From NCBI GenBank assembly GCA_036265815.1, contig DATAOI010000033.1, positions 1 to 64,000 on the forward strand: a stretch of 64,000 bases of DNA, written 5' to 3'. Under the pieces are notes generated by a model, which ran no database searches, was not told where the DNA came from, and was given only the letters and a program-made list of their open reading frames with translations. The position numbers were made by a program, and so were the translations under genes. Shown piece by piece: positions 1 through 64,000 of the stretch. The DNA comes from Gemmatimonadales bacterium. GTDB taxonomy: Bacteria; Gemmatimonadota; Gemmatimonadetes; Gemmatimonadales; GWC2-71-9. Positions within the stretch are counted from its first letter, which is position 1, and every line of letters begins with the position of its first letter.

Positions 1-588
1 GTCAGCTCCCGCGACCGGCCGGTCATCCGCGTCCAGCAGCACCAGCACCGGCTGCCGCTCGAACACCATCCCGTTCCGCACCGTATCGGGCGGCGCCTGC
101 CGAATCGCAATGCTCGCCGCCAGGGGCACAACCGCGTGGGCGGTGAAGCTGAGAGGGGAGCCACTGAGATCGTCGCCGGATGTGTCGGTCGCCGTCGCCT
201 GGATGGTCTGGGTGCCGGCCTGGGCACCAAGCGTCCATCGCACGGGGGCGAGACCTTGAATGTCGCTCTGGACCGTGGCGGCGGAGACGCTTCCGCCCCC
301 CTGAGTAACCGTGAACGTCACCGCAACACCCGGGATCGGACGCTCCTCCTCGTCCGTGACGATGACCTCCACCGGCAGGGGCAGCTCGCGACCTGGCACA
401 CCAGTCTGGCCATCTCCATGACCCGCCAGCAGCCGGGTCGCTACCTGGGGTCCCGGGGGCGGAACGCAGAAGGGGCCACCGCACTCGAGATCGCCACCAC
501 CGCAGCCGTAGGCCAGCCCCAGCAGCAGGGCGAGAGGCCCCACCACGCGTGGGCACCGAGCTCGGAGGAAGGCAATGGCGATGTGCAT
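1..588 (-). CDS. Ig-like (Big_1-type) lipoprotein, 3' end beyond window
   Basis: The reading frame is open at the left edge, so only the N-terminal 196 residues are seen. It begins with a hydrophobic segment ending in a weak lipobox (LAYGC, about residue 30), followed by a Gly/Pro-rich linker. Residues about 60-150 read like a bacterial Ig-like domain: a conserved PGVAVTFTVT core, GGGSVS turn, and a WTLG motif before a second strand set; a second similar domain begins near residue 160. Such proteins are exported surface or periplasmic proteins with invasin-type repeats. The ATG at 588 starts right before the hydrophobic segment. Ligand and role are unknown. Confidence 0.7.
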   Translation of the reverse strand, partial: MHIAIAFLRARCPRVVGPLALLLGLAYGCGGGDLECGGPFCVPPPGPQVATRLLAGHGDGQTGVPGRELPLPVEVIVTDEEERPIPGVAVTFTVTQGGGSVSAATVQSDIQGLAPVRWTLGAQAGTQTIQATATDTSGDDLSGSPLSFTAHAVVPLAASIAIRQAPPDTVRNGMVFERQPVLVLLDADDRPVAGAD

Positions 589-773
589 GGAGGAATTTGG
601 GTCCTCGTATGTGGGTCGGATGGCCAGACCGTGACCCCACGAGCCGGCCCTGGCACCCTCGGTTTAGTATCCCACCGCCGAAGCGGCTGTCAAGCTTGCC
701 GCCATCGGCGAGGCAGCAGGCTACTGGTCACCAGTCAAGCAACGGTCAAGTAGTGCATCCGCTTCGGCCGTGA

Positions 774-802
774 AGGTCGAAGTGGCGTATTCCCTTCGAC
801 TT
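774..802 (-). terminator. Hairpin just after the flippase-like gene
   Basis: GTCGAAG (776-782) pairs with CTTCGAC (794-800) around an 11-nt loop. It lies 4 nt past the stop codon of the minus-strand gene ending at 806. There is no clear T-tract, so intrinsic termination is only likely. Confidence 0.4.
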
Positions 803-805
803 GGT

Positions 806-1789
806 TTATCGACCCGCGGTGGCCCGACGGACCGCCGGCCACCGGCGGCGAACCCAGCCGCGTGCCTCCCGCAGCACCCAGATGACGGTTGCCAGGATGA
901 GGGGCAACACGAAATAGACCAGCCGGTACCCGACCAGGCCGATGAGAATGGCGGGGGTGGACAGCGCCGGCCGGAGGCCCCAGAGCACGACCGCCTCGAA
1001 CACGCCGAGGCCGCCCGGAATCTGCGCCACCAGCGAGGCGATCTGGCCCAGCAGGAATACCGCAAGAAACACGTGGAAGGGCACCCGGTGGGGCAGCAAC
1101 ACGTAGAGCGCCGCGCCGGAGAACACCCAGTCCGCCGCCGAGACGCCGATCTGAGCCACCGCCCGGCCGAGCGTCGGGCGCGGCAGGTCCCAATGCCAGA
1201 TCCGGAGATCGCCGCCCGGCCGGCTGCTCCAGGCCAGGTAGGCTGCCACGACGACAAGGCAGGCGAAGCCGATCGGACGTGCTGAACGGAGCGGCAAGTG
1301 GAGGAACCCGGGCAGCAGCACCGGTTGGACGGCCAACGCCACTCCCGCCGTGGCCAGGAGGCCCACGGCGTAGGTGATCGTGTTCAGGGTGACGACGCGG
1401 GCCGCCTGGTCCCGGGCGAGACCCCACTGGGAGTACAGCCGGTAGCGCACCGTCGCGCCGGTGACCACCGACAGCGGCAGGCTGTTGGCAAAGGCGTAGC
1501 CGAGAAATGCTGCGTATATGATGCGGCGCGCCGGAAGGCGGCGGTCCAGATAGGCCAGCGAAATCGCGTCATACCCGGCGAGCGCCAGGTAGCCCAGCCC
1601 GGTCGCGAGCACCGCGAGCACCAGGCGGACGCGAGGAAAGCTCCGCAGCTCGGCCAGAATCTCCTGCAGCGAATGCTGCCTCAGCTCGGAGCGCAGCACG
1701 TAGACGGCCCCGGCAAAGAGGAGTACGCCGAGGGCGACGCTCATGAGGCGGCGTCTGCTCGAAGTGGATGAACCCGAGGTAGAGCTCAC
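806..1789 (-). CDS. Lysylphosphatidylglycerol synthase TM-domain (flippase-like) protein
   Basis: A 327-residue integral membrane protein with about eight hydrophobic segments. It matches the UPF0104/MprF N-terminal family, which flips or handles lipids in the inner membrane. Visible family features are the conserved FANSLPLSVVTGATVRYRLY segment (about residues 100-120) and the late IPGGLGVFEAVVLWGL segment (about 245-260). There is no aminoacyl-transferase domain, so it is a stand-alone membrane module and not full MprF. The start at 1789 is followed by a Ser/Arg-rich N-terminus and then the first TM segment. It is divergent from the OmpA gene. The substrate is unknown; it could be a polyprenyl or glycerophospholipid carrier. 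Confidence 0.8.
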   Translation of the reverse strand: MSSTSGSSTSSRRRLMSVALGVLLFAGAVYVLRSELRQHSLQEILAELRSFPRVRLVLAVLATGLGYLALAGYDAISLAYLDRRLPARRIIYAAFLGYAFANSLPLSVVTGATVRYRLYSQWGLARDQAARVVTLNTITYAVGLLATAGVALAVQPVLLPGFLHLPLRSARPIGFACLVVVAAYLAWSSRPGGDLRIWHWDLPRPTLGRAVAQIGVSAADWVFSGAALYVLLPHRVPFHVFLAVFLLGQIASLVAQIPGGLGVFEAVVLWGLRPALSTPAILIGLVGYRLVYFVLPLILATVIWVLREARGWVRRRWPAVRRATAGR

Positions 1790-2016
1790 CGTTTACCGAT
1801 ACCGGGGAACGCGGCTCGCGGTCGGTGAGTTCGGTCACGGAACCATGCCCCCTGGGCTGGTCTGCGAGGCCGTGTCGAAGGCCCTCTGGAACCGAACTGG
1901 AGCCAACCTCGCGTGATCCACATCACCGCGTCCCGCCCGGCGCGTTCCGATTCTCAACCCGCTCCACCTCAGCCGCGCGTCCAGCGCGGACTCATCTCCA
2001 ACCAGCGGGGGTGCGG

Positions 2017-3255
2017 ATGCGCGGTTCAGGCTTGCTGGTGGCGGCCCTGTTCGCCACCCTGGTGACGTCGGAGGCGGCAGCCCAGGCCGCCGGCACCTTC
2101 GAGGTCGGCGCTTTCGGTCAGGCCACCTACTTCGACAAGACACTCGGGCTGCAGCAGGCCAAAGGCGGAGCCGGACTCCACCTCGGCGTGTTCCCGGTGA
2201 GAAAGTGGGAGATAGAGGCGGAGGGATCGTTCACCCCGACCCCCGGCCTCGGCGATTCCCAGGTCTACTACTTTCCACTCCGCGCCCGGCTGCTGTACAA
2301 TGTCCCAGCAGGAACCCAGAGCGCGCTCCTCCTCGGTGCGGGGTACGTGCACAACGAGTATCGCCACGACGCCGATTTCCACGATGACGGCGCAACGGCA
2401 CTCGCGGGGTTTCGTTTCGGACTCAACGGGCTGCCCTCGATTCGGCTCACCGCCTATCTGGATTACATCCCCACTCCCGCCAACGGGGCGGGCGACAACG
2501 TGAACTGGGGCCTGCAGGTCGGGCTCAGCTTCCTGTCCGGCCAGCGCACGGCGCAGCCGGCGGAGCCTGCCCGCGCCGCCGAGCCCGACTCGGCCACGCG
2601 TGCCCGGGAGGATTCACTGCGTCAGGCGGCGGTGCAGGACTCGACCCGTGCCGCGCAGGCGGCCGAAAAGGCAGCCGCCGAGGCGGCGGCGAAGCAGGCG
2701 GACAGCGCGCGAGTGGCCCAGGAGAAGATCGCGGCGCAGAAGCAGGCGCTGCAGGACAGCCTGGTGGCGGCGGCCAAGGCGGACAGCACCCGTACCGCGG
2801 CGTTGCGGGACAGCCTTCGGACTACCCGGGACCGGGCACGGATCGCGGCGCTCAAGGACAGTCTGAGCCGCGTGGCCCTCAGAGACAGCCTCCGCGCCAT
2901 GATGGCCCAGAAGCAGACCCGGGTGACGCTCCGGGGAGTGAACTTCGAGGTCGGCAAGGCGGTCCTGCTCCCTGAGTCACGCGACATTCTGGGAGACGTG
3001 GCGCAGTCACTGGTGGCCAACCCCGAGGTCAAGGTCGAGGTCGGCGGGCACACCGACAATACCGGGCCGCGCACGCTCAACGAGCGCCTCTCGACGGAGC
3101 GCGCCGATGCGGTGAAGGCGTTCCTGGTGGAGCACGGGGTGGAAGCGGACCGGCTGACGGTCAAGGGCTACGCCTGGGATCAGCCGGTGGCCAGCAACAA
3201 GACGGCGTCGGGCCGGGCGCAGAACCGCCGGGTGGAGCTGCGCCGCACCGACTGA
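2017..3255 (+). CDS. OmpA-family outer membrane protein with Ala-rich coiled coil
   Basis: The ATG at 2017 is chosen because a good signal peptide follows at once (MRGSGLLVAALFATLVTSEAAA). An in-frame ORF extends further upstream to 1825, but that part has no signal-like sequence. Residues about 25-175 resemble an eight-stranded OmpA-like barrel. Residues about 180-295 are Ala/Lys/Asp-rich with repeated ADSxR and LKDSLxR motifs and probably form a coiled-coil spacer. Residues about 300-412 are an OmpA C-terminal peptidoglycan-binding domain, with GVNFEVGKAVL, GGHTDNTG and the final AQNRRVEL motif. The expected role is tethering the outer membrane to peptidoglycan. It ends in a bidirectional terminator. 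Confidence 0.88.
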   Translation: MRGSGLLVAALFATLVTSEAAAQAAGTFEVGAFGQATYFDKTLGLQQAKGGAGLHLGVFPVRKWEIEAEGSFTPTPGLGDSQVYYFPLRARLLYNVPAGTQSALLLGAGYVHNEYRHDADFHDDGATALAGFRFGLNGLPSIRLTAYLDYIPTPANGAGDNVNWGLQVGLSFLSGQRTAQPAEPARAAEPDSATRAREDSLRQAAVQDSTRAAQAAEKAAAEAAAKQADSARVAQEKIAAQKQALQDSLVAAAKADSTRTAALRDSLRTTRDRARIAALKDSLSRVALRDSLRAMMAQKQTRVTLRGVNFEVGKAVLLPESRDILGDVAQSLVANPEVKVEVGGHTDNTGPRTLNERLSTERADAVKAFLVEHGVEADRLTVKGYAWDQPVASNKTASGRAQNRRVELRRTD

Positions 3256-3270
3256 CCGGCGCGGCGCGTT

Positions 3271-3297
3271 CGGCGCGGTGCATTGGGCACCGCGCCG
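3271..3297. terminator. Bidirectional terminator hairpin
   Basis: CGGCGCGGTGC (3271-3281) and GCACCGCGCCG (3287-3297) form a perfect 11-bp stem with a 5-nt loop. It lies between the convergent OmpA gene (ends 3255) and the small DUF3309-like gene (ends 3302), so it can serve both. Confidence 0.7.
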
Positions 3298-3301
3298 TGG
3301 G

Positions 3302-3454
3302 CTAGATCCGCCCCATGAGCAGCAGGATGACCAGGATGAGCAGGACGAGTCCCAGCCCTCCGCTGGGCCAGTAGCCCCATCCGCTGCTGTAGCCCCAGGT
3401 CGGCAGCGCACCGATCAGCAGCAAGACCAGAATGATGATCAGGATGGTGGACAT
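3302..3454 (-). CDS. DUF3309-like 50-aa membrane peptide
   Basis: A 50-residue protein: Ile/Leu-rich helix (residues 2-16), the signature GALPTWGYSSGWGYWPSGG, then a second Leu/Ile/Val helix and a final GRI. This matches the DUF3309 family of short hairpin membrane peptides, whose length is usually about 50 residues. It starts 3 nt after the stop of the upstream minus-strand gene (3458), suggesting a two-gene operon. The function is unknown; the family is often seen with stress and envelope genes. Confidence 0.8.
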   Translation of the reverse strand: MSTILIIILVLLLIGALPTWGYSSGWGYWPSGGLGLVLLILVILLLMGRI

Positions 3455-3457
3455 CGG

Positions 3458-3829
3458 TCAGTGCACCCTGGCTCTCTCTGGCGGAACCAGGTCGGGCACA
3501 GGATCGAGATCGCGTACCCCGCACCAGTTCAACAGCCCGGCGACATCGACCGCGTGCTCGGCGGTATCCACCATGACCTGGGTGCGCTCGTTGGTAACGA
3601 TAGGAATCGCGTTCAGGCTGTTGCGGCCCGGTGCCCGGAGCGGCCGCTGGCCGGCCCGCCAGGGACCCTGCATCGCGTTCAAGTCAACTCCGCGGGATCT
3701 GGCCCGCTCGGCCAGCTGGTAGACGACGGTCGGCTCATAGCGCAGGCGGGCATTCGGCCGACGCTGGTTGCGTACGGTATTCTGCAGCACCGGTGTGGAG
3801 ACGGTTGCGGCGAATTCCCTGGAATCCAT
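3458..3829 (-). CDS. Hypothetical protein, 123 aa
   Basis: No family recognised. The start at 3829 is supported by a GGGAGGTCC ribosome binding site just upstream. The protein is Arg/Val-rich and soluble, with no signal peptide or TM segment. The C-terminal half (VMVDTAEHAVDVAGLLNWCG) looks like a helix-strand fold. It is followed after 3 nt by the DUF3309-like peptide and is probably co-transcribed with it. A competing plus-strand ORF over this stretch has no ribosome binding site and reads as a shadow. Confidence 0.6.
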   Translation of the reverse strand: MDSREFAATVSTPVLQNTVRNQRRPNARLRYEPTVVYQLAERARSRGVDLNAMQGPWRAGQRPLRAPGRNSLNAIPIVTNERTQVMVDTAEHAVDVAGLLNWCGVRDLDPVPDLVPPERARVH

Positions 3830-4022
3830 CTTGGACCTCCCCTCAGACGTGGGCGAAGGCTTCCAGCACCGCCAAGGCGGTGGACCATCGTTCAGGGTGG
3901 GACAGAGGAGCCGGTCAGGCGGTGAGGGCGATCACGGTAGGAGAACGTCAGGTCTGTGGCGGCTCGGAAGAGCAACGGCCGGCTCGACTTACGCGGAGCC
4001 GGCCGGGTAGTGTCTCAGCGGG

Positions 4023-4940
4023 TCAATGGGCGGCTTCGGCCAATCGGGCCACCGCGGCGAGCACCGCGGCGGGCTGCTCCTCCTGAATGTACTGGCCCGA
4101 TCCCGGCACGCTGTCGGTCTTGAAATCCGGCAGCTTGGCGAGCAGCAGCTTCCGTTGATCGTCGGTCACCTCCGCCGGATGGGAGACCGAGCCAACCAGC
4201 AGCCGCACCGGCATGGCGCACTCGTGGAGATGATCCGCCAGCGGTACCTCCTCCTTCGACTTGGACATTCGCTGGAAAGCGTCGATCGAGCCGTTCATGT
4301 CGGCCGTCTGGCCGGCGGTGTAACCGCGAATCACCGCATCGGTCACCCACGTGGTATCGCCCGAGTTCTTTACTATCTCGCGCCGCACGTCATGCCGGAG
4401 CTTCGACTCGTCGAGTGCCAGCTTTACCAGACCGCCGCCGAACTTGAAAGCCTGTCGCATGCCCGGGGTCGCCGCGCTCTCGGCGGGACCGCCGTCGATG
4501 GAGAGGAGGCCGCTGATCAGGCCCGGTCGGAGAATGGCGAGGCGGAAGGCGATGGCCGCTCCGCTCGACTGCGCCACGAACAGGGCGCGGGATACGCCCA
4601 GCCGGTCCAGCGCCTGGCCGACCCGCGCGCCCTGGGCGCTGAAGGAGTAGTCCGCGCCCTTGGGGTGACCGGACCAGCCGTAGCCCAGCGGCTCGACCAC
4701 GATGACCCGATACCCGCGCGCTGCCAGCGGGCCGGTGATGGTGCGGTATCCGAAGGCGGCGCCGAAGATGCCGGGAAGCAAGACCAGGGGCTGGCCAGTC
4801 CCGACGCTGGTGGTGCGGATCATCTCGCCGGGAGCAACCTCAATGTCACGAACGATCGAGCTATCGACGGAGCCGGCCAGGAGGGCCAGGGTCAGCAGCA
4901 GCATGAGAATCTCGAGATGGGAAGAAGGAAGGGCGGGCAT
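4023..4940 (-). CDS. Alpha/beta-hydrolase fold protein lacking the catalytic His
   Basis: A 305-residue alpha/beta-hydrolase with an N-terminal hydrophobic signal-like segment (residues 10-25), so probably exported. It has the strand-loop LVLLPGIFGAAFGY (oxyanion region), the EPLGYGWS motif, and a nucleophile elbow VAQSSG with Ser125 in an A-x-S-x-G setting. The usual C-terminal GSGHxIxxEQP motif reads GSGQYIQEEQP: the catalytic His is Gln. This is visible in the DNA as CAG. It may be an inactive or repurposed member. ATG 4904 is an alternative start. It is divergent from the gene at 5080. Confidence 0.75.
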   Translation of the reverse strand: MPALPSSHLEILMLLLTLALLAGSVDSSIVRDIEVAPGEMIRTTSVGTGQPLVLLPGIFGAAFGYRTITGPLAARGYRVIVVEPLGYGWSGHPKGADYSFSAQGARVGQALDRLGVSRALFVAQSSGAAIAFRLAILRPGLISGLLSIDGGPAESAATPGMRQAFKFGGGLVKLALDESKLRHDVRREIVKNSGDTTWVTDAVIRGYTAGQTADMNGSIDAFQRMSKSKEEVPLADHLHECAMPVRLLVGSVSHPAEVTDDQRKLLLAKLPDFKTDSVPGSGQYIQEEQPAAVLAAVARLAEAAH

Positions 4941-5079
4941 GAGAAGTTACCCCCCCGCAGTGGGGAACACAAACAGCCGGAGCCAGCGGCTCGCGATGCG
5001 CAGTCCGTCCCGCTAGGTTTCGTTCACCTCTGCACCACTTCCGCTCGGAGGTGTTTCCCTCATCTACTGGTAGGACCCG

Positions 5080-5475
5080 ATGCCCAACGATACTCCGCGC
5101 TCGAGCACCTCATCGATCGATCGATTCCCCCAGAGCCTGACCGACCGCGTGCTGGCGCGGGTGACCGACGCGGGCCTTGCGGTCGACCGGCGTGCCAGCG
5201 CCTCACGCCCGAAGTCGGGGCGCTCCCGTCCAGCAATGGACCGTCCGACGCTCGATGCTTCCCCCCAGACCCCCGAGGAGATGCGCGAGACCCAGTCGCT
5301 CCGACGCGTGTTCCACGATCTGGGAGACTCCTATCGGCTATATCGGCGGCGCACGGGAGAGCCGGTCAAGCCCGCGCTCCGAGAGGCAGCTTACCAGTTC
5401 AGGCAGGCGCCCAGCCTCACCTCGCTGGTGTCGGTGGCCGCGTTTCTGGACGAGCTGCAGATCCTGACCTGGTAG
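5080..5475 (+). CDS. Hypothetical protein, 131 aa
   Basis: Not recognised. The first 65 residues are Ser/Arg/Pro-rich and look disordered; the C-terminal half (residues 66-131) is helical and ends LVSVAAFLDELQILTW. TAGGA precedes the ATG. No signal peptide. The next gene starts 3 nt after the stop, so the two are probably one transcript and may act together. Confidence 0.6.
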   Translation: MPNDTPRSSTSSIDRFPQSLTDRVLARVTDAGLAVDRRASASRPKSGRSRPAMDRPTLDASPQTPEEMRETQSLRRVFHDLGDSYRLYRRRTGEPVKPALREAAYQFRQAPSLTSLVSVAAFLDELQILTW

Positions 5476-5478
5476 CGG

Positions 5479-5946
5479 ATGCAGAAGCGGCTGGTTCGAC
5501 CTGCGGATGAGACTCTGCGCCCTCAGGACGCCTGGTTGGACCTGGGAGCGCAGGCCCATGCGGAGCTCACCTCCGAAGATCCGGCCCACCCGATCGAGGC
5601 GGCACTGCAGCCGCTCGGCGCCGGCTGGCGTGCTGCGGAGCCTGGGACCCAGAGCATCCGCCTACTGTTCAATCAGCCGCAGCCGCTGCGGCGCATCCGG
5701 CTGCGATTCGATGAAGCCGACGCCGAGCGGACCCAGGAGTTTTGTCTTCGCTGGTCGCCGGACGGCGGGCGATCGTTCCGCGAACTGGTGCGGCAGCAAT
5801 ACACCTTCAGCCCCGGCGGTTCCACCAGCGAGATCGAGGAGTTCGACGTCGATCTGCCCGCCGTCACCGCCCTCGAGCTGACCATCATCCCGGACCAGGG
5901 CCGCGGACGGGCGCACGCCACGGTGGCGGAGTGGCGTCTCGCCTGA
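5479..5946 (+). CDS. F5/8 type C (discoidin-like) domain protein, 155 aa
   Basis: A small soluble single-domain protein with no signal peptide. The beta-sandwich pattern QSIRLLFNQPQPLRRIRLRF, EFCLRWSPDGG, FSPGGSTSEIEEF and VTALELTIIPD fits the galactose-binding/discoidin-like fold, with the typical final VAEWRLA strand. Related stand-alone proteins are found in many bacteria without a known ligand. It follows the 131-residue hypothetical by 3 nt. A carbohydrate-binding role is a family inference only; the absence of a signal peptide argues for a cytoplasmic ligand. Confidence 0.65.
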   Translation: MQKRLVRPADETLRPQDAWLDLGAQAHAELTSEDPAHPIEAALQPLGAGWRAAEPGTQSIRLLFNQPQPLRRIRLRFDEADAERTQEFCLRWSPDGGRSFRELVRQQYTFSPGGSTSEIEEFDVDLPAVTALELTIIPDQGRGRAHATVAEWRLA

Positions 5947-6045
5947 GCAGGCCGGCCCGGTCGCACGGTTCCACCATCCATCTCACCGACAGCTCGCGTT
6001 CTCCGAATCCCACCCGTGGCAGCGCCTTGCGTGACCCGGCCGCCC

Positions 6046-6084
6046 ATGATACAGTTGTATCGTTGCAATGTTCAATCGTATCAT
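6046..6084. promoter_or_regulatory. Nested palindromic operator upstream of AhpD-like/chrB pair
   Basis: GATACA-GT-TGTATC (6048-6061) is a perfect palindrome with a 2-nt centre. It contains TACA-N2-TGTA, the core known for BlaI/CopY-type repressors. It is nested in a wider inverted repeat, ATGATAC (6046-6052) and GTATCAT (6078-6084). It sits 22-60 nt upstream of the start at 6106, a usual operator position. No BlaI/CopY-type gene is in the window, so the regulator is unknown. Confidence 0.5.
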
Positions 6085-6105
6085 AAGCCACAGCTGGGGG
6101 ATTCG

Positions 6106-6687
6106 ATGCGGCACTCCTTCCGTCTGACGGGACCGCTGACCCGCCTGGCCCGGTGGCTCGCGAACGGCAGCCGTGAGCCCCTGCCTTCAGCGCCGGCTGG
6201 CGGCCTGCTCTCGGCCTACGTCGCGCTGGGACAGTGGTCGACCAGCGGTGTTCGACTCGAAAGCCGGATCGAGCTGCTCGTCGGGCAGCTCGCCGCTGAG
6301 CTCAGCGCCTGTCAGTGGTGCATTGCCCAGGCCCGCCACCGCTGGCTCAAGGCGTTTTTTCCCCGGGAGCAGCTGAGCCAGTTGCGGGCGTACGAGACCA
6401 GCACGGTGTTCAGCGAGTCCGAGCGCGCGGCGCTGGCCCTGGTGGAGGCCGTCGCACTCCATACCGAACGGGACCGGCTCACTCCGGCCAGGGCCCTGGA
6501 GCGGGCGCGGCGGTATTTCGGCGAGCCCGAGGTGGCCCGGATCGCCGCGGCCGCGGCCGCCGAGCATTTCTTCGATCCGGCGACTGGCGCCGTAGGCCTG
6601 GACGCCCTGATCGGATCGCCGCCGCGGGATGGAGCGATGCCCTGGCGCGCCATCGACGCCGGCATCAGCGTGCGAGGATTCTCCTGA
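6106..6687 (+). CDS. Carboxymuconolactone decarboxylase/AhpD-like protein
   Basis: The start at 6106 follows a GGGGG purine run and gives 193 residues; the longer ORF from 6016 would run through the operator. Residues 50-85 carry the AhpD-like core with a redox CxxC motif (C69QWC72) followed by A-R-H, and a helical C-terminus. AhpD-like proteins are small thiol reductases, often linked to peroxide or other oxidant stress. Pairing with chrB, whose start overlaps this gene's stop, suggests a role in handling oxidative damage during chromate exposure. Substrate unknown. Confidence 0.75.
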   Translation: MRHSFRLTGPLTRLARWLANGSREPLPSAPAGGLLSAYVALGQWSTSGVRLESRIELLVGQLAAELSACQWCIAQARHRWLKAFFPREQLSQLRAYETSTVFSESERAALALVEAVALHTERDRLTPARALERARRYFGEPEVARIAAAAAAEHFFDPATGAVGLDALIGSPPRDGAMPWRAIDAGISVRGFS

Positions 6688-7646
6688 CCCCGTCGGGCCC
6701 GGGGCGCCGCTGGCTGCTCCTGATCCACCAGCTCCCCGCGAAGCCCGACTACCTCCGGGTCAAGATCTGGCGACGGCTGCAGCGCATCGGGGCCGTCGCC
6801 ATCAAGAGCTCGGTCTACGCCCTGCCGGAGAGCGAGCCGGCGGCCGAGCACTTCCAGTGGCTGGTCCGGGAGATCGGTGCGGCGGGCGGGGAGGCGTCGA
6901 TCTGCGAGGCCCAGTTCGTGGAGGGCCTCACCGATGGTCAGATCGAGGCGCTCTTCCGAGTCGCACGAGAGTCGGAGTATTCGGCCGTGGCCGGCGAGGC
7001 CGAGGAACTGCTGCGCGGCACACCGGCCGGGCGCGAGCTGGATGCTCAGGGGCGTGCCGAGCTCGAGTCTGCCCTCTCCCGGCTCCGCCGCCGGCTGGCG
7101 GAGATCGGCGCGATCGACTTCTTCGGCGCTCCGTCCCGCGAGGCCGCCGAGGCGGCACTGCAGCGGGTGGAACGGCGCTTCCGACCGCTCGCCAAGACGC
7201 GTCCAGGCGGGAGCGGCGCCCGCGCCCGGAAGCCCGGCCAGACCTGGGTCACCCGCCGAGGGGTGTACATCGACCGCATCGCGAGCGCGTGGCTCATCCG
7301 CCGCTTCATCGACCGCTCAGCCCGGTTCCGGTTCGTGGAGGAGCGCGGCTATCGCCCCGCTCCGCGCGAAGTCCGGTTCGACATGTTCGAGGCCGAGTAC
7401 ACCCACGAGGGGGAGCGCTGCACCTTCGAGGTCCTGCTCGCCCGGTTCGGGCTGGAGGAGCCCGGGCTCCAGGCAGTGGGGGAGATGGTGCACGACATCG
7501 ATCTGAGAGACGGGAAGTTCGCTCGTCCCGAAGCACCCGGGCTGGAACGGGTCATCGACGGCATCGCCCGCCGCCATGCCAAGGATCAGGCGCGGATCGC
7601 GCAGGGCAGTGCCGTGCTCGATGCGCTGTACGACGCGCTCCGCTGA
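6684..7646 (+). CDS. chrB: Chromate-resistance regulator/protein ChrB, probable CTG start
   Basis: Both ChrB domains are visible. The N-terminal domain has RRWLLLIHQLPAKPDYLRVK and VAIKSSVYALPES. The C-terminal domain has TRRGVYIDRIASAWLIRRF, FDMFEAEYTHEG and MVHDIDLRDGKF. ChrB acts as a chromate-sensing regulator or an accessory factor for the ChrA exporter; no chrA is in this window. There is no ATG, GTG or TTG near the conserved N-terminus. CTG 6684 overlaps the upstream TGA (CTGA) and has GAGG 6 nt before it, so it is the best start. The only in-frame ATG (6315) lies deep in the previous gene and would add 123 shadow residues. Confidence 0.8.
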   Translation: MTPSGPGRRWLLLIHQLPAKPDYLRVKIWRRLQRIGAVAIKSSVYALPESEPAAEHFQWLVREIGAAGGEASICEAQFVEGLTDGQIEALFRVARESEYSAVAGEAEELLRGTPAGRELDAQGRAELESALSRLRRRLAEIGAIDFFGAPSREAAEAALQRVERRFRPLAKTRPGGSGARARKPGQTWVTRRGVYIDRIASAWLIRRFIDRSARFRFVEERGYRPAPREVRFDMFEAEYTHEGERCTFEVLLARFGLEEPGLQAVGEMVHDIDLRDGKFARPEAPGLERVIDGIARRHAKDQARIAQGSAVLDALYDALR

Positions 7647-7658
7647 GCCGGCGGTACC

Positions 7659-9758
7659 TTAGCGGGGGAAGGCCTCCGGCAGTCCGCCATCCACCGTCAG
7701 GATGTCTCCCGTGGTGAAGCGGAACCGGTCGCTCGCCAGCAGCACCGCGAGATCCGCCACCGCCTCCGCCGGGATGAGGCTCGCCCCCAGGAGATTGCGG
7801 GTGCGATAGCTCTCCAGCTGCTGCTCGACGCTGATCCCGCGACTGGCGGCCCGCTCGCGCACGAAGCGGAGAAAGAGCGGCGTATCGATCTGATCGGCAT
7901 TGATGGCGTTCACCCTGATGCCATCCTCGCCCAGCTCCATTGCCGCCACCCGCAGTGCCTGCAGGAGGGCGGCCTTGCTTCCTCCGTAGGCCACGGCCTC
8001 CCGCCCGGGCACCAGCGCCGCCTTGGATACCGACGCCACGATCGACCCGCCCAACCCCTGGCGCCGCATGATTCGCGCAGCCTGCCCCACGGCCGCCACG
8101 GCACCCAGGTAGTGCACCTCGAGCTGGTGCTGCAGGTCCTCGCGGCGGACCGCGGTGATCGGGGCGAAGCGGGGGGCTAGGCCGGCGGTGTAAAACAGGC
8201 AGTCCAGGCCGCCGAACTGGAGCACCGCGCGCCGGAAGAGCGCGTCCAGGCTGGCGTCCTCCCGCACGTCGACCGGCGCGCCCACGGCCCGCCGAGGAAA
8301 ATCGGCGGCGACCTCGGCGGCGACTCCGTCCGCGACGGTGGCGTCAAGGTCGGCGATCACCACGTGGGCGCCTGCTTCCGCAAAGCGCCTCGCGGCCGCC
8401 TTGCCGATGCCACTACCACCTCCGATCACCACGACCACATGGCGAGGCAGCAGCCTGGTTGTCCGCTCCCTGGCGATCTGCTCCTCTATCTTGCGCCGCT
8501 CGAGGGGCCAGTGCTCGAACTCGAACACATCGGCCTCCGGGATGAACTCGAAGCGGTCGACCGCCTCCGCGTTGGTGATGGCCTCGAGGGTGGCACGGTA
8601 GCAGGCGCTGGCGGTCTCGGCGCCGCGCTTGTCGAGGAACGCGGTGATCACGCCGAGTCCGGGCGCCAGCACCACCTTGGCCCAATCGTCGAGCGGGCGC
8701 TCGGCCGGGGTGGCGTGGCGGGCGTGGTACTGCTCGTATTCGGCCCGCGCGGCGGCGAGCTGTTCCCGAGTCCGGGCGATCACCTGATCCGCGGGCGCCG
8801 CCGGATCGAGCTCGAGCCAGAGCGGAAGGCGTCCGGCCCGCAGCAGGTGCTCCGGCGTCGCCATCCCGCGGCGGACCAGCTCGGATACGCGCTCGGCCGC
8901 CAGAGTAGCGAGCACGCGCTCGTCATCCTCGAAGTGAACGATGAGCCGCTCCGGTGTGCCCAGGGCACCTCTCACCACCGGCAGGACCAGCTCGGCCAGA
9001 CGGCGCCGCTCCTCAAGGGGCGGGACGGCATGGCGGGGCGGCCCCAGCACGACGCGACCCTGCCGTCGGCTGGCCAGATACTCCTCGATCTCTCCGATGA
9101 CCTCCAGCAGGCGCCGGTGACACTGCCGCGGATCGTCGCCCCAGGCCACCAACCCATGGTGCGCCATCGCCATCCCGATGGCGTTCTCGGGGATTTGATC
9201 GAGCAGTCCGCTCACCATGCGGGCCAGGGGAAAGCCCGGTCGCACGTACGGCAGGTAGATGATCTCGCCGCCAAACAGCTCGCCGACCAGCCGCCGCCCG
9301 GTGGCCTCGGGGACGTTGGTCAGGCTCATGGTGGCGACGTCGTGGGTGTGGGCGACGACCCGATAGGGCAGCAGCGAGTGGAGTGGAGTCTCGACGCTGG
9401 GCGCCGGCCCCTCCCGGAGCATGCAGCCCGCCATGAACCGCATCATCTCCGGGTCGCTCATCGTCTCCGCCTGGCGGAGCGCGGCCAACCGGGAGAGCCC
9501 GAGCCAGGTGAAGCCATCCCGTCCGATGGTCCGCAGATCGGTGCCACTCCCCTTCACCACCAGCGCCTCCACCGGGCCGTCGGGCTCGGTGGGCAGCATC
9601 AGCTTGATGGAAGTGTTCCCACCGCCGGGCTGCACCAGGCGGAGGTCGTCGCCCAGCAGATGGGAGAGCTGAATCAGGCCGTCGAGCGGGTCGCCCCCGA
9701 CGGCCCGGTCTGCCGGCCACGCGTCAGGCCGGATCGGTGGGGTGCTGTGGGTTGGCAT
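7659..9758 (-). CDS. Bifunctional class II aldolase / short-chain dehydrogenase (RhaD-type)
   Basis: A fusion of about 699 residues. Residues 1-400 are a class II aldolase domain with GGGNTSIK, the zinc motif AHTHDVATM and a third His in AHHGLVAWG. Residues 425-699 are a Rossmann SDR domain with VIGGGSGIGKAAA and the catalytic YGGSK. This architecture is known for rhamnulose-1-phosphate aldolase/lactaldehyde dehydrogenase proteins, which split the sugar phosphate and oxidise or reduce the aldehyde. ATG 9758 is chosen because the longer ORF (to 9854) reads into decamer repeats. No other rhamnose genes are near, so the sugar is uncertain. Confidence 0.85.
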   Translation of the reverse strand: MPTHSTPPIRPDAWPADRAVGGDPLDGLIQLSHLLGDDLRLVQPGGGNTSIKLMLPTEPDGPVEALVVKGSGTDLRTIGRDGFTWLGLSRLAALRQAETMSDPEMMRFMAGCMLREGPAPSVETPLHSLLPYRVVAHTHDVATMSLTNVPEATGRRLVGELFGGEIIYLPYVRPGFPLARMVSGLLDQIPENAIGMAMAHHGLVAWGDDPRQCHRRLLEVIGEIEEYLASRRQGRVVLGPPRHAVPPLEERRRLAELVLPVVRGALGTPERLIVHFEDDERVLATLAAERVSELVRRGMATPEHLLRAGRLPLWLELDPAAPADQVIARTREQLAAARAEYEQYHARHATPAERPLDDWAKVVLAPGLGVITAFLDKRGAETASACYRATLEAITNAEAVDRFEFIPEADVFEFEHWPLERRKIEEQIARERTTRLLPRHVVVVIGGGSGIGKAAARRFAEAGAHVVIADLDATVADGVAAEVAADFPRRAVGAPVDVREDASLDALFRRAVLQFGGLDCLFYTAGLAPRFAPITAVRREDLQHQLEVHYLGAVAAVGQAARIMRRQGLGGSIVASVSKAALVPGREAVAYGGSKAALLQALRVAAMELGEDGIRVNAINADQIDTPLFLRFVRERAASRGISVEQQLESYRTRNLLGASLIPAEAVADLAVLLASDRFRFTTGDILTVDGGLPEAFPR

Positions 9759-9780
9759 GGGAGGAAAATGCGGGGAAAGG

Positions 9781-9867
9781 AAGGTGAGGCAAGGTGGGGC
9801 AGGGTGGGGCAAGGTGGGGCAAGGTGTGGCGGCCCCTGCCTCACTCTGCCCCACCCTGCCTCACCCT
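9781..9867. repeat. Five direct decamers plus three inverted decamers
   Basis: Five phased 10-bp units fill 9781-9830 (consensus AAGGTGGGGC; variants have one or two changes). Three inverted units follow at 9838-9867 (GCCTCACTCT, GCCCCACCCT, GCCTCACCCT). The arms can fold back. It lies in the gap between the aldolase gene start (9758) and the stop of the beta-propeller lipoprotein (9890). Confidence 0.8.
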
Positions 9868-9889
9868 GCCGCCTTCACTCTCGCCGGGG

Positions 9890-10906
9890 TCAGTGAACGA
9901 AGCTGATGAAGCCGTCCTGGTTGGTGACGGCAGCCACGCTGCCCCGCTGGCTGAAGGCAATCCGCCGCGGCGAGCCACCGACCTGAATGGTCTTGGTGAG
10001 CCGACGGTTCTGCAGCTTGAAGATCTGCACGACGCCCGCGCTGGGAATCGAGATGTAGGCCTCGGCGTCGTCCGGGGTGATCCCCACCCCGAAGCCACCG
10101 CCCTGGAGTGCGATGGGAGCCGAGGGCAGCCCGGTCTGAAGGGGGATCTCGGTCAGGTATCCGCCCCCGCCCGCGAGCGGCCCCTCGTTCGCGACGTAGA
10201 GTCGGGTGCCTCTGTGGTCGAGCGCCATCTCCTGCGGGGTGTCGCCTACGGTAAAGCTGCGGAGAACACTGCCGCTCACCATATCGATCTCCGACACCAT
10301 GCCGTCCACGAATCCGCTGAGGCCGACGAATCCGCTGACGTAGAGGCGCCGTCCATCGGGATGGACCGCGAAACCGTTGGGGGAGAAGCCGAGCTCGATG
10401 GTCCGGACGACGGCGAGCGTGGCGATGTCCACCACCAGAAGCGTACTCACTCCGGTGGCCACGAACAGCTGCCGGCCATCGGGTGAGACCCGGACCGCGA
10501 GCGGCTGATCGACGGCCAAGCTCCCGACCACCGCTCGTGAGGCCACATCGAGCACGCTCACCGACCCCGACTGGTTGGCGACATACGCCCGCTTCCCATC
10601 GGGCGCGAAGACGATCCCGGTGGGCAGCCCGCCGGTGGGAATGAACCCGCTGAGGGCGCGGGACTTGGTGCTCACGATGCCGACCCCGCCATCCAGCAGC
10701 TCGGTGAAGTACGCCAGCCCATCATCCCGCACCGCGACGCCCCACGCGCTTGGGGTCTGCACGTTCTCCACCACTCCGCGAGGCCGGGTAGGCGCGCTCA
10801 GGTCGGAGAAGGTGCTCTCGCCGGGGGACGGATCAGTCGAGGCTTGCTCGGACGTGCAGGCGGTTCCCAGTACCAGGGCCGCCGACCATAGCGTGTTCAG
10901 CCGCAT
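9890..10906 (-). CDS. YVTN/YncE-like beta-propeller lipoprotein
   Basis: A 338-residue lipoprotein with signal peptide and lipobox LGTAC (Cys17). The rest consists of about seven 40-residue blades with the YVTN-type signature (for example FAPDGKRAYVANQSGSVSV, VSPDGRQLFVA, VHPDGRRLYVSGF, DHRGTRLYVANEG). Such proteins form a periplasmic seven-bladed propeller, usually as a binding scaffold; no enzyme motif is visible. AAAGGAG lies about 10 nt before the ATG. The gene stands alone. Confidence 0.8.
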   Translation of the reverse strand: MRLNTLWSAALVLGTACTSEQASTDPSPGESTFSDLSAPTRPRGVVENVQTPSAWGVAVRDDGLAYFTELLDGGVGIVSTKSRALSGFIPTGGLPTGIVFAPDGKRAYVANQSGSVSVLDVASRAVVGSLAVDQPLAVRVSPDGRQLFVATGVSTLLVVDIATLAVVRTIELGFSPNGFAVHPDGRRLYVSGFVGLSGFVDGMVSEIDMVSGSVLRSFTVGDTPQEMALDHRGTRLYVANEGPLAGGGGYLTEIPLQTGLPSAPIALQGGGFGVGITPDDAEAYISIPSAGVVQIFKLQNRRLTKTIQVGGSPRRIAFSQRGSVAAVTNQDGFISFVH

Positions 10907-11191
10907 AGGGCATGCGCTCCTTTCGACTCACAAGCCTGGGTCTGGGCGGACGCGGTCCACGCCGCCGGTGCCGGATCAGCCAACAATTTTGGATGCGATT
11001 CGGGAATCATAGCCGACACCCGGGGGTGCTGACTAGGCTGGGGAGCCGGTACGGTCTAACCTGCCATTCGAGGTGGGTTGGAGCGGGAAGTGACTTTACT
11101 GCGAGTGAGCTCGGGTGGTCCAGGGCGTTGGCCACGGGCGGGGGTCGGCGGCGTCGGGCGCGGTCGGGGGGCCGGCTCCGGCGACGGGCGG
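10907..11191. other. Intergenic stretch without supported gene
   Basis: This 285-bp stretch upstream of the propeller lipoprotein gene holds only short ORFs without ribosome binding sites or family features. It should contain the lipoprotein promoter on the minus strand, but I cannot place one with confidence. It runs into the fold-back element at 11192. Confidence 0.5.
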
Positions 11192-11491
11192 GGCTCGCTC
11201 CGGTCACAACAGGCCGCCCCGGGGGGCACGGAGCTAGACCGGCATCACACGGCCTGACTCCCTCCGCGATCCCCGCCCGCCGCCTGCGCCCGAGCATCGG
11301 CGCCCGCGGGCACGTGCGACCCGACCATCGCGCAACGCCGTTGTGCCCACCACTGTACCAGCGCGGCACTGCCGCGCTCACGCGCACTGCGCGTGCCTGG
11401 GGGGCTGGGGAGGCTCGCGCAGAGAGTCAGGCCGTGTGATTTCCTCGTGCGACGTGCGCCCCGGGGCGGCCTGTTGTGACCGGAGCGAGCC
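11192..11491. repeat. 300-bp fold-back element (MITE-like)
   Basis: The ends are a perfect 33-bp inverted repeat: 11192-11224 and 11459-11491, beginning GGCTCGCTCCGG on the left. A second perfect 17-bp inverted pair, ATCACACGGCCTGACTC at 11244-11260 and its complement at 11424-11440, lies at nearly the same offset. The centre holds further short palindromes (around 11378-11398). No coding sequence is supported and no clear target duplication is seen. It ends 23 bp before the stop of the D-aminoacylase-like gene. It may be a non-autonomous transposon relic or a long structured transcript end. Confidence 0.75.
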
Positions 11492-11514
11492 TCCCCAGCT
11501 CCCCGCCCCCCCGC

Positions 11515-13263
11515 TCAACGCCCCGTCCACCCCGGCCCCCGCACCACCCTTCCCGGCTTCGCTCCGGTGTGCGCCCCGTTCCGCACCACCGCGACTCCGT
11601 TCACGAAGACCTCCCGGATACCGGTCGAGAGCTGGTGGGTGTGCTCGTAGGTGGCGTGGTCGATCACCGTCGCCGGGTCGAAGACCACGACATCGGCGTA
11701 CATCCCCTCGCGCAAGAGGCCGCGGTCCCGCAAGGAGAGACGCTCGGCCACCGCGCTGGTCATCTTGCGGACGGCGTCCTCCAGAGGGAGGATGTGCTGC
11801 TCGCGGACGAACCGTCCAAGAATGCGCGTGTAGGTCCCGTACGCCCTGGGATGCGTCTCGGTGCCGTGGGTGTCCGCCGGGTCGCTCGCCCCCGCGTCGG
11901 TGCCGATCTTGATCCAGGGCTGCCGGATCTGCAAGGCCAGGTTGTCCTCCGAGGCGATGAAGAACATGCCACCGAGCCGCCCCTGCTCTTCCAGGGTGAG
12001 GTCCATCAGCGCGTCGACCCATTCCTGCCGCCTGGCGGCCGCGATCTCCACCAGGCTCTTGTTCTCGAAGCGCTTGTTCGCGGCCAGCTCGAACCCGCCG
12101 GCCAGCACCCCTTCCGGCGTGGCGAGCTGACACAGGTTCTCCCAGGTGTCGGATCGCTCCGCCAGCACATCCGCCCGGATCCGCGCCCGCGTGGTCGAGT
12201 CCTTCAGGTTCTGCAGCAGCTTTCCGTCGGCCGATGCCCAGGGCGGCAGGCAGGCGGAAAGCGAGGTGCCGCCCGCCGTATAGGGGTACATATCGGCCGA
12301 CACGTCCTGCCCTGCCGCGCGGGCCGAGTCGATCTTGGCGATGGCCTGGGCCGCCTTGGGCCAGTTGCGCTTGCCTGCGGCCTTCAGGTGGTAGATCTCG
12401 ACCGGCACCCCGCCCTGCCGGCCGATGGCGAGCGCCTCGTCCATGCCCTCCAGGAAGTGGTCCGCCTCGGAGCGCATGTGGGTGATGTACACGCCGTGGT
12501 ACGGCGCCATCGCCCGGGCGAGCTCGACCAGCTCCGCCGTGGACGCATAGCTCCCCGGCGGATAGATCAGGGCGGTGCCCAGCCCGAAGGCGCCGTCCTC
12601 CATCGCCCCGCGCATCAGCGTCCGCATGCTGTCGAGCTCCGCGGGCGTGGGCGATCCCTCGGCCTGCCCTTTGACGTAGGTGCGTACCGTGGTGGCACCG
12701 AGGAAGGAGCCGGCATTGACCGAGATGCCATGCCGCTCCATCGCATCGAGCCACACGCCGAATCCGTGCGGCCCCTTGAACGGCGCCACCGCGGCCCTGA
12801 TCGTCGCGCTGTCGGTGTAAGGAAAGAAGAAGTCGGCGAATGCCTGGACGTTGTCGTTCCACGGCGCGGGAGTGTACGCCTCGCCCATGATCTCGGTGGT
12901 CACGCCCTGGGTCACCTTGCTCAGCGCGTGGCCGTCACCTACCAGCAGGTTGTCGTACGACCCGCTCTGAATGTCGATGAAGCCAGGCGCGACCACCATC
13001 CCTTTCGCGTCGATCCGGACCGGCGCGGTGGCGGCGGCCAGGCTGCCCGCCGGCCCCACATGGGCGATCCGGTCGCCTGCCACACCGATGTCTCCGGCGA
13101 ACCAGGCATTCCCCGTCCCGTCCACCACGTGACCACCGCCGATGATCACGTCGTAGTGCGACCGGACCGACGGCGCGGCCTGGACCGCTCCCGGACCCGG
13201 ATGACACGCGGTCACGCCCAAGGCCGCACCGGCCCACAGGTAGCCTCGCCCGCGGGCCCTCAT
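11515..13263 (-). CDS. N-acyl-D-amino-acid deacylase-like amidohydrolase (lipoprotein) 1
   Basis: 582 residues; ATG 13263 overlaps the upstream stop (ATGA). A lipobox VTAC (Cys20) predicts an outer-envelope lipoprotein. The D-aminoacylase fold is clear: DVIIGGGHVVDGTG, AFGLGTALIYPPGSYAS, the later ligands in YITHMRSEADH and EIYHLKAAG, IGTDAGASD and HPRAYGTY. D-aminoacylases release D-amino acids from N-acyl forms. The first metal motif is unusual: the family HxHxD site reads GFIDIQSGSYD (residues 94-104), and the GNCG cysteine position reads MGEA with Glu128. Metal use and substrate may therefore differ from the studied enzymes. Last gene of a three-gene minus-strand operon. Confidence 0.82.
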   Translation of the reverse strand: MRARGRGYLWAGAALGVTACHPGPGAVQAAPSVRSHYDVIIGGGHVVDGTGNAWFAGDIGVAGDRIAHVGPAGSLAAATAPVRIDAKGMVVAPGFIDIQSGSYDNLLVGDGHALSKVTQGVTTEIMGEAYTPAPWNDNVQAFADFFFPYTDSATIRAAVAPFKGPHGFGVWLDAMERHGISVNAGSFLGATTVRTYVKGQAEGSPTPAELDSMRTLMRGAMEDGAFGLGTALIYPPGSYASTAELVELARAMAPYHGVYITHMRSEADHFLEGMDEALAIGRQGGVPVEIYHLKAAGKRNWPKAAQAIAKIDSARAAGQDVSADMYPYTAGGTSLSACLPPWASADGKLLQNLKDSTTRARIRADVLAERSDTWENLCQLATPEGVLAGGFELAANKRFENKSLVEIAAARRQEWVDALMDLTLEEQGRLGGMFFIASEDNLALQIRQPWIKIGTDAGASDPADTHGTETHPRAYGTYTRILGRFVREQHILPLEDAVRKMTSAVAERLSLRDRGLLREGMYADVVVFDPATVIDHATYEHTHQLSTGIREVFVNGVAVVRNGAHTGAKPGRVVRGPGWTGR

Positions 13264-14843
13264 CGCCGGGTCTCCGCCGGACGGAACAGAAGGTCCTGGA
13301 AGTCGTAGCTGAAATCGGCCAGGGGCGACACGGCGGCCATCTTCATCGTGTCGATGGAGCCGTCCGGCTTGAGCGCGAAGGTCACGTAGATGTCCGGGAT
13401 GTTGTGCTGGCGCCAGTGGGCCACGAACGTGTCGTACTGCCAATGCTCCAGATCACCGGTGAGCGCGAGCGAGTGGCTGAAGCGCAGTACCAGCCTCCCA
13501 GACTCCTCGGTGAGGGTGACGTCGCCATACATTTGGTCGGTATAGCGGCCGGCGTAGGAAGCGAGCGGCAGCGACGGGGACGATTGATGCCGGGCGCCGG
13601 CGGCCTTTCGCTCGACCTCGTGCGCCTCTGCCTCCGCCGACCGCACGTAGTCGGCGAGCCGGGTGATCCAGTCGGTGGGAGGCGCCTTGAAATAGTGATC
13701 GAGCACGTGCCACGCCACCGCCGTCGAGAGCGGTGACTCTCCATTGGTGACCACGACGATGCCCAGTCGCTCCGCGGGCACCAGCAGCGTCCGCGAGGTC
13801 ATGCCATCGAGGCCTCCAGTGTGGCTGACCAGCTTCCGGCCTCGGTAGTCCCGGAGGTCCCAGCCGAGCCCGTAGAGATAGAAGTTCGGCCGGAAGTCCC
13901 CCAGCGACTTGGGAATCTCGCTGATCGGCTGAATGGTCTGGCCCGACCACATCTCCTGGGTCCGCTCAGCGGTCCAGAGCCGCCGGCCGCTGTCGCCCGG
14001 GCCAGCGCCGCGGACCCGCCCCGAGTCGAGCTGGACGATCATCCACTTCGCCAGGTCGGTCACGTTCGCCACCACGCCGCCCGCCGCGTTGGTCGCGTCG
14101 AAGGTGTCCCGGGCGATGACCGTGAGCCGGCCGTCGACCTTGCTGTGCGCGTCGGCGAAATTCTCCTCCGGACGGACTCCGCGGGCCGTGAGCCGCGCCT
14201 CGGTCATGCCGAGCGGGAGGAAGATCCGGCGACGGATGAACTCCTCCCAGGTCAACCCGCTCACCGCCGGGATCACCTCGCCCGCCGCCACGTAGAGCAC
14301 GTTGTCGTAGGCGAACTCGCTCCGGAAGCTGGAGGCGACCTTGGCGTACCGGATGCGGCGCAGGATGCTGTCGCGCGAATAGTCGGAGTGATACCACAGC
14401 AGGTCGCCGGCGCCGAGACCGAGGCCGCTGCGGTGGGTGATGAGATCGCGGACCGTGAGCTCTCGGGTGACGTACGCGTCGGAGAGCTGAAACCAGGGGA
14501 GATGGCGGGTCACCGGGTCGTCCCAGGCCAGCTTGCCTTCGTCCACCAGCATCGCCAGCGACGCGGTCGTGAACGCCTTGGTATTGGATGCGATCTGAAA
14601 GAGTGTGTGGGCGTCCACCGGCGCCCGCTGCCCCAGACGGCGGACGCCGAACCCTTTGGCGAGCACGACGCGGCCGTCCTTCACCACCGCTACCGCCGCG
14701 CCGGGCGTGTCGAAGGCCGCGAGCGCCCGGGTGACGTACGCGTCGAGATCGGCCGGCGGCCCGGCCTGCCCCGCGGCGCTGGGGCAGAGCCCGGGCGCCA
14801 GCCCGACGAGCAGCACCAGGAGGGCCACACGAGTCATGGTCAT
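13260..14843 (-). CDS. Serine beta-lactamase-fold hydrolase 1 (D-aminopeptidase/esterase-like)
   Basis: 527 residues with a signal peptide (cleavage near GQA, residue 25). Catalytic motifs of the class C beta-lactamase/DD-peptidase fold are intact: S86NTK89, Y179DN181 and H341TG343. The C-terminal 110 residues form a DUF3471-type beta domain ending near LEHWQYDTF. Members include DD-carboxypeptidases, D-aminopeptidases and esterases; sequence alone does not decide among them. It overlaps the next gene by 4 nt and starts immediately after the preceding hydrolase stop, so the three genes form one operon. Confidence 0.85.
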   Translation of the reverse strand: MTMTRVALLVLLVGLAPGLCPSAAGQAGPPADLDAYVTRALAAFDTPGAAVAVVKDGRVVLAKGFGVRRLGQRAPVDAHTLFQIASNTKAFTTASLAMLVDEGKLAWDDPVTRHLPWFQLSDAYVTRELTVRDLITHRSGLGLGAGDLLWYHSDYSRDSILRRIRYAKVASSFRSEFAYDNVLYVAAGEVIPAVSGLTWEEFIRRRIFLPLGMTEARLTARGVRPEENFADAHSKVDGRLTVIARDTFDATNAAGGVVANVTDLAKWMIVQLDSGRVRGAGPGDSGRRLWTAERTQEMWSGQTIQPISEIPKSLGDFRPNFYLYGLGWDLRDYRGRKLVSHTGGLDGMTSRTLLVPAERLGIVVVTNGESPLSTAVAWHVLDHYFKAPPTDWITRLADYVRSAEAEAHEVERKAAGARHQSSPSLPLASYAGRYTDQMYGDVTLTEESGRLVLRFSHSLALTGDLEHWQYDTFVAHWRQHNIPDIYVTFALKPDGSIDTMKMAAVSPLADFSYDFQDLLFRPAETRR

Positions 14844-16655
14844 CTATCGGCCCGCCGCGCGCTTGGGAACCAGCGTGAGAGCCGGCTGCGGGTCTGGCTG
14901 CACCAGGGTGACTCGCTGCACGGTGCCTCCATCGATGGTGTACTCCAGGAAGAACCCGGCCTGCACCTCGTCGCCGGTCAGACGGAACCGGGTGGCGGTC
15001 ACCGGGACGAGGGTATAGACCGGCTGCCCCGGCACGGTGAGCTTGAGCTGACCGTCCACCAGCTGCACTTCGGCTGTGATCGGCAAGGACGGGGAGGCGA
15101 AGGAACCGGTGTAGCGCGGCAGCTCCGCCTGGGCGAGCCGGATGCCCGGCGTGGTGTCGGCCACCTCGGGCTTTCGCCGGAACTCGGCGAGATCGACGAC
15201 GTTCATCTTGTCGACCTTCCCGGTGGCGTCCAGGGTGAAGGTGACGTAACTCTTCCCCAGCCGGCGCTGCCGCCAGGTGGCCTGGAAGGTGTCGTACTGC
15301 CAGTGGGCGAGGTCGGCCACCAGGGTGCCGTACTGCAGGACGAGGCCCGGCTTCTCCCGCCGGACCACCGCGTCGCCGTTGAGGGTGTCGGTATACATGC
15401 CGGCGTACTTCTCGGGCGACAGCGAGGGGGAGGTGCCGGGAACGCGCTGGGCTTCGGTCTTCTTCCGCTCTGCCTTGGCCTGCGTTTGGGCTTCGCGTGA
15501 CGCCTTGAGGAAGACGGCGCTCCAGTCTTTGGCCGGCTGCTTGAGGTAGGCGTCGAACACCCGGTACATGAGGGCGTAGGTCAGGTCATTGCCGCCCAGG
15601 TTGCTGAGAACGACGATCCCGGTCTTCTCCTCCGGCAGCATTCCCACCAGGGCGCTCATGCCGTCGATGTTCCCGCCGTGCTGCACCACGCCCCGGCCCT
15701 TGTAATCGTGCAGGAACCAGCCCATCCCGTAGTTCAGCAGGTGGGCATCCTCTGCCGCCAGCTTCCAGAAGCCCTCGAGCGGCACCACGGTCTGGGGCGT
15801 GTGGGTTTCCTGGAACGCGGCCGCGCTGATCAGCGGCTTGCCACCCACCTTGCCGCCGGCGAGCTGGAAGCGGACCCATTGGGCCATGTCCAGCGCGTTG
15901 GAGTTGATCGACCCAGCAGGGCCAATGGCGTCGATGTTGAAGTAGGGGATCGCCCGCACCGTGTCGTCCACCTCCTCGTGCGGGGTCGCCACGTCGGGCA
16001 GGCGGTTCAGCGGGGTGACGCTGGTGTTGCTGGCGGTCATGCCCAGCGGGATGAAGATCCGCTGGCGCACCACGTCGTCCCAGGAGGCGCGGGTCACTCG
16101 CGCGGTGAGTTGCCCGGCCGCGAGGTACATCAGATTGGAGTAGCCGAAATGCGAGCGGAAACTATAAGCGGGCTTGACGTAGCGGACCTGGTGGAGGGCG
16201 CTGTCCCGGGTCATGTGCTCCGCGTAGAGAATCAGGTCCGCCGCGGTGAGCCCGCTCCGATGGGTCAGCAGGTCGCGCACCGTGAGCTCGCGGGTGGCGT
16301 AGGGGTCATAGAGCTGGAGCTCGGGGAGATAGTTCGTCGCCCGGTCGTCCCACTTGACCTTGCCCTGGTCCACCAGCATGGCCACCGCCATGGCGGTGAA
16401 CGCCTTGCTGGACGATCCGATGGCGAAGAGCGTGTGGGCGTCCACCGGGTCGGGCTTGCCGAGCGTGCGCACGCCGTATCCTTTGGCCAGCACCACCGAG
16501 TCGTTCCGCACGATGGCGACGGCCAGGCCCGGCACCTTCCAGGCGGCCATGCTCCGGGTGACGTAGGCGTCGAAGCCCTCCAGCGGCTTGCCCTGCGCCG
16601 AGACCGGAGCCCAGGGGCGGAGGAGTACCAGGAACAGCAGGAGAGCGCATCGCAT
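14844..16655 (-). CDS. Serine beta-lactamase-fold hydrolase 2
   Basis: The ATG at 16655 has GGGAG 6 nt upstream and opens a signal peptide ending SAQ (residue 21); the longer ORF adds an unlikely leader. 603 residues. Motifs: S81SSK84, Y172SN174 and H326GG328. After the catalytic domain there is a DUF3471-like domain (LAHWQYDTF) and an extra C-terminal beta domain of about 90 residues. It resembles hydrolase 1 and the one at 36692. First gene of the minus-strand operon, divergent from the racemase operon with a shared 98-bp promoter region that holds a TGTATACA palindrome. Confidence 0.85.
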   Translation of the reverse strand: MRCALLLFLVLLRPWAPVSAQGKPLEGFDAYVTRSMAAWKVPGLAVAIVRNDSVVLAKGYGVRTLGKPDPVDAHTLFAIGSSSKAFTAMAVAMLVDQGKVKWDDRATNYLPELQLYDPYATRELTVRDLLTHRSGLTAADLILYAEHMTRDSALHQVRYVKPAYSFRSHFGYSNLMYLAAGQLTARVTRASWDDVVRQRIFIPLGMTASNTSVTPLNRLPDVATPHEEVDDTVRAIPYFNIDAIGPAGSINSNALDMAQWVRFQLAGGKVGGKPLISAAAFQETHTPQTVVPLEGFWKLAAEDAHLLNYGMGWFLHDYKGRGVVQHGGNIDGMSALVGMLPEEKTGIVVLSNLGGNDLTYALMYRVFDAYLKQPAKDWSAVFLKASREAQTQAKAERKKTEAQRVPGTSPSLSPEKYAGMYTDTLNGDAVVRREKPGLVLQYGTLVADLAHWQYDTFQATWRQRRLGKSYVTFTLDATGKVDKMNVVDLAEFRRKPEVADTTPGIRLAQAELPRYTGSFASPSLPITAEVQLVDGQLKLTVPGQPVYTLVPVTATRFRLTGDEVQAGFFLEYTIDGGTVQRVTLVQPDPQPALTLVPKRAAGR

Positions 16656-16700
16656 GACCGGCTCCCATTCGAAGGACTTGCGCCCGCAGCCCCGGGCACC

Positions 16701-16726
16701 CATTGTTGGTGAGCAATGTATACAAT
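16701..16726. promoter_or_regulatory. TGTATACA operator in the divergent racemase/hydrolase promoter
   Basis: TGTATACA at 16717-16724 is a perfect 8-bp palindrome in the context AATGTATACAAT, close to the TTGTATACAA pattern typical of FadR/FCD-type GntR regulators. CATTG and CATTG's complement (16701-16705, 16714-16718) form an overlapping inverted repeat. It is 30 nt upstream of GTG 16754 and 61 nt from the divergent ATG 16655, so one bound dimer could control both operons. Confidence 0.55.
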
Positions 16727-16753
16727 CCTGAATCCAGTGAACAGAGCCGGCCG

Positions 16754-17887
16754 GTGACCGTCCGTCCCGAGCGGCTCACGCTCCGCGAGATCCAGCTCCC
16801 GCTCCAGGAGCCGTTCCGCATCTCCTCCGGGACCCAGACCCTCCGGCGCATCCTGCTGCTCGAGCTGGAGGACGCGTCCGGGGCGTCGGTCTGGAGCGAG
16901 TGCGTCGCCCCGGAGCAGCCCAACTACAGCCCCGAGACCATCGATACCGCCTGGCTCGCCATCCGGCACTGGGTGGCGCCCCGGGTGCTGGGGCACAGCT
17001 TCGACGAGCCGGACCAGGTCTTCCCCGCCCTTGAGCGTGACTTCCGCGGTCACCTGATGGCGAAGGCCGCCGTCGAGATGGCGGTCTGGGGACTGGACGC
17101 CGTGCAGCGCGGGCTCCCGCTCGCCGTCCGGCTGGGCGGCACCCGCCCGTGCATCGAGGTGGGCATCTCGCTGGGCATCCAGTCCAGCCCGGCCGTGCTG
17201 GTGGAGCGGGCCGGCCAGGCGCTGGCGGCGGGGTATCGCAAGGTCAAGATCAAGATCGAGCCCGGGGCCGACGTGGCCTACATCCTCGCGGCACGCCAGG
17301 CCCTGGGCGCCGATGCCCCGCTCATGGCGGACGCCAACAACGCGTATTCGCTGGCCGATACCGACCGCCTGGTCGAGCTCGACCAGTTCGGGCTCATGAT
17401 GATCGAGCAGCCCCTCGCCTGGGACGATCTCCACCGGCATGCCAAGCTCCAGCGGCAGCTCCGGACACCGCTCTGCCTGGACGAGTCCATCACCTCGCTC
17501 GACCGGGCCGAGGACATGCTCGCGCTGGGGAGCGGGCGCATCATCAACATCAAGCCGGGACGCGTGGGGGGCTTCGGTCCGTCGATCGCCATCCACGATT
17601 TCTGCGCCCGGGCGGGAATCCCGGTGTGGTGCGGCGGCATGCTGGAGAGCGGGGTGGGCCGGGCCTACAACGTGGCTCTGGCCTCGCTGCCCAATTTCGT
17701 CAAGCCGGGCGACATCTCTCCCAGCGCGAGGTACTGGACCGAGGACATCGTGAGCCCGGAATGGACCATGAACAGCGAGGGCCTCATGGCGGTGCCTCGC
17801 AACCAGCCGGGCATCGGGGTGACGGTCGACCGGGACCGGATCGCGGAGCTCACGGTGCGGGAAGAGCGGCTGAGGCGAGCCCAGTGA
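16754..17887 (+). CDS. N-acylamino-acid racemase / o-succinylbenzoate synthase family enzyme (NSAR)
   Basis: Enolase superfamily, MenC/NSAR group, 377 residues from GTG 16754; the longer TTG start (16703) would run through the operator. All catalytic residues are present: the KxK lysines (K165, K167), metal ligands D193 (MADAN), E218 (IEQP), D243 (CLDES) and second-face lysine K267 (NIKPGRVGG). Their spacing equals, with a constant offset of 4, that recalled for the Amycolatopsis enzyme (K163, D189, E214, D239, K263). NSAR enzymes racemise N-succinyl- or N-acyl-amino acids in the cytoplasm. Context with a COG3375 GNAT and an M20 deacylase, and no menaquinone genes, favours racemase over MenC function. 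First gene of a four-gene operon. Confidence 0.88.
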   Translation: MTVRPERLTLREIQLPLQEPFRISSGTQTLRRILLLELEDASGASVWSECVAPEQPNYSPETIDTAWLAIRHWVAPRVLGHSFDEPDQVFPALERDFRGHLMAKAAVEMAVWGLDAVQRGLPLAVRLGGTRPCIEVGISLGIQSSPAVLVERAGQALAAGYRKVKIKIEPGADVAYILAARQALGADAPLMADANNAYSLADTDRLVELDQFGLMMIEQPLAWDDLHRHAKLQRQLRTPLCLDESITSLDRAEDMLALGSGRIINIKPGRVGGFGPSIAIHDFCARAGIPVWCGGMLESGVGRAYNVALASLPNFVKPGDISPSARYWTEDIVSPEWTMNSEGLMAVPRNQPGIGVTVDRDRIAELTVREERLRRAQ

Positions 17888-19266
17888 GCAGCGCTCCCGC
17901 GCGTGCCGAGCTGGGCCGCGTCCTCGGCGTTCAGCAGCTGATCTACATCGTGATCGGCACGGTGATCGGTTCGGGGATTTTTATCGTCCCTGGCGCGGTC
18001 CTCCGCCAGTCCGGCGGGTCGGTGGGCCTGGCGCTGCTGGTCTGGCTGGTGGGAGGCGTGCTCTCGCTGCTCGGCGCACTCACCTACGCGGAGCTTGGAG
18101 GCATGCACCCGAAGGCGGGTGGCCTCTACATCTACATTCGTGACGCGTTCGGTCCGTTTCCCGCGTTCCTCTTCGGCTGGACCCTCTTCTTCATTATCGG
18201 CAGCGGCTCGGTGGCGACGCTCGCGGTGGCCTGGGTCGCCTACCTGGGGCAGCTCGTGCCGCTCGGCCCGGTGGCTGGCCGGGTCACCGCGATCGCCATC
18301 ATCGGGGTGATCGCGGTCGTCAATGTGCGAGGCACCCGGAGCGGCGCGCGGGTGCAGGACTTGACCACGTTCCTCAAAGTGGCCGGCATCGTGATCATGA
18401 GCTGCGCGTTCCTGCTGTGGGGCCGCGGGCTGCACGGTCTCCATGGCACCTTGTGGCCCGAAGCGGTCTCTCCACGCATTCTCTCGGGCTTCGGCCTCTC
18501 CATGATCGGCACGCTCTGGGCCTACGAAGGGTGGCAGTACGTCACCTATTCCGCCGGCGAGGCCAAAGACCCGCAGCGCACCTTCCACCGCGGGCTGGTG
18601 CTCGGCACCGCGATGCTGATCGCCATCTACCTGCTGGCCTCCGTCGGGTACCTTGCGGCCCTGGGGCCGGCGGGTGTGGCCGGAACCGATCGCGTCGCGG
18701 CCGATGCGGCCACGGTGCTCTTCGGGCCGGTGGCCGGCAAGCTCATCGCGCTCATGATCCTGGTCTCGATCTTCAGCGCCGCGAATGGGATCGTGCTCAC
18801 CGTTCCCCGGGCATTCTTCGCCATGGCGCGCGACGGGATCTTCTTTCACCGGCTGGCCGAGGTGCATCCCCGGTTCGGGACGCCGGCCTTTGCCATCCTC
18901 GCCTGCTCCGCCTGGGCGATGCTGCTCGCAGCCACCGGGACGTTCGAGCAACTCCTGACCTATGTGGTGTTCATCGGCTGGCTCTTCTACGGTCTCGGCG
19001 CGCTCAGCGTGTTCCGCTACCGCCGCCGCGAGCCGCTGGCCCCGCGGCCCTTCCGGGTGCCGGGGTATCCGGTCACGCCCGTTCTGTTCGTCGCCTCCGC
19101 GGCGGCCATCGTGATCAATACCATCGTGGCCCAGCCCGCGCGCGCGGCGGTGGGACTGGGCGTGGTGCTGCTCGGCTCACCTGCGTACTTCATCTGGCGC
19201 CGGCGCGGCGCCACTCCGCTCCCCGACGTCCTGGCCCCGAGCGGAGCCGGAGAATCCCGCGAATGA
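17884..19266 (+). CDS. APC-family amino acid permease
   Basis: 460 residues with 12 predicted TM helices. GTG 17884 overlaps the racemase stop (GTGA), with GAGGCG upstream. The N-terminal consensus VIGTVIGSGIFIVPG (helix 1) and the helix-6 region FGLSMIGTLWAYEGW are typical of the LAT/SteT group of amino acid exchangers. It should move amino acids across the inner membrane. Inside an operon for D-to-L conversion, the likely cargo is D-amino acids in, or exchange against an L-amino acid; this is inference. Ends in an ATGA overlap with the acyltransferase. Confidence 0.88.
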   Translation: MSSAPARAELGRVLGVQQLIYIVIGTVIGSGIFIVPGAVLRQSGGSVGLALLVWLVGGVLSLLGALTYAELGGMHPKAGGLYIYIRDAFGPFPAFLFGWTLFFIIGSGSVATLAVAWVAYLGQLVPLGPVAGRVTAIAIIGVIAVVNVRGTRSGARVQDLTTFLKVAGIVIMSCAFLLWGRGLHGLHGTLWPEAVSPRILSGFGLSMIGTLWAYEGWQYVTYSAGEAKDPQRTFHRGLVLGTAMLIAIYLLASVGYLAALGPAGVAGTDRVAADAATVLFGPVAGKLIALMILVSIFSAANGIVLTVPRAFFAMARDGIFFHRLAEVHPRFGTPAFAILACSAWAMLLAATGTFEQLLTYVVFIGWLFYGLGALSVFRYRRREPLAPRPFRVPGYPVTPVLFVASAAAIVINTIVAQPARAAVGLGVVLLGSPAYFIWRRRGATPLPDVLAPSGAGESRE

Positions 19267-20132
19267 GCTCTGCGCAGCGCCGGGTGAGCTTCGAGCCGGC
19301 TCCCGCCGCCACTGAGGTGGGGCCCGACGGCGTGGTGATCCGCCGGGCGGAGACCCAGGCCGAGTACGAGGAGTGCGTGCGCATCCAGGACGAAACCTGG
19401 GGACGCGATTTCAACGAGCGGGTCCCCAGCACCATCTTCCGGGTGAGCCAGTATCTCGGGGGCGTGACCGCTGCCGCCTTCGCGCCGTCGGACGGGGGCA
19501 TGCTCGGCTTCGTGTTCGGCATGACCGGCGTGCAGGACGGACGACTGGTCCACTGGTCGGACCTGCTGGCGGTTCGCCCCGCGGCTCGCGATCGCGGCAT
19601 CGGGCGCCGGCTCAAGCTGTTCCAGCGCTCCCTGGTGCTGCCGCTCGGCGCGACCCGGATGCTGTGGACCTTCGATCCGCTGGTGGCCCGCAACGCACAG
19701 CTCAACCTCAACGGCCTGGGCGCGACGGTGGCCGAGTACGTGCCGGACATGTACGGCCTCGATACCGGCAGCGCGCTCCACAGCGCGGTGGGCACCGATC
19801 GGTTCATCCTCTCCTGGGATCTTACCGCCACGCCGCGGGTGCCGGCGCAGGACCACGGGCTCGCCGCGCCGCCGCCCGCCCGCCTCGTGGTGAATCGGGA
19901 GGACCAGGTCGGCCGCCCCCCCACCATGCACCCGATCGACACCTTCCCCGAGGTGTACATCGCCATCCCGGGGGATATTCAGCAGGTGATCGCCGACGCG
20001 CCCGACCTGGCGCGCGCGTGGCGGGACACGACCCGCGAGGCCTTCCTCGGCTACCTGCAGCGCGGCTACCGCGTCAGCGGATTCCACCGCACCGAGGGAC
20101 GCGGCTTCTACCGCCTCACCCAGGGCAGCTAG
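19263..20132 (+). CDS. COG3375-type GNAT acyltransferase (putative D-amino acid N-acyltransferase)
   Basis: 289 residues; ATG 19263 overlaps the permease stop. Conserved features of COG3375 are visible: VIRRAETQAEYEECVRIQ near the start, the acyl-CoA loop RDRGIGRRLK (109-118), MLWTFDPLVARNAQLNLN (133-150) and VAEYVPDMYG. In Geobacillus a GNAT of this kind, next to NSAR and an M20 enzyme, N-succinylates D-amino acids selectively; that pathway is published. Here the same three genes adjoin, so a D-amino acid acyltransferase is the best guess. The acyl donor (succinyl- or acetyl-CoA) cannot be read from sequence. Confidence 0.82.
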   Translation: MSSAQRRVSFEPAPAATEVGPDGVVIRRAETQAEYEECVRIQDETWGRDFNERVPSTIFRVSQYLGGVTAAAFAPSDGGMLGFVFGMTGVQDGRLVHWSDLLAVRPAARDRGIGRRLKLFQRSLVLPLGATRMLWTFDPLVARNAQLNLNGLGATVAEYVPDMYGLDTGSALHSAVGTDRFILSWDLTATPRVPAQDHGLAAPPPARLVVNREDQVGRPPTMHPIDTFPEVYIAIPGDIQQVIADAPDLARAWRDTTREAFLGYLQRGYRVSGFHRTEGRGFYRLTQGS

Positions 20133-21322
20133 TGGGCCCGCTTCCCGCCGGTATCGCCGAGGCGTTCTCCGCAGACGAGATCGCCTGGCTCACCGCCCTC
20201 CGCCGCGACCTGCATCGGCATCCCGAGCTCTCCTGGCAGGAAGAGGGCACGGCCGCTCGTCTCGAGCAGGCGCTGACAGGCCTCGGCGCCTCCGACGTCC
20301 GACGCGTGGCAGGCACCGGCGTGCTGGCCCGGATCCCCGGCCGCGGGACCGGCACACCGGTCGTCGCCATCCGAGGCGATATCGACGCGCTGCCGATCCA
20401 GGAGGCGACCGGATTGCCCTTCTCCTCCGAGATCCTCGGCGTGATGCACGCCTGCGGCCACGACATCCATGCGACCTGGGCGGTGGGCGCCGCGTTGCTG
20501 CTTCGGAAGGCTCCGGCGCACGGGGACGTCCTGATCCTGCTGCAACCCGCCGAGGAGGCCGCCGAGGGAGCGGCGGCCGTGCTCGAGAGCGGCGCGCTCG
20601 ATGGCGTGGCGGCGATCTTCGGTGCCCACGTGGACCGCAGATACGAGGTGGGTCAGGTCGTGGCTCAGGAGGGGCCGGTGGCCGCCTCCGCCGACTTCTT
20701 CACGATCGAGCTCAGCGGCGCGGGCGCTCACGGCGCCCGGCCCCACGAGGCGACCGATCCGATCGTGGGGGCGGCCACCCTGATCGGCGCGCTGCAGACC
20801 CTGGTCTCCCGCCGGCTCGATCCGGCCGTGCCCGGCGTCGTGACCGTGGCCACGATCCACGCCGGCACCGCCGACAACATCATTCCCGACCGCGCCGTGC
20901 TCACCGGCACCGTGCGCGCGGTGGACGCCGCATCGCGCGCGCTGCTGCTGGAGGAGCTGCGCCACGTCGCCGAGCGGGTGGCCGAGGCGCACCATCTCGG
21001 GGCGAGGGTCAGCTTCGACCAGGGCACGCCTCCCATCGTAAACCTTGCTCAACCGACCGGCTGGGCCCGCGAGGCCGTGCGCTCCGTCCTGGGGCCCGGG
21101 GCCGACGTGCCGCTGGCGGGCACCAACATGGGTGGCGAGGACTTCGCCTTCTACCTGGAGCGCATGCCGGGTTGTTTCCTGCGGATCGGCGCGCGCGAGC
21201 CCGGTGGGGCCTGGCTGCCGGCGCACTCGTCCGGCTTCTACGCCGCCGAGGAAAGCGCGCTGGTCGGGGCCGCCGTCCTGGCCGAGACGGCGCGACGCGC
21301 CGCGGCGGCCCTGGCTACTTGA
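20132..21322 (+). CDS. M20 amidohydrolase (N-acyl-L-amino acid deacylase)
   Basis: 396 residues; GTG 20132 overlaps the GNAT stop by 1 nt (TAGTG). M20D features: RRDLHRHPELSW (24-34), metal ligands in HACGHDIH (106-113), E141-E142 in QPAEEAAEG, H166 in GAHVD, and dimer-domain GAGAHGARPHEATDP. No signal peptide, so cytoplasmic. It belongs to the aminoacylase/hippurate hydrolase group. As the last gene of the racemase operon it is the expected L-specific deacylase that pulls the pathway towards free L-amino acids. Its 3' end overlaps the convergent gene by 8 nt. Confidence 0.88.
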   Translation: MGPLPAGIAEAFSADEIAWLTALRRDLHRHPELSWQEEGTAARLEQALTGLGASDVRRVAGTGVLARIPGRGTGTPVVAIRGDIDALPIQEATGLPFSSEILGVMHACGHDIHATWAVGAALLLRKAPAHGDVLILLQPAEEAAEGAAAVLESGALDGVAAIFGAHVDRRYEVGQVVAQEGPVAASADFFTIELSGAGAHGARPHEATDPIVGAATLIGALQTLVSRRLDPAVPGVVTVATIHAGTADNIIPDRAVLTGTVRAVDAASRALLLEELRHVAERVAEAHHLGARVSFDQGTPPIVNLAQPTGWAREAVRSVLGPGADVPLAGTNMGGEDFAFYLERMPGCFLRIGAREPGGAWLPAHSSGFYAAEESALVGAAVLAETARRAAAALAT

Positions 21323-22982
21323 CTGACTGGCGCCAGCAGCCGCCGTGCAGCACCCGGCCCGCTTTGGCCCCGGTGTAGGCGCCGTTCTCCACCGCGAGCA
21401 CACCGTTCACCACCACGTAATCGATGCCGGTGGGTGCCGCGGTCGGGTGCTCCCAGGTCGCCGCGTCCTTGATGCGGTCGTAGTCGAACACGGTGAGATC
21501 GGCCCGCAATCCCTCCCGGATGACACCCCGGTCGCTGAGACCCATGCGCGCGGCAGGCCAGGACGTCATCTTCCGCACCGCCTGCTCCAGGGTCAGGAGA
21601 TGTCGCTTCTTCACGTATTCGGCGATCACTCGCGGAAAGGTGCCGTAGGCCCGCGGGTGGGGCAGGCCCAGCGCATCCACCTCGCCGAACTTCACCGCGG
21701 CGGCCGCATCGCTCCCGATGCTGGTCCACGGCTGGCTGAGGGCGGTCTCGATGTCTCTCTCGTCCATGAAGAAGAACAGCGCCATCGCCCGGTTGGGCAG
21801 CGCATCCAGCACGATGTCCCAGGCGACGTCCGCCGGGTCCCGGCCCTGCGCTCGCGCGATCTCGGCGATGCTGTGGGAGCGATCCGCCTCGTACTTGGGA
21901 TTGTAGGCGTTCGCGAGCACGACATGATCCCAGCCACCGGAGGCCTGCACCAGGTTGGACCAGCCCGGGAGCGAGCCCGCCGCGACCTCGCGTTTGAGGC
22001 GCTGCCGCACCGTCGAATCCCTGAGCCGCTGATAGCCCCGCTCCTCGCCGTCGGCGAACACCCAGTTGGGTACCGTGATGCTGAGCCCGGTCCCGCCGGC
22101 CTCGTAGGGATACATGTCCGCCGCCACGTCCACCCCACGGGCGCGGGCCGCCTCCACCTCGGCGATCGCCTGCGGCATCAAGCGTCCCCACCCAGGGGCA
22201 TACGCGGCCTTGAGGTGGAAGATCTCCACCTTCACCCCCGCCTTCTCCCCGATCTCCACCGCCTCCCGGATGGCGGAGACCAGGTTCTCGCTCTCGTCCC
22301 TCATGTGGGTGGCGTAGAACCCGTTACACCTGGCGCCCAGCTTGGCCAGCTCGATCAGGTCCGCGGTGCTCTGAAAGCTCTCCGGCGGATAGATCAGTGC
22401 GCTGGAGACTCCGAAGGCTCCCTGCTCCAGGGCGAGTGAGACGTCGGCCTTCATCTTGGCCATCTGCGCGGGTGTCGGCGCGCCGGCGGCGTCGCCCATC
22501 GCATCGATCCGCGACTGGGCGGCGCTGTAGTAGGTCCCGAAGTTGACGGCGATGCCCTGCTGCTCCAGCCGGGCGAAGTAGCTCCCGACCTGGGCGGCGG
22601 GCACCGGTGTGCCACCCTCGCCACCGATGAGGCTGGTGACGCCCATCCGCAGCTTGTTCTCCGCGGAGCCGCTCTCCAGCAGCACCTCGCCGGACTGGTC
22701 CATCATGTCGATCCAGCCGGGCGAGACGTAGCGGCCGGCCGCGTCGATCTCCTTGCGGCCCCGCTCGCGCACCACGCCGACTTTGGCGATGAACCCGCCC
22801 GTGACCGCCAGGTCCGCCCGGACCCAGGGATTGCCTCCGCCGTCGAGCACCCGCCCGTTGCGGATGACGAGGTCGTAGGCCGGCACCGGCGCCACACCGT
22901 TGATGGCGGCGTGACCGGCGCAGGCCCCCAGCGCCGCGATGGCGGCGTATCGCGCGGCCCGGGTCAGTGCCCGAAGCTCCAT
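21315..22982 (-). CDS. N-acyl-D-amino-acid deacylase-like amidohydrolase (lipoprotein) 2
   Basis: 555 residues with lipobox LGAC (Cys21). The D-aminoacylase layout is clear: DLVIRNGRVLDGGGNPW, AFGVSSALIYPPESF, FYATHMRDE, EIFHLKAA, ADMYPYEAGGTGL, IGSDAAAA and HPRAYGTFPRV. As in paralogue 1, the HxHxD site is gone: it reads GWIDMMDQSGE (89-99), and the Cys region reads IGGEGG with Glu122. It starts 3 nt after the stop of the hydrolase at 22986 and is probably translated with it. Expected in the outer or periplasmic membrane face, releasing or processing D-amino acid derivatives; substrate unproven. Confidence 0.82.
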   Translation of the reverse strand: MELRALTRAARYAAIAALGACAGHAAINGVAPVPAYDLVIRNGRVLDGGGNPWVRADLAVTGGFIAKVGVVRERGRKEIDAAGRYVSPGWIDMMDQSGEVLLESGSAENKLRMGVTSLIGGEGGTPVPAAQVGSYFARLEQQGIAVNFGTYYSAAQSRIDAMGDAAGAPTPAQMAKMKADVSLALEQGAFGVSSALIYPPESFQSTADLIELAKLGARCNGFYATHMRDESENLVSAIREAVEIGEKAGVKVEIFHLKAAYAPGWGRLMPQAIAEVEAARARGVDVAADMYPYEAGGTGLSITVPNWVFADGEERGYQRLRDSTVRQRLKREVAAGSLPGWSNLVQASGGWDHVVLANAYNPKYEADRSHSIAEIARAQGRDPADVAWDIVLDALPNRAMALFFFMDERDIETALSQPWTSIGSDAAAAVKFGEVDALGLPHPRAYGTFPRVIAEYVKKRHLLTLEQAVRKMTSWPAARMGLSDRGVIREGLRADLTVFDYDRIKDAATWEHPTAAPTGIDYVVVNGVLAVENGAYTGAKAGRVLHGGCWRQSVK

Positions 22983-22985
22983 CGC

Positions 22986-24980
22986 TCAGAAATGCGCGCT
23001 AAAGGCAATGAACTTGTAGATCAGGGCCACCCCGAGGACCGTGACCAGGGAGATGGCCAGCACCACACTCCAGAGCCGGGCGGGCCAGCGTCTCCTGCCT
23101 GCCCAGACCACGCGGCAATGCCACAGCGCGATCGCCGCGGCGCCGACGAAGACAACCAGGCTCGCCAGGTGCAGCAGCCAGACCCAGGGGTCGAGCCGGT
23201 CGGTCACCGCCGGGTTGCGCGAGTTGAGGACGGAGAACAGGCCGAACCAGCCGAGCAGCGTGAGCAGGGTCGCCGCGACGGCCAGTCGGATCCATCGGTA
23301 GGCGGAGGCCTGTACACCCTCCAGCGGAAAGGCCGTGCGGTAATGCCGGCGCACCAGGGCCGTGGTGGGCCAGAGCAGCAGCGTCAGCAGCAATGCCGCC
23401 AGTGAGACCTCGAGCAGTGGCAGCAGCCAGACGGACGACCTCCACCAGGGCGAGGGCAGGAACATCATGAAGGGCGAGATCTCGTCTCCGCTCAGCATCG
23501 CCACCTTGCCGCCTTCCACCTTGGCCGCCAGCCAGTTCTTGCCATCCACCTCGCGCCAGATGAAGGGCGACACCTCCCGCCACTTCTTCGGCTGGCCGTT
23601 GAGGCCGTCCAGTCCCGCGAGGCTGATGGTGCTGTCGTCATTGGTCGTGACCTTCGCGTCCCCGATGAGGCCCAGGATGCTGAGGAAGCTGGACTGCGCC
23701 CGGCGGGAGTTGTCGTAGTGGCCGGCAATCAATTTGGCGTGCTCCGCCGCGGTCTTGGGATCGACCCGTCCATCCTCGGTCTCGCCCGGCAGATAGCGGT
23801 CGGCGAACTGCTCGAAGAGCGTGCTCCGGATGGGGCCCGCCGCCCCCTCCTTGCCAGGGCTGTTCATCGAGATGAAGATGCCGACCCCGTCGTCGATGAA
23901 GAGGTGCAGGTCGCTGTGGAACCAGTAGCTATCGCCCCCGTGGGCGATCGCCCGGCGGCCGTTGCGGTTGGTCTCGTAGAACCCCAGGAGCATGCGGTTC
24001 ACCCGGGGCAGAATGGTGAGCGCCGTTCCGTGCATCAGCTTGGCCGTCTCCGGCTTGAGGATCTCCGCCGATCCGAGCCGCCCGTTCTGCAGGTGGGCGA
24101 TCATGAACAGCCCCATGTCATGGCCCGCGGCGGCGAGGCTGCCCGCCGGCGCGGGGATCACCACTTCGTACGGCTTCGCGTCTCCCGAGGCGACCTGGTA
24201 GCCCCGCGACATGTCGGCCTTGAGATTGTTGGGGAGCGGCTGCCGGAAGGTCGCATGCTCCATCTTCAGCGGGCCGAAGATGTGGCGCTCGATGTACTCC
24301 TCGAACCGCTCGCCCGAGACCCGCTGGATCACATACCCCATGAGGGCGGTCGCGTAGTTGGAGTACGCCGGGACCTGGCCCGGTGGGAAGATCCGGTGCG
24401 GCGTCCAGTCCTTGAGGAAGGCTTCCAGCGATTCGAACCCCACCGAGTCGGACACGATCACGTTCTTCTCGACCTCCTCGAAGCCCGGCGTGTGGGTCAT
24501 GATGTTGCGCAGGGTGATCGGTTTGCCGAACGCGGGAGGAATCTTGAAATCGAGGTACTCGTTCACGTCGTGGTCGAGGTTCAGCTTCCCCTGTTCCACC
24601 AGCTGCATCGCCGCGGTCCAGGTGAACAGCTTCGAGATCGAGCCCGGCCGGAAGAGGGTGCGCTGCGGGTCCACCTCCCGGTGCTTGGCGACGTCGGCGT
24701 AGCCGTAGCCCTTCTCCAGCAGGATCGCGCCGTCCTTGACCACCACCACGACCGCGCCGGCGATGTCCCCCCGCTGCAGGGCATACGGCAGGTAGCCGTC
24801 GAGCCACGCCTCCACGTCCGCCCGGGTGAGCTGGGGGGCGACGGGCACCGGAGCGCCCACTGGCGCCTCCCGCTCGATCGATGGCGCCGGGGGCCGGGCG
24901 GTGGGTTTCTGAGCCGAGGCCTCACGGCTCACGACGACCAGGAGCGCCGCCATGCTAGCCGCCCGGATCACGGTATACAC
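22986..24980 (-). CDS. Serine beta-lactamase-fold hydrolase 3 with C-terminal membrane domain
   Basis: GTG 24980 is chosen over the ORF start at 25082: it gives 664 residues, exactly the length of the paralogue at 25483-27477, and aligns its first residues (VYTVIR against MYTILR). Catalytic motifs: S114ISK117, a YSN near 206 and HGG in AIAHGGDS. Residues about 500-664 carry five hydrophobic helices, so the catalytic domain is anchored in a membrane. The overall plan resembles membrane-bound D-aminopeptidase/beta-lactamase-related proteins. A TGTATAC box overlaps the start codon. Co-transcribed with D-aminoacylase-like 2. Confidence 0.83.
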   Translation of the reverse strand: MYTVIRAASMAALLVVVSREASAQKPTARPPAPSIEREAPVGAPVPVAPQLTRADVEAWLDGYLPYALQRGDIAGAVVVVVKDGAILLEKGYGYADVAKHREVDPQRTLFRPGSISKLFTWTAAMQLVEQGKLNLDHDVNEYLDFKIPPAFGKPITLRNIMTHTPGFEEVEKNVIVSDSVGFESLEAFLKDWTPHRIFPPGQVPAYSNYATALMGYVIQRVSGERFEEYIERHIFGPLKMEHATFRQPLPNNLKADMSRGYQVASGDAKPYEVVIPAPAGSLAAAGHDMGLFMIAHLQNGRLGSAEILKPETAKLMHGTALTILPRVNRMLLGFYETNRNGRRAIAHGGDSYWFHSDLHLFIDDGVGIFISMNSPGKEGAAGPIRSTLFEQFADRYLPGETEDGRVDPKTAAEHAKLIAGHYDNSRRAQSSFLSILGLIGDAKVTTNDDSTISLAGLDGLNGQPKKWREVSPFIWREVDGKNWLAAKVEGGKVAMLSGDEISPFMMFLPSPWWRSSVWLLPLLEVSLAALLLTLLLWPTTALVRRHYRTAFPLEGVQASAYRWIRLAVAATLLTLLGWFGLFSVLNSRNPAVTDRLDPWVWLLHLASLVVFVGAAAIALWHCRVVWAGRRRWPARLWSVVLAISLVTVLGVALIYKFIAFSAHF
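24972..24979. promoter_or_regulatory. TGTATAC box overlapping the start of hydrolase 3
   Basis: On the minus strand TGTATACC begins inside the GTG start codon. The same placement is seen for the paralogue at 27477. A protein bound here would block translation initiation-proximal transcription of the operon 24980-21315. No good second box lies 12 bp upstream, unlike at three other promoters. Confidence 0.45.
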
Positions 24981-25078
24981 TTGAGAGCACGTCCGGCAGA
25001 ATCCACTGACCAGTCGAGTTGGCAGCATGAGTTCACCTGTCAGGAGAGGGGAAGGGTGGCTCGGCCCCCTGGCGCTGT

Positions 25079-25483
25079 TCATGGTCCGCTCCGAGCGTCC
25101 TGCTCGACCAGCCAGTCCAGGGCTTCCTCGACCGTGTCGAACAAGCCGAACCCTCGGCTTGACGCGCGCTCGATCCCTTTGAGAAAGACTGCCCGTTGCA
25201 GCGGGCTCAGGCCGACGAGCGCACTCGCTTTGATGTACGGCCGATTGGCGACGGCCAATCTGCTGATCGCATCGAACACCTCATCGGAGAACCGCGAGCC
25301 GGTGAACACGGCACACGCGAGCACCGATGCTGGCTGGTGCTGCGGCATGAGCTGAAGCTCGGCCTCGACCAGCGCGTGCCAGTCCTCCCACCGGATGAGC
25401 CGGGAATAGTCGGTGAACAGGATGCGGCATCCGCGATGGGTGATGGTTCTGAGCCGGTCCGACACGATGTCTCCGAAGCTCAT
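25079..25483 (-). CDS. SpoIIAA-like (STAS/SEC14-like) protein
   Basis: 134 residues, soluble. ATG 25483 overlaps the stop of hydrolase 4 (TGATG), so translation is coupled. The pattern RILFTDYSRL, a central helix-strand, VANRPYIKASALVGLSPLQR and FGLFDTVEEALDWLV matches the SpoIIAA-like family common in environmental bacteria; it is fold-related to anti-sigma-factor antagonists and lipid-binding domains. Its function is unknown. Coupling to a secreted hydrolase is unusual and suggests a sensing or regulatory link. Confidence 0.7.
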   Translation of the reverse strand: MSFGDIVSDRLRTITHRGCRILFTDYSRLIRWEDWHALVEAELQLMPQHQPASVLACAVFTGSRFSDEVFDAISRLAVANRPYIKASALVGLSPLQRAVFLKGIERASSRGFGLFDTVEEALDWLVEQDARSGP

Positions 25484-27477
25484 CAATAGTTCACATCGAA
25501 GGCAATGAGCTTGAACACCAGCGCGGTGTAGAGCACCGTCGTGCAGGCCAGCGCGAGCACCACGCTCCACGCCTTGGCCGGCCACCGCCGCGGGCCCGTC
25601 CACACCACGCGAGCATGCCACAAGGCCACCGCGCACCCGCCGACGAACACCACCAGGCTCATCAACTGCAGCAGCCAGAGCCAGGGATCCTGCCGGGAAC
25701 TGAGCTCGGAATTTCCGGAGAAGAACATGGTAAGGGTCGTGATCCATGCTCCCAGGACGATCAGGACCGCAAGCACGGCGAGACGTACCCGTCGGCGCAC
25801 CGCCGCCTGGGTCCCCGTCAGGGCAGGCGCCGCCCGGTAATGTCGGCGTACCAGAGCCTCGACCGGCCACAGGATCAAGGTGAGGAGCAGCGCCACCACC
25901 GCTGCTTCCAATGCCGGCGTGAGCCAGCCCGAGGATCGCCACCACGGCGTGGGGAGGAACATCATGTAGGGCGAGACCTCATCGCCAGTGAACTTGACCA
26001 CCTTTCCGTTCTCGACCTTAGCCCCCAGCAGGCCTTTCCCACCCAACTCCCTCCAGGCGAAGGGCGACATCTCACGCCAACGCTTGGGCTCGCCGTTGAG
26101 GCCTTGCAGCAGGTTCACGCCAATCGTGGTATCGGGGTTGACGGTGACCCTGACGGGGCCTAGAAGATTGGCCAGGCTGAAGAAATTTGACGCCGACCCG
26201 CGCGAATTGTCGTACAGGCCGGCCATGAGTCGGGCGTGCGCCGCGGCGGCCGGCCGGCCGACCTCTCCCGCGGCCGTCGGACCGGGAAGATAGCGGTCGG
26301 CAAACTGCTCGAGGAACGCGGTGCGGATCGCGCCGCTGGCGCCATCCTTTCCCAGGCTGTTCAGCGAGATGAAGAGCCCGATCCCATCATCGACGAAGAG
26401 ATTCAGGTCGGAGTGGAAGGGATACGTGTCGCCGGCGTGAGCGATGGCGCGGTGACCGTTGATGCTGGACTCATAGAAGCCGAGCAGCATGCGGTGAACT
26501 GCGGGGACGATGGTGAGCGGGGTGCTGTGCATGCGCCTCGCCGTCTCCGGTCGGAGGATCTGCGCCTCACCGTAGCGGCCGTTCTGCAGGTGGGCGATCA
26601 TGAATCGGCTCATATCTTCGCCCGTGGTGGACAGGCCCCCGGCTGGGGTCGGTCGGACCATCTCGAACGGCGTCGGCTCGCCCGACGCCAGGTCGTATCC
26701 CTTGGCCATGTCCGGCTTGAGGGTGCCCGGCAGCGGCTGGCGGAACGTCGAGTGGGCCATCCCGAGGGGAACGAAGATGTGGCGCTCGATGTATTCCTCG
26801 AAGGGCTCTCCGGAGACCCGCTGCACGATGTATCCCGCCAGCGCGGTCGCGTAATTGGAATAGGCGGGAACCTGGCCCGGCGGGAAGACTCGCATGGGCA
26901 CCCAGGCCTTGAGCCAGGCCTCCAACGACTCGAGCCGAGTCGAGTCATTGGAAGAAAGGTTCTTGCCCACGTCCTCGAAGCCTGGGGTATGGGTCATGGC
27001 GTTGCGCAGCGTGATCGGCTTGCCGAACGCCGGCGGGAGTTTGAAGTCGAGGTAGTCGTTCACGTCGCGGTCGAGGTCGAGCCTCCCCTGCTCGACGAGC
27101 TGCATCACCGCGGTCCAGGTAAACAGCTTCGCCACCGAGCCTGGCCGGAAGAGAGTACGCGCGGGGTCCACCCGCAGGCGCCGGGCCACGTCGGCGTAGC
27201 CGTAGCCTTTGGACAGGAGAATCCGTCCGTCCTTCACGACGACCACCACCGCCCCAGCGACGTCGCCCTGCTGCAGGGCATAGGGCAGGAACCCGTCGAG
27301 CCAGGCCTCCAGATCGGTTCGATCGAGCCGGGCGCCGCCGGTGGTCGGAGGGTGGGCAGGGCTCGGCAGCTCGGCCGAGGCGGGCGTGAGCCCGAGATCT
27401 GGCCGCTGTGCTCCCGCGGTCTCCGACCAGAACGTGATGGCCACCCCGGTGGTGACCGCTCGGAGTATAGTATACAT
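25483..27477 (-). CDS. Serine beta-lactamase-fold hydrolase 4 with C-terminal membrane domain
   Basis: 664 residues, a clear tandem paralogue of hydrolase 3 with the same length and motif positions: S114VAK117, Y206SN208 and HAG in AIAHAGDT. Signal peptide ends near AGAQ (residue 24). Residues 500-664 have about five TM helices. The start ATG is part of the operator sequence (ATGTATAC). Divergent from hydrolase 5 with a 47-bp gap. Likely periplasm-facing peptidase/esterase; exact substrate unknown. Confidence 0.85.
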   Translation of the reverse strand: MYTILRAVTTGVAITFWSETAGAQRPDLGLTPASAELPSPAHPPTTGGARLDRTDLEAWLDGFLPYALQQGDVAGAVVVVVKDGRILLSKGYGYADVARRLRVDPARTLFRPGSVAKLFTWTAVMQLVEQGRLDLDRDVNDYLDFKLPPAFGKPITLRNAMTHTPGFEDVGKNLSSNDSTRLESLEAWLKAWVPMRVFPPGQVPAYSNYATALAGYIVQRVSGEPFEEYIERHIFVPLGMAHSTFRQPLPGTLKPDMAKGYDLASGEPTPFEMVRPTPAGGLSTTGEDMSRFMIAHLQNGRYGEAQILRPETARRMHSTPLTIVPAVHRMLLGFYESSINGHRAIAHAGDTYPFHSDLNLFVDDGIGLFISLNSLGKDGASGAIRTAFLEQFADRYLPGPTAAGEVGRPAAAAHARLMAGLYDNSRGSASNFFSLANLLGPVRVTVNPDTTIGVNLLQGLNGEPKRWREMSPFAWRELGGKGLLGAKVENGKVVKFTGDEVSPYMMFLPTPWWRSSGWLTPALEAAVVALLLTLILWPVEALVRRHYRAAPALTGTQAAVRRRVRLAVLAVLIVLGAWITTLTMFFSGNSELSSRQDPWLWLLQLMSLVVFVGGCAVALWHARVVWTGPRRWPAKAWSVVLALACTTVLYTALVFKLIAFDVNY

Positions 27478-27490
27478 TTGCGGATACAGT
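27465..27490. promoter_or_regulatory. Tandem NTGTAT boxes at the hydrolase 4/5 divergent promoter
   Basis: On the minus strand CTGTATC starts at 27489 and ATGTATA at 27477, exactly 12 bp apart. The second includes the palindromic GTATAC (27470-27475) and the start ATG of hydrolase 4. The site is 35 nt from the divergent ATG 27525, so both genes may be controlled. Confidence 0.55.
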
Positions 27491-27524
27491 CTTTCGACGC
27501 TGCCGCTCCCTTCCGTGAGGTCTC

Positions 27525-29243
27525 ATGGATTCACCCGCTGGTTGGTTCGGAGGGTTGCTCGCCGCCGTCATGCTCGGCGGTTCGAGTCCGGGGCCGCTGG
27601 TGGCCCAAGGGTCGCTGCCGGACAGCGTCGCCCGCAAGGTCGATGCGGTCTTCGCCCGGTTCGACCGGCCGAACTCCCCGGGATGCGCGCTGGGGATCTA
27701 CCGCGACGATCAGCTGGTCTACGCCCGGGGCTACGGCAGCGCCAATCTCGAGCTCGGCGTCCCCATCACCCCGGCGACGGTCTTCGACATCGGCTCCACC
27801 TCGAAGCAGTTCACCGCGATGAGCATCCTGCTGCTGGCCCGGGACGGGAAGCTCGCCCTGGACGACGACGTGCGGCGCTACCTGCCGGAGCTGCCGGCGA
27901 ATCGCACGCCGGTGACGATCCGGCAGCTGCTGCATCACACCAGCGGGACGCGGGATTACCTGACGCTCATGGAGCTGGCCGGCGAGCGATTCGAGAACGT
28001 CTCGACCGACGCCGATGCGCTCGAGCTGCTGGCCCGGCAGCGAGCCCTCGATTTCCCGCCGGGCAGCGAGTGGGAGTACAGCAACTCGGGATTCTTCCTG
28101 CTGTCGATCATCGTGAAGCGGGTCACCGGACAGTCGCTCCGCCAGTTCGCCCAGGCCACCATCTTCGACCCGCTGGGCATGACCCACACCCACTTTCACG
28201 ACGACCACCAGATGATCATCCCCAACCGGGCCACCGGCTACGATCCGCCGGACAGCACCGGCGGCTTCCGGATCGACATGTCCAACTTCGAGCAGACCGG
28301 GGACGGCGCGGTGAACACCACAGTGCAGGACCTGCTGCTCTGGGACCGGAACTTTTATTCCGGCAAGGTCGGCGGCGCCCACGTCCTGGCGGAGATGGTG
28401 AAGCCGGGGGTGTTGAACGACGGCACCGTGCTGGACTATGCCTCCGGGCTCTTCATCGATCACTACCGGGGACTGCCCACCGTGGCGCACGGCGGGTCCT
28501 GGGCCGGCTACCGGGCGGAGCTGCTCCGCTTCCCCTCGGAGCACGTCTCCATGGCCTGTCTCTGCAACCTCGCCCGGTCGAACCCGTCGGGGCTGGCGCT
28601 CAAAGTGGCCGACGTCTACCTGGCGGGCAGGCTGGCGGAGCCTCCGCGGACTCCGGGTGCTCCGCCGGTCTCGGCCGACACCGTGCGGGCGCTCGCGGGG
28701 ACCTACCGGGACGCGGGGAACGGCGGCATCGCACACATCGCCGTCGAGAACGACACCCTTCGACTCCGATACTCCGGCTACTCGGTCGACCTTCGACCGG
28801 TGGCGCCGGGCGAATTCGAGCTGGTCGACGCCGAGGCGCGGCTGCGCTTCATCCCGGCATCCGGGGCGGCACCCCGGCAGATCCGGATCACCGGATCGGG
28901 ACTGGGGAACCGGGTGTTGCGCGCGATCGAGCCCTCGGCCCCGTTGCGTGCCGCTCTGGCGGCGCTCGCGGGGGACTACTGGAGCCCCGAGCTCGGGGCC
29001 GGCTATCGGATCGCGCTGGCGTCTGATTCGCTCGTCCTCCATGCCAGGAACCTTCCGGAGAGCGCCCTCGGCCCCACCGTGCGTGACGAGTTCGAGGACG
29101 CAGCAGCGGGGTTCACCCTCCACTTCACCCGCGATCGCGCCCGGCGGGTGACCGGCTTTACCCTCGCGGCCGGCCGGACCCAGGGCCTTTGGTTCGAGCG
29201 GCGCCGGGCTACCAGCTCCCCCGCTCTCCCGCCCGGTCGATGA
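27525..29243 (+). CDS. Serine beta-lactamase-fold hydrolase 5
   Basis: 572 residues; signal peptide ends near VAQG (residue 28). Catalytic motifs: S91TSK94, Y185SN187 and H-G-G in VAHGGSWAGY. The C-terminal 190 residues hold two beta-rich domains (about 385-470 and 485-560) of the kind found behind D-aminopeptidase catalytic domains, where they shape substrate access. It shares a short divergent promoter with hydrolase 4. The 3' end overlaps the convergent GntR gene by 35 nt. Confidence 0.85.
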   Translation: MDSPAGWFGGLLAAVMLGGSSPGPLVAQGSLPDSVARKVDAVFARFDRPNSPGCALGIYRDDQLVYARGYGSANLELGVPITPATVFDIGSTSKQFTAMSILLLARDGKLALDDDVRRYLPELPANRTPVTIRQLLHHTSGTRDYLTLMELAGERFENVSTDADALELLARQRALDFPPGSEWEYSNSGFFLLSIIVKRVTGQSLRQFAQATIFDPLGMTHTHFHDDHQMIIPNRATGYDPPDSTGGFRIDMSNFEQTGDGAVNTTVQDLLLWDRNFYSGKVGGAHVLAEMVKPGVLNDGTVLDYASGLFIDHYRGLPTVAHGGSWAGYRAELLRFPSEHVSMACLCNLARSNPSGLALKVADVYLAGRLAEPPRTPGAPPVSADTVRALAGTYRDAGNGGIAHIAVENDTLRLRYSGYSVDLRPVAPGEFELVDAEARLRFIPASGAAPRQIRITGSGLGNRVLRAIEPSAPLRAALAALAGDYWSPELGAGYRIALASDSLVLHARNLPESALGPTVRDEFEDAAAGFTLHFTRDRARRVTGFTLAAGRTQGLWFERRRATSSPALPPGR

Positions 29244-29949
29244 CCCGCTCCAGCCGCTCGGCCGCATTGCGCCAGTTGGTCTGCACCGCGCGCTGCGCGG
29301 CGTCCGCGTTTCCCCGCTCGATCGCGCCGGCGATGGCCTCGTGCTCGGCCACCGAGGTCGCCAGGTCGCTCACCAGCAGGCTCACGTAGAGCCGCTCGTA
29401 GCGTTCCGCCTGGGGCTTGATGGTCCGGTGCAGGATGAGCAGCCGCCGGCCCGCTCCGGCCTCGACGTAGGTCCGATGGAAGGTGCTGTCGAGGTCGTGC
29501 AGCCGGTTGAAGTCCGGGCGCCGGACGGCGGCCTCGCGCCGGAAGTCGGCATTGATGGCACGCAGGGTCCGCGACAGCGCCCGGCGCTCGCCCACCGGCA
29601 GGCCGGCGGCCCACCGGCCGCTCAGTCCCTCGATCTCCGCGACGATGTGGAACAGCTCGCGGGCATCGTCACTGGTGAGCGGCGAGACGGTGGGGCGAGC
29701 CAGCCGGCCGCCGGACGGATCCACGATGTAGCCCTCCTGCTGCAACCGCTGGAGCGCTCCCCGCACCGGGGTCCGGCTCACCCCCAGGCGACCGGCCACG
29801 TCGCTCTCGACGATGCGGCTGCCCGGGGCCAGGTGGCCGTGGACGATCAGGTCGCGCAGCTGCTCGTAGACCACCAGCGGCCGCTCCCCCCGGACCATCG
29901 TCGAGCGGGCGGGCCCAGGCGTTCGGGGTGCGGCCGCGGGGCCTTTCAT
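29209..29949 (-). CDS. GntR-family regulator, FCD (FadR-type) subfamily
   Basis: 246 residues from ATG 29949; longer in-frame starts exist (30078 and beyond) but extend into the susC promoter. Residues 25-90 are the winged helix (VYEQLRDLIVHGHLAPGSRI, LGVSRTPVRGALQRL). Residues 95-240 are an all-helical FCD ligand domain. FCD metal ligands are D154, H158 and H203; the third usual His position is N225. Such proteins usually repress catabolic operons and release on binding an organic acid or amino acid. It is divergent from susC, with paired TGTAT boxes between them, and is the only such regulator in the island. Confidence 0.86.
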   Translation of the reverse strand: MKGPAAAPRTPGPARSTMVRGERPLVVYEQLRDLIVHGHLAPGSRIVESDVAGRLGVSRTPVRGALQRLQQEGYIVDPSGGRLARPTVSPLTSDDARELFHIVAEIEGLSGRWAAGLPVGERRALSRTLRAINADFRREAAVRRPDFNRLHDLDSTFHRTYVEAGAGRRLLILHRTIKPQAERYERLYVSLLVSDLATSVAEHEAIAGAIERGNADAAQRAVQTNWRNAAERLERVIDRAGERGSW

Positions 29950-30098
29950 GCGCGTCTCCGGGACGGGGGCGAGGTGGGCGACGCCGGGGTGGCGTGGTCG
30001 GGCAACGATAGCACGCCCGGCGACCGGCTGTCGAGTCGGGCCCGCCGCACCGCCGCGGCCGGGGCGCGTCTTGCGCATTTGCGTTTCGGTACCCATTG

Positions 30099-30120
30099 TT
30101 GTATCTGAAACTGTATACAC
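30099..30120. promoter_or_regulatory. Tandem NTGTAT boxes at the gntR/susC promoter
   Basis: TTGTATC (30099-30105) and CTGTATA (30111-30117) are 12 bp apart; the second lies in the perfect palindrome TGTATACA (30112-30119). The site is 83 nt upstream of susC ATG 30202 and 150 nt upstream of gntR ATG 29949. It is the likely operator for GntR autoregulation and susCD control. TATAC could also contribute to a -10 element. Confidence 0.55.
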
Positions 30121-30201
30121 TGCGTCTCGGCAACATAGCAATTGCAGGGAACCCCACGCAAGGTCGCCGAGCCGCCCCCTTCCCGCCCCCGGAGGCAGAG
30201 C

Positions 30202-33141
30202 ATGCTGAACCTCGTCCTGGCCGCGCTCGTGCTGGGCCCGGCCGCCGTCGCCCCGGCCCAGGACTCGGTGGTGGCGGGCGTGGTCGTCGGTGCGAACGGC
30301 GCCACCCCGCTGGAAGGCGCCCGGGTCACCATCGACGGTACTCCGCTGGTGCAGACCACCGACGCCAAAGGGCAGTTCCGCTTCGCCGATGTCTCCGGCG
30401 GCGAGGTCACCCTTCGGGTGGTCCTCATCGGCTACCAGCCGGCGGCCGCGGTGGCGCGGGTGGGGCAGACCGACCTGCGGGTCCTGCTCCGCGAGAGCAC
30501 CGTCCAGCTCAACGAGATCGTGGTGACCGGCCAGCCGGGAGCCACGGAGCGGCGGGCGGTGGGCAACTCCATCGCCACCATCGACGCACCCGCGGCGCTG
30601 GAGCTCTCCGGCGCGGGGGACGCCGGCAAGCTCATCAACGGCCGGGCCGCCGGCGTCACCATCCTGCCGAACTCGGGCCGGGTGGGCGCCGGTCCCAGCG
30701 TGACCGTGCGCGGACTGGGGTCGCTGTCGCTCAACACCCAGCCGCTGATCTACATCGACGGGGTGCGGGTCAACAACGACGTCCTGAGCGGCCCCCAGTC
30801 GGCGGGCGGACTGGTGATCTCCCGGCTCAACGACATCGCGCCCGAGGACATCCAGAGCATCGAGATCATCAAGGGCCCGGCCGCCGGGACGATCTACGGC
30901 ACCGAGGCATCCAACGGGGTCATTCAGATCATCACCAAGAAGGGCCGCGCCGGGGGCAAGCCCCAGATCGGCCTCACCGTGCGGCAAGGCACGAACTGGT
31001 TCCAGAACCCCCAGGGCCGGATCCCCAGCAACTTCGGGCTCGACGCGAATGGTGCCGTCGTGTCCCAGAACCTGGTGCAGCAGGAGAGCGACCGGGGCAC
31101 CCCGATCTGGAAGAACGGCTACAACCAGGGCTACAACCTGTCGGCCACCGGCGGCTCCGACGCGGTGCAGTACTACGTCTCCGGCAGCTACGACGATGAC
31201 AAGGGCATCGATCCGACCAACCGGTCGCGCCGATTCGCCGGGCACGCCAACGTCTCGTTCCCGATTAACGATCGCCTCGACATCGGGACCAGCCTCAACT
31301 ATGTCAGGGGGAAGTTCCATCTGGGAACCGACTACCAGGACGGCCCGTTCCTCAACACGCTGTACGGTCTTCCCATCCTGGCAAGCACGCCCACCCGCGG
31401 ATTCCTGCAGGCCCCTCCCGAGGCCTACTACTCCGGCGTGTTCGACAACACGCAGGATCTCTCCCGCTTTACCGGCAGCGTGACGGTGAACCATCGTCCG
31501 GCAGGGTGGTTCAGCCACCGGCTGACCTTGGGAGTGGACCAGACCGGAGAGGACAACCAGGCCCTGACCACGTTCATGCCGCCGGCGGTGGCGCAATTCT
31601 TCGACCCGGTGAGCGCGCGCGGGCAGCTCCTGCTGAATCGCCAGGACGTCGCCTTCTACACCGCGGATTACAGCGCGACCGCCCATTTCAACCTGTCACC
31701 CAAGATCAGCTCGTCGAGCTCCATCGGCGGGCAGTACTACCAGCGGCGAGTCGACTCGGTGGGCGTGACCGGGCTCCAATTCCCAGCACCAGGGCTTCGC
31801 ACCGGGAGCTCCACCGCGACCACCACCGGCAGCCAGGACTTCGTCACCAACAAGACCATCGGCCTCTTCGGCCAACAGCAGTTCGGGCTCAACGATCGGA
31901 TCTTCCTCACCGGCGCCGTCCGAATCGACAACAACAGCGCCTTCGGCGACAACTTCGACCTGGCAACCTATCCCAAGGTCAGCGGGACCTGGGTGGTGAG
32001 CGAGGAGCCGTTCTGGCACCTCGGCTTCATCAACGCCCTCAAGCTGCGGGCGGCCTACGGTGCCTCGGGCCAGCAGCCCCAGAGCTTCGCGGCGCTCAGG
32101 ACGTACTCCCCGAGCACGGGCCCCAACGACGACCCGACCGTGACGCCGCAGTTCGTGGGCAATCCCGATCTCAAGCCGGAGCGGGGTCAGGAGGTCGAGC
32201 TGGGCTTCGAGGCGGGCCTGTTCAACCGGATCGGCATCGACTTCACCGTGTTCTCCAAGCAGACCAAGAATGCCATCCTGCTCCGGGGGACGCCCCCGTC
32301 CGGCGGATTCCCGGGGCAGCAGTTCGTCAACATCGGGGCGGTCAGCAACAAGGGGATCGAGCTGCAGGTGACCGCCCAACCGATCACCCGGTCCAACTTC
32401 AGCTGGGACGTGGCGGCGAGCGTCGCGACCGCGTCCAACTACATCAAGGATCTCGGCGGAATTCCCAGCATCAGCACCTTCCCCCCGCAGAGCGAGGTGG
32501 AGGGTTATCCCATCGCCTCCTACTTCATCAAGCGGGTCGTGAGCGCCGAGGCGGATGCCGACGGCACGCTCATCAGCGCCCTGTGTGACGGCGGCGCGGG
32601 GAAGGCACCGGTCGATTGCGCCGTCGCTCCACTGGTGTTTGCGGGTAGCCCCATTCCCAAAACCACCGGCGCCTTCACCACCACGCTCACCTTGTTCCGC
32701 AACTTGAGACTCTACGGCATGGTGGACTTCAAGCGGGGCCAGCGGCGGCTCAACACCGACCACCTGATTCGCTGTGATCTCATCGTCAACTGCGAGGAAG
32801 CCGTGAGTCCCGCGGGTCAGGATCCCAAGCTGCTCGCCGACATCGCGCTCGGGGCCGATCTTCAAACCGTCAACTCGTTCATCGAGGATGCCAGCTTCTT
32901 CAAGCTGCGGGAGATCTCGGCGAGCTATACGCTGCCCGATCGATGGGCCGGGGCGTTTGGCGCCAAGCGCGCGACCATTACGGTGAGCGGACGCAACCTC
33001 CACACCTGGACCAGCTATACCGGCCTGGACCCGGAGAGCCAGAGCTCCCAGGGAGGAGGGTCGGCCGCACTGGAGTTCCTCGACCAGGCAGTGACCCCAA
33101 CCTTGGCGCAGTTCGTGACCACCATCAGCCTCAACTTCTAG
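30202..33141 (+). CDS. susC: SusC/RagA-type TonB-linked outer membrane transporter
   Basis: 979 residues; ATG 30202 has GGAGG 6 nt upstream and opens a signal peptide ending APAQ. Residues 24-105 are a carboxypeptidase-regulatory-like beta domain (VVGANGATPLEGARVTIDG). Residues about 130-235 are the plug with GRAAGVTILPNSG, SVTVRGLGSLSLNTQPLIYIDGV and SIEIIKGPAAGTIYGTEA. The rest is a 22-strand barrel ending in FVTTISLNF with terminal Phe. It should import oligomers too large for porins, energised by TonB. Peptidase neighbours suggest peptides rather than glycans. Confidence 0.92.
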   Translation: MLNLVLAALVLGPAAVAPAQDSVVAGVVVGANGATPLEGARVTIDGTPLVQTTDAKGQFRFADVSGGEVTLRVVLIGYQPAAAVARVGQTDLRVLLRESTVQLNEIVVTGQPGATERRAVGNSIATIDAPAALELSGAGDAGKLINGRAAGVTILPNSGRVGAGPSVTVRGLGSLSLNTQPLIYIDGVRVNNDVLSGPQSAGGLVISRLNDIAPEDIQSIEIIKGPAAGTIYGTEASNGVIQIITKKGRAGGKPQIGLTVRQGTNWFQNPQGRIPSNFGLDANGAVVSQNLVQQESDRGTPIWKNGYNQGYNLSATGGSDAVQYYVSGSYDDDKGIDPTNRSRRFAGHANVSFPINDRLDIGTSLNYVRGKFHLGTDYQDGPFLNTLYGLPILASTPTRGFLQAPPEAYYSGVFDNTQDLSRFTGSVTVNHRPAGWFSHRLTLGVDQTGEDNQALTTFMPPAVAQFFDPVSARGQLLLNRQDVAFYTADYSATAHFNLSPKISSSSSIGGQYYQRRVDSVGVTGLQFPAPGLRTGSSTATTTGSQDFVTNKTIGLFGQQQFGLNDRIFLTGAVRIDNNSAFGDNFDLATYPKVSGTWVVSEEPFWHLGFINALKLRAAYGASGQQPQSFAALRTYSPSTGPNDDPTVTPQFVGNPDLKPERGQEVELGFEAGLFNRIGIDFTVFSKQTKNAILLRGTPPSGGFPGQQFVNIGAVSNKGIELQVTAQPITRSNFSWDVAASVATASNYIKDLGGIPSISTFPPQSEVEGYPIASYFIKRVVSAEADADGTLISALCDGGAGKAPVDCAVAPLVFAGSPIPKTTGAFTTTLTLFRNLRLYGMVDFKRGQRRLNTDHLIRCDLIVNCEEAVSPAGQDPKLLADIALGADLQTVNSFIEDASFFKLREISASYTLPDRWAGAFGAKRATITVSGRNLHTWTSYTGLDPESQSSQGGGSAALEFLDQAVTPTLAQFVTTISLNF

Positions 33142-33177
33142 CCGCGCCGCGGCCGAATACCACGAGAGGACGGACTC

Positions 33178-34485
33178 ATGAGGCGCAGATCCTCGAACCT
33201 GGTAGAGTGGCGTTTGGTCGGGCTGGGCGCGGCGCTCGCCGGCGTCCTCTGCCTGACCCTGGCCGCTTGCAGCGACATCACCTCCCTCAAGCAGGACGCG
33301 CCCAGTCGGATCAAGGCGGGCGACCTGGAGAAGCCGGAGAACGCGGCCCTGCTGGTCGAAAGTGCGGTGGGAGACTTCCAGTGCGCCCTGGCCGACTACA
33401 TCGTCGCCGGGGGCCTGGTGGGCGACGAGCTGGCCAACGCCAACTTGGCGAACCGGGTCTGGGACTTCGACCGGCGCACCATTCTCCCGACCAACACCGT
33501 CTACTCCACCGAGACCTGCGACCAGGGTGAGGTCACGGTCTATACGACACTCTCCACCGCCCGCTTCGACGCCGACAACGTGCTCCGGCTGCTCGACGGC
33601 TGGACCGACGAGCAGGTACCGGGACGGGTCGGGCTGATCGCCACCGCGGCGGCCTATGCCGGGTACAGCCTGGTGCTGCTAGGCGAAGGGATGTGCTCCG
33701 CGGCGCTCGATGTCGGCCCCGCGCTCACCCCGACGCAAATCCTGACCGAGGCGGAGGCCCGCTTCACCCGCGCCATCGATGCCGCCACGGCGGCCGGCGA
33801 CGACCAGACCCTCAACCTCGCACTCGTCGGCCGGGCCCGAGCTCGGCTGGACCTCGGCAACACGGCGGAGGCCGGCGCCGACGCCGCGCTGGTGCCGGCG
33901 GATTTCCTGGTCGAGGCGACCTATTCAGCCGCCAAGACCCAACGGGAGAACCTGGTCTTCACCGCACTGTACCGGGACCTCCTATACACGGTGGACGTTC
34001 CGTTTCGCGATGTCACCTTCGGCGGTACGCCCGACCCGCGGGTATCGGTCGCCGATGCCGGCAACACCGGCGCCGACCCGACCGTCGAGATCTTCCAGCC
34101 GCTCAAGTACCCCTCGATCGACTCGCCGATCCCGGTGGCCCGGTGGGAAGAGGCCCAGCTCATCCTGGCTGAGGCCGACGTAGCGGCCGGCGACGCAGCA
34201 GGGGCCGTCGGCATCATCAACACGCTGCACACCAACGCAGGCCTTCCTGCCTATGGCGGCGGCACGCCGGAAGAGGTGATGAGCCAGATCATCGAGGAGC
34301 GGAGCCGGGAGCTGTTCCTGGAAGGCCAGCGGCTGGGTGACATCATCCGGTACGGTCTGCCGCTCTTTCCCGCGCCGGGCACGCCGTTCCCGGTCGGTGG
34401 AACGGCCACCGGCGTCTACGGCACCCAGGTCTGCTTCCCCCTGCCCTCGGTGGAGCGGAACAACAACCCCAATATCCCCGATTGA
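33178..34485 (+). CDS. susD: SusD/RagB-type substrate-binding lipoprotein
   Basis: 435 residues, 36 nt after susC. Lipobox LAAC gives Cys31. The helical TPR-like scaffold is visible, with VARWEEAQLILAEADVAAGD and the conserved C-terminal IIEERSRELFLEGQRLGDIIRYG. SusD-like lipoproteins sit on the outer face and act as a lid on the SusC barrel, delivering the substrate. Forms the uptake pair with the preceding gene. Confidence 0.9.
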   Translation: MRRRSSNLVEWRLVGLGAALAGVLCLTLAACSDITSLKQDAPSRIKAGDLEKPENAALLVESAVGDFQCALADYIVAGGLVGDELANANLANRVWDFDRRTILPTNTVYSTETCDQGEVTVYTTLSTARFDADNVLRLLDGWTDEQVPGRVGLIATAAAYAGYSLVLLGEGMCSAALDVGPALTPTQILTEAEARFTRAIDAATAAGDDQTLNLALVGRARARLDLGNTAEAGADAALVPADFLVEATYSAAKTQRENLVFTALYRDLLYTVDVPFRDVTFGGTPDPRVSVADAGNTGADPTVEIFQPLKYPSIDSPIPVARWEEAQLILAEADVAAGDAAGAVGIINTLHTNAGLPAYGGGTPEEVMSQIIEERSRELFLEGQRLGDIIRYGLPLFPAPGTPFPVGGTATGVYGTQVCFPLPSVERNNNPNIPD

Positions 34486-34511
34486 AGCCCACCCCCTCCG
34501 GGGCTCATGAC

Positions 34512-36680
34512 ATGCGCGGGGCGGCCGCCCTCGGTCTGCTCGTCACTTTCCTGGCCGTCCCGGAGATGGCGCCGCTCGCTGCGCAGCAGCGTTCGGCGCC
34601 ATTCTCGCTACAGCAGCTCCTCGGGTACCCGTACCCGAGCGAGCTCACCGCCTCGGCCACCGGCTCCCGGCTCGCCTGGGTGCTCAACGAGCGAGGCGTT
34701 CGGAACGTCTGGGTTGCGGAGGGCCCCGACTTCGTGGCGCGTGAGCTCACCCGGAATCGTTCGGACGATGGGCAGGAGCTCACCCAGCTCACGATCTCCC
34801 GCGACGGCAAGACGGTGGTGTATGTACGGGGCGGCGATCACGATGCAAACTGGGCCGACGAGGTTCCTCCCGACCCGGCGTCGGATCCGGCCCGACCGCA
34901 GGTCGAGATCTGGGCCGCGCCCTTCGCGGGCGGTGTTCCCAGACTGCTCGCGGCCGGCGATGACCCCGCCGTCTCCCCGCGTGGCGACCGCGTCGCCTTC
35001 CTCCGCGAGGGGGCCATCTGGAGCGTCTCGCTCGACGACACGATGCCGGCCAAGCCACTGGTGTTCGCGAGGGGTACGAACGGCTCGCTGGAGTGGTCGC
35101 CGGACGGGAGCCGGCTGGCATTCGTCACCGACCGCGACGACCACAGCTTCGTCGCCGTTTTCGCCGGCGACTCCACCCCGATTCGCTATCTGGCGCCCTC
35201 CACCTCTCGCGATCTCAGCCCCCGGTGGTCCCCCGACGGGACGCGTATCGCGTTCGTCCGCCTCCCCGGCGAGGGTGGCGCTCCGCAGGTGCCCCTGTTC
35301 GGGGACCACCCGGTGCCCTGGGCGATCTGGACCGCGGATGCCGCCACCGGCCAAGCGCGCCGGGTCTGGCGAAGCCCCCGCACACCGCTCGGCTCCTACC
35401 CGATCACGGACGGGGAAGCCAACCTGCACTGGGTCGCGGGCGAGCGGCTGGTGTTTCTGGCCGATCTGGACGGGTGGCCCCATCTCTACTCGGTCTCCAC
35501 TCGGGGGGGCGCGCCGCTCCTGCTGACGCCGGGACGCTTCATGGTCGAGTTCGTGCAGCCGAGCCCGGACGGCGCGTCACTCGTCTACGCCGCGAACACG
35601 GGCCCCGATCGAGCCGACGGCGACCGCCGCCACATCTTCCGGGTCGCGGTCGACCGGGGGGAGCCCGTGGCGCTCACGTCGGGGGACGGCATCGAGTGGG
35701 CGCCAGCCGTGACGGGCGACGGTGGGGTGGTGTTCATCGGCGCTGGCCCGCGCACGCCACCTCTCCCCACGGTGATCGCCGCCGGCGCCACGCCGCGGGC
35801 GATCGGCGGGGCGCGGATCCCGGCCGACTTCCCTGCCGCATCGTTCGTCCTCCCCCGGGCGGTCCAGTTCCGGGCAGCCGACGGGGTCGAGGTGCACGGC
35901 CAGCTCTTCCAGCCGCGTGCCGACTCCAGCGCCGTCCGGGCTCGGCATCCCGCACTGGTATACGTGCACGGCGGGCCCCCGAGACAGATGCTGTTGGGCT
36001 GGCACTACATGGATTACTACGCGAACGTGTACGCGCTGAACCAGTACTTCGCCAGCCGCGGCTACGTAGTCCTGGCACTCAACTACCGCCTGGGAATCGG
36101 CTACGGACACGACTTCACCCACCCCGACCATACGGGCCCGGACGGCGCGGCCGAATACCAGGACGTGAAGGCGGCCGCCGAGTACCTGGGCCGACTCCGG
36201 CAGGTGGACCCCCGCCGCATCGGAATCTGGGGCGGCTCATACGGCGGCTATCTCGGGGCGCTCGCCCTGGCCCGCAACTCCGACCTCTTTGCCGCCGCGG
36301 TCGACCTCCACGGGGTCCACGACTGGACCACCGACCTGGCCTCCGAGCTGGCGACCGCGAGCGCACGGTACGAGCAGGGGGACGTCGCCCGCGCCAAGGT
36401 GAGGGCCTGGCGGTCGTCGCCGGTCTCGTCGATCGGCACGTGGAAATCGCCCGTGCTCCTCATCCATGGGGACGACGACCGCAACGTCCGCTTCCAGCAG
36501 ACCGTCGATCTGGCACGCCGGCTCGACGCCGCGGGCGTTCGCTACGACGAGCTCGTGCTTCCCGACGAGATTCATGGGTTCCTGCGGCACGCGACCTGGC
36601 TCACGGTTGATTCGGCCGCGGCGGCGTATTTCGACCGGTTCTTGCTACGTCCGACCGAGCGAGCATCGGTTCACCCTTGA
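34512..36680 (+). CDS. S9 family prolyl-oligopeptidase-type peptidase
   Basis: 722 residues from ATG 34512, with a signal peptide ending PLAAQ; a TTG overlapping the susD stop (34482) is a possible alternative. Residues 30-440 form a TolB/WD-like beta-propeller (repeated SPDGxRLAFV, SPRWSPDGTRIAFVR). Residues 450-722 are the alpha/beta-hydrolase domain with S576 in WGGSYGGYLG, D656 in HGDDDRNV and H688 in DEIHGF. Exported S9 enzymes cleave short peptides or acylated peptides. It follows susD closely, so it probably trims imported peptides in the periplasm. Confidence 0.9.
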   Translation: MRGAAALGLLVTFLAVPEMAPLAAQQRSAPFSLQQLLGYPYPSELTASATGSRLAWVLNERGVRNVWVAEGPDFVARELTRNRSDDGQELTQLTISRDGKTVVYVRGGDHDANWADEVPPDPASDPARPQVEIWAAPFAGGVPRLLAAGDDPAVSPRGDRVAFLREGAIWSVSLDDTMPAKPLVFARGTNGSLEWSPDGSRLAFVTDRDDHSFVAVFAGDSTPIRYLAPSTSRDLSPRWSPDGTRIAFVRLPGEGGAPQVPLFGDHPVPWAIWTADAATGQARRVWRSPRTPLGSYPITDGEANLHWVAGERLVFLADLDGWPHLYSVSTRGGAPLLLTPGRFMVEFVQPSPDGASLVYAANTGPDRADGDRRHIFRVAVDRGEPVALTSGDGIEWAPAVTGDGGVVFIGAGPRTPPLPTVIAAGATPRAIGGARIPADFPAASFVLPRAVQFRAADGVEVHGQLFQPRADSSAVRARHPALVYVHGGPPRQMLLGWHYMDYYANVYALNQYFASRGYVVLALNYRLGIGYGHDFTHPDHTGPDGAAEYQDVKAAAEYLGRLRQVDPRRIGIWGGSYGGYLGALALARNSDLFAAAVDLHGVHDWTTDLASELATASARYEQGDVARAKVRAWRSSPVSSIGTWKSPVLLIHGDDDRNVRFQQTVDLARRLDAAGVRYDELVLPDEIHGFLRHATWLTVDSAAAAYFDRFLLRPTERASVHP

Positions 36681-36691
36681 CCTTCCGGTCC

Positions 36692-38260
36692 ATGCCTTCT
36701 CTGCCTCTGCAGTTGCGTCTCCCTTGGTTGATGACGGCCGTATTGCTCGCCGCCCCGGTCGCACCCCCGGCGGCCGCACAGAGCGCCAACGCACCACTTG
36801 CCGGCTTCGAGGAGTATGTGGCCAGGGCGGTCAAGGACTGGGGCGTTCCCGGCCTGGCCGTGGCTGTCGTGAAGGATGACTCGACCGTGTTCGCGCGCGG
36901 GTACGGCGTACGCACCATCGGCACGCACGACACCGTGGATACCCACACGTTGTTCGCCCTCGGCTCCACCACTAAGGCGTTCACGACCATGGCGCTGGCG
37001 ATGATGGTCGACGCCGGGAAGGTTCGGTGGGACGACGCGGTCACGGCCTACCTCCCCGGCTTCGTGCTCCGCGATCCCTACGTCAGCCGGGAGGTCACGC
37101 TGCGTGACCTGCTGACCCACGAGCTTGGCTTCGGCGACCCGGATTACATGTGGTACGGCAGCGATCAGCCGCTGGCCGAGATGATCCGCCGGCTCCGCTA
37201 CCTGCCCCCGGAGACAAGCTTCCGGTCGCATTTCGCGTATAACAACATCGGCTACGCCGTCGCGGGCCAGATCGCGGGGACCGTGAATCACAGCTCGTGG
37301 GACGACCTCGTGCGCACCCGCATCCTGGGGCCTCTCGGGATGTCCGAAACCGTGATGGAGGGGCCAGACCTTCGGGGGAAGGCCAACGTCACGCGCCCGC
37401 ACCAGGCCGTCGACGACACGCTTCGGGCGCTTCCCGCTTCCTCGCAGCAGCTGGTTGACGCCATCGCCCCCGCAGGATCGATGTACTCAAACGTGCTCGA
37501 CATGGCGAAGTGGCTGCGGTTCCTGCTCGACAGCGGACGGGTCGAGAAAAAGCGGCTGGTGAGCGACACGGCGTTCGCCGAGCTCATGACCCCTCAGGTC
37601 CTCGTCGGACGCCAGGAGTTCTATCCCACGGCCAAGCTCACGAACCCGAATTTCATCGCCTACGGTCTGGCCTGGTTCCTGGAGGACTATCGGGGCGAGA
37701 AAGTGGTCTTTCACACCGGCAGCATCGACGGACTGGTCGCGATCGTCGGCCTCATCCCGGCGCGGCGACTCGGGGTCGTGGTGCTCGCCAACCGCGACCA
37801 CGCGGAGGTGCGCCATGCGCTCATGTACCGGGTCTTCGACTCCTACCTGGGCGCTCCGCACCGGGATTGGAGCGCGGACATGCGGGCCATGTATCAGAAG
37901 ATCCAGGACTCGGTCAAAGTGGCGAAGAAGGAGGCCGACGCCAAGCGGGTCAAAGATACGAAACCCTCGCTGGCCCTCGCCGGGTACGCGGGGACCTACG
38001 CCGACAGCCTGTATGGGTCGGTGACCGTCCGGCTGGAGCGCGGCGGACTGGTGCTGGCGCCGAGCCAGTTCCTCACCGCCGATCTCGAGCACTGGAACTA
38101 CGACACGTTCCGCGCCCGGTACCGGAACCGGTGGCTCGGGACCTCACTGGTGACCTTCCGCCTCGCGCCGGACGGCAAGGTCTCCGCGATCGACTTGGAC
38201 CACGGCCAGATCTTGGCGCGGGTAGCGCCCCCGAAGGCGGCGTCGTCCGGGGCCCACTAA
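36692..38260 (+). CDS. Serine beta-lactamase-fold hydrolase 6
   Basis: 522 residues from ATG 36692; signal peptide ends near AAAQ (residue 30). A TTG at 36677 overlapping the S9 stop is an alternative start. Motifs: S92TTK95, a Y-N-N in HFAYNNIGY and H-T-G in VFHTGSIDG. A DUF3471-type C-terminal domain ends with LEHWNYDTF. It is closest in plan to hydrolases 1 and 2 on the other side of the island. It is the last gene of the susCD-S9 run and overlaps the convergent VanX fusion by 4 nt. Confidence 0.85.
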   Translation: MPSLPLQLRLPWLMTAVLLAAPVAPPAAAQSANAPLAGFEEYVARAVKDWGVPGLAVAVVKDDSTVFARGYGVRTIGTHDTVDTHTLFALGSTTKAFTTMALAMMVDAGKVRWDDAVTAYLPGFVLRDPYVSREVTLRDLLTHELGFGDPDYMWYGSDQPLAEMIRRLRYLPPETSFRSHFAYNNIGYAVAGQIAGTVNHSSWDDLVRTRILGPLGMSETVMEGPDLRGKANVTRPHQAVDDTLRALPASSQQLVDAIAPAGSMYSNVLDMAKWLRFLLDSGRVEKKRLVSDTAFAELMTPQVLVGRQEFYPTAKLTNPNFIAYGLAWFLEDYRGEKVVFHTGSIDGLVAIVGLIPARRLGVVVLANRDHAEVRHALMYRVFDSYLGAPHRDWSADMRAMYQKIQDSVKVAKKEADAKRVKDTKPSLALAGYAGTYADSLYGSVTVRLERGGLVLAPSQFLTADLEHWNYDTFRARYRNRWLGTSLVTFRLAPDGKVSAIDLDHGQILARVAPPKAASSGAH

Positions 38261-40740
38261 GGAGCTTGACCCGCCCGGTTCTGAGCGGCAACCAGCTGCT
38301 CGAACGTCAGGTTTTGAATCCGGTATCGGCGCCAGTCGCCGTAATCAAAGTGCCACCACTCGGCCTCGTACACGGTGAAACCCTCGGCTTCCATGGCGTG
38401 ACGCAACAGATCGCGGTGCCATCGCTGCCGCGACGTGCCACCGGGGTAGAGCGGGTAGGATCGGTCGCTCAGCTCGTCGTACCCGCCCGTCATCCGGATG
38501 GGTCGCCCGGACTTCAGGTCGTAGAGCGTCAGATCCACGGCGCAGCCGCGATTGTGCCGCGATCCCTGCGCTGGGTCCGCTACGAAGAGGTGCTTGTCGG
38601 CGGGTGTGCCGTCCCAGAACATTTTGGTCACATACCAGGGTCGGTAGGCATCGTGTACCAGCAGCCCGTACCCGAGCGGCTCGAGCGCCCGGGCCACGCG
38701 CGCGAGGGCTTCCGCCGCCGGCCGCTGCATGAACGCGTGCGCCGAGCTGTAGAGGGCCGTGCCCAGGAAGTTGTTTGCGGTCGCGTAGCGGATGTCGTAG
38801 GCGATGCCAGGATGGAGGCTCCGGAGCTCGACCAGGTCAGACTGGCGGAACTCGCCGACCTCCTCGGGTGGGTGCGCGGAGAGTGCCGCTTGGCGCAGCG
38901 TGTCGATCGGCTGCACCGGCGTGATGCGGAAGCTCACGCGATTGTCGTCTCCCGGGAGCGGCCTGCGCTTGAACGGGACGGTCGCCACCACCGCGAGCGT
39001 GGCGCGTCCGTCGGCCCCGCGGTGGAACACGATCTCCTGGCCGTCGTACAACCCCCAGGCCGGGAAGCGATAGACGTCCCGTGAGACACGCTGCAGCGGA
39101 TACTCGAAGAACCACTCGATCAGTGCGTTCAGCCGCCCGTCCTTCTCCCGGATATAGAGGATGTCGTGAGGCCAGCCGTATTCGCCGATCAGTCCGGCGT
39201 CGGCCCCGGCCGCCGGCGCCGGCTTTGGTTCGGCCATGGCGATCCGGTCGGAGCCGGGCGTCGGGAGTCGGATGAGCGTGTCGAGGCCGATGACGAGCCG
39301 CCCACCCCCGGGCGCCAGGACCTTCCTGCTTGGGCCCGGCAGATCGTCTCCGAACAGCTCGAGGGGGCGTCCGTCGGCGGTGTCGCTGCGGGCCGGTCCC
39401 GCGAGGCGCAGCTCGGCCCGGCTGCCGCCGCGTGTCGGGGTCAGGTACAGCTTTCCTTCGTACTCCTGCAGGTCCACACCGCTGTCGCCCTTCAGGTACC
39501 GACCCATCAGCCCGAGGGCCTGCGCGCGGCTGAGCGGAGAGGTCGTCGGGATGACGGGGAGCGGCTTCCCAGCCCGCGTCGCCAGCATCATCCGCAGGGC
39601 CGCCTCGGCGATATCGTCGGTCACCGTGTTCATGGCATCGAGTGTCGCGACGACGACGACCCCAAGCGAGTCGTCCGGGAGCGCGCGCAGCGTGGTGGCG
39701 AAGCCGTAGATGGCGCCGTCGTGACCAACGGACCGGTGGCCATCCAGCCGGTCTACCCAGAAGCCGATGCCGATGCCGCTAGAGTCGTGGGATGAGGCGT
39801 ATTGCGGCGTCCACATCGAGTCGAGCGTGGCGGTAGCCAGCACCCGGCCGCCATCGGGGGTTCGGCCGCCAGTGAAGAGCACGGACATGAAACGGCCAAG
39901 ATCGAGCGCGGTGGTATAGAGACTGCCGGCCGGCCCCTCTCCAAGCTGGAACGTCGGCGCGTCGAACCGCCGGCCGTCGAGGGTCCACATGTACCCCTTC
40001 GCGAGGTGCGGCTGCAGGTCCGGGAGCGGCTCGAAGGCACTCCCGTTCAGGCCCATCGGCTCGAGCACTGCGCGTTTGAGATAGCTTGCGAACGGCTCCT
40101 TCTGGGTGCGCTCGAGCACGTACCCGAGGGCGGCGATGCCGGCGTTGGAGTACTTGAGGTGGGTGCCGGGCCGATAGACGAGCCTCGTTCGGTAGAGACT
40201 CTCGACCGTGGCGGCGAGCGTCGGCTGCGTGTCGTCGAAGTAGTGGCCGACGGGTGGCTCCCGGGTCAGCCCGGCGCGGTGCGCGGTGAGCTCACGAATG
40301 GTGATCCGGCCGCCGAAGGGGTTCGATGGGCGGAAGTCGGGAAGAGCGCGGGCGATTGGTGCGTCCAGGTCCAGTTCCCCCCGTTCGACCAGCTGCATGA
40401 TGCCGATATCGGTGAACAGCTTCGAAACGGAGCCGACCCGGTACACGGTCGCCGCCGTGGCGGGGACACCGGCCGAGGAATCGGCCCAACCGAAGCCCCG
40501 GGCCCACACGATACGGGTTCCATCCACCAAGGCCAGCGAGATGGCCGGGATATTCCGCTCCGCGCGCGCCTGGTCGATGACCGGCGCGAGGGCCCGCGCA
40601 ACCTCACCGTATCGGCCCTCGGGGTCGACCGCGTCCTGCGTCGCCCCGGTGCGCGGGAGCAGGGCGAGGCAGGCGAGCATCAGGAGGCGGACTGGCCCCC
40701 TGAGGCCCCGATTGGCGTTGTGCGGCGCGGAATCTGGCAT
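38257..40740 (-). CDS. Serine beta-lactamase-fold hydrolase fused to VanX-type D-Ala-D-Ala dipeptidase
   Basis: 827 residues from ATG 40740, with a signal-like N-terminus (MLACLALLPRTGATQ). Residues 45-400 are a class C-like serine hydrolase: S104VSK107, Y197SN199 and H-D-G in VGHDGAIYG. Residues 400-630 are a beta-rich linker. Residues 634-827 are an M15D dipeptidase with R700 in AYRP, zinc motif S727RHNRGCAVD736 and E794WWH797. VanX splits D-Ala-D-Ala and is normally a stand-alone protein of about 200 residues. The fusion would let one exported protein make and then split D,D-dipeptides. Paired TTGTATC boxes precede it. Confidence 0.88.
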   Translation of the reverse strand: MPDSAPHNANRGLRGPVRLLMLACLALLPRTGATQDAVDPEGRYGEVARALAPVIDQARAERNIPAISLALVDGTRIVWARGFGWADSSAGVPATAATVYRVGSVSKLFTDIGIMQLVERGELDLDAPIARALPDFRPSNPFGGRITIRELTAHRAGLTREPPVGHYFDDTQPTLAATVESLYRTRLVYRPGTHLKYSNAGIAALGYVLERTQKEPFASYLKRAVLEPMGLNGSAFEPLPDLQPHLAKGYMWTLDGRRFDAPTFQLGEGPAGSLYTTALDLGRFMSVLFTGGRTPDGGRVLATATLDSMWTPQYASSHDSSGIGIGFWVDRLDGHRSVGHDGAIYGFATTLRALPDDSLGVVVVATLDAMNTVTDDIAEAALRMMLATRAGKPLPVIPTTSPLSRAQALGLMGRYLKGDSGVDLQEYEGKLYLTPTRGGSRAELRLAGPARSDTADGRPLELFGDDLPGPSRKVLAPGGGRLVIGLDTLIRLPTPGSDRIAMAEPKPAPAAGADAGLIGEYGWPHDILYIREKDGRLNALIEWFFEYPLQRVSRDVYRFPAWGLYDGQEIVFHRGADGRATLAVVATVPFKRRPLPGDDNRVSFRITPVQPIDTLRQAALSAHPPEEVGEFRQSDLVELRSLHPGIAYDIRYATANNFLGTALYSSAHAFMQRPAAEALARVARALEPLGYGLLVHDAYRPWYVTKMFWDGTPADKHLFVADPAQGSRHNRGCAVDLTLYDLKSGRPIRMTGGYDELSDRSYPLYPGGTSRQRWHRDLLRHAMEAEGFTVYEAEWWHFDYGDWRRYRIQNLTFEQLVAAQNRAGQAP

Positions 40741-40792
40741 AGCTCTCTGCGGCAGCGGTTTCTCCCGAGCGGGCGTTCGGCGAGACTCAGTG

Positions 40793-40811
40793 GATACAAT
40801 GGTGGATACAA
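40793..40811 (-). promoter_or_regulatory. Direct repeat TTGTATC-N5-TTGTATC before the VanX fusion
   Basis: Reading the minus strand, TTGTATC begins at 40811 and again at 40799, 12 bp apart, about 53-71 nt upstream of ATG 40740. The spacing equals that of the boxes at 27477-27489 and 30099-30117, which supports membership of the same regulon. The palindromic GTATAC is absent here. Confidence 0.5.
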
Positions 40812-40994
40812 CGCCGGTCGTCAATGCTGCATCCCCGCACCGCGACGTTTCGGAACTGCATCCGGGCCGCTCCGATGACGCTCTGGGATGATCCCCCGGC
40901 CTGGCCTCTTGACGGCCCATGAACCCTCACCGAATACTTCCACCAGGCAGGGTGCCCCCGATCCCGGCCGAGTTCGGCACAAGACATCAGTCCC

Positions 40995-43352
40995 ATGATC
41001 GATTTCGCCGTTCTGCAGCAGCCGGAGCGTCTCGCGGCGCTCCGCCGACTCGCGCTGGCGAACCTGGAGCCGGAAGAGGCGTTCGATCGCCTGACTCGCC
41101 TCGCCACGGTTCTGTTTTCGACACCGATCGCCCTCATCACGTTCGTCACCGACGACCGCCAGTACTACAAGAGCTCCCGGGGCCTGCCCGAGCCGTTCGC
41201 CTCGTCGCGGGAGACTCCGCTCAGCTACTCGATCTGCCAGTACGTGGTTGCCTCCGGGGAGCCCCTGGTGGTGCCCGACGCGCGGCAGCACCCTCTGCTC
41301 TCCACCAATCCCGCCGTCACCGAGCTCGGCGCGGTGGCCTATGCCGGTGTCCCGCTGGTCTCCTCCGACGGTGACTGCCTGGGCACCTTCTGCGTCGCCG
41401 ATGCTCGACCGCGTCGCTGGACCGACGAGCAGGTGGGCATGCTGCGCGATCTCGCCGCCACGGTGATGACCGAGCTCGAGCTCCGGCGTGAGCTGACCGA
41501 TCGCGCGCGGATCGAGGAGAAGTTGCGGGAGAGCGAGGCGCGCTTCCGCGCGATGGTGGAACAGAGCCAGGTCGGCATCGCGCTGTGGGATGACGCGGGC
41601 CAGTTCCTCTTCGCCAATCACTGCCTCGCCCAGCTTCTGGCTCGTCCCGAGGAGGACCTGGCTCGGTTGAGCCTGTGGGACGTGATCCAGCCCGACGACC
41701 TCCGCGGGGCGCTGCCGCCCTTCGACCGCCTGGCTGGGGGCGGTCCCCCCCTCGTGCTGGAATGGAGATATCTGCGGCCTGACGGCTCCTCGGTGTGGGC
41801 CAACACCACTGCCTCGAGCGTACGCGATGCCGGCGGTCAGGTCGAGTACGTCGTCGGCATCGTGCAGGACATCACCCATCGGAAGCAGGCGGAGGCGGCG
41901 CTCGCCAAGGCCCAGCGGCAACTGCGCCGGAGCGAGGAGCACTTCCGCACCCTCATCGAGCATGTCTCCGACATCATCACCATCGTGGACGAGAGTGGCG
42001 TCATTCTCTACGGCAGCCCGTCGGTCGAGCGGGTGCTCGGCTACCTCCCGGTCGACCTGGTCGGCCGCTCGGCCGTAGACCTGATTCACCCGGATGACCG
42101 GCCCCGCCTGCTCGAGGCCCAGCGCGCCGCGGCGCACGATCCTCTGGCGACCCCGCGAGGGGTGGAATTCCGCTTCCGCCACCGCGACGGAAGCTGGCGC
42201 ACCCTCGAGGCGCTGGGGAGCGCGCTGCAGTACCGGTCGGCCGGTCCCCGCGCGGTCTTCACCTTGCGGGACGTCACCGAGCGCCAGCGGACCGATGCGG
42301 CGCTGAGAGAAAGCGAGGAGCGGCTGCGCCTGACGCTCGACGCCGCGAACTGCGGCATCTGGGATTGGGACATCCCCACCAATCACATCACCTGGTCCGA
42401 GCGGGTGTACCAGTTGCACGGCCTGACGCCCGACACGTTCGGCGGCCGGATGGAGGATTTCCGCGCGGTGATTCATCCGGAGGACGTGACCGGGGTCAGT
42501 GAGGCCATCAGGCGGAGCTTGGAGGAACAGGCAGACTACACCACAGAATTCCGGGTGGTCCACCCAGGGACTGGGGAGATCCGCTGGATCTGGAGCAACG
42601 GCCGGGTGCTGCGCGATCGGGAAGGTCGGCCGGCACGGATGCTCGGGGCCACGCTCGACACCACCGAGCGGCGCCGAGCGGAGGAGGCGCTCCTCGCCTC
42701 CCACGAGCAGCTCCGGCTGCTGGCGCACCGCCTGGATGAGGTGCGGGAACAGGAGCTGACCCGGATCTCGCGGGAAGTGCACGATGAGCTGGGCCACGCA
42801 CTCACGGCCCTGCGCCTCGATCTCGGCTGGCTCGTGCCCAAGCTGAACCGAAACCGGGAGCCGGTGCGCCGGAAGGCGGACGAGATGCTCGCCCTGGTCG
42901 ATGACACCATCGATACCGTGCGCCGCATCGCCTCGGAGCTCCGGCCGCCGGTACTGGAGGACCTCGGTCTGGCGGCGGGCATCGAGGGCCTGCTGGAGCG
43001 CTTCGCCGGCCAGACCGGCAGTGTCGTCGAGCTCCTCGCCCCCAGCGATGATGTGCCCAGGGTCGCCCGGCGTCCGCTGTACCGCATCGTGCAGGAAGCG
43101 CTCACCAACATCGCCCGCCATGCCCAGGCCAGCCGGGTGACCGTGGTGCTCGAGTGCCCCCCGGAGCGCGTGCTGCTCGAGGTGGCGGACAACGGCGTCG
43201 GTATCGCGCCGGGCGTGCTGGCCAGGCGCGGATCGCTGGGCCTGCTCGGTATGCGCGAGCGTGCCGCGGCGATCGGCGCCGACTTCGAGGTGCGGTCCGG
43301 TCCCACGGGCGGCACCATCATCCGCGTATCCCTCCCCCGGCCATCGACGTAG
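40995..43352 (+). CDS. GAF-PAS-PAS-PAS sensor histidine kinase (HisKA_3)
   Basis: 785 residues, no TM helix, so a cytoplasmic sensor. GAF domain at residues 25-165 (YYKSSRGLPEP, SICQYVV). Three PAS domains at about 175-300, 310-430 and 435-555, each followed by a D-x-T-E/H-R-type linker helix. HisKA_3 at 575-640 with phospho-acceptor H596 in REVHDELGH, then HATPase_c with EALTNIARHA and DNGVGI. The response regulator follows 7 nt downstream. The signal is not evident. Confidence 0.92.
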   Translation: MIDFAVLQQPERLAALRRLALANLEPEEAFDRLTRLATVLFSTPIALITFVTDDRQYYKSSRGLPEPFASSRETPLSYSICQYVVASGEPLVVPDARQHPLLSTNPAVTELGAVAYAGVPLVSSDGDCLGTFCVADARPRRWTDEQVGMLRDLAATVMTELELRRELTDRARIEEKLRESEARFRAMVEQSQVGIALWDDAGQFLFANHCLAQLLARPEEDLARLSLWDVIQPDDLRGALPPFDRLAGGGPPLVLEWRYLRPDGSSVWANTTASSVRDAGGQVEYVVGIVQDITHRKQAEAALAKAQRQLRRSEEHFRTLIEHVSDIITIVDESGVILYGSPSVERVLGYLPVDLVGRSAVDLIHPDDRPRLLEAQRAAAHDPLATPRGVEFRFRHRDGSWRTLEALGSALQYRSAGPRAVFTLRDVTERQRTDAALRESEERLRLTLDAANCGIWDWDIPTNHITWSERVYQLHGLTPDTFGGRMEDFRAVIHPEDVTGVSEAIRRSLEEQADYTTEFRVVHPGTGEIRWIWSNGRVLRDREGRPARMLGATLDTTERRRAEEALLASHEQLRLLAHRLDEVREQELTRISREVHDELGHALTALRLDLGWLVPKLNRNREPVRRKADEMLALVDDTIDTVRRIASELRPPVLEDLGLAAGIEGLLERFAGQTGSVVELLAPSDDVPRVARRPLYRIVQEALTNIARHAQASRVTVVLECPPERVLLEVADNGVGIAPGVLARRGSLGLLGMRERAAAIGADFEVRSGPTGGTIIRVSLPRPST

Positions 43353-43359
43353 GCGCCAG

Positions 43360-43998
43360 ATGATCCGGGTACTGCTGGCCGACGATCATCAGGTAGTCCG
43401 CCAGGGACTCCGTCGGCTGCTGGAAGAGGACAACGGGATACGGGTCGTGGACGAGGCCGGAACGGTGCCCGAGCTGCTGGAGAAGCTCCGCACGATGCCG
43501 GTCGACGTCCTTCTCCTGGACATCGCCATGCCGGGTCCCGGCATCGTGGAGACCCTCCGAGAGGTTCAGGCGATCCGGCCCGGCGCCCGCGCCCTGGTGC
43601 TTACGGCCTATCCCGAGGCGGAATACGCCGTCCGAGTTCTGCGGGCCGGCGCGGCCGGCTATCTCACCAAGGACCGCTCCCTGGACCAGCTGGTCGAGGC
43701 CATCCGCCGGGTGTACCGCGGCGGGATGTATGTGAGCCCGTCCCTAGGTGAGGTGCTCGCCGCCCGGCTGGGCGGCGCCGAGCCCGAGCCGGTGCACGGG
43801 GTGCTCTCCGACCGAGAATTCCAGGTGCTCAAAGGGCTCGCCCAGGGCGAGCCCCTCAAGTCGATCGCCTCCCGCCTCACCGTCAGCCCCAAGACGGTCA
43901 CGACCTACCGCGCCCGCATTCTCCAGAAGCTGGGCCTGGGCAGCAACGCCGACCTGGTCCGTTATGCGCTGGAGCACGGCCTCCTCACCGTCCGCTAG
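43360..43998 (+). CDS. NarL/FixJ-type response regulator
   Basis: 212 residues. Receiver domain with acidic pair D8-D9, phospho-acceptor D54 (LLLDIAMPG) and K103 (GYLTKD). C-terminal LuxR helix-turn-helix at 145-205 (LSDREFQVLKGLAQGEPLKSIASRL). It should be the partner of the kinase just upstream. It is very similar in layout to the regulator at 55316-55951, so the two pairs probably arose by duplication and could cross-talk. Confidence 0.92.
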   Translation: MIRVLLADDHQVVRQGLRRLLEEDNGIRVVDEAGTVPELLEKLRTMPVDVLLLDIAMPGPGIVETLREVQAIRPGARALVLTAYPEAEYAVRVLRAGAAGYLTKDRSLDQLVEAIRRVYRGGMYVSPSLGEVLAARLGGAEPEPVHGVLSDREFQVLKGLAQGEPLKSIASRLTVSPKTVTTYRARILQKLGLGSNADLVRYALEHGLLTVR

Positions 43999-44148
43999 CT
44001 CCTCTTCTCACATCCCCACGGCCCGTAGGCGAACACTGACACGCCACGCGGGTGTCGCCCGATTGGCCCCGCTCACCGCGGGGACTAACCTTGTCGCGCT
44101 GAAACCGATTACAACCGATAACACCGGACCCACGTGCGGAGCATAACG

Positions 44149-44562
44149 ATGGAAGTGGCGGGGTATGCAGCGAAAGAGTCTGTGGTGAAAGTATTGGTGG
44201 TCGAAGAGTCGGCCGTGCTCACAGACCGTCTGGTTGAACGCCTGGTGGAGACCTCGGGCGTCAGGGTGATTGGCACGGCCAGGACCGTGTTGGATGCGAT
44301 TCGCCGGATCGCCGTGCTCTTTCCGGATCTGGTCATTGCCGATCTCGACATGGAGGAGGGCGGCGGGTTCGCTCTGCTGAACGCGATCCGGATCCTTCGG
44401 CAGGTCGAGGGCTCCGGTCCGATCGTGGTCCTCTGGACCGGCTGCCTCGACCCGAGGCGCCTCGCGCATGCCCGGGAGCTCGGAGTCGAGGCGACCTTCG
44501 AGAAGGCCCGTGAGCTCGATCGGCTGGTCGAGTATTGCCGGAGTGTCGGGGTTGCACCATGA
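44149..44562 (+). CDS. Single-domain receiver protein
   Basis: 137 residues. ATG 44149 has GGAG 7 nt upstream. A lone CheY-like receiver with acidic E19-E20, phospho-acceptor D65 (LVIADLDME) and a late Lys in TFEKA. There is no output domain, so it may act as a phosphate sink or bind a partner protein. It lies 150 nt downstream of the NarL-type regulator and may serve the same kinase. Confidence 0.8.
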   Translation: MEVAGYAAKESVVKVLVVEESAVLTDRLVERLVETSGVRVIGTARTVLDAIRRIAVLFPDLVIADLDMEEGGGFALLNAIRILRQVEGSGPIVVLWTGCLDPRRLAHARELGVEATFEKARELDRLVEYCRSVGVAP

Positions 44563-44616
44563 CGGACCGGGATGCCCGGATCCTCGTGTGATCGGCTCGG
44601 GGCGCCGGCGCGCGTG

Positions 44617-45261
44617 CTACTGCCCGGTGCTATCCGCCAGACAGGGCACCGCGTACGGCCGCACGATGTTGGGCTTGCTCGGATCGTGCGCGGGGACCTG
44701 AAGCGACTGCTCCAGGATCGAGTCCATCGAGATCACCCGGATGGGCACCCGATTCTCGTGCGTTGGATCGTGAGGTGGGATGACAAAGCCACGCCGGGGC
44801 TCCCCCGGGGCCGATGGAAGTCCGACGATCGTCCGATGCCGGGGGTTGTGGGGCGGGAGCACGAAGCTTCCGTCGGGCCGCGGATTGGCCGTCGAGCAGG
44901 GCAGCAGGACCACGTCCGTGATCGTCCGCCGCCGGTGCGGTGGCGGATTGGTATCTTGATCGGCGGTGCTGCTGTCGGTGGCGGACCGGTGAGTGGTGTC
45001 CTGCACCTGCTGCTGCGCGATGAGGCTCGGAGCTCTCGAGGTGTCCGCCTGGACGGCCGCCGAAGGCCCGGTACTCTCCACCCGTGCCGGCAGGCCGGCG
45101 CTCTCGAGCGGCTGAGTCCCTGACAACTGTGGTGGCAGCCACTCCGGGACGAAGCGGACGATGGCGGCTAGGGCCAGCACCGAGACGCCCAATGCTACCG
45201 CCGCGAGGCGAACCCCCCGGATCCGACGGCTCTCCCGTTGATATCCACCGAAAAAGGGCAT
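44617..45261 (-). CDS. Hypothetical single-pass membrane protein with PPH[ND]P repeats
   Basis: 214 residues. Basic N-terminus, one TM helix at about 18-38, then a low-complexity Ser/Thr/Gln stretch that would be periplasmic. The C-terminal half has three related motifs: PPHNPRHR, PPHDPTHE and PAHDPSKP, each about 40 residues apart and each preceded by a hydrophobic strand. I do not recognise the family. It lies 33 nt downstream of the PAS/receiver protein and may share its transcript. Confidence 0.6.
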   Translation of the reverse strand: MPFFGGYQRESRRIRGVRLAAVALGVSVLALAAIVRFVPEWLPPQLSGTQPLESAGLPARVESTGPSAAVQADTSRAPSLIAQQQVQDTTHRSATDSSTADQDTNPPPHRRRTITDVVLLPCSTANPRPDGSFVLPPHNPRHRTIVGLPSAPGEPRRGFVIPPHDPTHENRVPIRVISMDSILEQSLQVPAHDPSKPNIVRPYAVPCLADSTGQ

Positions 45262-45294
45262 CTCTGGCTCGCTCCAGCTCCGTCGAATAGAGAG

Positions 45295-46812
45295 CTATCG
45301 CACCCCTGGAGAATCCGCAAGGTGACTCCTCACTCGTCGCACCAGCTCATCCTGGGCCTCCAAATCGTCCCCGGCGGATCCGTCCGGGACGAAGATCACG
45401 GGCAGCGCCGGGAACCGCTCCCGAACGCGATCGACCAGCTCCTCACCGCTGAGATCCGGAAGCTGGACGTCGGTCACCAGCAGATCGATGGGGATGGCGT
45501 AGCGTTCCAGCAGCACCAGGGCCTCGCCACCATCGGCCGCCGTGATCCAGCGGTGGCCCTCACGTTCGAGTGCCTGGCTGGCGAGTAGCCTGGCCCTGGC
45601 CTCGCTTTGAACTACGAGCACCATCCGCGCATCGGCCATGGGCTCGGGCTCGCCTCCGCCGGGCTGGAACAGCTGATCGACGTCGGGCAGCGCCATCGCC
45701 AGGCCGATCATCCTGAGGGACCCGCCGCCGGGATCGCCGACCGGGCGTCCACGAGCGACAACCAGCCGGCTGAGCTGCGACCTTCGCAGCACCCGGTACT
45801 CGAGCGCGCATTCCGAGCCCTCGGACGCCGAGCGAGTCAGGGTCGACCGCACGCGCTCGCGATCCGCTGGATGAATTCGGTCGAGCAGCTCGGATAGATC
45901 GATGGGCCGATCCGCAGGGGTGCCGTGCAGCTCGCTCATGGCGCGCGAAAGAGCGACGGTCCCTGTCTCCACGTCCCACTCCCAGGAGCCGGCTCCCGAG
46001 GCATCCAGCGCCCGGAGGTGCCTGCCGGCCCTGCTCCAGACGAGCACCAGGCCTCGCCGATTGGGAAACAGGCGGCTGTCGAGCCGGCCGACCCCCGGCA
46101 CGAAGAGGTCCGCCTCACCAGGGACCTGTCGTTCCAGGGCAGCGCGAACCTCGTGCTCGTACCGAGTGCCGGCGAGCGTAGGCATTACCTCCCAGATGGT
46201 CTGCCCGATCAGCTCGTGAGGCTGTCGCCCCACGAGCTCTTCCGCCGTCCGATTGGCGAAGGTGAATCTCCACTCCCGATCGAGGGTCACCACGCCGTCA
46301 GTCGTGCCCTCCCCGAGCACCTCCTCGAGACTCGCGAGCGCCTCCTGCCGAGCCACCTCGGCCGGGAGTCGTGCCTCTGCCTCCCGGCTCAGGCGAACGG
46401 CCTCGCCGACCCGAGCTTCGGCGGCCAGACGGGCGACCCGCGCCTGGGCCACGGTGGCCGCGATCAGCATCGCCGAGACGAGAAAGACCAGCTGCTGAAT
46501 GACGTGGGCTGGGGTGTCGAACCCGAACGCCTCGATCGGGGGGAAGAACCAGAAGTTGAGCGCGAGCGCGGAGAGCAGGACCGCCAGCAGTGCCGGCCGG
46601 AGACCACCATAGAGCGCGGTCATGGCCACCGCGAGCAGGAACATCGGCGCCACGACCGGAGCGAGGATCGGCCGGAGCCCGAGTGCCAGCCCAAGCGCCG
46701 CGCCCGTGCTGGCGATCGCGAGGGCAATCGCGAGGGCAATCGCCAGGCCTGGCCGCTGGATGGGCGGGACGCCCGAATCCGTGGGGCTTTCGGCATCTGA
46801 CGTTCGGAACAC
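45295..46812 (-). CDS. DUF4118-PAS-PAS-receiver protein without kinase domain
   Basis: 505 residues; GTG 46812 has GGAGG just upstream. Residues 20-115 hold four TM helices with the DUF4118 signature (NFWFFPPIEAFGF), usual in KdpD-like sensor kinases. Two PAS domains follow (about 160-265 and 270-370), then a receiver domain (about 395-500) with candidate D in LLVTDVQLPDLSG. No HisKA or ATPase domain exists, so it cannot autophosphorylate. The first TM helix is encoded by a short tandem repeat (ALAI units near 46720-46745). Likely a membrane-bound partner for another kinase. Confidence 0.82.
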   Translation of the reverse strand: MFRTSDAESPTDSGVPPIQRPGLAIALAIALAIASTGAALGLALGLRPILAPVVAPMFLLAVAMTALYGGLRPALLAVLLSALALNFWFFPPIEAFGFDTPAHVIQQLVFLVSAMLIAATVAQARVARLAAEARVGEAVRLSREAEARLPAEVARQEALASLEEVLGEGTTDGVVTLDREWRFTFANRTAEELVGRQPHELIGQTIWEVMPTLAGTRYEHEVRAALERQVPGEADLFVPGVGRLDSRLFPNRRGLVLVWSRAGRHLRALDASGAGSWEWDVETGTVALSRAMSELHGTPADRPIDLSELLDRIHPADRERVRSTLTRSASEGSECALEYRVLRRSQLSRLVVARGRPVGDPGGGSLRMIGLAMALPDVDQLFQPGGGEPEPMADARMVLVVQSEARARLLASQALEREGHRWITAADGGEALVLLERYAIPIDLLVTDVQLPDLSGEELVDRVRERFPALPVIFVPDGSAGDDLEAQDELVRRVRSHLADSPGVR

Positions 46813-46856
46813 GTCTTGCCTCCAGTCGCGCTGTCTCGTCCTAAGCTAATCCGCAA

Positions 46857-48308
46857 TCACGACCGGGAGGTGTCGCGCCTGCCGAGGCCCCTCCGGTGAA
46901 CCGCCGCGGCGACGCTCCGACCCAGCGAGTCCAGCGCCTCTTCGGCCCGGCTGGCCGGGGCGCTCACCGGGCCGACCGCGGCGAGCAGGGTGCCGTGATT
47001 GGCGTCGGTGATCTCCGCCTGGAACGAGATTCGATCGCCATTTCGGAAGTAGGACCCGGAGATGAGGGTCCCCGCCGAGGTTTCCTGTGCCAGCGTGCGG
47101 AGCCGCTCGGGCGCGTCGAACGAATCCACCTGGAGGCCGGTCGTGAGTCGCGAGGGAATGATAGTGGCCGCGGTGACCACCTTGATCCCCGGGGTCCCGG
47201 CGAGCGAGGCGGTGAGCCGGTCGGTGGCCAGGCCGCCGAGGTAGCTGAACGTGCTCTCACCGGTCTCGTTGCTCATCCGGGCCACGACGATGCGTCGCGG
47301 ATCGAGGTCGGCGCCCCCGGCCCGATGGCGCCCGAGCCCGCCGATCGCGAGCGCCGCCGCCGCCAGCCCGCCGGTCAGCGCGGCGGCCCAGCGGAGCCGG
47401 GCTCTGGGTGATCCGCCGCTCACGGCCTGGAGCCCCGCTGGTGAGCGGAGCGCCGAGAGGAACTCCGTGGCGTCGGCGTACCGGAGCGCCGGATCGGAGG
47501 CGAGCGCCTTGTCCACCACCGCCTCCAGCTCGGGGGAGACATCCGGCCGGAGCTCACGCACTGGCCGGGGGGACTCCCGGAAACGGCGCGCCAGCACCTC
47601 CCTCGGACTCCCGCCCGTGAGGGGCGGAACTCCGGTCAGCATCTCGTACAGCACGCAGCCCAGGCTGAAGATGTCGCTCCGGCCGTCGAGCGATCCATCG
47701 CCGCTGGCCTGTTCCGGGCTCATGTACTCGGAGGTGCCGATCACCAGCCCCTGCCCCGTGAGGCGCTCACCGGGCTCCTGGGTGACCGCCTCATTCAAGG
47801 CCCGCGCGACCCCGAAGTCGGCTACCAGGGCGTGGACCACCTCCGCCGCTCCTCCCTCAGGGGATGCATCGGCGAGCAGGATATTCTCCGGCTTGATATC
47901 CCGATGGAGTATCCCTCTCCCGTGGGCGAACGCCAGGGCTTCGGCGACCTCGCCGGCGATCTGGACCGCTTCCCCGATGCCGAGTCGTCCCTCCCGGCGC
48001 AACCGCTGCCGCAACGATTCGCCTTCGATATATGGCATCACGAAGTAGGGGCGGCCGTCGATGGCGCCGGAGTCGAAGAGCGGCACGATGTGGGGATGGA
48101 CCAGCGGTGAGATCAGCTTGATCTCGCGGAGAAAGCGCTCCGTGCCCGCGGGGACGTCCGGCAGGAGCACCTTGACCGCGACGTGCCGGTCGTGCCGGAG
48201 GTCCCGGGCCAGGTAGACCACCGCCATGCCCCCGCGCCCGAGCTCGCGGTCCAGGGCGATCGAGCGCTCGGCGAGCGCCCGCCTAAGACGCTCAGGGTCC
48301 ATGGTCAT
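46857..48308 (-). CDS. Eukaryotic-type Ser/Thr protein kinase with extracytoplasmic TolB-like domain
   Basis: 483 residues from ATG 48308; the ORF extends to 48659 but that part has no homologous look. Kinase domain at 10-285 with GRGGMAVVYLA, VAVKVLL, HRDIKPENIL, DFGVA and MSPEQ, so it should be active. A TM helix at about 315-335 is followed by an outer domain (IVVARMSNETGESTFSYLGGLATDRLTASL) like those in kinases of this phylum-type genome. It probably senses an envelope signal. Divergent from the lipoprotein at 48709. Confidence 0.9.
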   Translation of the reverse strand: MTMDPERLRRALAERSIALDRELGRGGMAVVYLARDLRHDRHVAVKVLLPDVPAGTERFLREIKLISPLVHPHIVPLFDSGAIDGRPYFVMPYIEGESLRQRLRREGRLGIGEAVQIAGEVAEALAFAHGRGILHRDIKPENILLADASPEGGAAEVVHALVADFGVARALNEAVTQEPGERLTGQGLVIGTSEYMSPEQASGDGSLDGRSDIFSLGCVLYEMLTGVPPLTGGSPREVLARRFRESPRPVRELRPDVSPELEAVVDKALASDPALRYADATEFLSALRSPAGLQAVSGGSPRARLRWAAALTGGLAAAALAIGGLGRHRAGGADLDPRRIVVARMSNETGESTFSYLGGLATDRLTASLAGTPGIKVVTAATIIPSRLTTGLQVDSFDAPERLRTLAQETSAGTLISGSYFRNGDRISFQAEITDANHGTLLAAVGPVSAPASRAEEALDSLGRSVAAAVHRRGLGRRDTSRS

Positions 48309-48708
48309 CCGTTCGTGTGCATGGCTCGGCGGCGGCGCGGTGCGAGACCGGATCATCAGGTCAATACAGCCAGCTAATGGTATTTGCGGGTCGGCGGGAG
48401 CGCCAATCCTCAGAGCCGCATACTCTCCCAATTTGCCAGAAATGCCGCAGCGCCTGGCTTCGCGGTGGGGAAGAATTGGCCAGAACTGCCAACAACTGCA
48501 CCGCCAATCTCGTTGAAGCCGCCTGATTTGCCGTGTGGAGGGGCGCCAAACTGGCTCCGTTCTGCGATTGGTCGCCCAATGGCGGTCGCTCACCTGGCGG
48601 GCCCGCCTATTGCATACAAGTGCGCCTGGCCGGGCCCGTCTGAGCCTGACTCCCCCCAAAAACTCGCTCGCAGTTCACAGCTCACACCTCGCTTCGAGAG
48701 CGTCCGCC
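48309..48708. other. 400-bp divergent intergenic region with operator-like repeats
   Basis: No gene is supported. It holds near-identical elements TTGCCAGAAATGCC (48433-48446) and TTGGCCAGAACTGCC (48476-48490); the second lies in the palindrome TTGGC-N7-GCCAA (48476-48492). TTGCATACAA at 48610-48619 differs by one base from the TTGTATACAA pattern. The promoters of the kinase and the duplicated lipoprotein must lie here. Confidence 0.5.
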
Positions 48709-50481
48709 ATGACGTACACCTTCAAGCTGTCCCGCAGGATCGCTCGGCTTCGAGCGCCGCTTTTCGCCAGCCTCGTTCTCGGCCTCGCGGGGTGCAATAC
48801 CACCGACTCGTTGAGCCCCGACGGCAGCGCGCCGCCCGAGGCCGCGGCCCCGGATCCCACGTTCTCGACCTCCTTCGCCGGGGGGATTCCCTTCGGCACC
48901 TTCGCCCAGCCCAACACCGAGTTCGGCGCCCGCTACAACGGCGCCATGGAGAACATCTGGCCGGATGTCCTCCTGAGCGAGTTGGCAGACATCAAGAGCC
49001 GCGGCGGCAGGGTCGTGCTCATGTTCGCCGGCAGCGAGCAGTTCTACAAGGACGCCGACGGCCACTTCAGCATGTCGATGTGGAAGGCCCGCGTGGATCG
49101 GTTCAAGGGCGTCAACTTCTCCGCGTATGTAAACGACGGCACCATCGTCGCGCATTACTTGATCGATGAGCCGCACGATCCCTACAACTGGAACGGCCAG
49201 CCGATCCCGCCGTCGACTCTGGAGGAGATGGCCAAGTACAGCAAGTCGATCTGGCCCAGCATGGCCACCGTGGTCCGGGAAGCGCCGCATTATCTCAACA
49301 CGTGGAGCGGCACGTACCAGTACCTCGATGCGGCCTGGGCCCAGTACCTGTCCCGGATGGGTGATGCCAACGAGTACATCCGCTACAACGTGTCCGAAGC
49401 TCAGAAGAAGGGCCTGGCGCTCATCGTCGGCCTCAACTTCATGAAGGGTGGAGATCCCAACGGCACGACCATGACCGCGACCGAGCTCCAGAATTTCGGC
49501 TCGGCCCTGCTCAGCAGCTCGTATCCGTGCGCCTTCATCAGCTATCAGTGGAACTCCAGCTATCTGTCCAACACGGCCATCAAGAGCGCCATGGACGTGC
49601 TGCGCGGCAAGGCGCAGAATCGGAGCACCAAGAGCTGTCATGCCGGCGCCGCGAGCACCACGCCCGATCCGACTCCGTCGCCGACCCCCTCGCCGACGCC
49701 GACCGTCACCGCTCACCCCTTCGCCTACGGCCTGAACCAGACGCCGCTCGAGGCGTACTCCGCCCGATGGACCGGATCGGTCTACAAGGCGGATCCGTCC
49801 TCGCTGGCCCGGTGGCTCGGGCGGGCGGACAGCGCCAAGATGAAGGTCATCGTGACGCTGGCTCCGGCCGGCAGGTCCATCAACGCCGACGGCACCTTCA
49901 GCCTGACCAAGTGGAAGGCGCAGGTCGACGCCTACCGGAGTCTGTCGCTCGACCGGTATATCACCAGCAAGGCCCTGTACCTGCACAACCTGGTCGACCA
50001 GCCGAGCTGCGCCGCGTGCTGGGGCGGCAAGGCGATTCCCTGGGAGACGGTCGAGCAGATGGCGCAGTACAGCAAGTCGATCTGGCCCGGGCTCGCGACC
50101 ACGGCACGGGTGGCCCCATCGAAGCTCGCGGCGGCGACGTTCCACTGGAACTATCTCGACGCCGGCTGGGCCGAGTACAATACCAAGCTGGGAGACCTGC
50201 GGACCTATCTGTCGGCCGAAAGCGCGCAGGCGAAGAACGAGGGCCTGGGTCTGATTGCCGGCCTCAACCTCCTCGACGCGTCGGGTTACAACACTCCGGG
50301 GATGACGGCGAGTCAGATCAAAGAGTACGGCACCATCCTCGCCGGCAACGCGTCGGTGTGCGCCCTGGTCGGGCGGAGCTACGATGCGACCTACCTGAAC
50401 CAGACCGGCATCAGTCAGGCGCTCGATTCGGTCGGAACGGTGGCCAAGCGCCGCACCTCGGCGTCCTGCGTCGTGAGCTGA
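48709..50481 (+). CDS. Duplicated-domain lipoprotein, possibly glycosidase-like
   Basis: 590 residues with a perfect lipobox LAGC (Cys29). Two homologous domains of about 260 residues (about 57-325 and 345-590) are joined by a Thr/Pro linker (residues 323-342). Shared blocks are DGHFSMSMWKARVDRF/DGTFSLTKWKAQVDAY, MAKYSKSIWPSMATVVR/MAQYSKSIWPGLATTAR and YLDAAWAQY/YLDAGWAEY. Strand-helix alternation suggests TIM-type barrels. The first domain has IDEP (E154) where the second has VDQP (Q431), so only the first may be catalytic. No family recognised. The GH20 gene is convergent. Confidence 0.7.
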   Translation: MTYTFKLSRRIARLRAPLFASLVLGLAGCNTTDSLSPDGSAPPEAAAPDPTFSTSFAGGIPFGTFAQPNTEFGARYNGAMENIWPDVLLSELADIKSRGGRVVLMFAGSEQFYKDADGHFSMSMWKARVDRFKGVNFSAYVNDGTIVAHYLIDEPHDPYNWNGQPIPPSTLEEMAKYSKSIWPSMATVVREAPHYLNTWSGTYQYLDAAWAQYLSRMGDANEYIRYNVSEAQKKGLALIVGLNFMKGGDPNGTTMTATELQNFGSALLSSSYPCAFISYQWNSSYLSNTAIKSAMDVLRGKAQNRSTKSCHAGAASTTPDPTPSPTPSPTPTVTAHPFAYGLNQTPLEAYSARWTGSVYKADPSSLARWLGRADSAKMKVIVTLAPAGRSINADGTFSLTKWKAQVDAYRSLSLDRYITSKALYLHNLVDQPSCAACWGGKAIPWETVEQMAQYSKSIWPGLATTARVAPSKLAAATFHWNYLDAGWAEYNTKLGDLRTYLSAESAQAKNEGLGLIAGLNLLDASGYNTPGMTASQIKEYGTILAGNASVCALVGRSYDATYLNQTGISQALDSVGTVAKRRTSASCVVS

Positions 50482-50501
50482 CGCTCCGCAGTCCGGTTAG
50501 C

Positions 50502-50534
50502 CACGAGCCCCGGGCATCCTGCCTGGGGCTCGTG
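50502..50534. terminator. Strong bidirectional terminator hairpin
   Basis: CACGAGCCCCGGGCA pairs with TGCCTGGGGCTCGTG around TCC, a 15-bp stem with one G-T position. It lies between the stop of the duplicated lipoprotein (50481) and the stop of the convergent GH20 gene (50539). Confidence 0.75.
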
Positions 50535-50538
50535 TGCG

Positions 50539-52932
50539 TCAGGGCTTCTCATCCTCCAAATGGAAATACCACTCCCGGGGCACCGGTCCCTTGGTTGAGT
50601 CCGGGCTGGAGACCTCCAGGGTGAGTGCAGCGCCCCCGCTCGCCTGATAGAACCCCACCTCCATGGCGTGGCACCCCTCCCTGAGCGCGATCTCCCCCTG
50701 GGTTTCGCCCTCGCGCTGCTGCCCGTTGCGGTCCACGACCAGGTCGCTGTCGATTCGAAGCCTGGCCCTGTCGTCGGAGGAAAGGTAGAAGGTATAGAGC
50801 GCGTCGCGAGGCACGCAGAGGAATCCTGACAGGCGAAGGCCATATTCCTCTGGCCGCTCGTCGCCACGGAGCTCTACGAACGGAACGGAACCCACTCGGA
50901 GCGGGTCGCCCTGGTCGACGTCATCGACCGACTTGAACGTCCCTTCGAAGTACTCGTAAGCCAGGCCCGGCCTCAGGCTGTCCGGGCGCAGTGCGACTGC
51001 CTCATGCCACATCGCCCGGGTGATGTGTGCTCGTGCGACGGGGCTTCCGCGTCCGCTTGGCAGGAACTCCCGGGCACTCACGATTACCGGGCTCCGGGAG
51101 AGGCGTATGTCGAGCGGATCGGTGTACCGCGGCGAGAGTTCCGTCGGCTCGGAACCATCGGTCGTGTATCGCACGACCCCGCCGGGCACAGGCGACGTGA
51201 TGGGCACCCGGATACGGTCCTCCAGCACACGGCGTTGCCACCCCAGGCCGCCCGGCTCGGGCACGCGGTACCCCACACCCAGGTCATCCATCCGCGTGAA
51301 GTGCGCGGGAAGGCGGGTGACGAACCGGCTCCAATTCCGCGCCTCCCTGGGCGACCAGAGGACCTCCGAAAGCGCGAGAAGCCGCGGCAGGATCATGTAC
51401 TCCGCCTGGGACGGCGTGGGGATGTACTCTGTCCACAGGCTTCCCTGGCCACCGATGACGTGAGCCGACTGCTCCGGCGTCAGCTCGTTCGGGACCGGCT
51501 CGAACGCGTACACGCTGTCCAGCGGCAGGTAGCCACCGATGGCCAGCGGTTCGGTCGTGGGGTCTCCCTGATAGTAGTCGAAATAAGCGTGGTCGCTCGG
51601 GGTCATGATGACGTCATGTCCCTGCCGAGCCGCCTCGACTCCTCCGAGGACCCCTCGCCACGACATCACGGTCGCCTCGGGGGCGAGTCCGCCCTCCAGG
51701 ATTTCGTCCCAGCCGATCAGTCGGCGGCCATGGGCCAGGAGGAAACCTTCGATGCGGCGGACGAAGTAACTCTGCAGCCCTTCCTCGCCGGCAAGTCCCT
51801 TACGGCGGATCACCTCCTGCGCCACCGGGCTCGCCTTCCACCGATCCTTCGGCGCTTCGTCGCCACCGATGTGGATGTACTTGCTGGGGAAGAGTTGCAT
51901 CACTTCGGTGAGGACGTCCTGCAGAAAGGCAAACGTCCGCTCGCTGGGACAGAAGATGTCCTGGTGCACGCCCCATCTGGTCGACACCCCAAACGGCCCT
52001 CCGGTGCAGGACAACTCGGGGTAGGCGGCCAGCGCGGCGCGCGCGTGACCCGGCATTTCGATCTCGGGGATGATCGTGATGCGGCGGGCCGCGGCGTACG
52101 CCACGATCCCACGCATCTGCTGCTGGGTGTAAAAGCCGCCATGCGGCCTGCCATCCCCGATGTACGGGTCGAAGTGCTGTCCCAGGATGGTCTCCTTCCG
52201 CCAGCCGCCGACCTGGGTGAGGAGCGGGTACTTCTTGATCTCGAGGCGCCATCCCTGATCGTCGGTCAGGTGCAGGTGCAGGGTGTTGAGCTTGTAGAGC
52301 GCGAGGAGGTCGATGACCTTCTCGATCCATTCGGGCGGGTAGTACCACCGCGCTACGTCCAGGAGGAACCCGCGATAGGCGAAGCGGGGGGCGTCATCGA
52401 TCTCGACGGCGGGGATCGCCCAGCGGGAGGGAGCTGTCGACAGGGACGGTTTCGCTCGCTCGATCTCAGGGGGGAGGAGCTGGCGCAGGGTCTCCAGCCC
52501 GCGTACGAGACCCGCCGAGGCCGGTGCTGAGAGCATCGCTCCGCGTTCGGTGACCACCAGTCGGTAGCTCTCCGGCACGGCGGACGGTGCACCCTGGATC
52601 AGCCGGATCGCGATCGCCTGGGGTGCGTGGCCGTCGGCCGCTTGATGAGATACCGGAACCGGGAGCCCGGAGGCCGCCCGAAGGGGAGCCGCCAGAAGCT
52701 CGGCAAGCGCGCGGAGCTCGGGACTCGCCGGATCGGAAAGCATGATTCGAGTGCTGCGGTCCAGCCTGAACTCCCCCGGAAGGGCTTGCAGGTGGCGTGG
52801 CGCCGGGATGATCGGATAGCGCTCGGGGGCCGGAGCTGGGAGAGTGGTCGGGGCTATCCCGCCGGCGCACGCGGCAGAGGTGAGTAGGAGCAAGAGTGGC
52901 ACCGCCAGACGAGCGCGCCGGTGAGAGGTCAT
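50539..52932 (-). CDS. GH20 beta-N-acetylhexosaminidase with C-terminal PA14-like domain
   Basis: 797 residues from ATG 52932, with a lipoprotein-type signal (TSAAC, Cys22). Residues 40-165 are a GH20b-type N-terminal domain. Residues 170-520 are the GH20 barrel with FAYRGFLLDVARWYYP, LHLHLTDDQGWRLEIKKYP, the catalytic pair D358-E359 in HIGGDEAP, and WDEILEGGL. After a chitobiase-type beta domain (GVVRYTTDGSEPTELS), residues about 650-790 look like a PA14 sugar-binding domain (YTFYLSSDDRARL). It removes terminal GlcNAc or GalNAc from chitin, glycoprotein or peptidoglycan fragments. Confidence 0.93.
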   Translation of the reverse strand: MTSHRRARLAVPLLLLLTSAACAGGIAPTTLPAPAPERYPIIPAPRHLQALPGEFRLDRSTRIMLSDPASPELRALAELLAAPLRAASGLPVPVSHQAADGHAPQAIAIRLIQGAPSAVPESYRLVVTERGAMLSAPASAGLVRGLETLRQLLPPEIERAKPSLSTAPSRWAIPAVEIDDAPRFAYRGFLLDVARWYYPPEWIEKVIDLLALYKLNTLHLHLTDDQGWRLEIKKYPLLTQVGGWRKETILGQHFDPYIGDGRPHGGFYTQQQMRGIVAYAAARRITIIPEIEMPGHARAALAAYPELSCTGGPFGVSTRWGVHQDIFCPSERTFAFLQDVLTEVMQLFPSKYIHIGGDEAPKDRWKASPVAQEVIRRKGLAGEEGLQSYFVRRIEGFLLAHGRRLIGWDEILEGGLAPEATVMSWRGVLGGVEAARQGHDVIMTPSDHAYFDYYQGDPTTEPLAIGGYLPLDSVYAFEPVPNELTPEQSAHVIGGQGSLWTEYIPTPSQAEYMILPRLLALSEVLWSPREARNWSRFVTRLPAHFTRMDDLGVGYRVPEPGGLGWQRRVLEDRIRVPITSPVPGGVVRYTTDGSEPTELSPRYTDPLDIRLSRSPVIVSAREFLPSGRGSPVARAHITRAMWHEAVALRPDSLRPGLAYEYFEGTFKSVDDVDQGDPLRVGSVPFVELRGDERPEEYGLRLSGFLCVPRDALYTFYLSSDDRARLRIDSDLVVDRNGQQREGETQGEIALREGCHAMEVGFYQASGGAALTLEVSSPDSTKGPVPREWYFHLEDEKP

Positions 52933-52972
52933 GGGTAACGATAACTGGGCTGGCTGGCTTCGTCCCCACGAT

Positions 52973-53008
52973 CCCTCGCTCCGCTCGGCATGACAGAGGG
53001 AGCGAGGG
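52973..53008. repeat. Hairpin CCCTCGCTCC...GGAGCGAGGG
   Basis: A perfect 10-bp inverted repeat (52973-52982 and 52999-53008) with a 16-nt loop that includes GCTCGGCATGACAGA. It lies in the gap between the GH20 start and the decayed cupredoxin gene. The sequence style resembles dispersed REP-like hairpins, but only one copy is in this window. Confidence 0.55.
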
Positions 53009-53041
53009 GCGACGGAGGTGCCCGGATGAAGACGCGTCGGC

Positions 53042-53469
53042 CTACCGCACCCGCAGCTCCCGCACCATCCCGTGCGCCATGTGCGGCCGGCCATCGGCCT
53101 GGTCCGGGACGAAGCAGAGCATCACGTACTGGCCCGGCGCAAAATCGGCAGTGAGGTAGTTCACTCGGCCGGGCGCGATCGCGGTGGTGCCGCCAGCCGG
53201 CTCGCCAGGTTGGGGAGTCTTCCGCGGCCCTCCGAGCCATGCCAGCAGGTCCTCCACCGTCTTCCCGGGAGCCAGCCGGCGAACTCCTTCGCCGTCACGA
53301 TCAGCTCGCGGGCCACCGGCGCCGGAGTCGATCCGGCGTCGGAGCACGCACTCGCAACGATGGCCAGCAGTAGAGCGGAGGCAACGCAGTATCGAGGGTC
53401 GTTCGGGTTCAGCTGTCCTTCCCTTGCGTGTGTGGTCGTGTGAGTCGATCGTCGCTCGGGCCAGCTCAT
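53042..53469 (-). pseudogene. Decayed cupredoxin-like lipoprotein (frameshift and internal deletion)
   Basis: Two frames share one gene. The frame from ATG 53469 (ATGA overlap with the upstream stop) has a signal and lipobox (IVASAC) and then ARELIVTAKEFA, the usual start of a plastocyanin-like domain. After about 53280 homology moves to another frame: LAPGKTVEDLLAWL, then FAPGQYVMLCFVPDQADG and MAHGMVRELRVR to the stop at 53042. The central part of the domain, some 30-40 residues, is absent between the two. This fits a deletion that also broke the frame. A functional product is unlikely. Confidence 0.65.
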
Positions 53470-54236
53470 TGCGCCGGCTGCGGCTCGCCATAGAGGAAGT
53501 CATCGAGCGCCACCAGATCGAGGCTGCCGCCCGCGCTCACGTCATTGATCCCAGCGCCCATTGCGCCCTGGCCCAGGGTGATCCGCACCCGCGCCACCGC
53601 GATCGAGTCGTATTTCACGCCGAGGAAGGACAGACCACCGGCGTCGCTTCGAACCGGCGCGTCGTAGTGACCCAGCAGCCTGCCGTCTGCCCCGTAGTAG
53701 TCGAGATGGCTCGCAGCCGGCGTGTCGACGTCGGAGAACACGGCGCCGAAGCCGCTCACCAGGGCGGCCGTCGTGGTGCCCGGCACCCGGAAGGTGACGT
53801 CGATGAGGTTGCTCCCCACCGCGGCGAAGATCTTGTTCGCGCTGAAGAAGTTGAACTGATCGCCATACCCGGGGTTGACGCCGGTGAAGCGTGTGCTGTC
53901 GTTCCGGAATCCGGTTCCGGGCGTGGTGAAGATGGCTCCCAGCTTGGTGATGGTGTTGAAGAAGTCGCCCGGGAACAGGTTGTTGCCGTTGTTGAAGTTT
54001 GCGGGAACCCCATCCCAGCCGATCTCGCGGCGGCCGGCGGCCTGCGGACCCACGGCGCCGCCGTTCTTCGGCTCGCCCAGGAGCGTGCGATATTCGGCGA
54101 CCTTGGGTGTGATCTCGCCGGTGGCAGTGACGACGGTCGCGATCGGCCCGACCTCCACGTCGCTGCCGTTGCTGCTGTCGCAGCCCGCGGCCAAGCCGAG
54201 GAGCGCGAGCATGCCGAGACTTCCAATTCTTCGCAT
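53466..54236 (-). CDS. Hypothetical lipoprotein, 256 aa
   Basis: ATG 54236 has GAGG 8 nt upstream. Lipobox LAAGC (Cys19). The mature protein is beta-rich with Asn/Gly-rich loops (ANFNNGNNLFPGDFFNT) and pairs of strands such as GFGAVFSDVDTP, LDYYGADGRLLG and LDLVALDDFLYGEP. This arrangement resembles the jelly-roll-like secreted proteins that often carry PEP-CTERM tails, but no such tail is present. Function unknown. It is upstream of, and overlaps, the decayed cupredoxin gene. Confidence 0.75.
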   Translation of the reverse strand: MRRIGSLGMLALLGLAAGCDSSNGSDVEVGPIATVVTATGEITPKVAEYRTLLGEPKNGGAVGPQAAGRREIGWDGVPANFNNGNNLFPGDFFNTITKLGAIFTTPGTGFRNDSTRFTGVNPGYGDQFNFFSANKIFAAVGSNLIDVTFRVPGTTTAALVSGFGAVFSDVDTPAASHLDYYGADGRLLGHYDAPVRSDAGGLSFLGVKYDSIAVARVRITLGQGAMGAGINDVSAGGSLDLVALDDFLYGEPQPAQ

Positions 54237-54275
54237 TTGATTTGCCTCTTTCAGGTTAAGTGATCTGCGGCGCTA

Positions 54276-55145
54276 TCAGGCTGACGGTGTCCGAACCCAC
54301 GCCCCGCCGAGCCCAAAGCCGCAGACGGCCCCCGGCGAAGCGATCGCTTCGCGAGCCAGCCGGTCCGCCAACGTGTCGATCTCGATCTCCTCGGCGGTCG
54401 CGACCCCGAGGCGCTCCATCGCCGGAAGCGTGCTCCGGACCAGTTCCGTGAGCCAGCGAAACCCCGGCGCGTCAGGCCCCGCGATGACCATCCCCTCGAG
54501 GCGCACCTCCGGTTCGGGCAAGCCGGCCTGCACGAACGCCTGGTGGAGGCACAAGCCCATATCGACCCTGGCGCCGCTCAGCTCGAAGGTGGCCAGGAGC
54601 CGGCCCATCAAGCCGACATAGAGCGGCCGATACGGCCGGCTGAGCGGCGGCAATCCGACACCCTCGAGGAAGGCCACCACACCTCCCGGCCGCACCATGC
54701 TGGAGAGATGGCGCAACACCGCCGCCGGATCGGGCTGGTACATGAGCACCAGGCGCCCCACCACGGCGTCGAACTGGGTCGAGCCCAGCTCCTCGAGCGA
54801 CACCTCGGCCACGTTGCCCTCGACGAAGCGCGCCCAGGCGAGACCGCGGGACGCCGCCCGGCTCCGGGCGGTGGACAGCACGCTGCAGGCGAAGTCCAGT
54901 CCGACCACCTCGCCTTCCGGTCCCGCCATGTCCGCCACCAGGCAGGTCACGTCTCCGACGCCGCAGCCGACGTCGAGCACCCGCATGCCGCGCCGCATGC
55001 CCGCGTCGTCGAGCAGTCGCGCCGTCATCGGTTGCAGGATCACTGCCTGCTCCGCCAGACGCCGTTGCTCCAGGGCCGAGTGTCCCAGCAGGTAATCGCC
55101 GGGCGTCGTGGTGGTCAGGGCGGCGTCGATCTCCTGCAGATGCAT
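54276..55145 (-). CDS. Class I SAM-dependent methyltransferase
   Basis: 289 residues. ATG 55145 has a strong AAGGAGGAG site; the longer start at 55193 lacks one. Motif I is VLDVGCGVGDVT (about 58-69), followed by VVGLDFACSVL (motif II region), FDAVVGRLVLMYQPDP (motif IV) and VRPGGVVAFLEG. It resembles UbiE/MenG-like small-molecule methyltransferases, with a C-terminal helical substrate cap. The acceptor is unknown and no biosynthetic partner lies next to it. Confidence 0.82.
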   Translation of the reverse strand: MHLQEIDAALTTTTPGDYLLGHSALEQRRLAEQAVILQPMTARLLDDAGMRRGMRVLDVGCGVGDVTCLVADMAGPEGEVVGLDFACSVLSTARSRAASRGLAWARFVEGNVAEVSLEELGSTQFDAVVGRLVLMYQPDPAAVLRHLSSMVRPGGVVAFLEGVGLPPLSRPYRPLYVGLMGRLLATFELSGARVDMGLCLHQAFVQAGLPEPEVRLEGMVIAGPDAPGFRWLTELVRSTLPAMERLGVATAEEIEIDTLADRLAREAIASPGAVCGFGLGGAWVRTPSA

Positions 55146-55315
55146 CGGACTCCTCCTTGCGAGTACGCCCATCCGTGTATCGGACGGGTGCAAGCTACGG
55201 AGCGGAACGGAGCCGGCCCATCGGCGCGAAACCGAAGGGCCGGGCGTCTTGCGGCTGAAGATTCTGTCGGTGGGGGTCCTACAGAGGCGCGACGGTGACG
55301 CGAACGACGGTGACG

Positions 55316-55951
55316 CTAACGGATGAGTCCATGCTGGGCGGCGTACCGCACTAGATCGGCGTTGCTGGTGGCCTGCATTTTCTCCAGCAGTCGGGCGCGA
55401 TAGGTACTGATGGTCTTGGGACTGAGGCGCAGCTCGGCGGAGATCTCCTTCACGGTGCGGCCCGACCCGAGCAGGCAGAGCACTTCATACTCCCGGTGCG
55501 AGAGCAGCTCGTGCCGCACCTCCTGGGTCCCGGTGGTGGCCAGGTCCGCGGCGAGCCGTTCGGCCAGGGTCGGACTCACGTACCGGCCGCCGCGGTGGAC
55601 TTTCCGGATCGCCTCGATCAGTTGCTCGGGAGAATGGTCCTTGGTGAGATACCCCGCCGCCCCGCTGCGCAGCGCGCGCACGGCATACTGATCCTCGGGG
55701 TGCACGCTCAGGACCAGCACCGCCACGGTCGGATGATCGGCCCTCAAACGCTGCAGCACCTGAAGAAATCCTGGCCCGGGCATGGCGATGTCCAGCAGCA
55801 CCACGTCGGCCGGCACCCGCGGGAGTGAGGCGAGCACCTCGTCCCCGTTCACGGCCTCGCCCACGACCTCGATGCCCGGGTGCTCGGCCACGATGCGGCG
55901 AAGTCCCTGCCGCACCACCGGATGATCGTCGGCAATGAGGAGCCGGATCAT
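55316..55951 (-). CDS. NarL/FixJ-type response regulator
   Basis: 211 residues. ATG 55951 overlaps the kinase stop (ATGA); ATG 55960 is an alternative. Receiver domain with D8-D9, phospho-acceptor D54 in VLLDIAMPG and Lys in GYLTKD; LuxR-type helix-turn-helix at 145-205 (LSHREYEVLCLLGSGRTVKEISAEL). Partner of the PAS kinase upstream and a near twin of the regulator at 43360. Confidence 0.92.
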   Translation of the reverse strand: MIRLLIADDHPVVRQGLRRIVAEHPGIEVVGEAVNGDEVLASLPRVPADVVLLDIAMPGPGFLQVLQRLRADHPTVAVLVLSVHPEDQYAVRALRSGAAGYLTKDHSPEQLIEAIRKVHRGGRYVSPTLAERLAADLATTGTQEVRHELLSHREYEVLCLLGSGRTVKEISAELRLSPKTISTYRARLLEKMQATSNADLVRYAAQHGLIR

Positions 55952-57735
55952 GGCACCCATCCCGGAAGGGAATGACCCGGCAGGGGCACCCGCACCGCCA
56001 CGTGGGTCCCCTGCCCCGGTGTGCCCCGGATGGAGACCAGGCCGCCGCAGGCGATGGCCCGCTCGCGGAGACCCACCAGGCCGAGCGAGCGGCCGCCCGC
56101 GATCTCCGCCGGCGTGATGCCCCGGCCGTTGTCCCGGACGTCGAGCGCCAGGTCGAGGTTGCCGACGGTGAGCTCGATGTCTACCCGGGTGGCGCGGGCG
56201 TGACGGGCGACGTTGGTCAGGGTCTCCTGCAGCATCCGGAAGACGGCGGTGGCCCGGACTTCATCGACCGCGACGTCGGGAGTGTTCGTCCGGACCGACG
56301 CCGTCACTCCGGTGCGCCGCTCGAACTCCTGGGCCTGCCATTCGATCGCGGCCACCAGGCCGAGGTGGTCGAGGATGCTGGGGCGGAGGTCGGTGGCGAT
56401 CCGCCGGACCGACTCCATCGTGGAGTCAACCCGCTGGATGATCGAACGCACCCATTCGGACAGCTCGCCGCGGTCGTCGATCCGGGGCTGGAGCCACGCC
56501 AGGTCGAGCTTGAGGCCGGTGAGGGCCTGGCCCAGCTCGTCGTGGATCTCCCGGGCAATCCTGGTGCGCTCCTCCTCCCGGACCAACAGCAGCCGCGCGG
56601 CCAGGGCTCGCAGCTCGGCCCGCGAGCGGCGCGCCTTCTCCTCCGCGTCCTTGCGCTCGGTGATGTCGGTGGCCACCGCCAGGAGGCACGCCTCGCCGCC
56701 GACCTGAATCACCTCCGCCGAGATCGACGTGGTCTGAATGCGGCCGTCTCGCAGCTGGCCGGCGAACTCGTAGTCCCGCACCATGCCGTCCCGGCGGACC
56801 GCGGCGACCAGGCGGCGCCGTTGCGCGGGGTCGCTCCACAGCCCCAGGTCGGGTGAGGTGCGGCCGATCACCTGCTCGCGGGTGAAGCCGTGGTCCCGGA
56901 GAAAAGTGTCGTTCACTTCGATGAACCGGCCCTCGGCGAGCGTGCTGATGCTCACCCGCAGGGGCGAGCTCCGGAACGCCTTGGCGAATTTGTCCTCGGA
57001 GAACTGCAGGGCTGCCTGCGCCCGGCGGGACTCGGTGACGTTGCGGAAGCTCCAGACCCGACCCACCGCGTCCCCACCGATGCGCTGCGGCTGGGAATAC
57101 CGCTCGAACACCCTGCCGTCACGGAACCGGATCTCGTCGTAGCTGGACTCTTCGGGCGCAGCGTAGAGTGCCTCGACCCGGGCAGCGAACGCCTGGCGGT
57201 CCTGGACCTGGTCCAGCACGAACCCCAGCAGGTCGGCGTCCTGGCCGCTGGCGGTCAGCCGCTCGGGAATCCGCCACAGCTCTAGAAAGCGGCGATTGTA
57301 GCTGACGATGCGACCCTGCCGGTCGACCACCAGGATGCCGTCTGCAGTCGATTCGAGGGTCGCTTGCAGGGTCGAGAGCGCGTTCGAGTGCTCGGTTTCG
57401 GCCTGCCGCCGGTGGGTGATGTCCCGGAGGAGGCGGTAGGAGTCGCCCCGCTCCCCCTCGGCCAGCGGCCCGCCGGAGATCTCGACCAGAATGGCGCTTC
57501 CGTCCGGGCCCCGACACCACGCCTCGCCCGGAAGCTCATCCGGTTGTCCGGTCATCTGAATGAGATCCTGGAACCGGCGATCGAGGCACGCCTCACGGCC
57601 CTGGCCCGTGAGGCGCGCGAATTCCGGATTGGCCCAGCGGACCCGGCCCTCCGCGCTCAGGACGGCGAGCCCGAGAGGTACCAGATCCAGGACGGCCGCG
57701 ACCGACTCGATCGGAACGGACAGCGGAAGGCTCAT
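55948..57735 (-). CDS. Triple-PAS sensor histidine kinase (HisKA_3)
   Basis: 595 residues from ATG 57735; the longer ORF to 57810 has no supporting ribosome binding site. Three PAS domains (about 15-125, 130-245 and 255-375), no TM helix. HisKA_3 with H398 in REIHDELGQALTGLKLDLAWL, then HATPase_c with ETLTNVARHARAT and DNGRGI and a final GTHVAVRVPL. A cytoplasmic redox or ligand sensor, co-transcribed with its regulator. Confidence 0.9.
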   Translation of the reverse strand: MSLPLSVPIESVAAVLDLVPLGLAVLSAEGRVRWANPEFARLTGQGREACLDRRFQDLIQMTGQPDELPGEAWCRGPDGSAILVEISGGPLAEGERGDSYRLLRDITHRRQAETEHSNALSTLQATLESTADGILVVDRQGRIVSYNRRFLELWRIPERLTASGQDADLLGFVLDQVQDRQAFAARVEALYAAPEESSYDEIRFRDGRVFERYSQPQRIGGDAVGRVWSFRNVTESRRAQAALQFSEDKFAKAFRSSPLRVSISTLAEGRFIEVNDTFLRDHGFTREQVIGRTSPDLGLWSDPAQRRRLVAAVRRDGMVRDYEFAGQLRDGRIQTTSISAEVIQVGGEACLLAVATDITERKDAEEKARRSRAELRALAARLLLVREEERTRIAREIHDELGQALTGLKLDLAWLQPRIDDRGELSEWVRSIIQRVDSTMESVRRIATDLRPSILDHLGLVAAIEWQAQEFERRTGVTASVRTNTPDVAVDEVRATAVFRMLQETLTNVARHARATRVDIELTVGNLDLALDVRDNGRGITPAEIAGGRSLGLVGLRERAIACGGLVSIRGTPGQGTHVAVRVPLPGHSLPGWVP

Positions 57736-57841
57736 GGATGCTCGACGGGGCTCCTTGGGTGATAGCTGTTTCCCAGGCCGCATGATGCGCAAAAACCAGG
57801 ATGGCCTCAATCAGACGGAGGACTACAGGCTCGCCGGCGGC

Positions 57842-59350
57842 TCAGGTCCGCGGCCGCCCGCACGTCCCGCCGCCCGGGAGCTCGGGCTCCCGCTGGCGCA
57901 TGAGCGCCTCCACTTCGTTGATCTCCCGCGGCGCGCCGGACGAGAGCCACTCGAGACCGGTGTCGGTCAACGCGTAGTCGTCCTCGATGCGCACACCCAT
58001 GTTCTTGTACTTCTCGACCGCGGGGCGGACCTTCGCCAGCATGCCCCGGTTCTTCGGCGTATCGGGCAGGCTGGCCAGCAGGTCCGGGCTGACGTAGAGG
58101 CCCGGCTCGACGGTGAAGACGTCGCCGGCTCGGAACAGGTTTCGTCCCTCGTAGTACTGCGCCGGATCGTGCACCTCCAGCCCGATGCCGTGGCCACCGA
58201 AGCCGTGGAGAGCGTAGAGCGCAAGCTGGGGACAGCCGGCCGGAGGGCACTTCAGCCCCTCTGGCGGATCGAACGTCGCGGTGGCGGACTCGATCAGGCC
58301 GAGGCCCATCAGTCCCTTGGTCACCACCGCCTTGCCGGAATCGTTCGCTACACCGACAGATACGCCGGGCTTGATCTGGCGGACGAAGGCCTCCTGGGCA
58401 TCACGGACGATCTGGTACACCTCGCGCTGCTCCGGAGTGAACCGGCCGTTCACCGGCAGCGTACGGGTCACGTCGGCCGAGTAATGCTCGAACGAGGTGG
58501 CGGCGTCGATCAGCAGCAGCTCGCCGTCGCGCATGACCCGGTTGTCTTCCATGTAATGCAGCACCGTGGCGTTCGGCCCCGATCCGACGATGCTGCCGTA
58601 CCCCGGCCGGTCCCCGCCCAGCCGCCGGAAAGTGCCGTCGAGCAGCGCCTGGATCTCGTTCTCTCCGCAGCCGGGCGCCGTGGCCTTCATGGCTTCCCGG
58701 TGCGCCCGCGCGCTGATCTGCGCCGCCCGGCGCAGCAGCGCGATCTCCGCCGCACTCTTCCTGGCCCGCAGCCGGCTGAGGGCCAGGTCGAGCGGCTGCA
58801 TGACCAGCCAGGGATGCCTCGCCCGTGCATCGGCCAGGAAGCGGTTGCCGCGCGTGAGCGAGTCCTTGGGCGCGTAGTCGCCAGTCTGAGCGTCGGCGAC
58901 GATGTAGAAGGGGAGCCCGCTGTCCGCGAGTGAGTCGATGCTCGGGCGGAGCTGGGCGATCTCCCGGCCCTCGATGCCGACCTTCGCCTGGAGATCGGCG
59001 ACGTGCGTGCGCGCACCGATCCAGCGCTCCTGCGTGGCGCTGAGGGTCGGGACGTAGAGCCTCGTGCTGACCGCCCCTGGGCGCTTCACCAGCACCAGGA
59101 CGGCGTCGGTCTCGCTGAAGCCGGTCAGGTAATAGAAGCCCGGCACCTGGTAGAAGGTGGGCCAGTAGTTGACCGGCGCGACGCCGCCAAAGGCGATGAC
59201 GACCCCGGAGTCGATCCCGGCGGCCAGCGCGTCGCGCCGGACAGCGTACTCGCTCAGGGCCGCCTGGGCACGGGCAGACGAAGGAAGGGCAATCGGCGCC
59301 AGGAGCCCGGAAAGGAGCACTAGGCGCCGAAGGGTGGGCCATGGGTGCAC
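57842..59350 (-). CDS. M24 family (Xaa-Pro) aminopeptidase, exported
   Basis: 502 residues from GTG 59350, which has GGAGGT 5 nt upstream. A signal peptide ends ARAQ (residue 29). N-terminal creatinase-like domain (30-185, with FYYLTGFSETDAVLVL). The pita-bread domain holds the two-metal site: D in LLIDAATSFEHY and SADVTRT, H in HGFGGHGIGLEVHD, E in FTVEPGLY and E in RIEDDYALT. It removes an N-terminal residue before proline. Most PepP proteins are cytoplasmic; this exported form fits a periplasmic peptide-scavenging lifestyle. Confidence 0.9.
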   Translation of the reverse strand: MHPWPTLRRLVLLSGLLAPIALPSSARAQAALSEYAVRRDALAAGIDSGVVIAFGGVAPVNYWPTFYQVPGFYYLTGFSETDAVLVLVKRPGAVSTRLYVPTLSATQERWIGARTHVADLQAKVGIEGREIAQLRPSIDSLADSGLPFYIVADAQTGDYAPKDSLTRGNRFLADARARHPWLVMQPLDLALSRLRARKSAAEIALLRRAAQISARAHREAMKATAPGCGENEIQALLDGTFRRLGGDRPGYGSIVGSGPNATVLHYMEDNRVMRDGELLLIDAATSFEHYSADVTRTLPVNGRFTPEQREVYQIVRDAQEAFVRQIKPGVSVGVANDSGKAVVTKGLMGLGLIESATATFDPPEGLKCPPAGCPQLALYALHGFGGHGIGLEVHDPAQYYEGRNLFRAGDVFTVEPGLYVSPDLLASLPDTPKNRGMLAKVRPAVEKYKNMGVRIEDDYALTDTGLEWLSSGAPREINEVEALMRQREPELPGGGTCGRPRT

Positions 59351-59476
59351 GACGACCTCCGAGGGAGCATCTTGCGACTGTGGGTGGCGGCGGACCGGAA
59401 CCCTACGCTGTGGCTAGTGTGCAGGATTCTGCCGCCGCGCACAAGTCCACGGTCCGCTCCGGTTCCGCCGCGTACC

Positions 59477-60767
59477 CTAGCTCCCCAGCCTCGGGGCTCG
59501 GCGGAGCCGCATCGCCAGCGCTGCTCCCGCCAGCGATACCAGCCCCAATACCAGGAGTCCGCTCTGGAAGTTGCCGCTGGAGCGCTTGAGGAGGCCCATC
59601 ACGTAGGGACCGGCAAAGCCACCCAGGTTGGCCACCGAGACGATCAGGGCTATCCCGCCCGCCGCGGCCGGACCGCTGAGAAAAGTCGACGGGAGCGGCC
59701 AGAACGGGCCATGGGAGCTGAGCAACCCTGCCGCTGCCACCGAGAGCGCGAGCACCACCAGCACCGGGGAGTGCAGGTAGGCACTCGCGAGGAAGCCGAA
59801 TCCTGCGGCGGCGGCCGATCCCGCGATGTGAAGGAGGCGCTCGCCGCTTCGATCCGAGTGGCTCCCGACCAGCACCATGGCGACCGCTGCCACGAGGTTG
59901 GGAACCGCCGAGACGACTCCCACCGCGAAATCGCCCAGCCCGGAAATCTCCCGCACGATCTGCGGCAGCCAGAGACCCAGCACGTAGACCCCGAACGCAT
60001 TGCAGAGCAGAAGCAGGATGCCCAGCTGCCACACGGTGCCGTTCGAGAGTGCCTGGAGCACGCTCAGGCCGTGGCGGCGCTCGCACTGCTCGCGCTCCCC
60101 GCTCAGATGACTGCTGAGCCAGGCGCGCTCCGCCGGCGTGAGCCATGCCGCCTCGTCCGGCCGGTCGGTCAGGTACGCCAATACCACGAAGCCGAGCAGG
60201 ACCGCGGGCAACCCCTCGAGAAGAAACAGCCATTGCCAGCCGGCAAGGCCGAGCCGCCCGTTGAGCCCTAGCAGCGCACCCGAGATCGGGCCACCCACCA
60301 CGCCTGAGAGCGGGATCGCGACCATGAATCGCGCGACAGCCCGTGCCCGCTCGGTAGCCGGATACCACCGGCTGAGGTAATAGATGACTCCGGGGAAGAA
60401 CCCCGCCTCGGCCGCGCCCAGCAGGAACCGAAGGGCATACAGGCTCAGCGGCCCCCGGATGAGCATCATGGCGCAGGCCACGAGCCCCCAGGTGATCATG
60501 ATCCGCGCGATCCATATGCGGGCGCCCACCCGTGCCAGGGCGAGGTTGCTCGGCACCTCGAAGAGGATGTAGCCCACGAAAAAAGACTCCGGCACCGAAC
60601 CCATAGACGGCGGGACCGAAGCCCAGGTCGTGGTTCATCTGGAGCGCGGCGAACCCCAGGTTCACCCGATCCAGGAAGCACACGATATAGAGAATGAAGA
60701 GGAACGGCAGCAGCCGCCGCGTCACCTTCGCGAGGGTGCTCCGTTCGAGGCTCACGCCGCCGCGCAA
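59477..60767 (-). pseudogene. MFS transporter (anion:cation symporter type) interrupted by a 1-nt frameshift
   Basis: The first frame begins near 60767 (TTG; GTG 60755 is an alternative) with LLPFLFILYIVCFLDRVNLGFAALQMN, the ACS-family helix 1, and runs to VYGFGAGVFF. It then continues in the +1 frame as FVGYILFEVPSNLALARVG to the stop at 59477, covering the remaining helices. The switch lies at a run of six A (60579-60584; T6 in the mRNA). Five would restore GVFFVGYILFE. Apart from this it is an intact 12-TM carrier of about 425 residues for organic anions such as tartrate or glucarate. It may be a sequencing error, a recent mutation or a slippage switch. Confidence 0.8.
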
Positions 60768-60917
60768 CCCGTCACCAACGCTGTGCAGCTCATCGTTCTA
60801 ATTCTGCGGCAGCCGAGGAACCAGAGCCAGTAGGCGGGGTCACAGTAGCAGGAGGCCTATCCAAGCGAGTGCCGGAGCCCCACCTTTGAGGCACCCCCGC
60901 AATCGCCGAGTGCCGCC

Positions 60918-62270
60918 GTGACCACCGTCTCTGCCGCACCTCCCGCCGGTCCGGTCCAGGTGAGCCCTGCCGATCGGCTGCTCCAGCTCTCGGGCAAGTT
61001 GCAGCGCTACGCCAGCCGCTACGAGGACGCGCGGGACTCCCGCTGCGTCTTCACCCACACCTATGCTCTGATGACCGCCATCCTCGGCCGGGAGCTGGCG
61101 ACGAAGGAATGGAGCGAGGTCGAGTGGGTCGTGGTCCTGGCCGAGTCGTTTGCGGCCCGCTACTTCACGGCCCTGGACAGCTTCGATCGGAACCAGGATC
61201 CCGGTCTGGCCTGGCGAAGGATCTTCGAGGAGATCAACGACCGCGCCACCTCAGTGGTGGAGGACATGGCCGCCGGAATGACCGGTCACATCGTGCATGA
61301 TCTTCCGTATGCCCTGCTGGATGCCGGATTCCAGTCTCCTGACCACGCCGCCACGCGGATCAGCGACTATCACCGGGTGAACGATATACTCACCTCCGCG
61401 ATCGATCCCATCATCGATTCGGTCACCGCCCGCTATAACCCCTGGCTCCGCTGGCTGGATCGGCTGGGACGGAAAGACATCGACGTTCTCACCAGCTACG
61501 GAATCCGGGTCAGCCGGGGCATGGCGTGGTACAACGCGGTCCGGCTCGGAGACCCCGCGGAACGAGAGCGCGCCCGGGAGGCGATCGAGCAGAGTCCCCG
61601 GCAGTTCCTTCAACTCCTCTTCCGGCCGCGCGCCTGGTCCCTGCGCTTCTTGATCCGGGCGCTGGACGCGGCGATCTCGCTGGGACGCCGCTGGCCCAGG
61701 CCCGAGCCATACTCGGCCTCCTGGCCCGCGCGGCTTCTGCCAAATCAGACCTACTACAGCACCGGCGTCGGAAACTGGACTGGCAGCTTCACCTTTCGGG
61801 TGACCGGTTGGCCCAGGTTCTGGTCCGCCCGCCTCGGATTCCAGAATCGGGTCCTGGTGATCGGCATGGCGCTGCTGATGGGTCTGCTCCGCCGAGCCCG
61901 GATCACGTCCACCATCGTCGGCTACCCCGACCAGAACGAGGCGGGGGTGGCGACCAATCTGGTGCGCATCAGCGCGTTTGGGATGACGCTTTACCTCCTC
62001 CGCGAGGAGTACATCCTGAGTCCGGACGGCACTCAGGTGTGCGTGCGATCGAGCGAGCGGTTCGGCCCGGTGCGCTTCCTCTTCAACCGGGAGAAGGCGC
62101 ACCCTGCCGAGGTGCGCGAGGGCGGCGAGCGCGCGACCTACTTCATTCCCCTCCTGGGGGCGAGCTGGATCGGCGAGTACGAGGTGCTGCAGAACGGCCA
62201 CCACATCCAGTCGCTGCTCACCTGCGAATGGGCGGAGGCACGGGAATCGATCGATCGGGTGCGGCCGTAA
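60918..62270 (+). CDS. DUF5995-like protein, 450 aa
   Basis: GTG 60918 start. Residues 10-215 resemble DUF5995: FTHTYALMTAILGREL, VVVLAESFAARYFTALDSF, AWRRIFEEI and the signature AGMTGHIVHDLPYALL. Helical, with His and Asp residues that could bind metal. Residues 270-450 form a separate beta-rich domain (GNWTGSFTFRVTGWPRF) not usual in short family members. No signal peptide; a weak hydrophobic helix at about 315-325. Function unknown. Confidence 0.75.
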   Translation: MTTVSAAPPAGPVQVSPADRLLQLSGKLQRYASRYEDARDSRCVFTHTYALMTAILGRELATKEWSEVEWVVVLAESFAARYFTALDSFDRNQDPGLAWRRIFEEINDRATSVVEDMAAGMTGHIVHDLPYALLDAGFQSPDHAATRISDYHRVNDILTSAIDPIIDSVTARYNPWLRWLDRLGRKDIDVLTSYGIRVSRGMAWYNAVRLGDPAERERAREAIEQSPRQFLQLLFRPRAWSLRFLIRALDAAISLGRRWPRPEPYSASWPARLLPNQTYYSTGVGNWTGSFTFRVTGWPRFWSARLGFQNRVLVIGMALLMGLLRRARITSTIVGYPDQNEAGVATNLVRISAFGMTLYLLREEYILSPDGTQVCVRSSERFGPVRFLFNREKAHPAEVREGGERATYFIPLLGASWIGEYEVLQNGHHIQSLLTCEWAEARESIDRVRP

Positions 62271-62314
62271 TCGGGGGGCTCCGCCGGCCGCCCGGCCGGT
62301 GATAATTTTTCCGG

Positions 62315-63763
62315 ATGAGTGAGCCTGCCAAACGCCTCGAACCTCCCCGCCCGGCCGCGCCCGCGGCCGCGGAAGCGCTCGACCTGTGGACTGTGGTCAA
62401 GGAATCGGTCCGGGGCGAGCTGCACCACGACTTCACCGAAGGCCCGATCGGCCGGGCCATCCTGCTCCTGGCCATCCCGATGGTACTGGAGATGGCGCTG
62501 GAGAGCGTCTTCGCGGTGGCGGACATCTTCTGGGTCTCCCATCTGGGCCCCGATGCCGTAGCCACGGTGGGCCTCACCGAATCCCTGCTCTCGCTGGTCT
62601 ACGCGCTCGCCATGGGCCTCGGCATCGGGGCGACGGCGGTGGTGGCGCGGCGCATCGGGGAGAAGAACCCGGAGGAGGCGGCCCGCGCCGCGGTCCAGGC
62701 CCTCGCCCTGGCGCTCATCGTATCGATCGTGCTGGGCACCGCCGGCGCGCTGCTCGCGCCGCGGCTCCTGGCGCTCATGGGCGCCTCGCCCGGCGTGATG
62801 GCCGTGGGCCGCGGCTACATCACCATCATGCTGGGCGGCGAAGCGGCGATCATCGTCCTGTTCGTGGTGAACGCCGTGTTCCGCGGGGCCGGAGACGCGG
62901 CCATCGCGATGCGGGTGCTCTGGCTGGCCAACACCATCAACATCGTGCTGGGGCCGCTGCTCATCTTCGGCGTGGGCCCGTTCCCCAGGCTCGGGGTCAC
63001 CGGTGCCGCCATCGCCACGACCACCGGCCGCTCCGTCGGCGCGCTCTACGCCGTGGTGCGGCTCTTCCGCCACGGGAGCCGGGTGCCGGCCAGCCGACGG
63101 CACGTCACCCTCGACTTCGGCATGATGGCGCAGATCCTCCGCCTCGGGTCCTCCGCGTCGATCCAGAGCCTGATCGGGATGGCGAGCTGGATCGGGCTGG
63201 TCCGGATCCTGGCCAGCTACGGGAGCGCCGCGCTCGCGGGCTACACCATCGCCATCCGGCTCATCATCTTCGCCCTGTTGCCCTCGTGGGGTCTCAGCAA
63301 TGCCGCAGCTACCATGGTGGGCCAGGGGCTCGGCGCCCGGAAGCCCGACCGGGCGGAGGCGGCGGTGTGGCGCGCGGGAGGGTACAACGCCGTGTTCCTC
63401 TCGGTCGTCGGTATCGTGTTCTTCGCTGCGGCATCGCTGATTCTGCGGGGCTTCACCGCGGATCCCGTGGTGACCGGCTTCGCCGTGCGCTGCCTCCGGA
63501 TCGTGGCGCTGGGATTCCCGCTCTACGCCTACGGAATGGTGCTGACCCAGTCGTTCAACGGCGCGGGCGATACCTGGACCCCGACCTGGCTCAACCTCTG
63601 CTGCTTCTGGCTGTTCGAGATCCCACTCGCTTGGGGGCTCGCGGGGCCTGGCGGGCTCGGCCCCACCGGGGTGTTCTGGGCGATGATGGCGGCATTTTCG
63701 CTGCTTGCCGTGGCGAGCGCGTGGGTGTTTCGACGAGGGACATGGAAGACGCGGGTGGTGTGA
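62315..63763 (+). CDS. MATE-family efflux transporter
   Basis: 482 residues with 12 TM helices after a cytoplasmic Pro/Ala-rich N-terminus. Family motifs: ILLLAIPMVLEMALESVFAVADIFWV in helix 1, VGLTESL in helix 2, and the matching second half beginning LRLGSSASIQSLIGM. MATE exporters expel cationic drugs or metabolites using Na+ or H+. It follows the DUF5995-like gene by 44 nt and may share its transcript. Confidence 0.92.
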   Translation: MSEPAKRLEPPRPAAPAAAEALDLWTVVKESVRGELHHDFTEGPIGRAILLLAIPMVLEMALESVFAVADIFWVSHLGPDAVATVGLTESLLSLVYALAMGLGIGATAVVARRIGEKNPEEAARAAVQALALALIVSIVLGTAGALLAPRLLALMGASPGVMAVGRGYITIMLGGEAAIIVLFVVNAVFRGAGDAAIAMRVLWLANTINIVLGPLLIFGVGPFPRLGVTGAAIATTTGRSVGALYAVVRLFRHGSRVPASRRHVTLDFGMMAQILRLGSSASIQSLIGMASWIGLVRILASYGSAALAGYTIAIRLIIFALLPSWGLSNAAATMVGQGLGARKPDRAEAAVWRAGGYNAVFLSVVGIVFFAAASLILRGFTADPVVTGFAVRCLRIVALGFPLYAYGMVLTQSFNGAGDTWTPTWLNLCCFWLFEIPLAWGLAGPGGLGPTGVFWAMMAAFSLLAVASAWVFRRGTWKTRVV

Positions 63764-63782
63764 GCCCGCGCGGCGCCAACCG

Positions 63783-64000
63783 TCAGGCTGATGGCTCGGC
63801 TGACGGCTCCGCTGCCGGTCCGGTCCCGCGGCCCCGGGCGCGGCGCTCCGGCAGCAGCGCACCCAGTACGGAGAGCGGGAAGTAGACGGCCTCGCGTATC
63901 CCGGGCACGGTGGTGAGCGCGCGGAGCGGCTGGGGCATCTGGCCCCGGATCTCCTCGACCAGCGCCGCGACGATCACCCGCCGGTCGGCCTGTGCCGACT
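63783..64000 (-). CDS. Hypothetical protein, 5' part beyond window
   Basis: The frame is open at the right edge, so the N-terminus is missing. The visible 71 residues read DRRVIVAALVEEIRGQMPQ, then PGIREAVYFPLSVLGALLPE, and an Arg/Gly/Ala/Pro/Ser tail. I do not recognise the family. It is convergent with the MATE gene, 19 nt away. Confidence 0.55.
   Translation of the reverse strand, partial: SAQADRRVIVAALVEEIRGQMPQPLRALTTVPGIREAVYFPLSVLGALLPERRARGRGTGPAAEPSAEPSA

Follow-up and report, generated by a model that had tools for sequence, protein, structure and literature searches.

A 64,000-nucleotide stretch of a Gemmatimonadales genome (the window; GC content 68.7%) carries, between 11.5 and 40.7 kb, a 29-kb island in which an N-succinylamino acid racemase (NSAR) operon is found together with secreted hydrolases, a SusC/SusD pair and a GntR/FCD regulator. 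The question that this locus raises is whether these genes belong to one functional set, and whether the set deals with D-amino-acid-containing peptides, as the first-pass annotation had proposed. The host is a soil-type Gemmatimonadota bacterium, whose genome assembly (4.59 Mb in 119 contigs) is 99% complete. The gene classes of the island were established from ORFs and Pfam/NCBIfam searches, and the island was compared with 60 genomes of relatives, those with names being Gemmatimonadales/Gemmatimonadota MAGs.

Gene content of the island

All the gene classes named by the first-pass annotation were found, at the coordinates reported below. Since the genes on the left flank (ChrB, aldolase/SDR and a WD-repeat protein) and on the right flank (a PAS/GAF histidine kinase and a LuxR-type regulator) are foreign to the island, the borders that it had drawn are good. 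The small ORF at 25079-25498 (minus strand), between two membrane S12 genes, was present too, but its assignment as SpoIIAA-like is putative, Pfam giving no match at E<=0.001. Several annotated ORF starts are too long, for example those of NSAR and of the S12-VanX fusion.

The NSAR gene (16703-17887, plus strand), coding for an N-succinylamino acid racemase/OSBS-family enolase (TIGR01928, E 7e-92), is followed on the same strand by genes for an APC amino-acid permease (17884-19266; PF13520, E 8.5e-56), a GNAT-fold N-acyltransferase that is a candidate D-amino acid N-succinyltransferase (19263-20132) and an M20 amidohydrolase that is a candidate N-succinyl-L-amino acid desuccinylase (20129-21322; PF01546; TIGR01891, E 3e-97). 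The racemase gene and the succinyltransferase-type and desuccinylase-type genes share one operon. The annotated start of NSAR is a TTG, and the alignment of orthologs places the true start probably about 15-20 codons after 16703. The protein has the features of the MR/MLE fold, namely the KxK motif, the D-E-D metal ligands and a second catalytic lysine, and the residues K182/K184, D210, E235, D260 and K284 are invariant in 20 orthologs; its best solved relatives are N-acyl/N-succinylamino acid racemases (E 5e-117). The GNAT was assigned from its model, from the Pfam matches of its family and from its adjacency to NSAR. The copy in the window matches Pfam weakly; of the 30 members of its family, 17 have an Acetyltransf_7 match, and the AlphaFold model (pLDDT 90) matches GNAT structures, according to which this is a real GNAT fold.

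Seven S12 serine hydrolases are encoded in the island, and the SxxK, YxN and HxG motifs are intact in all of them. Two secreted proteins with a DUF3471 domain are adjacent on the minus strand (g02, 13260-14843, PF00144 E 4e-66; g03, 14844-16703, E 1e-66), and two with C-terminal membrane helices lie on the same strand (g09, 22986-25082, E 7e-57; g10, 25483-27477, E 8e-58). Two more are on the plus strand, one at 27525-29243 (E 4e-63) and one, with DUF3471, at 36677-38260 (g16, E 1e-66). As many as 7 of the about 17 S12 loci of the 4.59-Mb genome fall within these 29 kb, a clustering that exceeds chance, though duplication accounts for part of it, as indicated by the identity between g09 and g10 (63%) and among g02, g03 and g16 (42-49%). 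The best solved relative of two of the S12 proteins, g02 being one, is Pab87 (2QMI), a D-specific enzyme that breaks down peptides containing D-amino acids; its gene is near a D-aminoacylase gene and dipeptide transporter genes (PMC2651629). Beta-lactamases and esterases/carboxylesterases are also found among the solved relatives.

The seventh S12 protein (38257-40740, minus strand; PF00144), whose ORF extends to 40920 with a likely start near 40740, is fused to a C-terminal Peptidase_M15/VanX domain of the M15D D-Ala-D-Ala dipeptidase type (PF01427, E 3e-36). This domain contains the motifs SRHNRGCAVD (SxHxxGxAxD), EAEWWH (ExWWH-type) and YRP (with the R71-type arginine), judging from which its zinc and catalytic residues are intact. 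Outside the island, another S12 gene of the same genome (G000:C73:3014-3955) is broken over three frames, giving three adjacent PF00144 pieces, and is probably a pseudogene or an assembly error.

The importer genes are both on the plus strand and code for a SusC-type TonB-dependent outer-membrane transporter (30142-33141; TIGR04056, 438.7 bits vs. a cut-off of 368) and a SusD-type surface lipoprotein (33178-34485; PF07980, lipobox LAAC). They are followed by a gene for a secreted S9 peptidase (34482-36680, plus strand; PF00326, E 6e-40). At four loci of other genomes (L120-L122 and L124; e.g. L120:2940-6971) an S9 gene takes the place of M20 in an NSAR-GNAT-S9 arrangement; these S9 proteins are 49-50% identical to that of the island and come from a separate Gemmatimonadales/Gemmatimonadota clade.

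The two amidohydrolase lipoproteins, DAA1 (11515-13263, minus strand; PF07969, Amidohydro_3; lipobox) and DAA2 (21315-22982, minus strand; Amidohydro_3; lipobox), belong, as far as structural comparison and modelling indicate, to the D-aminoacylase structural family. The best PDB match of DAA1 is D-aminoacylase 1rjp (E 2.6e-79). The Foldseek top matches of the DAA2 AlphaFold model (pLDDT 87) are all members of this family, the first being N-acyl-D-Glu deacylase 3gip (E 1.8e-43). The predicted metal/catalytic site is E128/H262/H292/D456 in DAA1 and E122/H226/H256/D425 in DAA2, and H226, H256 and D425 of the latter, invariant in 27 proteins, are equivalent to H220, H250 and D366 of D-aminoacylase. 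The fold and these three residues are therefore common to DAA proteins and to the known enzymes (1rjp, 1m7j and 3gip), whereas the HxH ligands of the alpha metal (H67, H69) and the bridging C96 of the latter are replaced in the 1rjp alignment and in island-type homologs, with a Glu instead. This Glu adjoins the C96 position and was found without exception in the 29 island-type homologs surveyed; the first His of HxH is lost in all of them and the second is retained in a minority (e.g. IQSHS). For this reason we class the two proteins as D-aminoacylase-like only: they have the fold and the three equivalent residues of D-aminoacylase and lack three of its metal ligands. In the DAA2 model the Glu, His, His and Asp follow successive barrel strands, an arrangement which we take to be that of the E. 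coli NagA-type mononuclear sites. The title of PDB entry 1v4y describes the activation of a D-aminoacylase by one metal, which makes it plausible by analogy that the DAA proteins are one-metal enzymes. The branch in which an invariant Glu replaces Cys and HxH may represent a new subtype of metal site within the amidohydrolase superfamily.

Recurrence in relatives

Orthologs of NSAR (58-76% identity) were found in 22 of the 60 relatives, with GNAT adjacent in 21 and M20 near in 19 of these 22; GNAT-NSAR-M20 is thus a conserved core. When all the neighbours of 55 non-redundant NSAR loci were clustered with no preselection, the most frequent family after the core was the D-aminoacylase-like one, present at 13 loci and absent at 42; then came two unrelated families, at 9 and at 8 loci. 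SusC was counted at 8 loci, S12, GntR and an ABC-ATPase-like family at 7 each, SusD at 6, APC at 5 and S9 at 4, SusCD being limited to few loci. In comparison, 20 control loci of 20 kb each from same-group genomes contained 0-1 of each island family, neither set of loci being corrected for phylogeny. DAA1 orthologs lie within 20 kb of NSAR in 9 of 25 cases (Poisson P 9e-15). At the level of whole genomes, 23 with NSAR were compared to 38 without it, phylogeny being ignored, and DAA1 (15/23 vs. 5/38, P 4e-5), GntR (12/23 vs. 3/38, P 2e-4) and SusC (12/23 vs. 4/38, P 5e-4) co-occurred with NSAR significantly; the co-occurrence of S12-VanX was weak and borderline (7/23 vs. 4/38, P 0.055).

The full island is present in only 2 of the 10 genomes of the genus, and elsewhere it is modular. 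Given this patchy presence in the genus, an origin by horizontal transfer may be considered. In the same-genus genome G001 nearly the whole island is in place except SusCD, whose ortholog (77%/74% identity) is on a separate contig (C319). Near-complete clusters occur in other genera or families (G051, L113, L125 and L109); that of G051 fits GntR, GNAT, NSAR, M20, APC, DAA1, SusC, SusD, DAA2 and S12 into 16 kb. G055 and G059 have the set at two separate loci, one with NSAR, DAA and GntR and the other with APC-SusC-SusD-S12-VanX. A further locus (L201, G057:C14, 8798-16472) has S12-VanX, S12, GntR, APC and a second GNAT, 39% identical to that of the island, together without NSAR. The classes grouped by the first-pass annotation do recur around NSAR in other families of the order, far above control loci; the lack of joint conservation that it had named as refuting its reading was not observed. 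What recurs is their combination, while the arrangement as a 29-kb unit is confined to two genomes.

A gene run that forms a Bacillota counterpart of the island was found in Fictibacillus fluitans (L174, 680-20444). It contains NSAR, GNAT, M20, S12, an M55 D-aminopeptidase and M19, besides M81, S12-SLH, two more S12 and an RpiR regulator, and its importer is a family-5 binding protein/oligopeptide ABC transporter (Dpp/Opp). L115 and G028 likewise have an M55 gene near NSAR, and in G032 M55 adjoins S12-VanX. The presence of M55 D-aminopeptidase, M19 and Dpp ABC genes beside NSAR in Bacillota and Gemmatimonadota supports a chemistry of D-residues, and the D-peptide reading is supported by the finding that the two phyla couple one cytoplasmic route to importers of different kinds.

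A palindrome at the island promoters

Co-location alone is insufficient to tie the parts of the island into one regulon. The gene for the GntR/FCD regulator (29209-29901, minus strand; PF00392, PF07729), a candidate repressor, has orthologs that adjoin NSAR, DAA1, SusC and S12-VanX in other genomes. Upstream of GntR/FCD homologs we observed TTGTATACAA- or TGGTATACCA-like palindromes, which we take to resemble the operators of this regulator class. When the regions upstream of the GntR homologs were scanned for exact 5-mer palindromes, none stood out clearly from shuffled sequence; the GTATAC core was spotted by eye in several sequences and then tested on the whole genome, on control loci and against 64 composition-matched palindromes.

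In the whole 4.59-Mb genome TGTATACA has 3 copies, two of them at island promoters: one in the divergent NSAR/S12 promoter (16717-16724), just within the annotated TTG start of NSAR, and one in the divergent SusC/GntR promoter (30112-30119). A weaker operator-like site, TAGTATACAT, is at the start of an S12 gene in the divergent S12/S12 region (27468-27477). The third copy of TGTATACA (G000:C21:55486, L217) precedes a pair made up of an HTH regulator gene and a cytochrome-c-peroxidase-like gene (family assigned by eye), overlaps a promoter-like TTGACA region and probably serves another regulator.

Across the fetched loci, 18 of 23 copies of TGTATACA fall in promoter windows of island families (18 in 74 kb, about 3.6% of the sequence, vs. 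5 in 2.0 Mb elsewhere), in data that partly overlap with those used for motif discovery. No copy was found in 398 kb of control sequence, and the next best of the 64 composition-matched palindromes had 2 copies. More independent are the genome-wide counts and the split between genomes with and without the regulator. Of the 12 genomes that have the regulator, 8 carry KGTATACM at the NSAR operon and 4 do not, and none of the 11 genomes without the regulator carries it there (P 0.0013); the palindrome at the NSAR promoter thus depends on the presence of the regulator gene. TTGTATACA is absent genome-wide from G028, G037 and G053, which have no regulator, while G055 has exactly two copies, at its NSAR/DAA1 and SusCD/S12-VanX modules. 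The sole copy of G026 precedes SusC and that of G043 precedes GNAT-NSAR. About 17 of 23 inspected TTGTATACA sites, with those of L078, L082 and L096, border an island-family gene, and the relocated SusC of G001 (L077) retains the palindrome. In another genome, an operator-like site (L250, G010:C150:79469) precedes a distant enolase-superfamily gene, 27% identical to NSAR, which is possibly a dipeptide epimerase of the same regulon.

Through the common palindrome, the genes for the outer-membrane, periplasmic and cytoplasmic parts can be placed in one predicted regulon. Its predicted role as operator for the island promoters is newly identified here and is the most useful handle on the locus.

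Proposed use of D-amino-acid peptides and alternative explanations

The island is probably one regulon for using D-amino-acid-containing peptides and N-acyl compounds, and its most likely substrates would be stem fragments of peptidoglycan or other D-peptides present in the debris of soil. SusCD would carry oligopeptides across the outer membrane, and the secreted S12, S12-VanX and S9 proteins and the D-aminoacylase-like lipoproteins would cut them, either in the periplasm or on the cell surface. Uptake of free amino acids would then fall to the APC permease, which would bring them into the cytoplasm, where GNAT would N-succinylate the D-amino acids, NSAR would racemise the N-succinyl form and M20 would release the L-amino acid. 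The GntR/FCD protein would bind the TTGTATACAA/TGGTATACCA sites at the island promoters and control the set. Of the functional reading in the first-pass annotation, one functional set with D-residue chemistry is supported by the recurrence, by the palindrome and by the M55/M19/Dpp neighbours; we infer from sequence the D-specificity of the S12, S9 and DAA proteins and the import of peptides by SusCD. A broader proposal, which we put forward tentatively and at slightly under an even chance, is that of a class of D-peptide utilisation loci, PUL-like and modular in Gemmatimonadota, with SusCD import, D-specific hydrolases (including the mononuclear Glu-His-His D-aminoacylase branch and the S12-VanX fusion enzyme), the N-succinylation route and a GntR/FCD operator.

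The island might instead serve general peptide and ester scavenging, in which the S12, S9 and amidohydrolase paralogs would be broad enzymes for ordinary L-peptides or for esters, with the NSAR operon as an unrelated passenger. Such a role would suit the clustered S12 paralogs, suggestive of local duplication, the carboxylesterases among their solved relatives and the recurrence of the island SusCD away from NSAR in other genomes. It is unlikely, considering that the NSAR and SusC promoters have a rare palindrome in common, that the same gene combination occurs in other families, that NSAR loci of other lineages contain the M55 D-aminopeptidase and M19 and that the VanX domain is catalytically intact by its motifs. 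Peptidoglycan self-recycling or beta-lactam-related wall remodelling, in which S12 and VanX would shorten stem peptides of the cell itself and D-Ala would be recycled through the D-to-L route, has no need of outer-membrane import by SusCD. It also agrees poorly with the inducible-type GntR control and with the absence of NSAR from 8 of the 10 genus genomes, which is expected of an accessory catabolic trait. We regard it as improbable, even if the S12/VanX/D-aminoacylase-like chemistry suits stem peptides and a role at the cell wall is conceivable for the membrane-anchored pair g09/g10.

A second MenC-like gene, about 40-42% identical to the island NSAR, is present elsewhere in the genome (C21). 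Genes of this type occur in most same-genus genomes and are commoner among the relatives than the island NSAR, which is found in only one other genome of the genus, and the C21 gene is probably the housekeeping copy. No men genes were found beside it, its neighbours being an M19 dipeptidase, GH38 and Amidohydro_2, so that this argument is one of distribution only. NSAR is marked by an Arg at the third position behind the catalytic Lys; the C21 paralog has this residue as well, so that it does not discriminate between the two. The operon context (GNAT and M20) and the second MenC-like gene favour an NSAR over an OSBS role. That the island enolase is the menaquinone MenC (OSBS), in an operon unrelated to D-amino acids, is very hard to sustain, since the C21-type gene is in most genomes of the genus and the island copy in just two, its orthologs lying nearly always with GNAT and usually with M20, even though TIGR01928 is an NCBIfam equivalog named o-succinylbenzoate synthase, the NSAR/OSBS family is promiscuous and the C21 copy is likewise without flanking men genes.

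If the island is read as a D-peptide utilisation regulon, its parts have known counterparts. An NSAR-dependent irreversible conversion of D- to L-amino acids in Geobacillus kaustophilus was reportedly described by Sakai et al. in 2006. The pathway of this organism, like its homologs in Bacillota, has the same GNAT, NSAR and M20 families, mutually adjacent, but is without the SusCD, the D-aminoacylase-like lipoproteins, the S12 and S12-VanX proteins and the GntR/FCD operator of the island. The Bacillus dpp/ykf operon codes for the D-aminopeptidase DppA, a dipeptide ABC transporter and an epimerase. It resembles the island in D-peptide uptake, a D-specific peptidase and an enolase-superfamily epimerase, and differs from it in that import occurs by an ABC system over one membrane and a dipeptide epimerase is used in place of the N-succinyl route; the Fictibacillus run combines the DppA-type M55 and the Dpp/Opp ABC system with NSAR. 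To our knowledge, no SusCD for D-peptides is known. The Pab87 locus of Pyrococcus abyssi has been proposed to process environmental D-peptides (PMC2651629). Like the island, it has an S12 D-peptidase-type gene with a D-aminoacylase and a transporter nearby, but it is archaeal, with an ABC transporter, an aminotransferase rather than the NSAR route, and neither SusCD nor VanX. RagAB, a SusC/SusD-type pair of Porphyromonas, is implicated in peptide/protein uptake (PMC11817032). The island SusC belongs, as RagAB does, to the TIGR04056 SusC/RagA family, with a peptide as its predicted ligand. Literature searches (NSAR, Gemmatimonadota, SusCD with D-amino acids), which covered few subscription journals, returned no earlier description, in agreement with the first-pass statement that no described system is known to join SusCD to this route. 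The novelty lies in a new combination of known parts, a variant of D-peptide utilisation systems.

The D-amino acids of bacterial cell walls make up a large and slowly degraded share of the organic matter in soils and sediments, and their use by abundant uncultured phyla is largely uncharted. If the proposed reading is true, the operator would mark the regulon in any genome, two enzyme types would be of interest, namely the S12-VanX fusions and the HxH-less relatives of D-aminoacylase, and Gemmatimonadota would gain an inducible route that leads from the outer membrane to L-amino acids.
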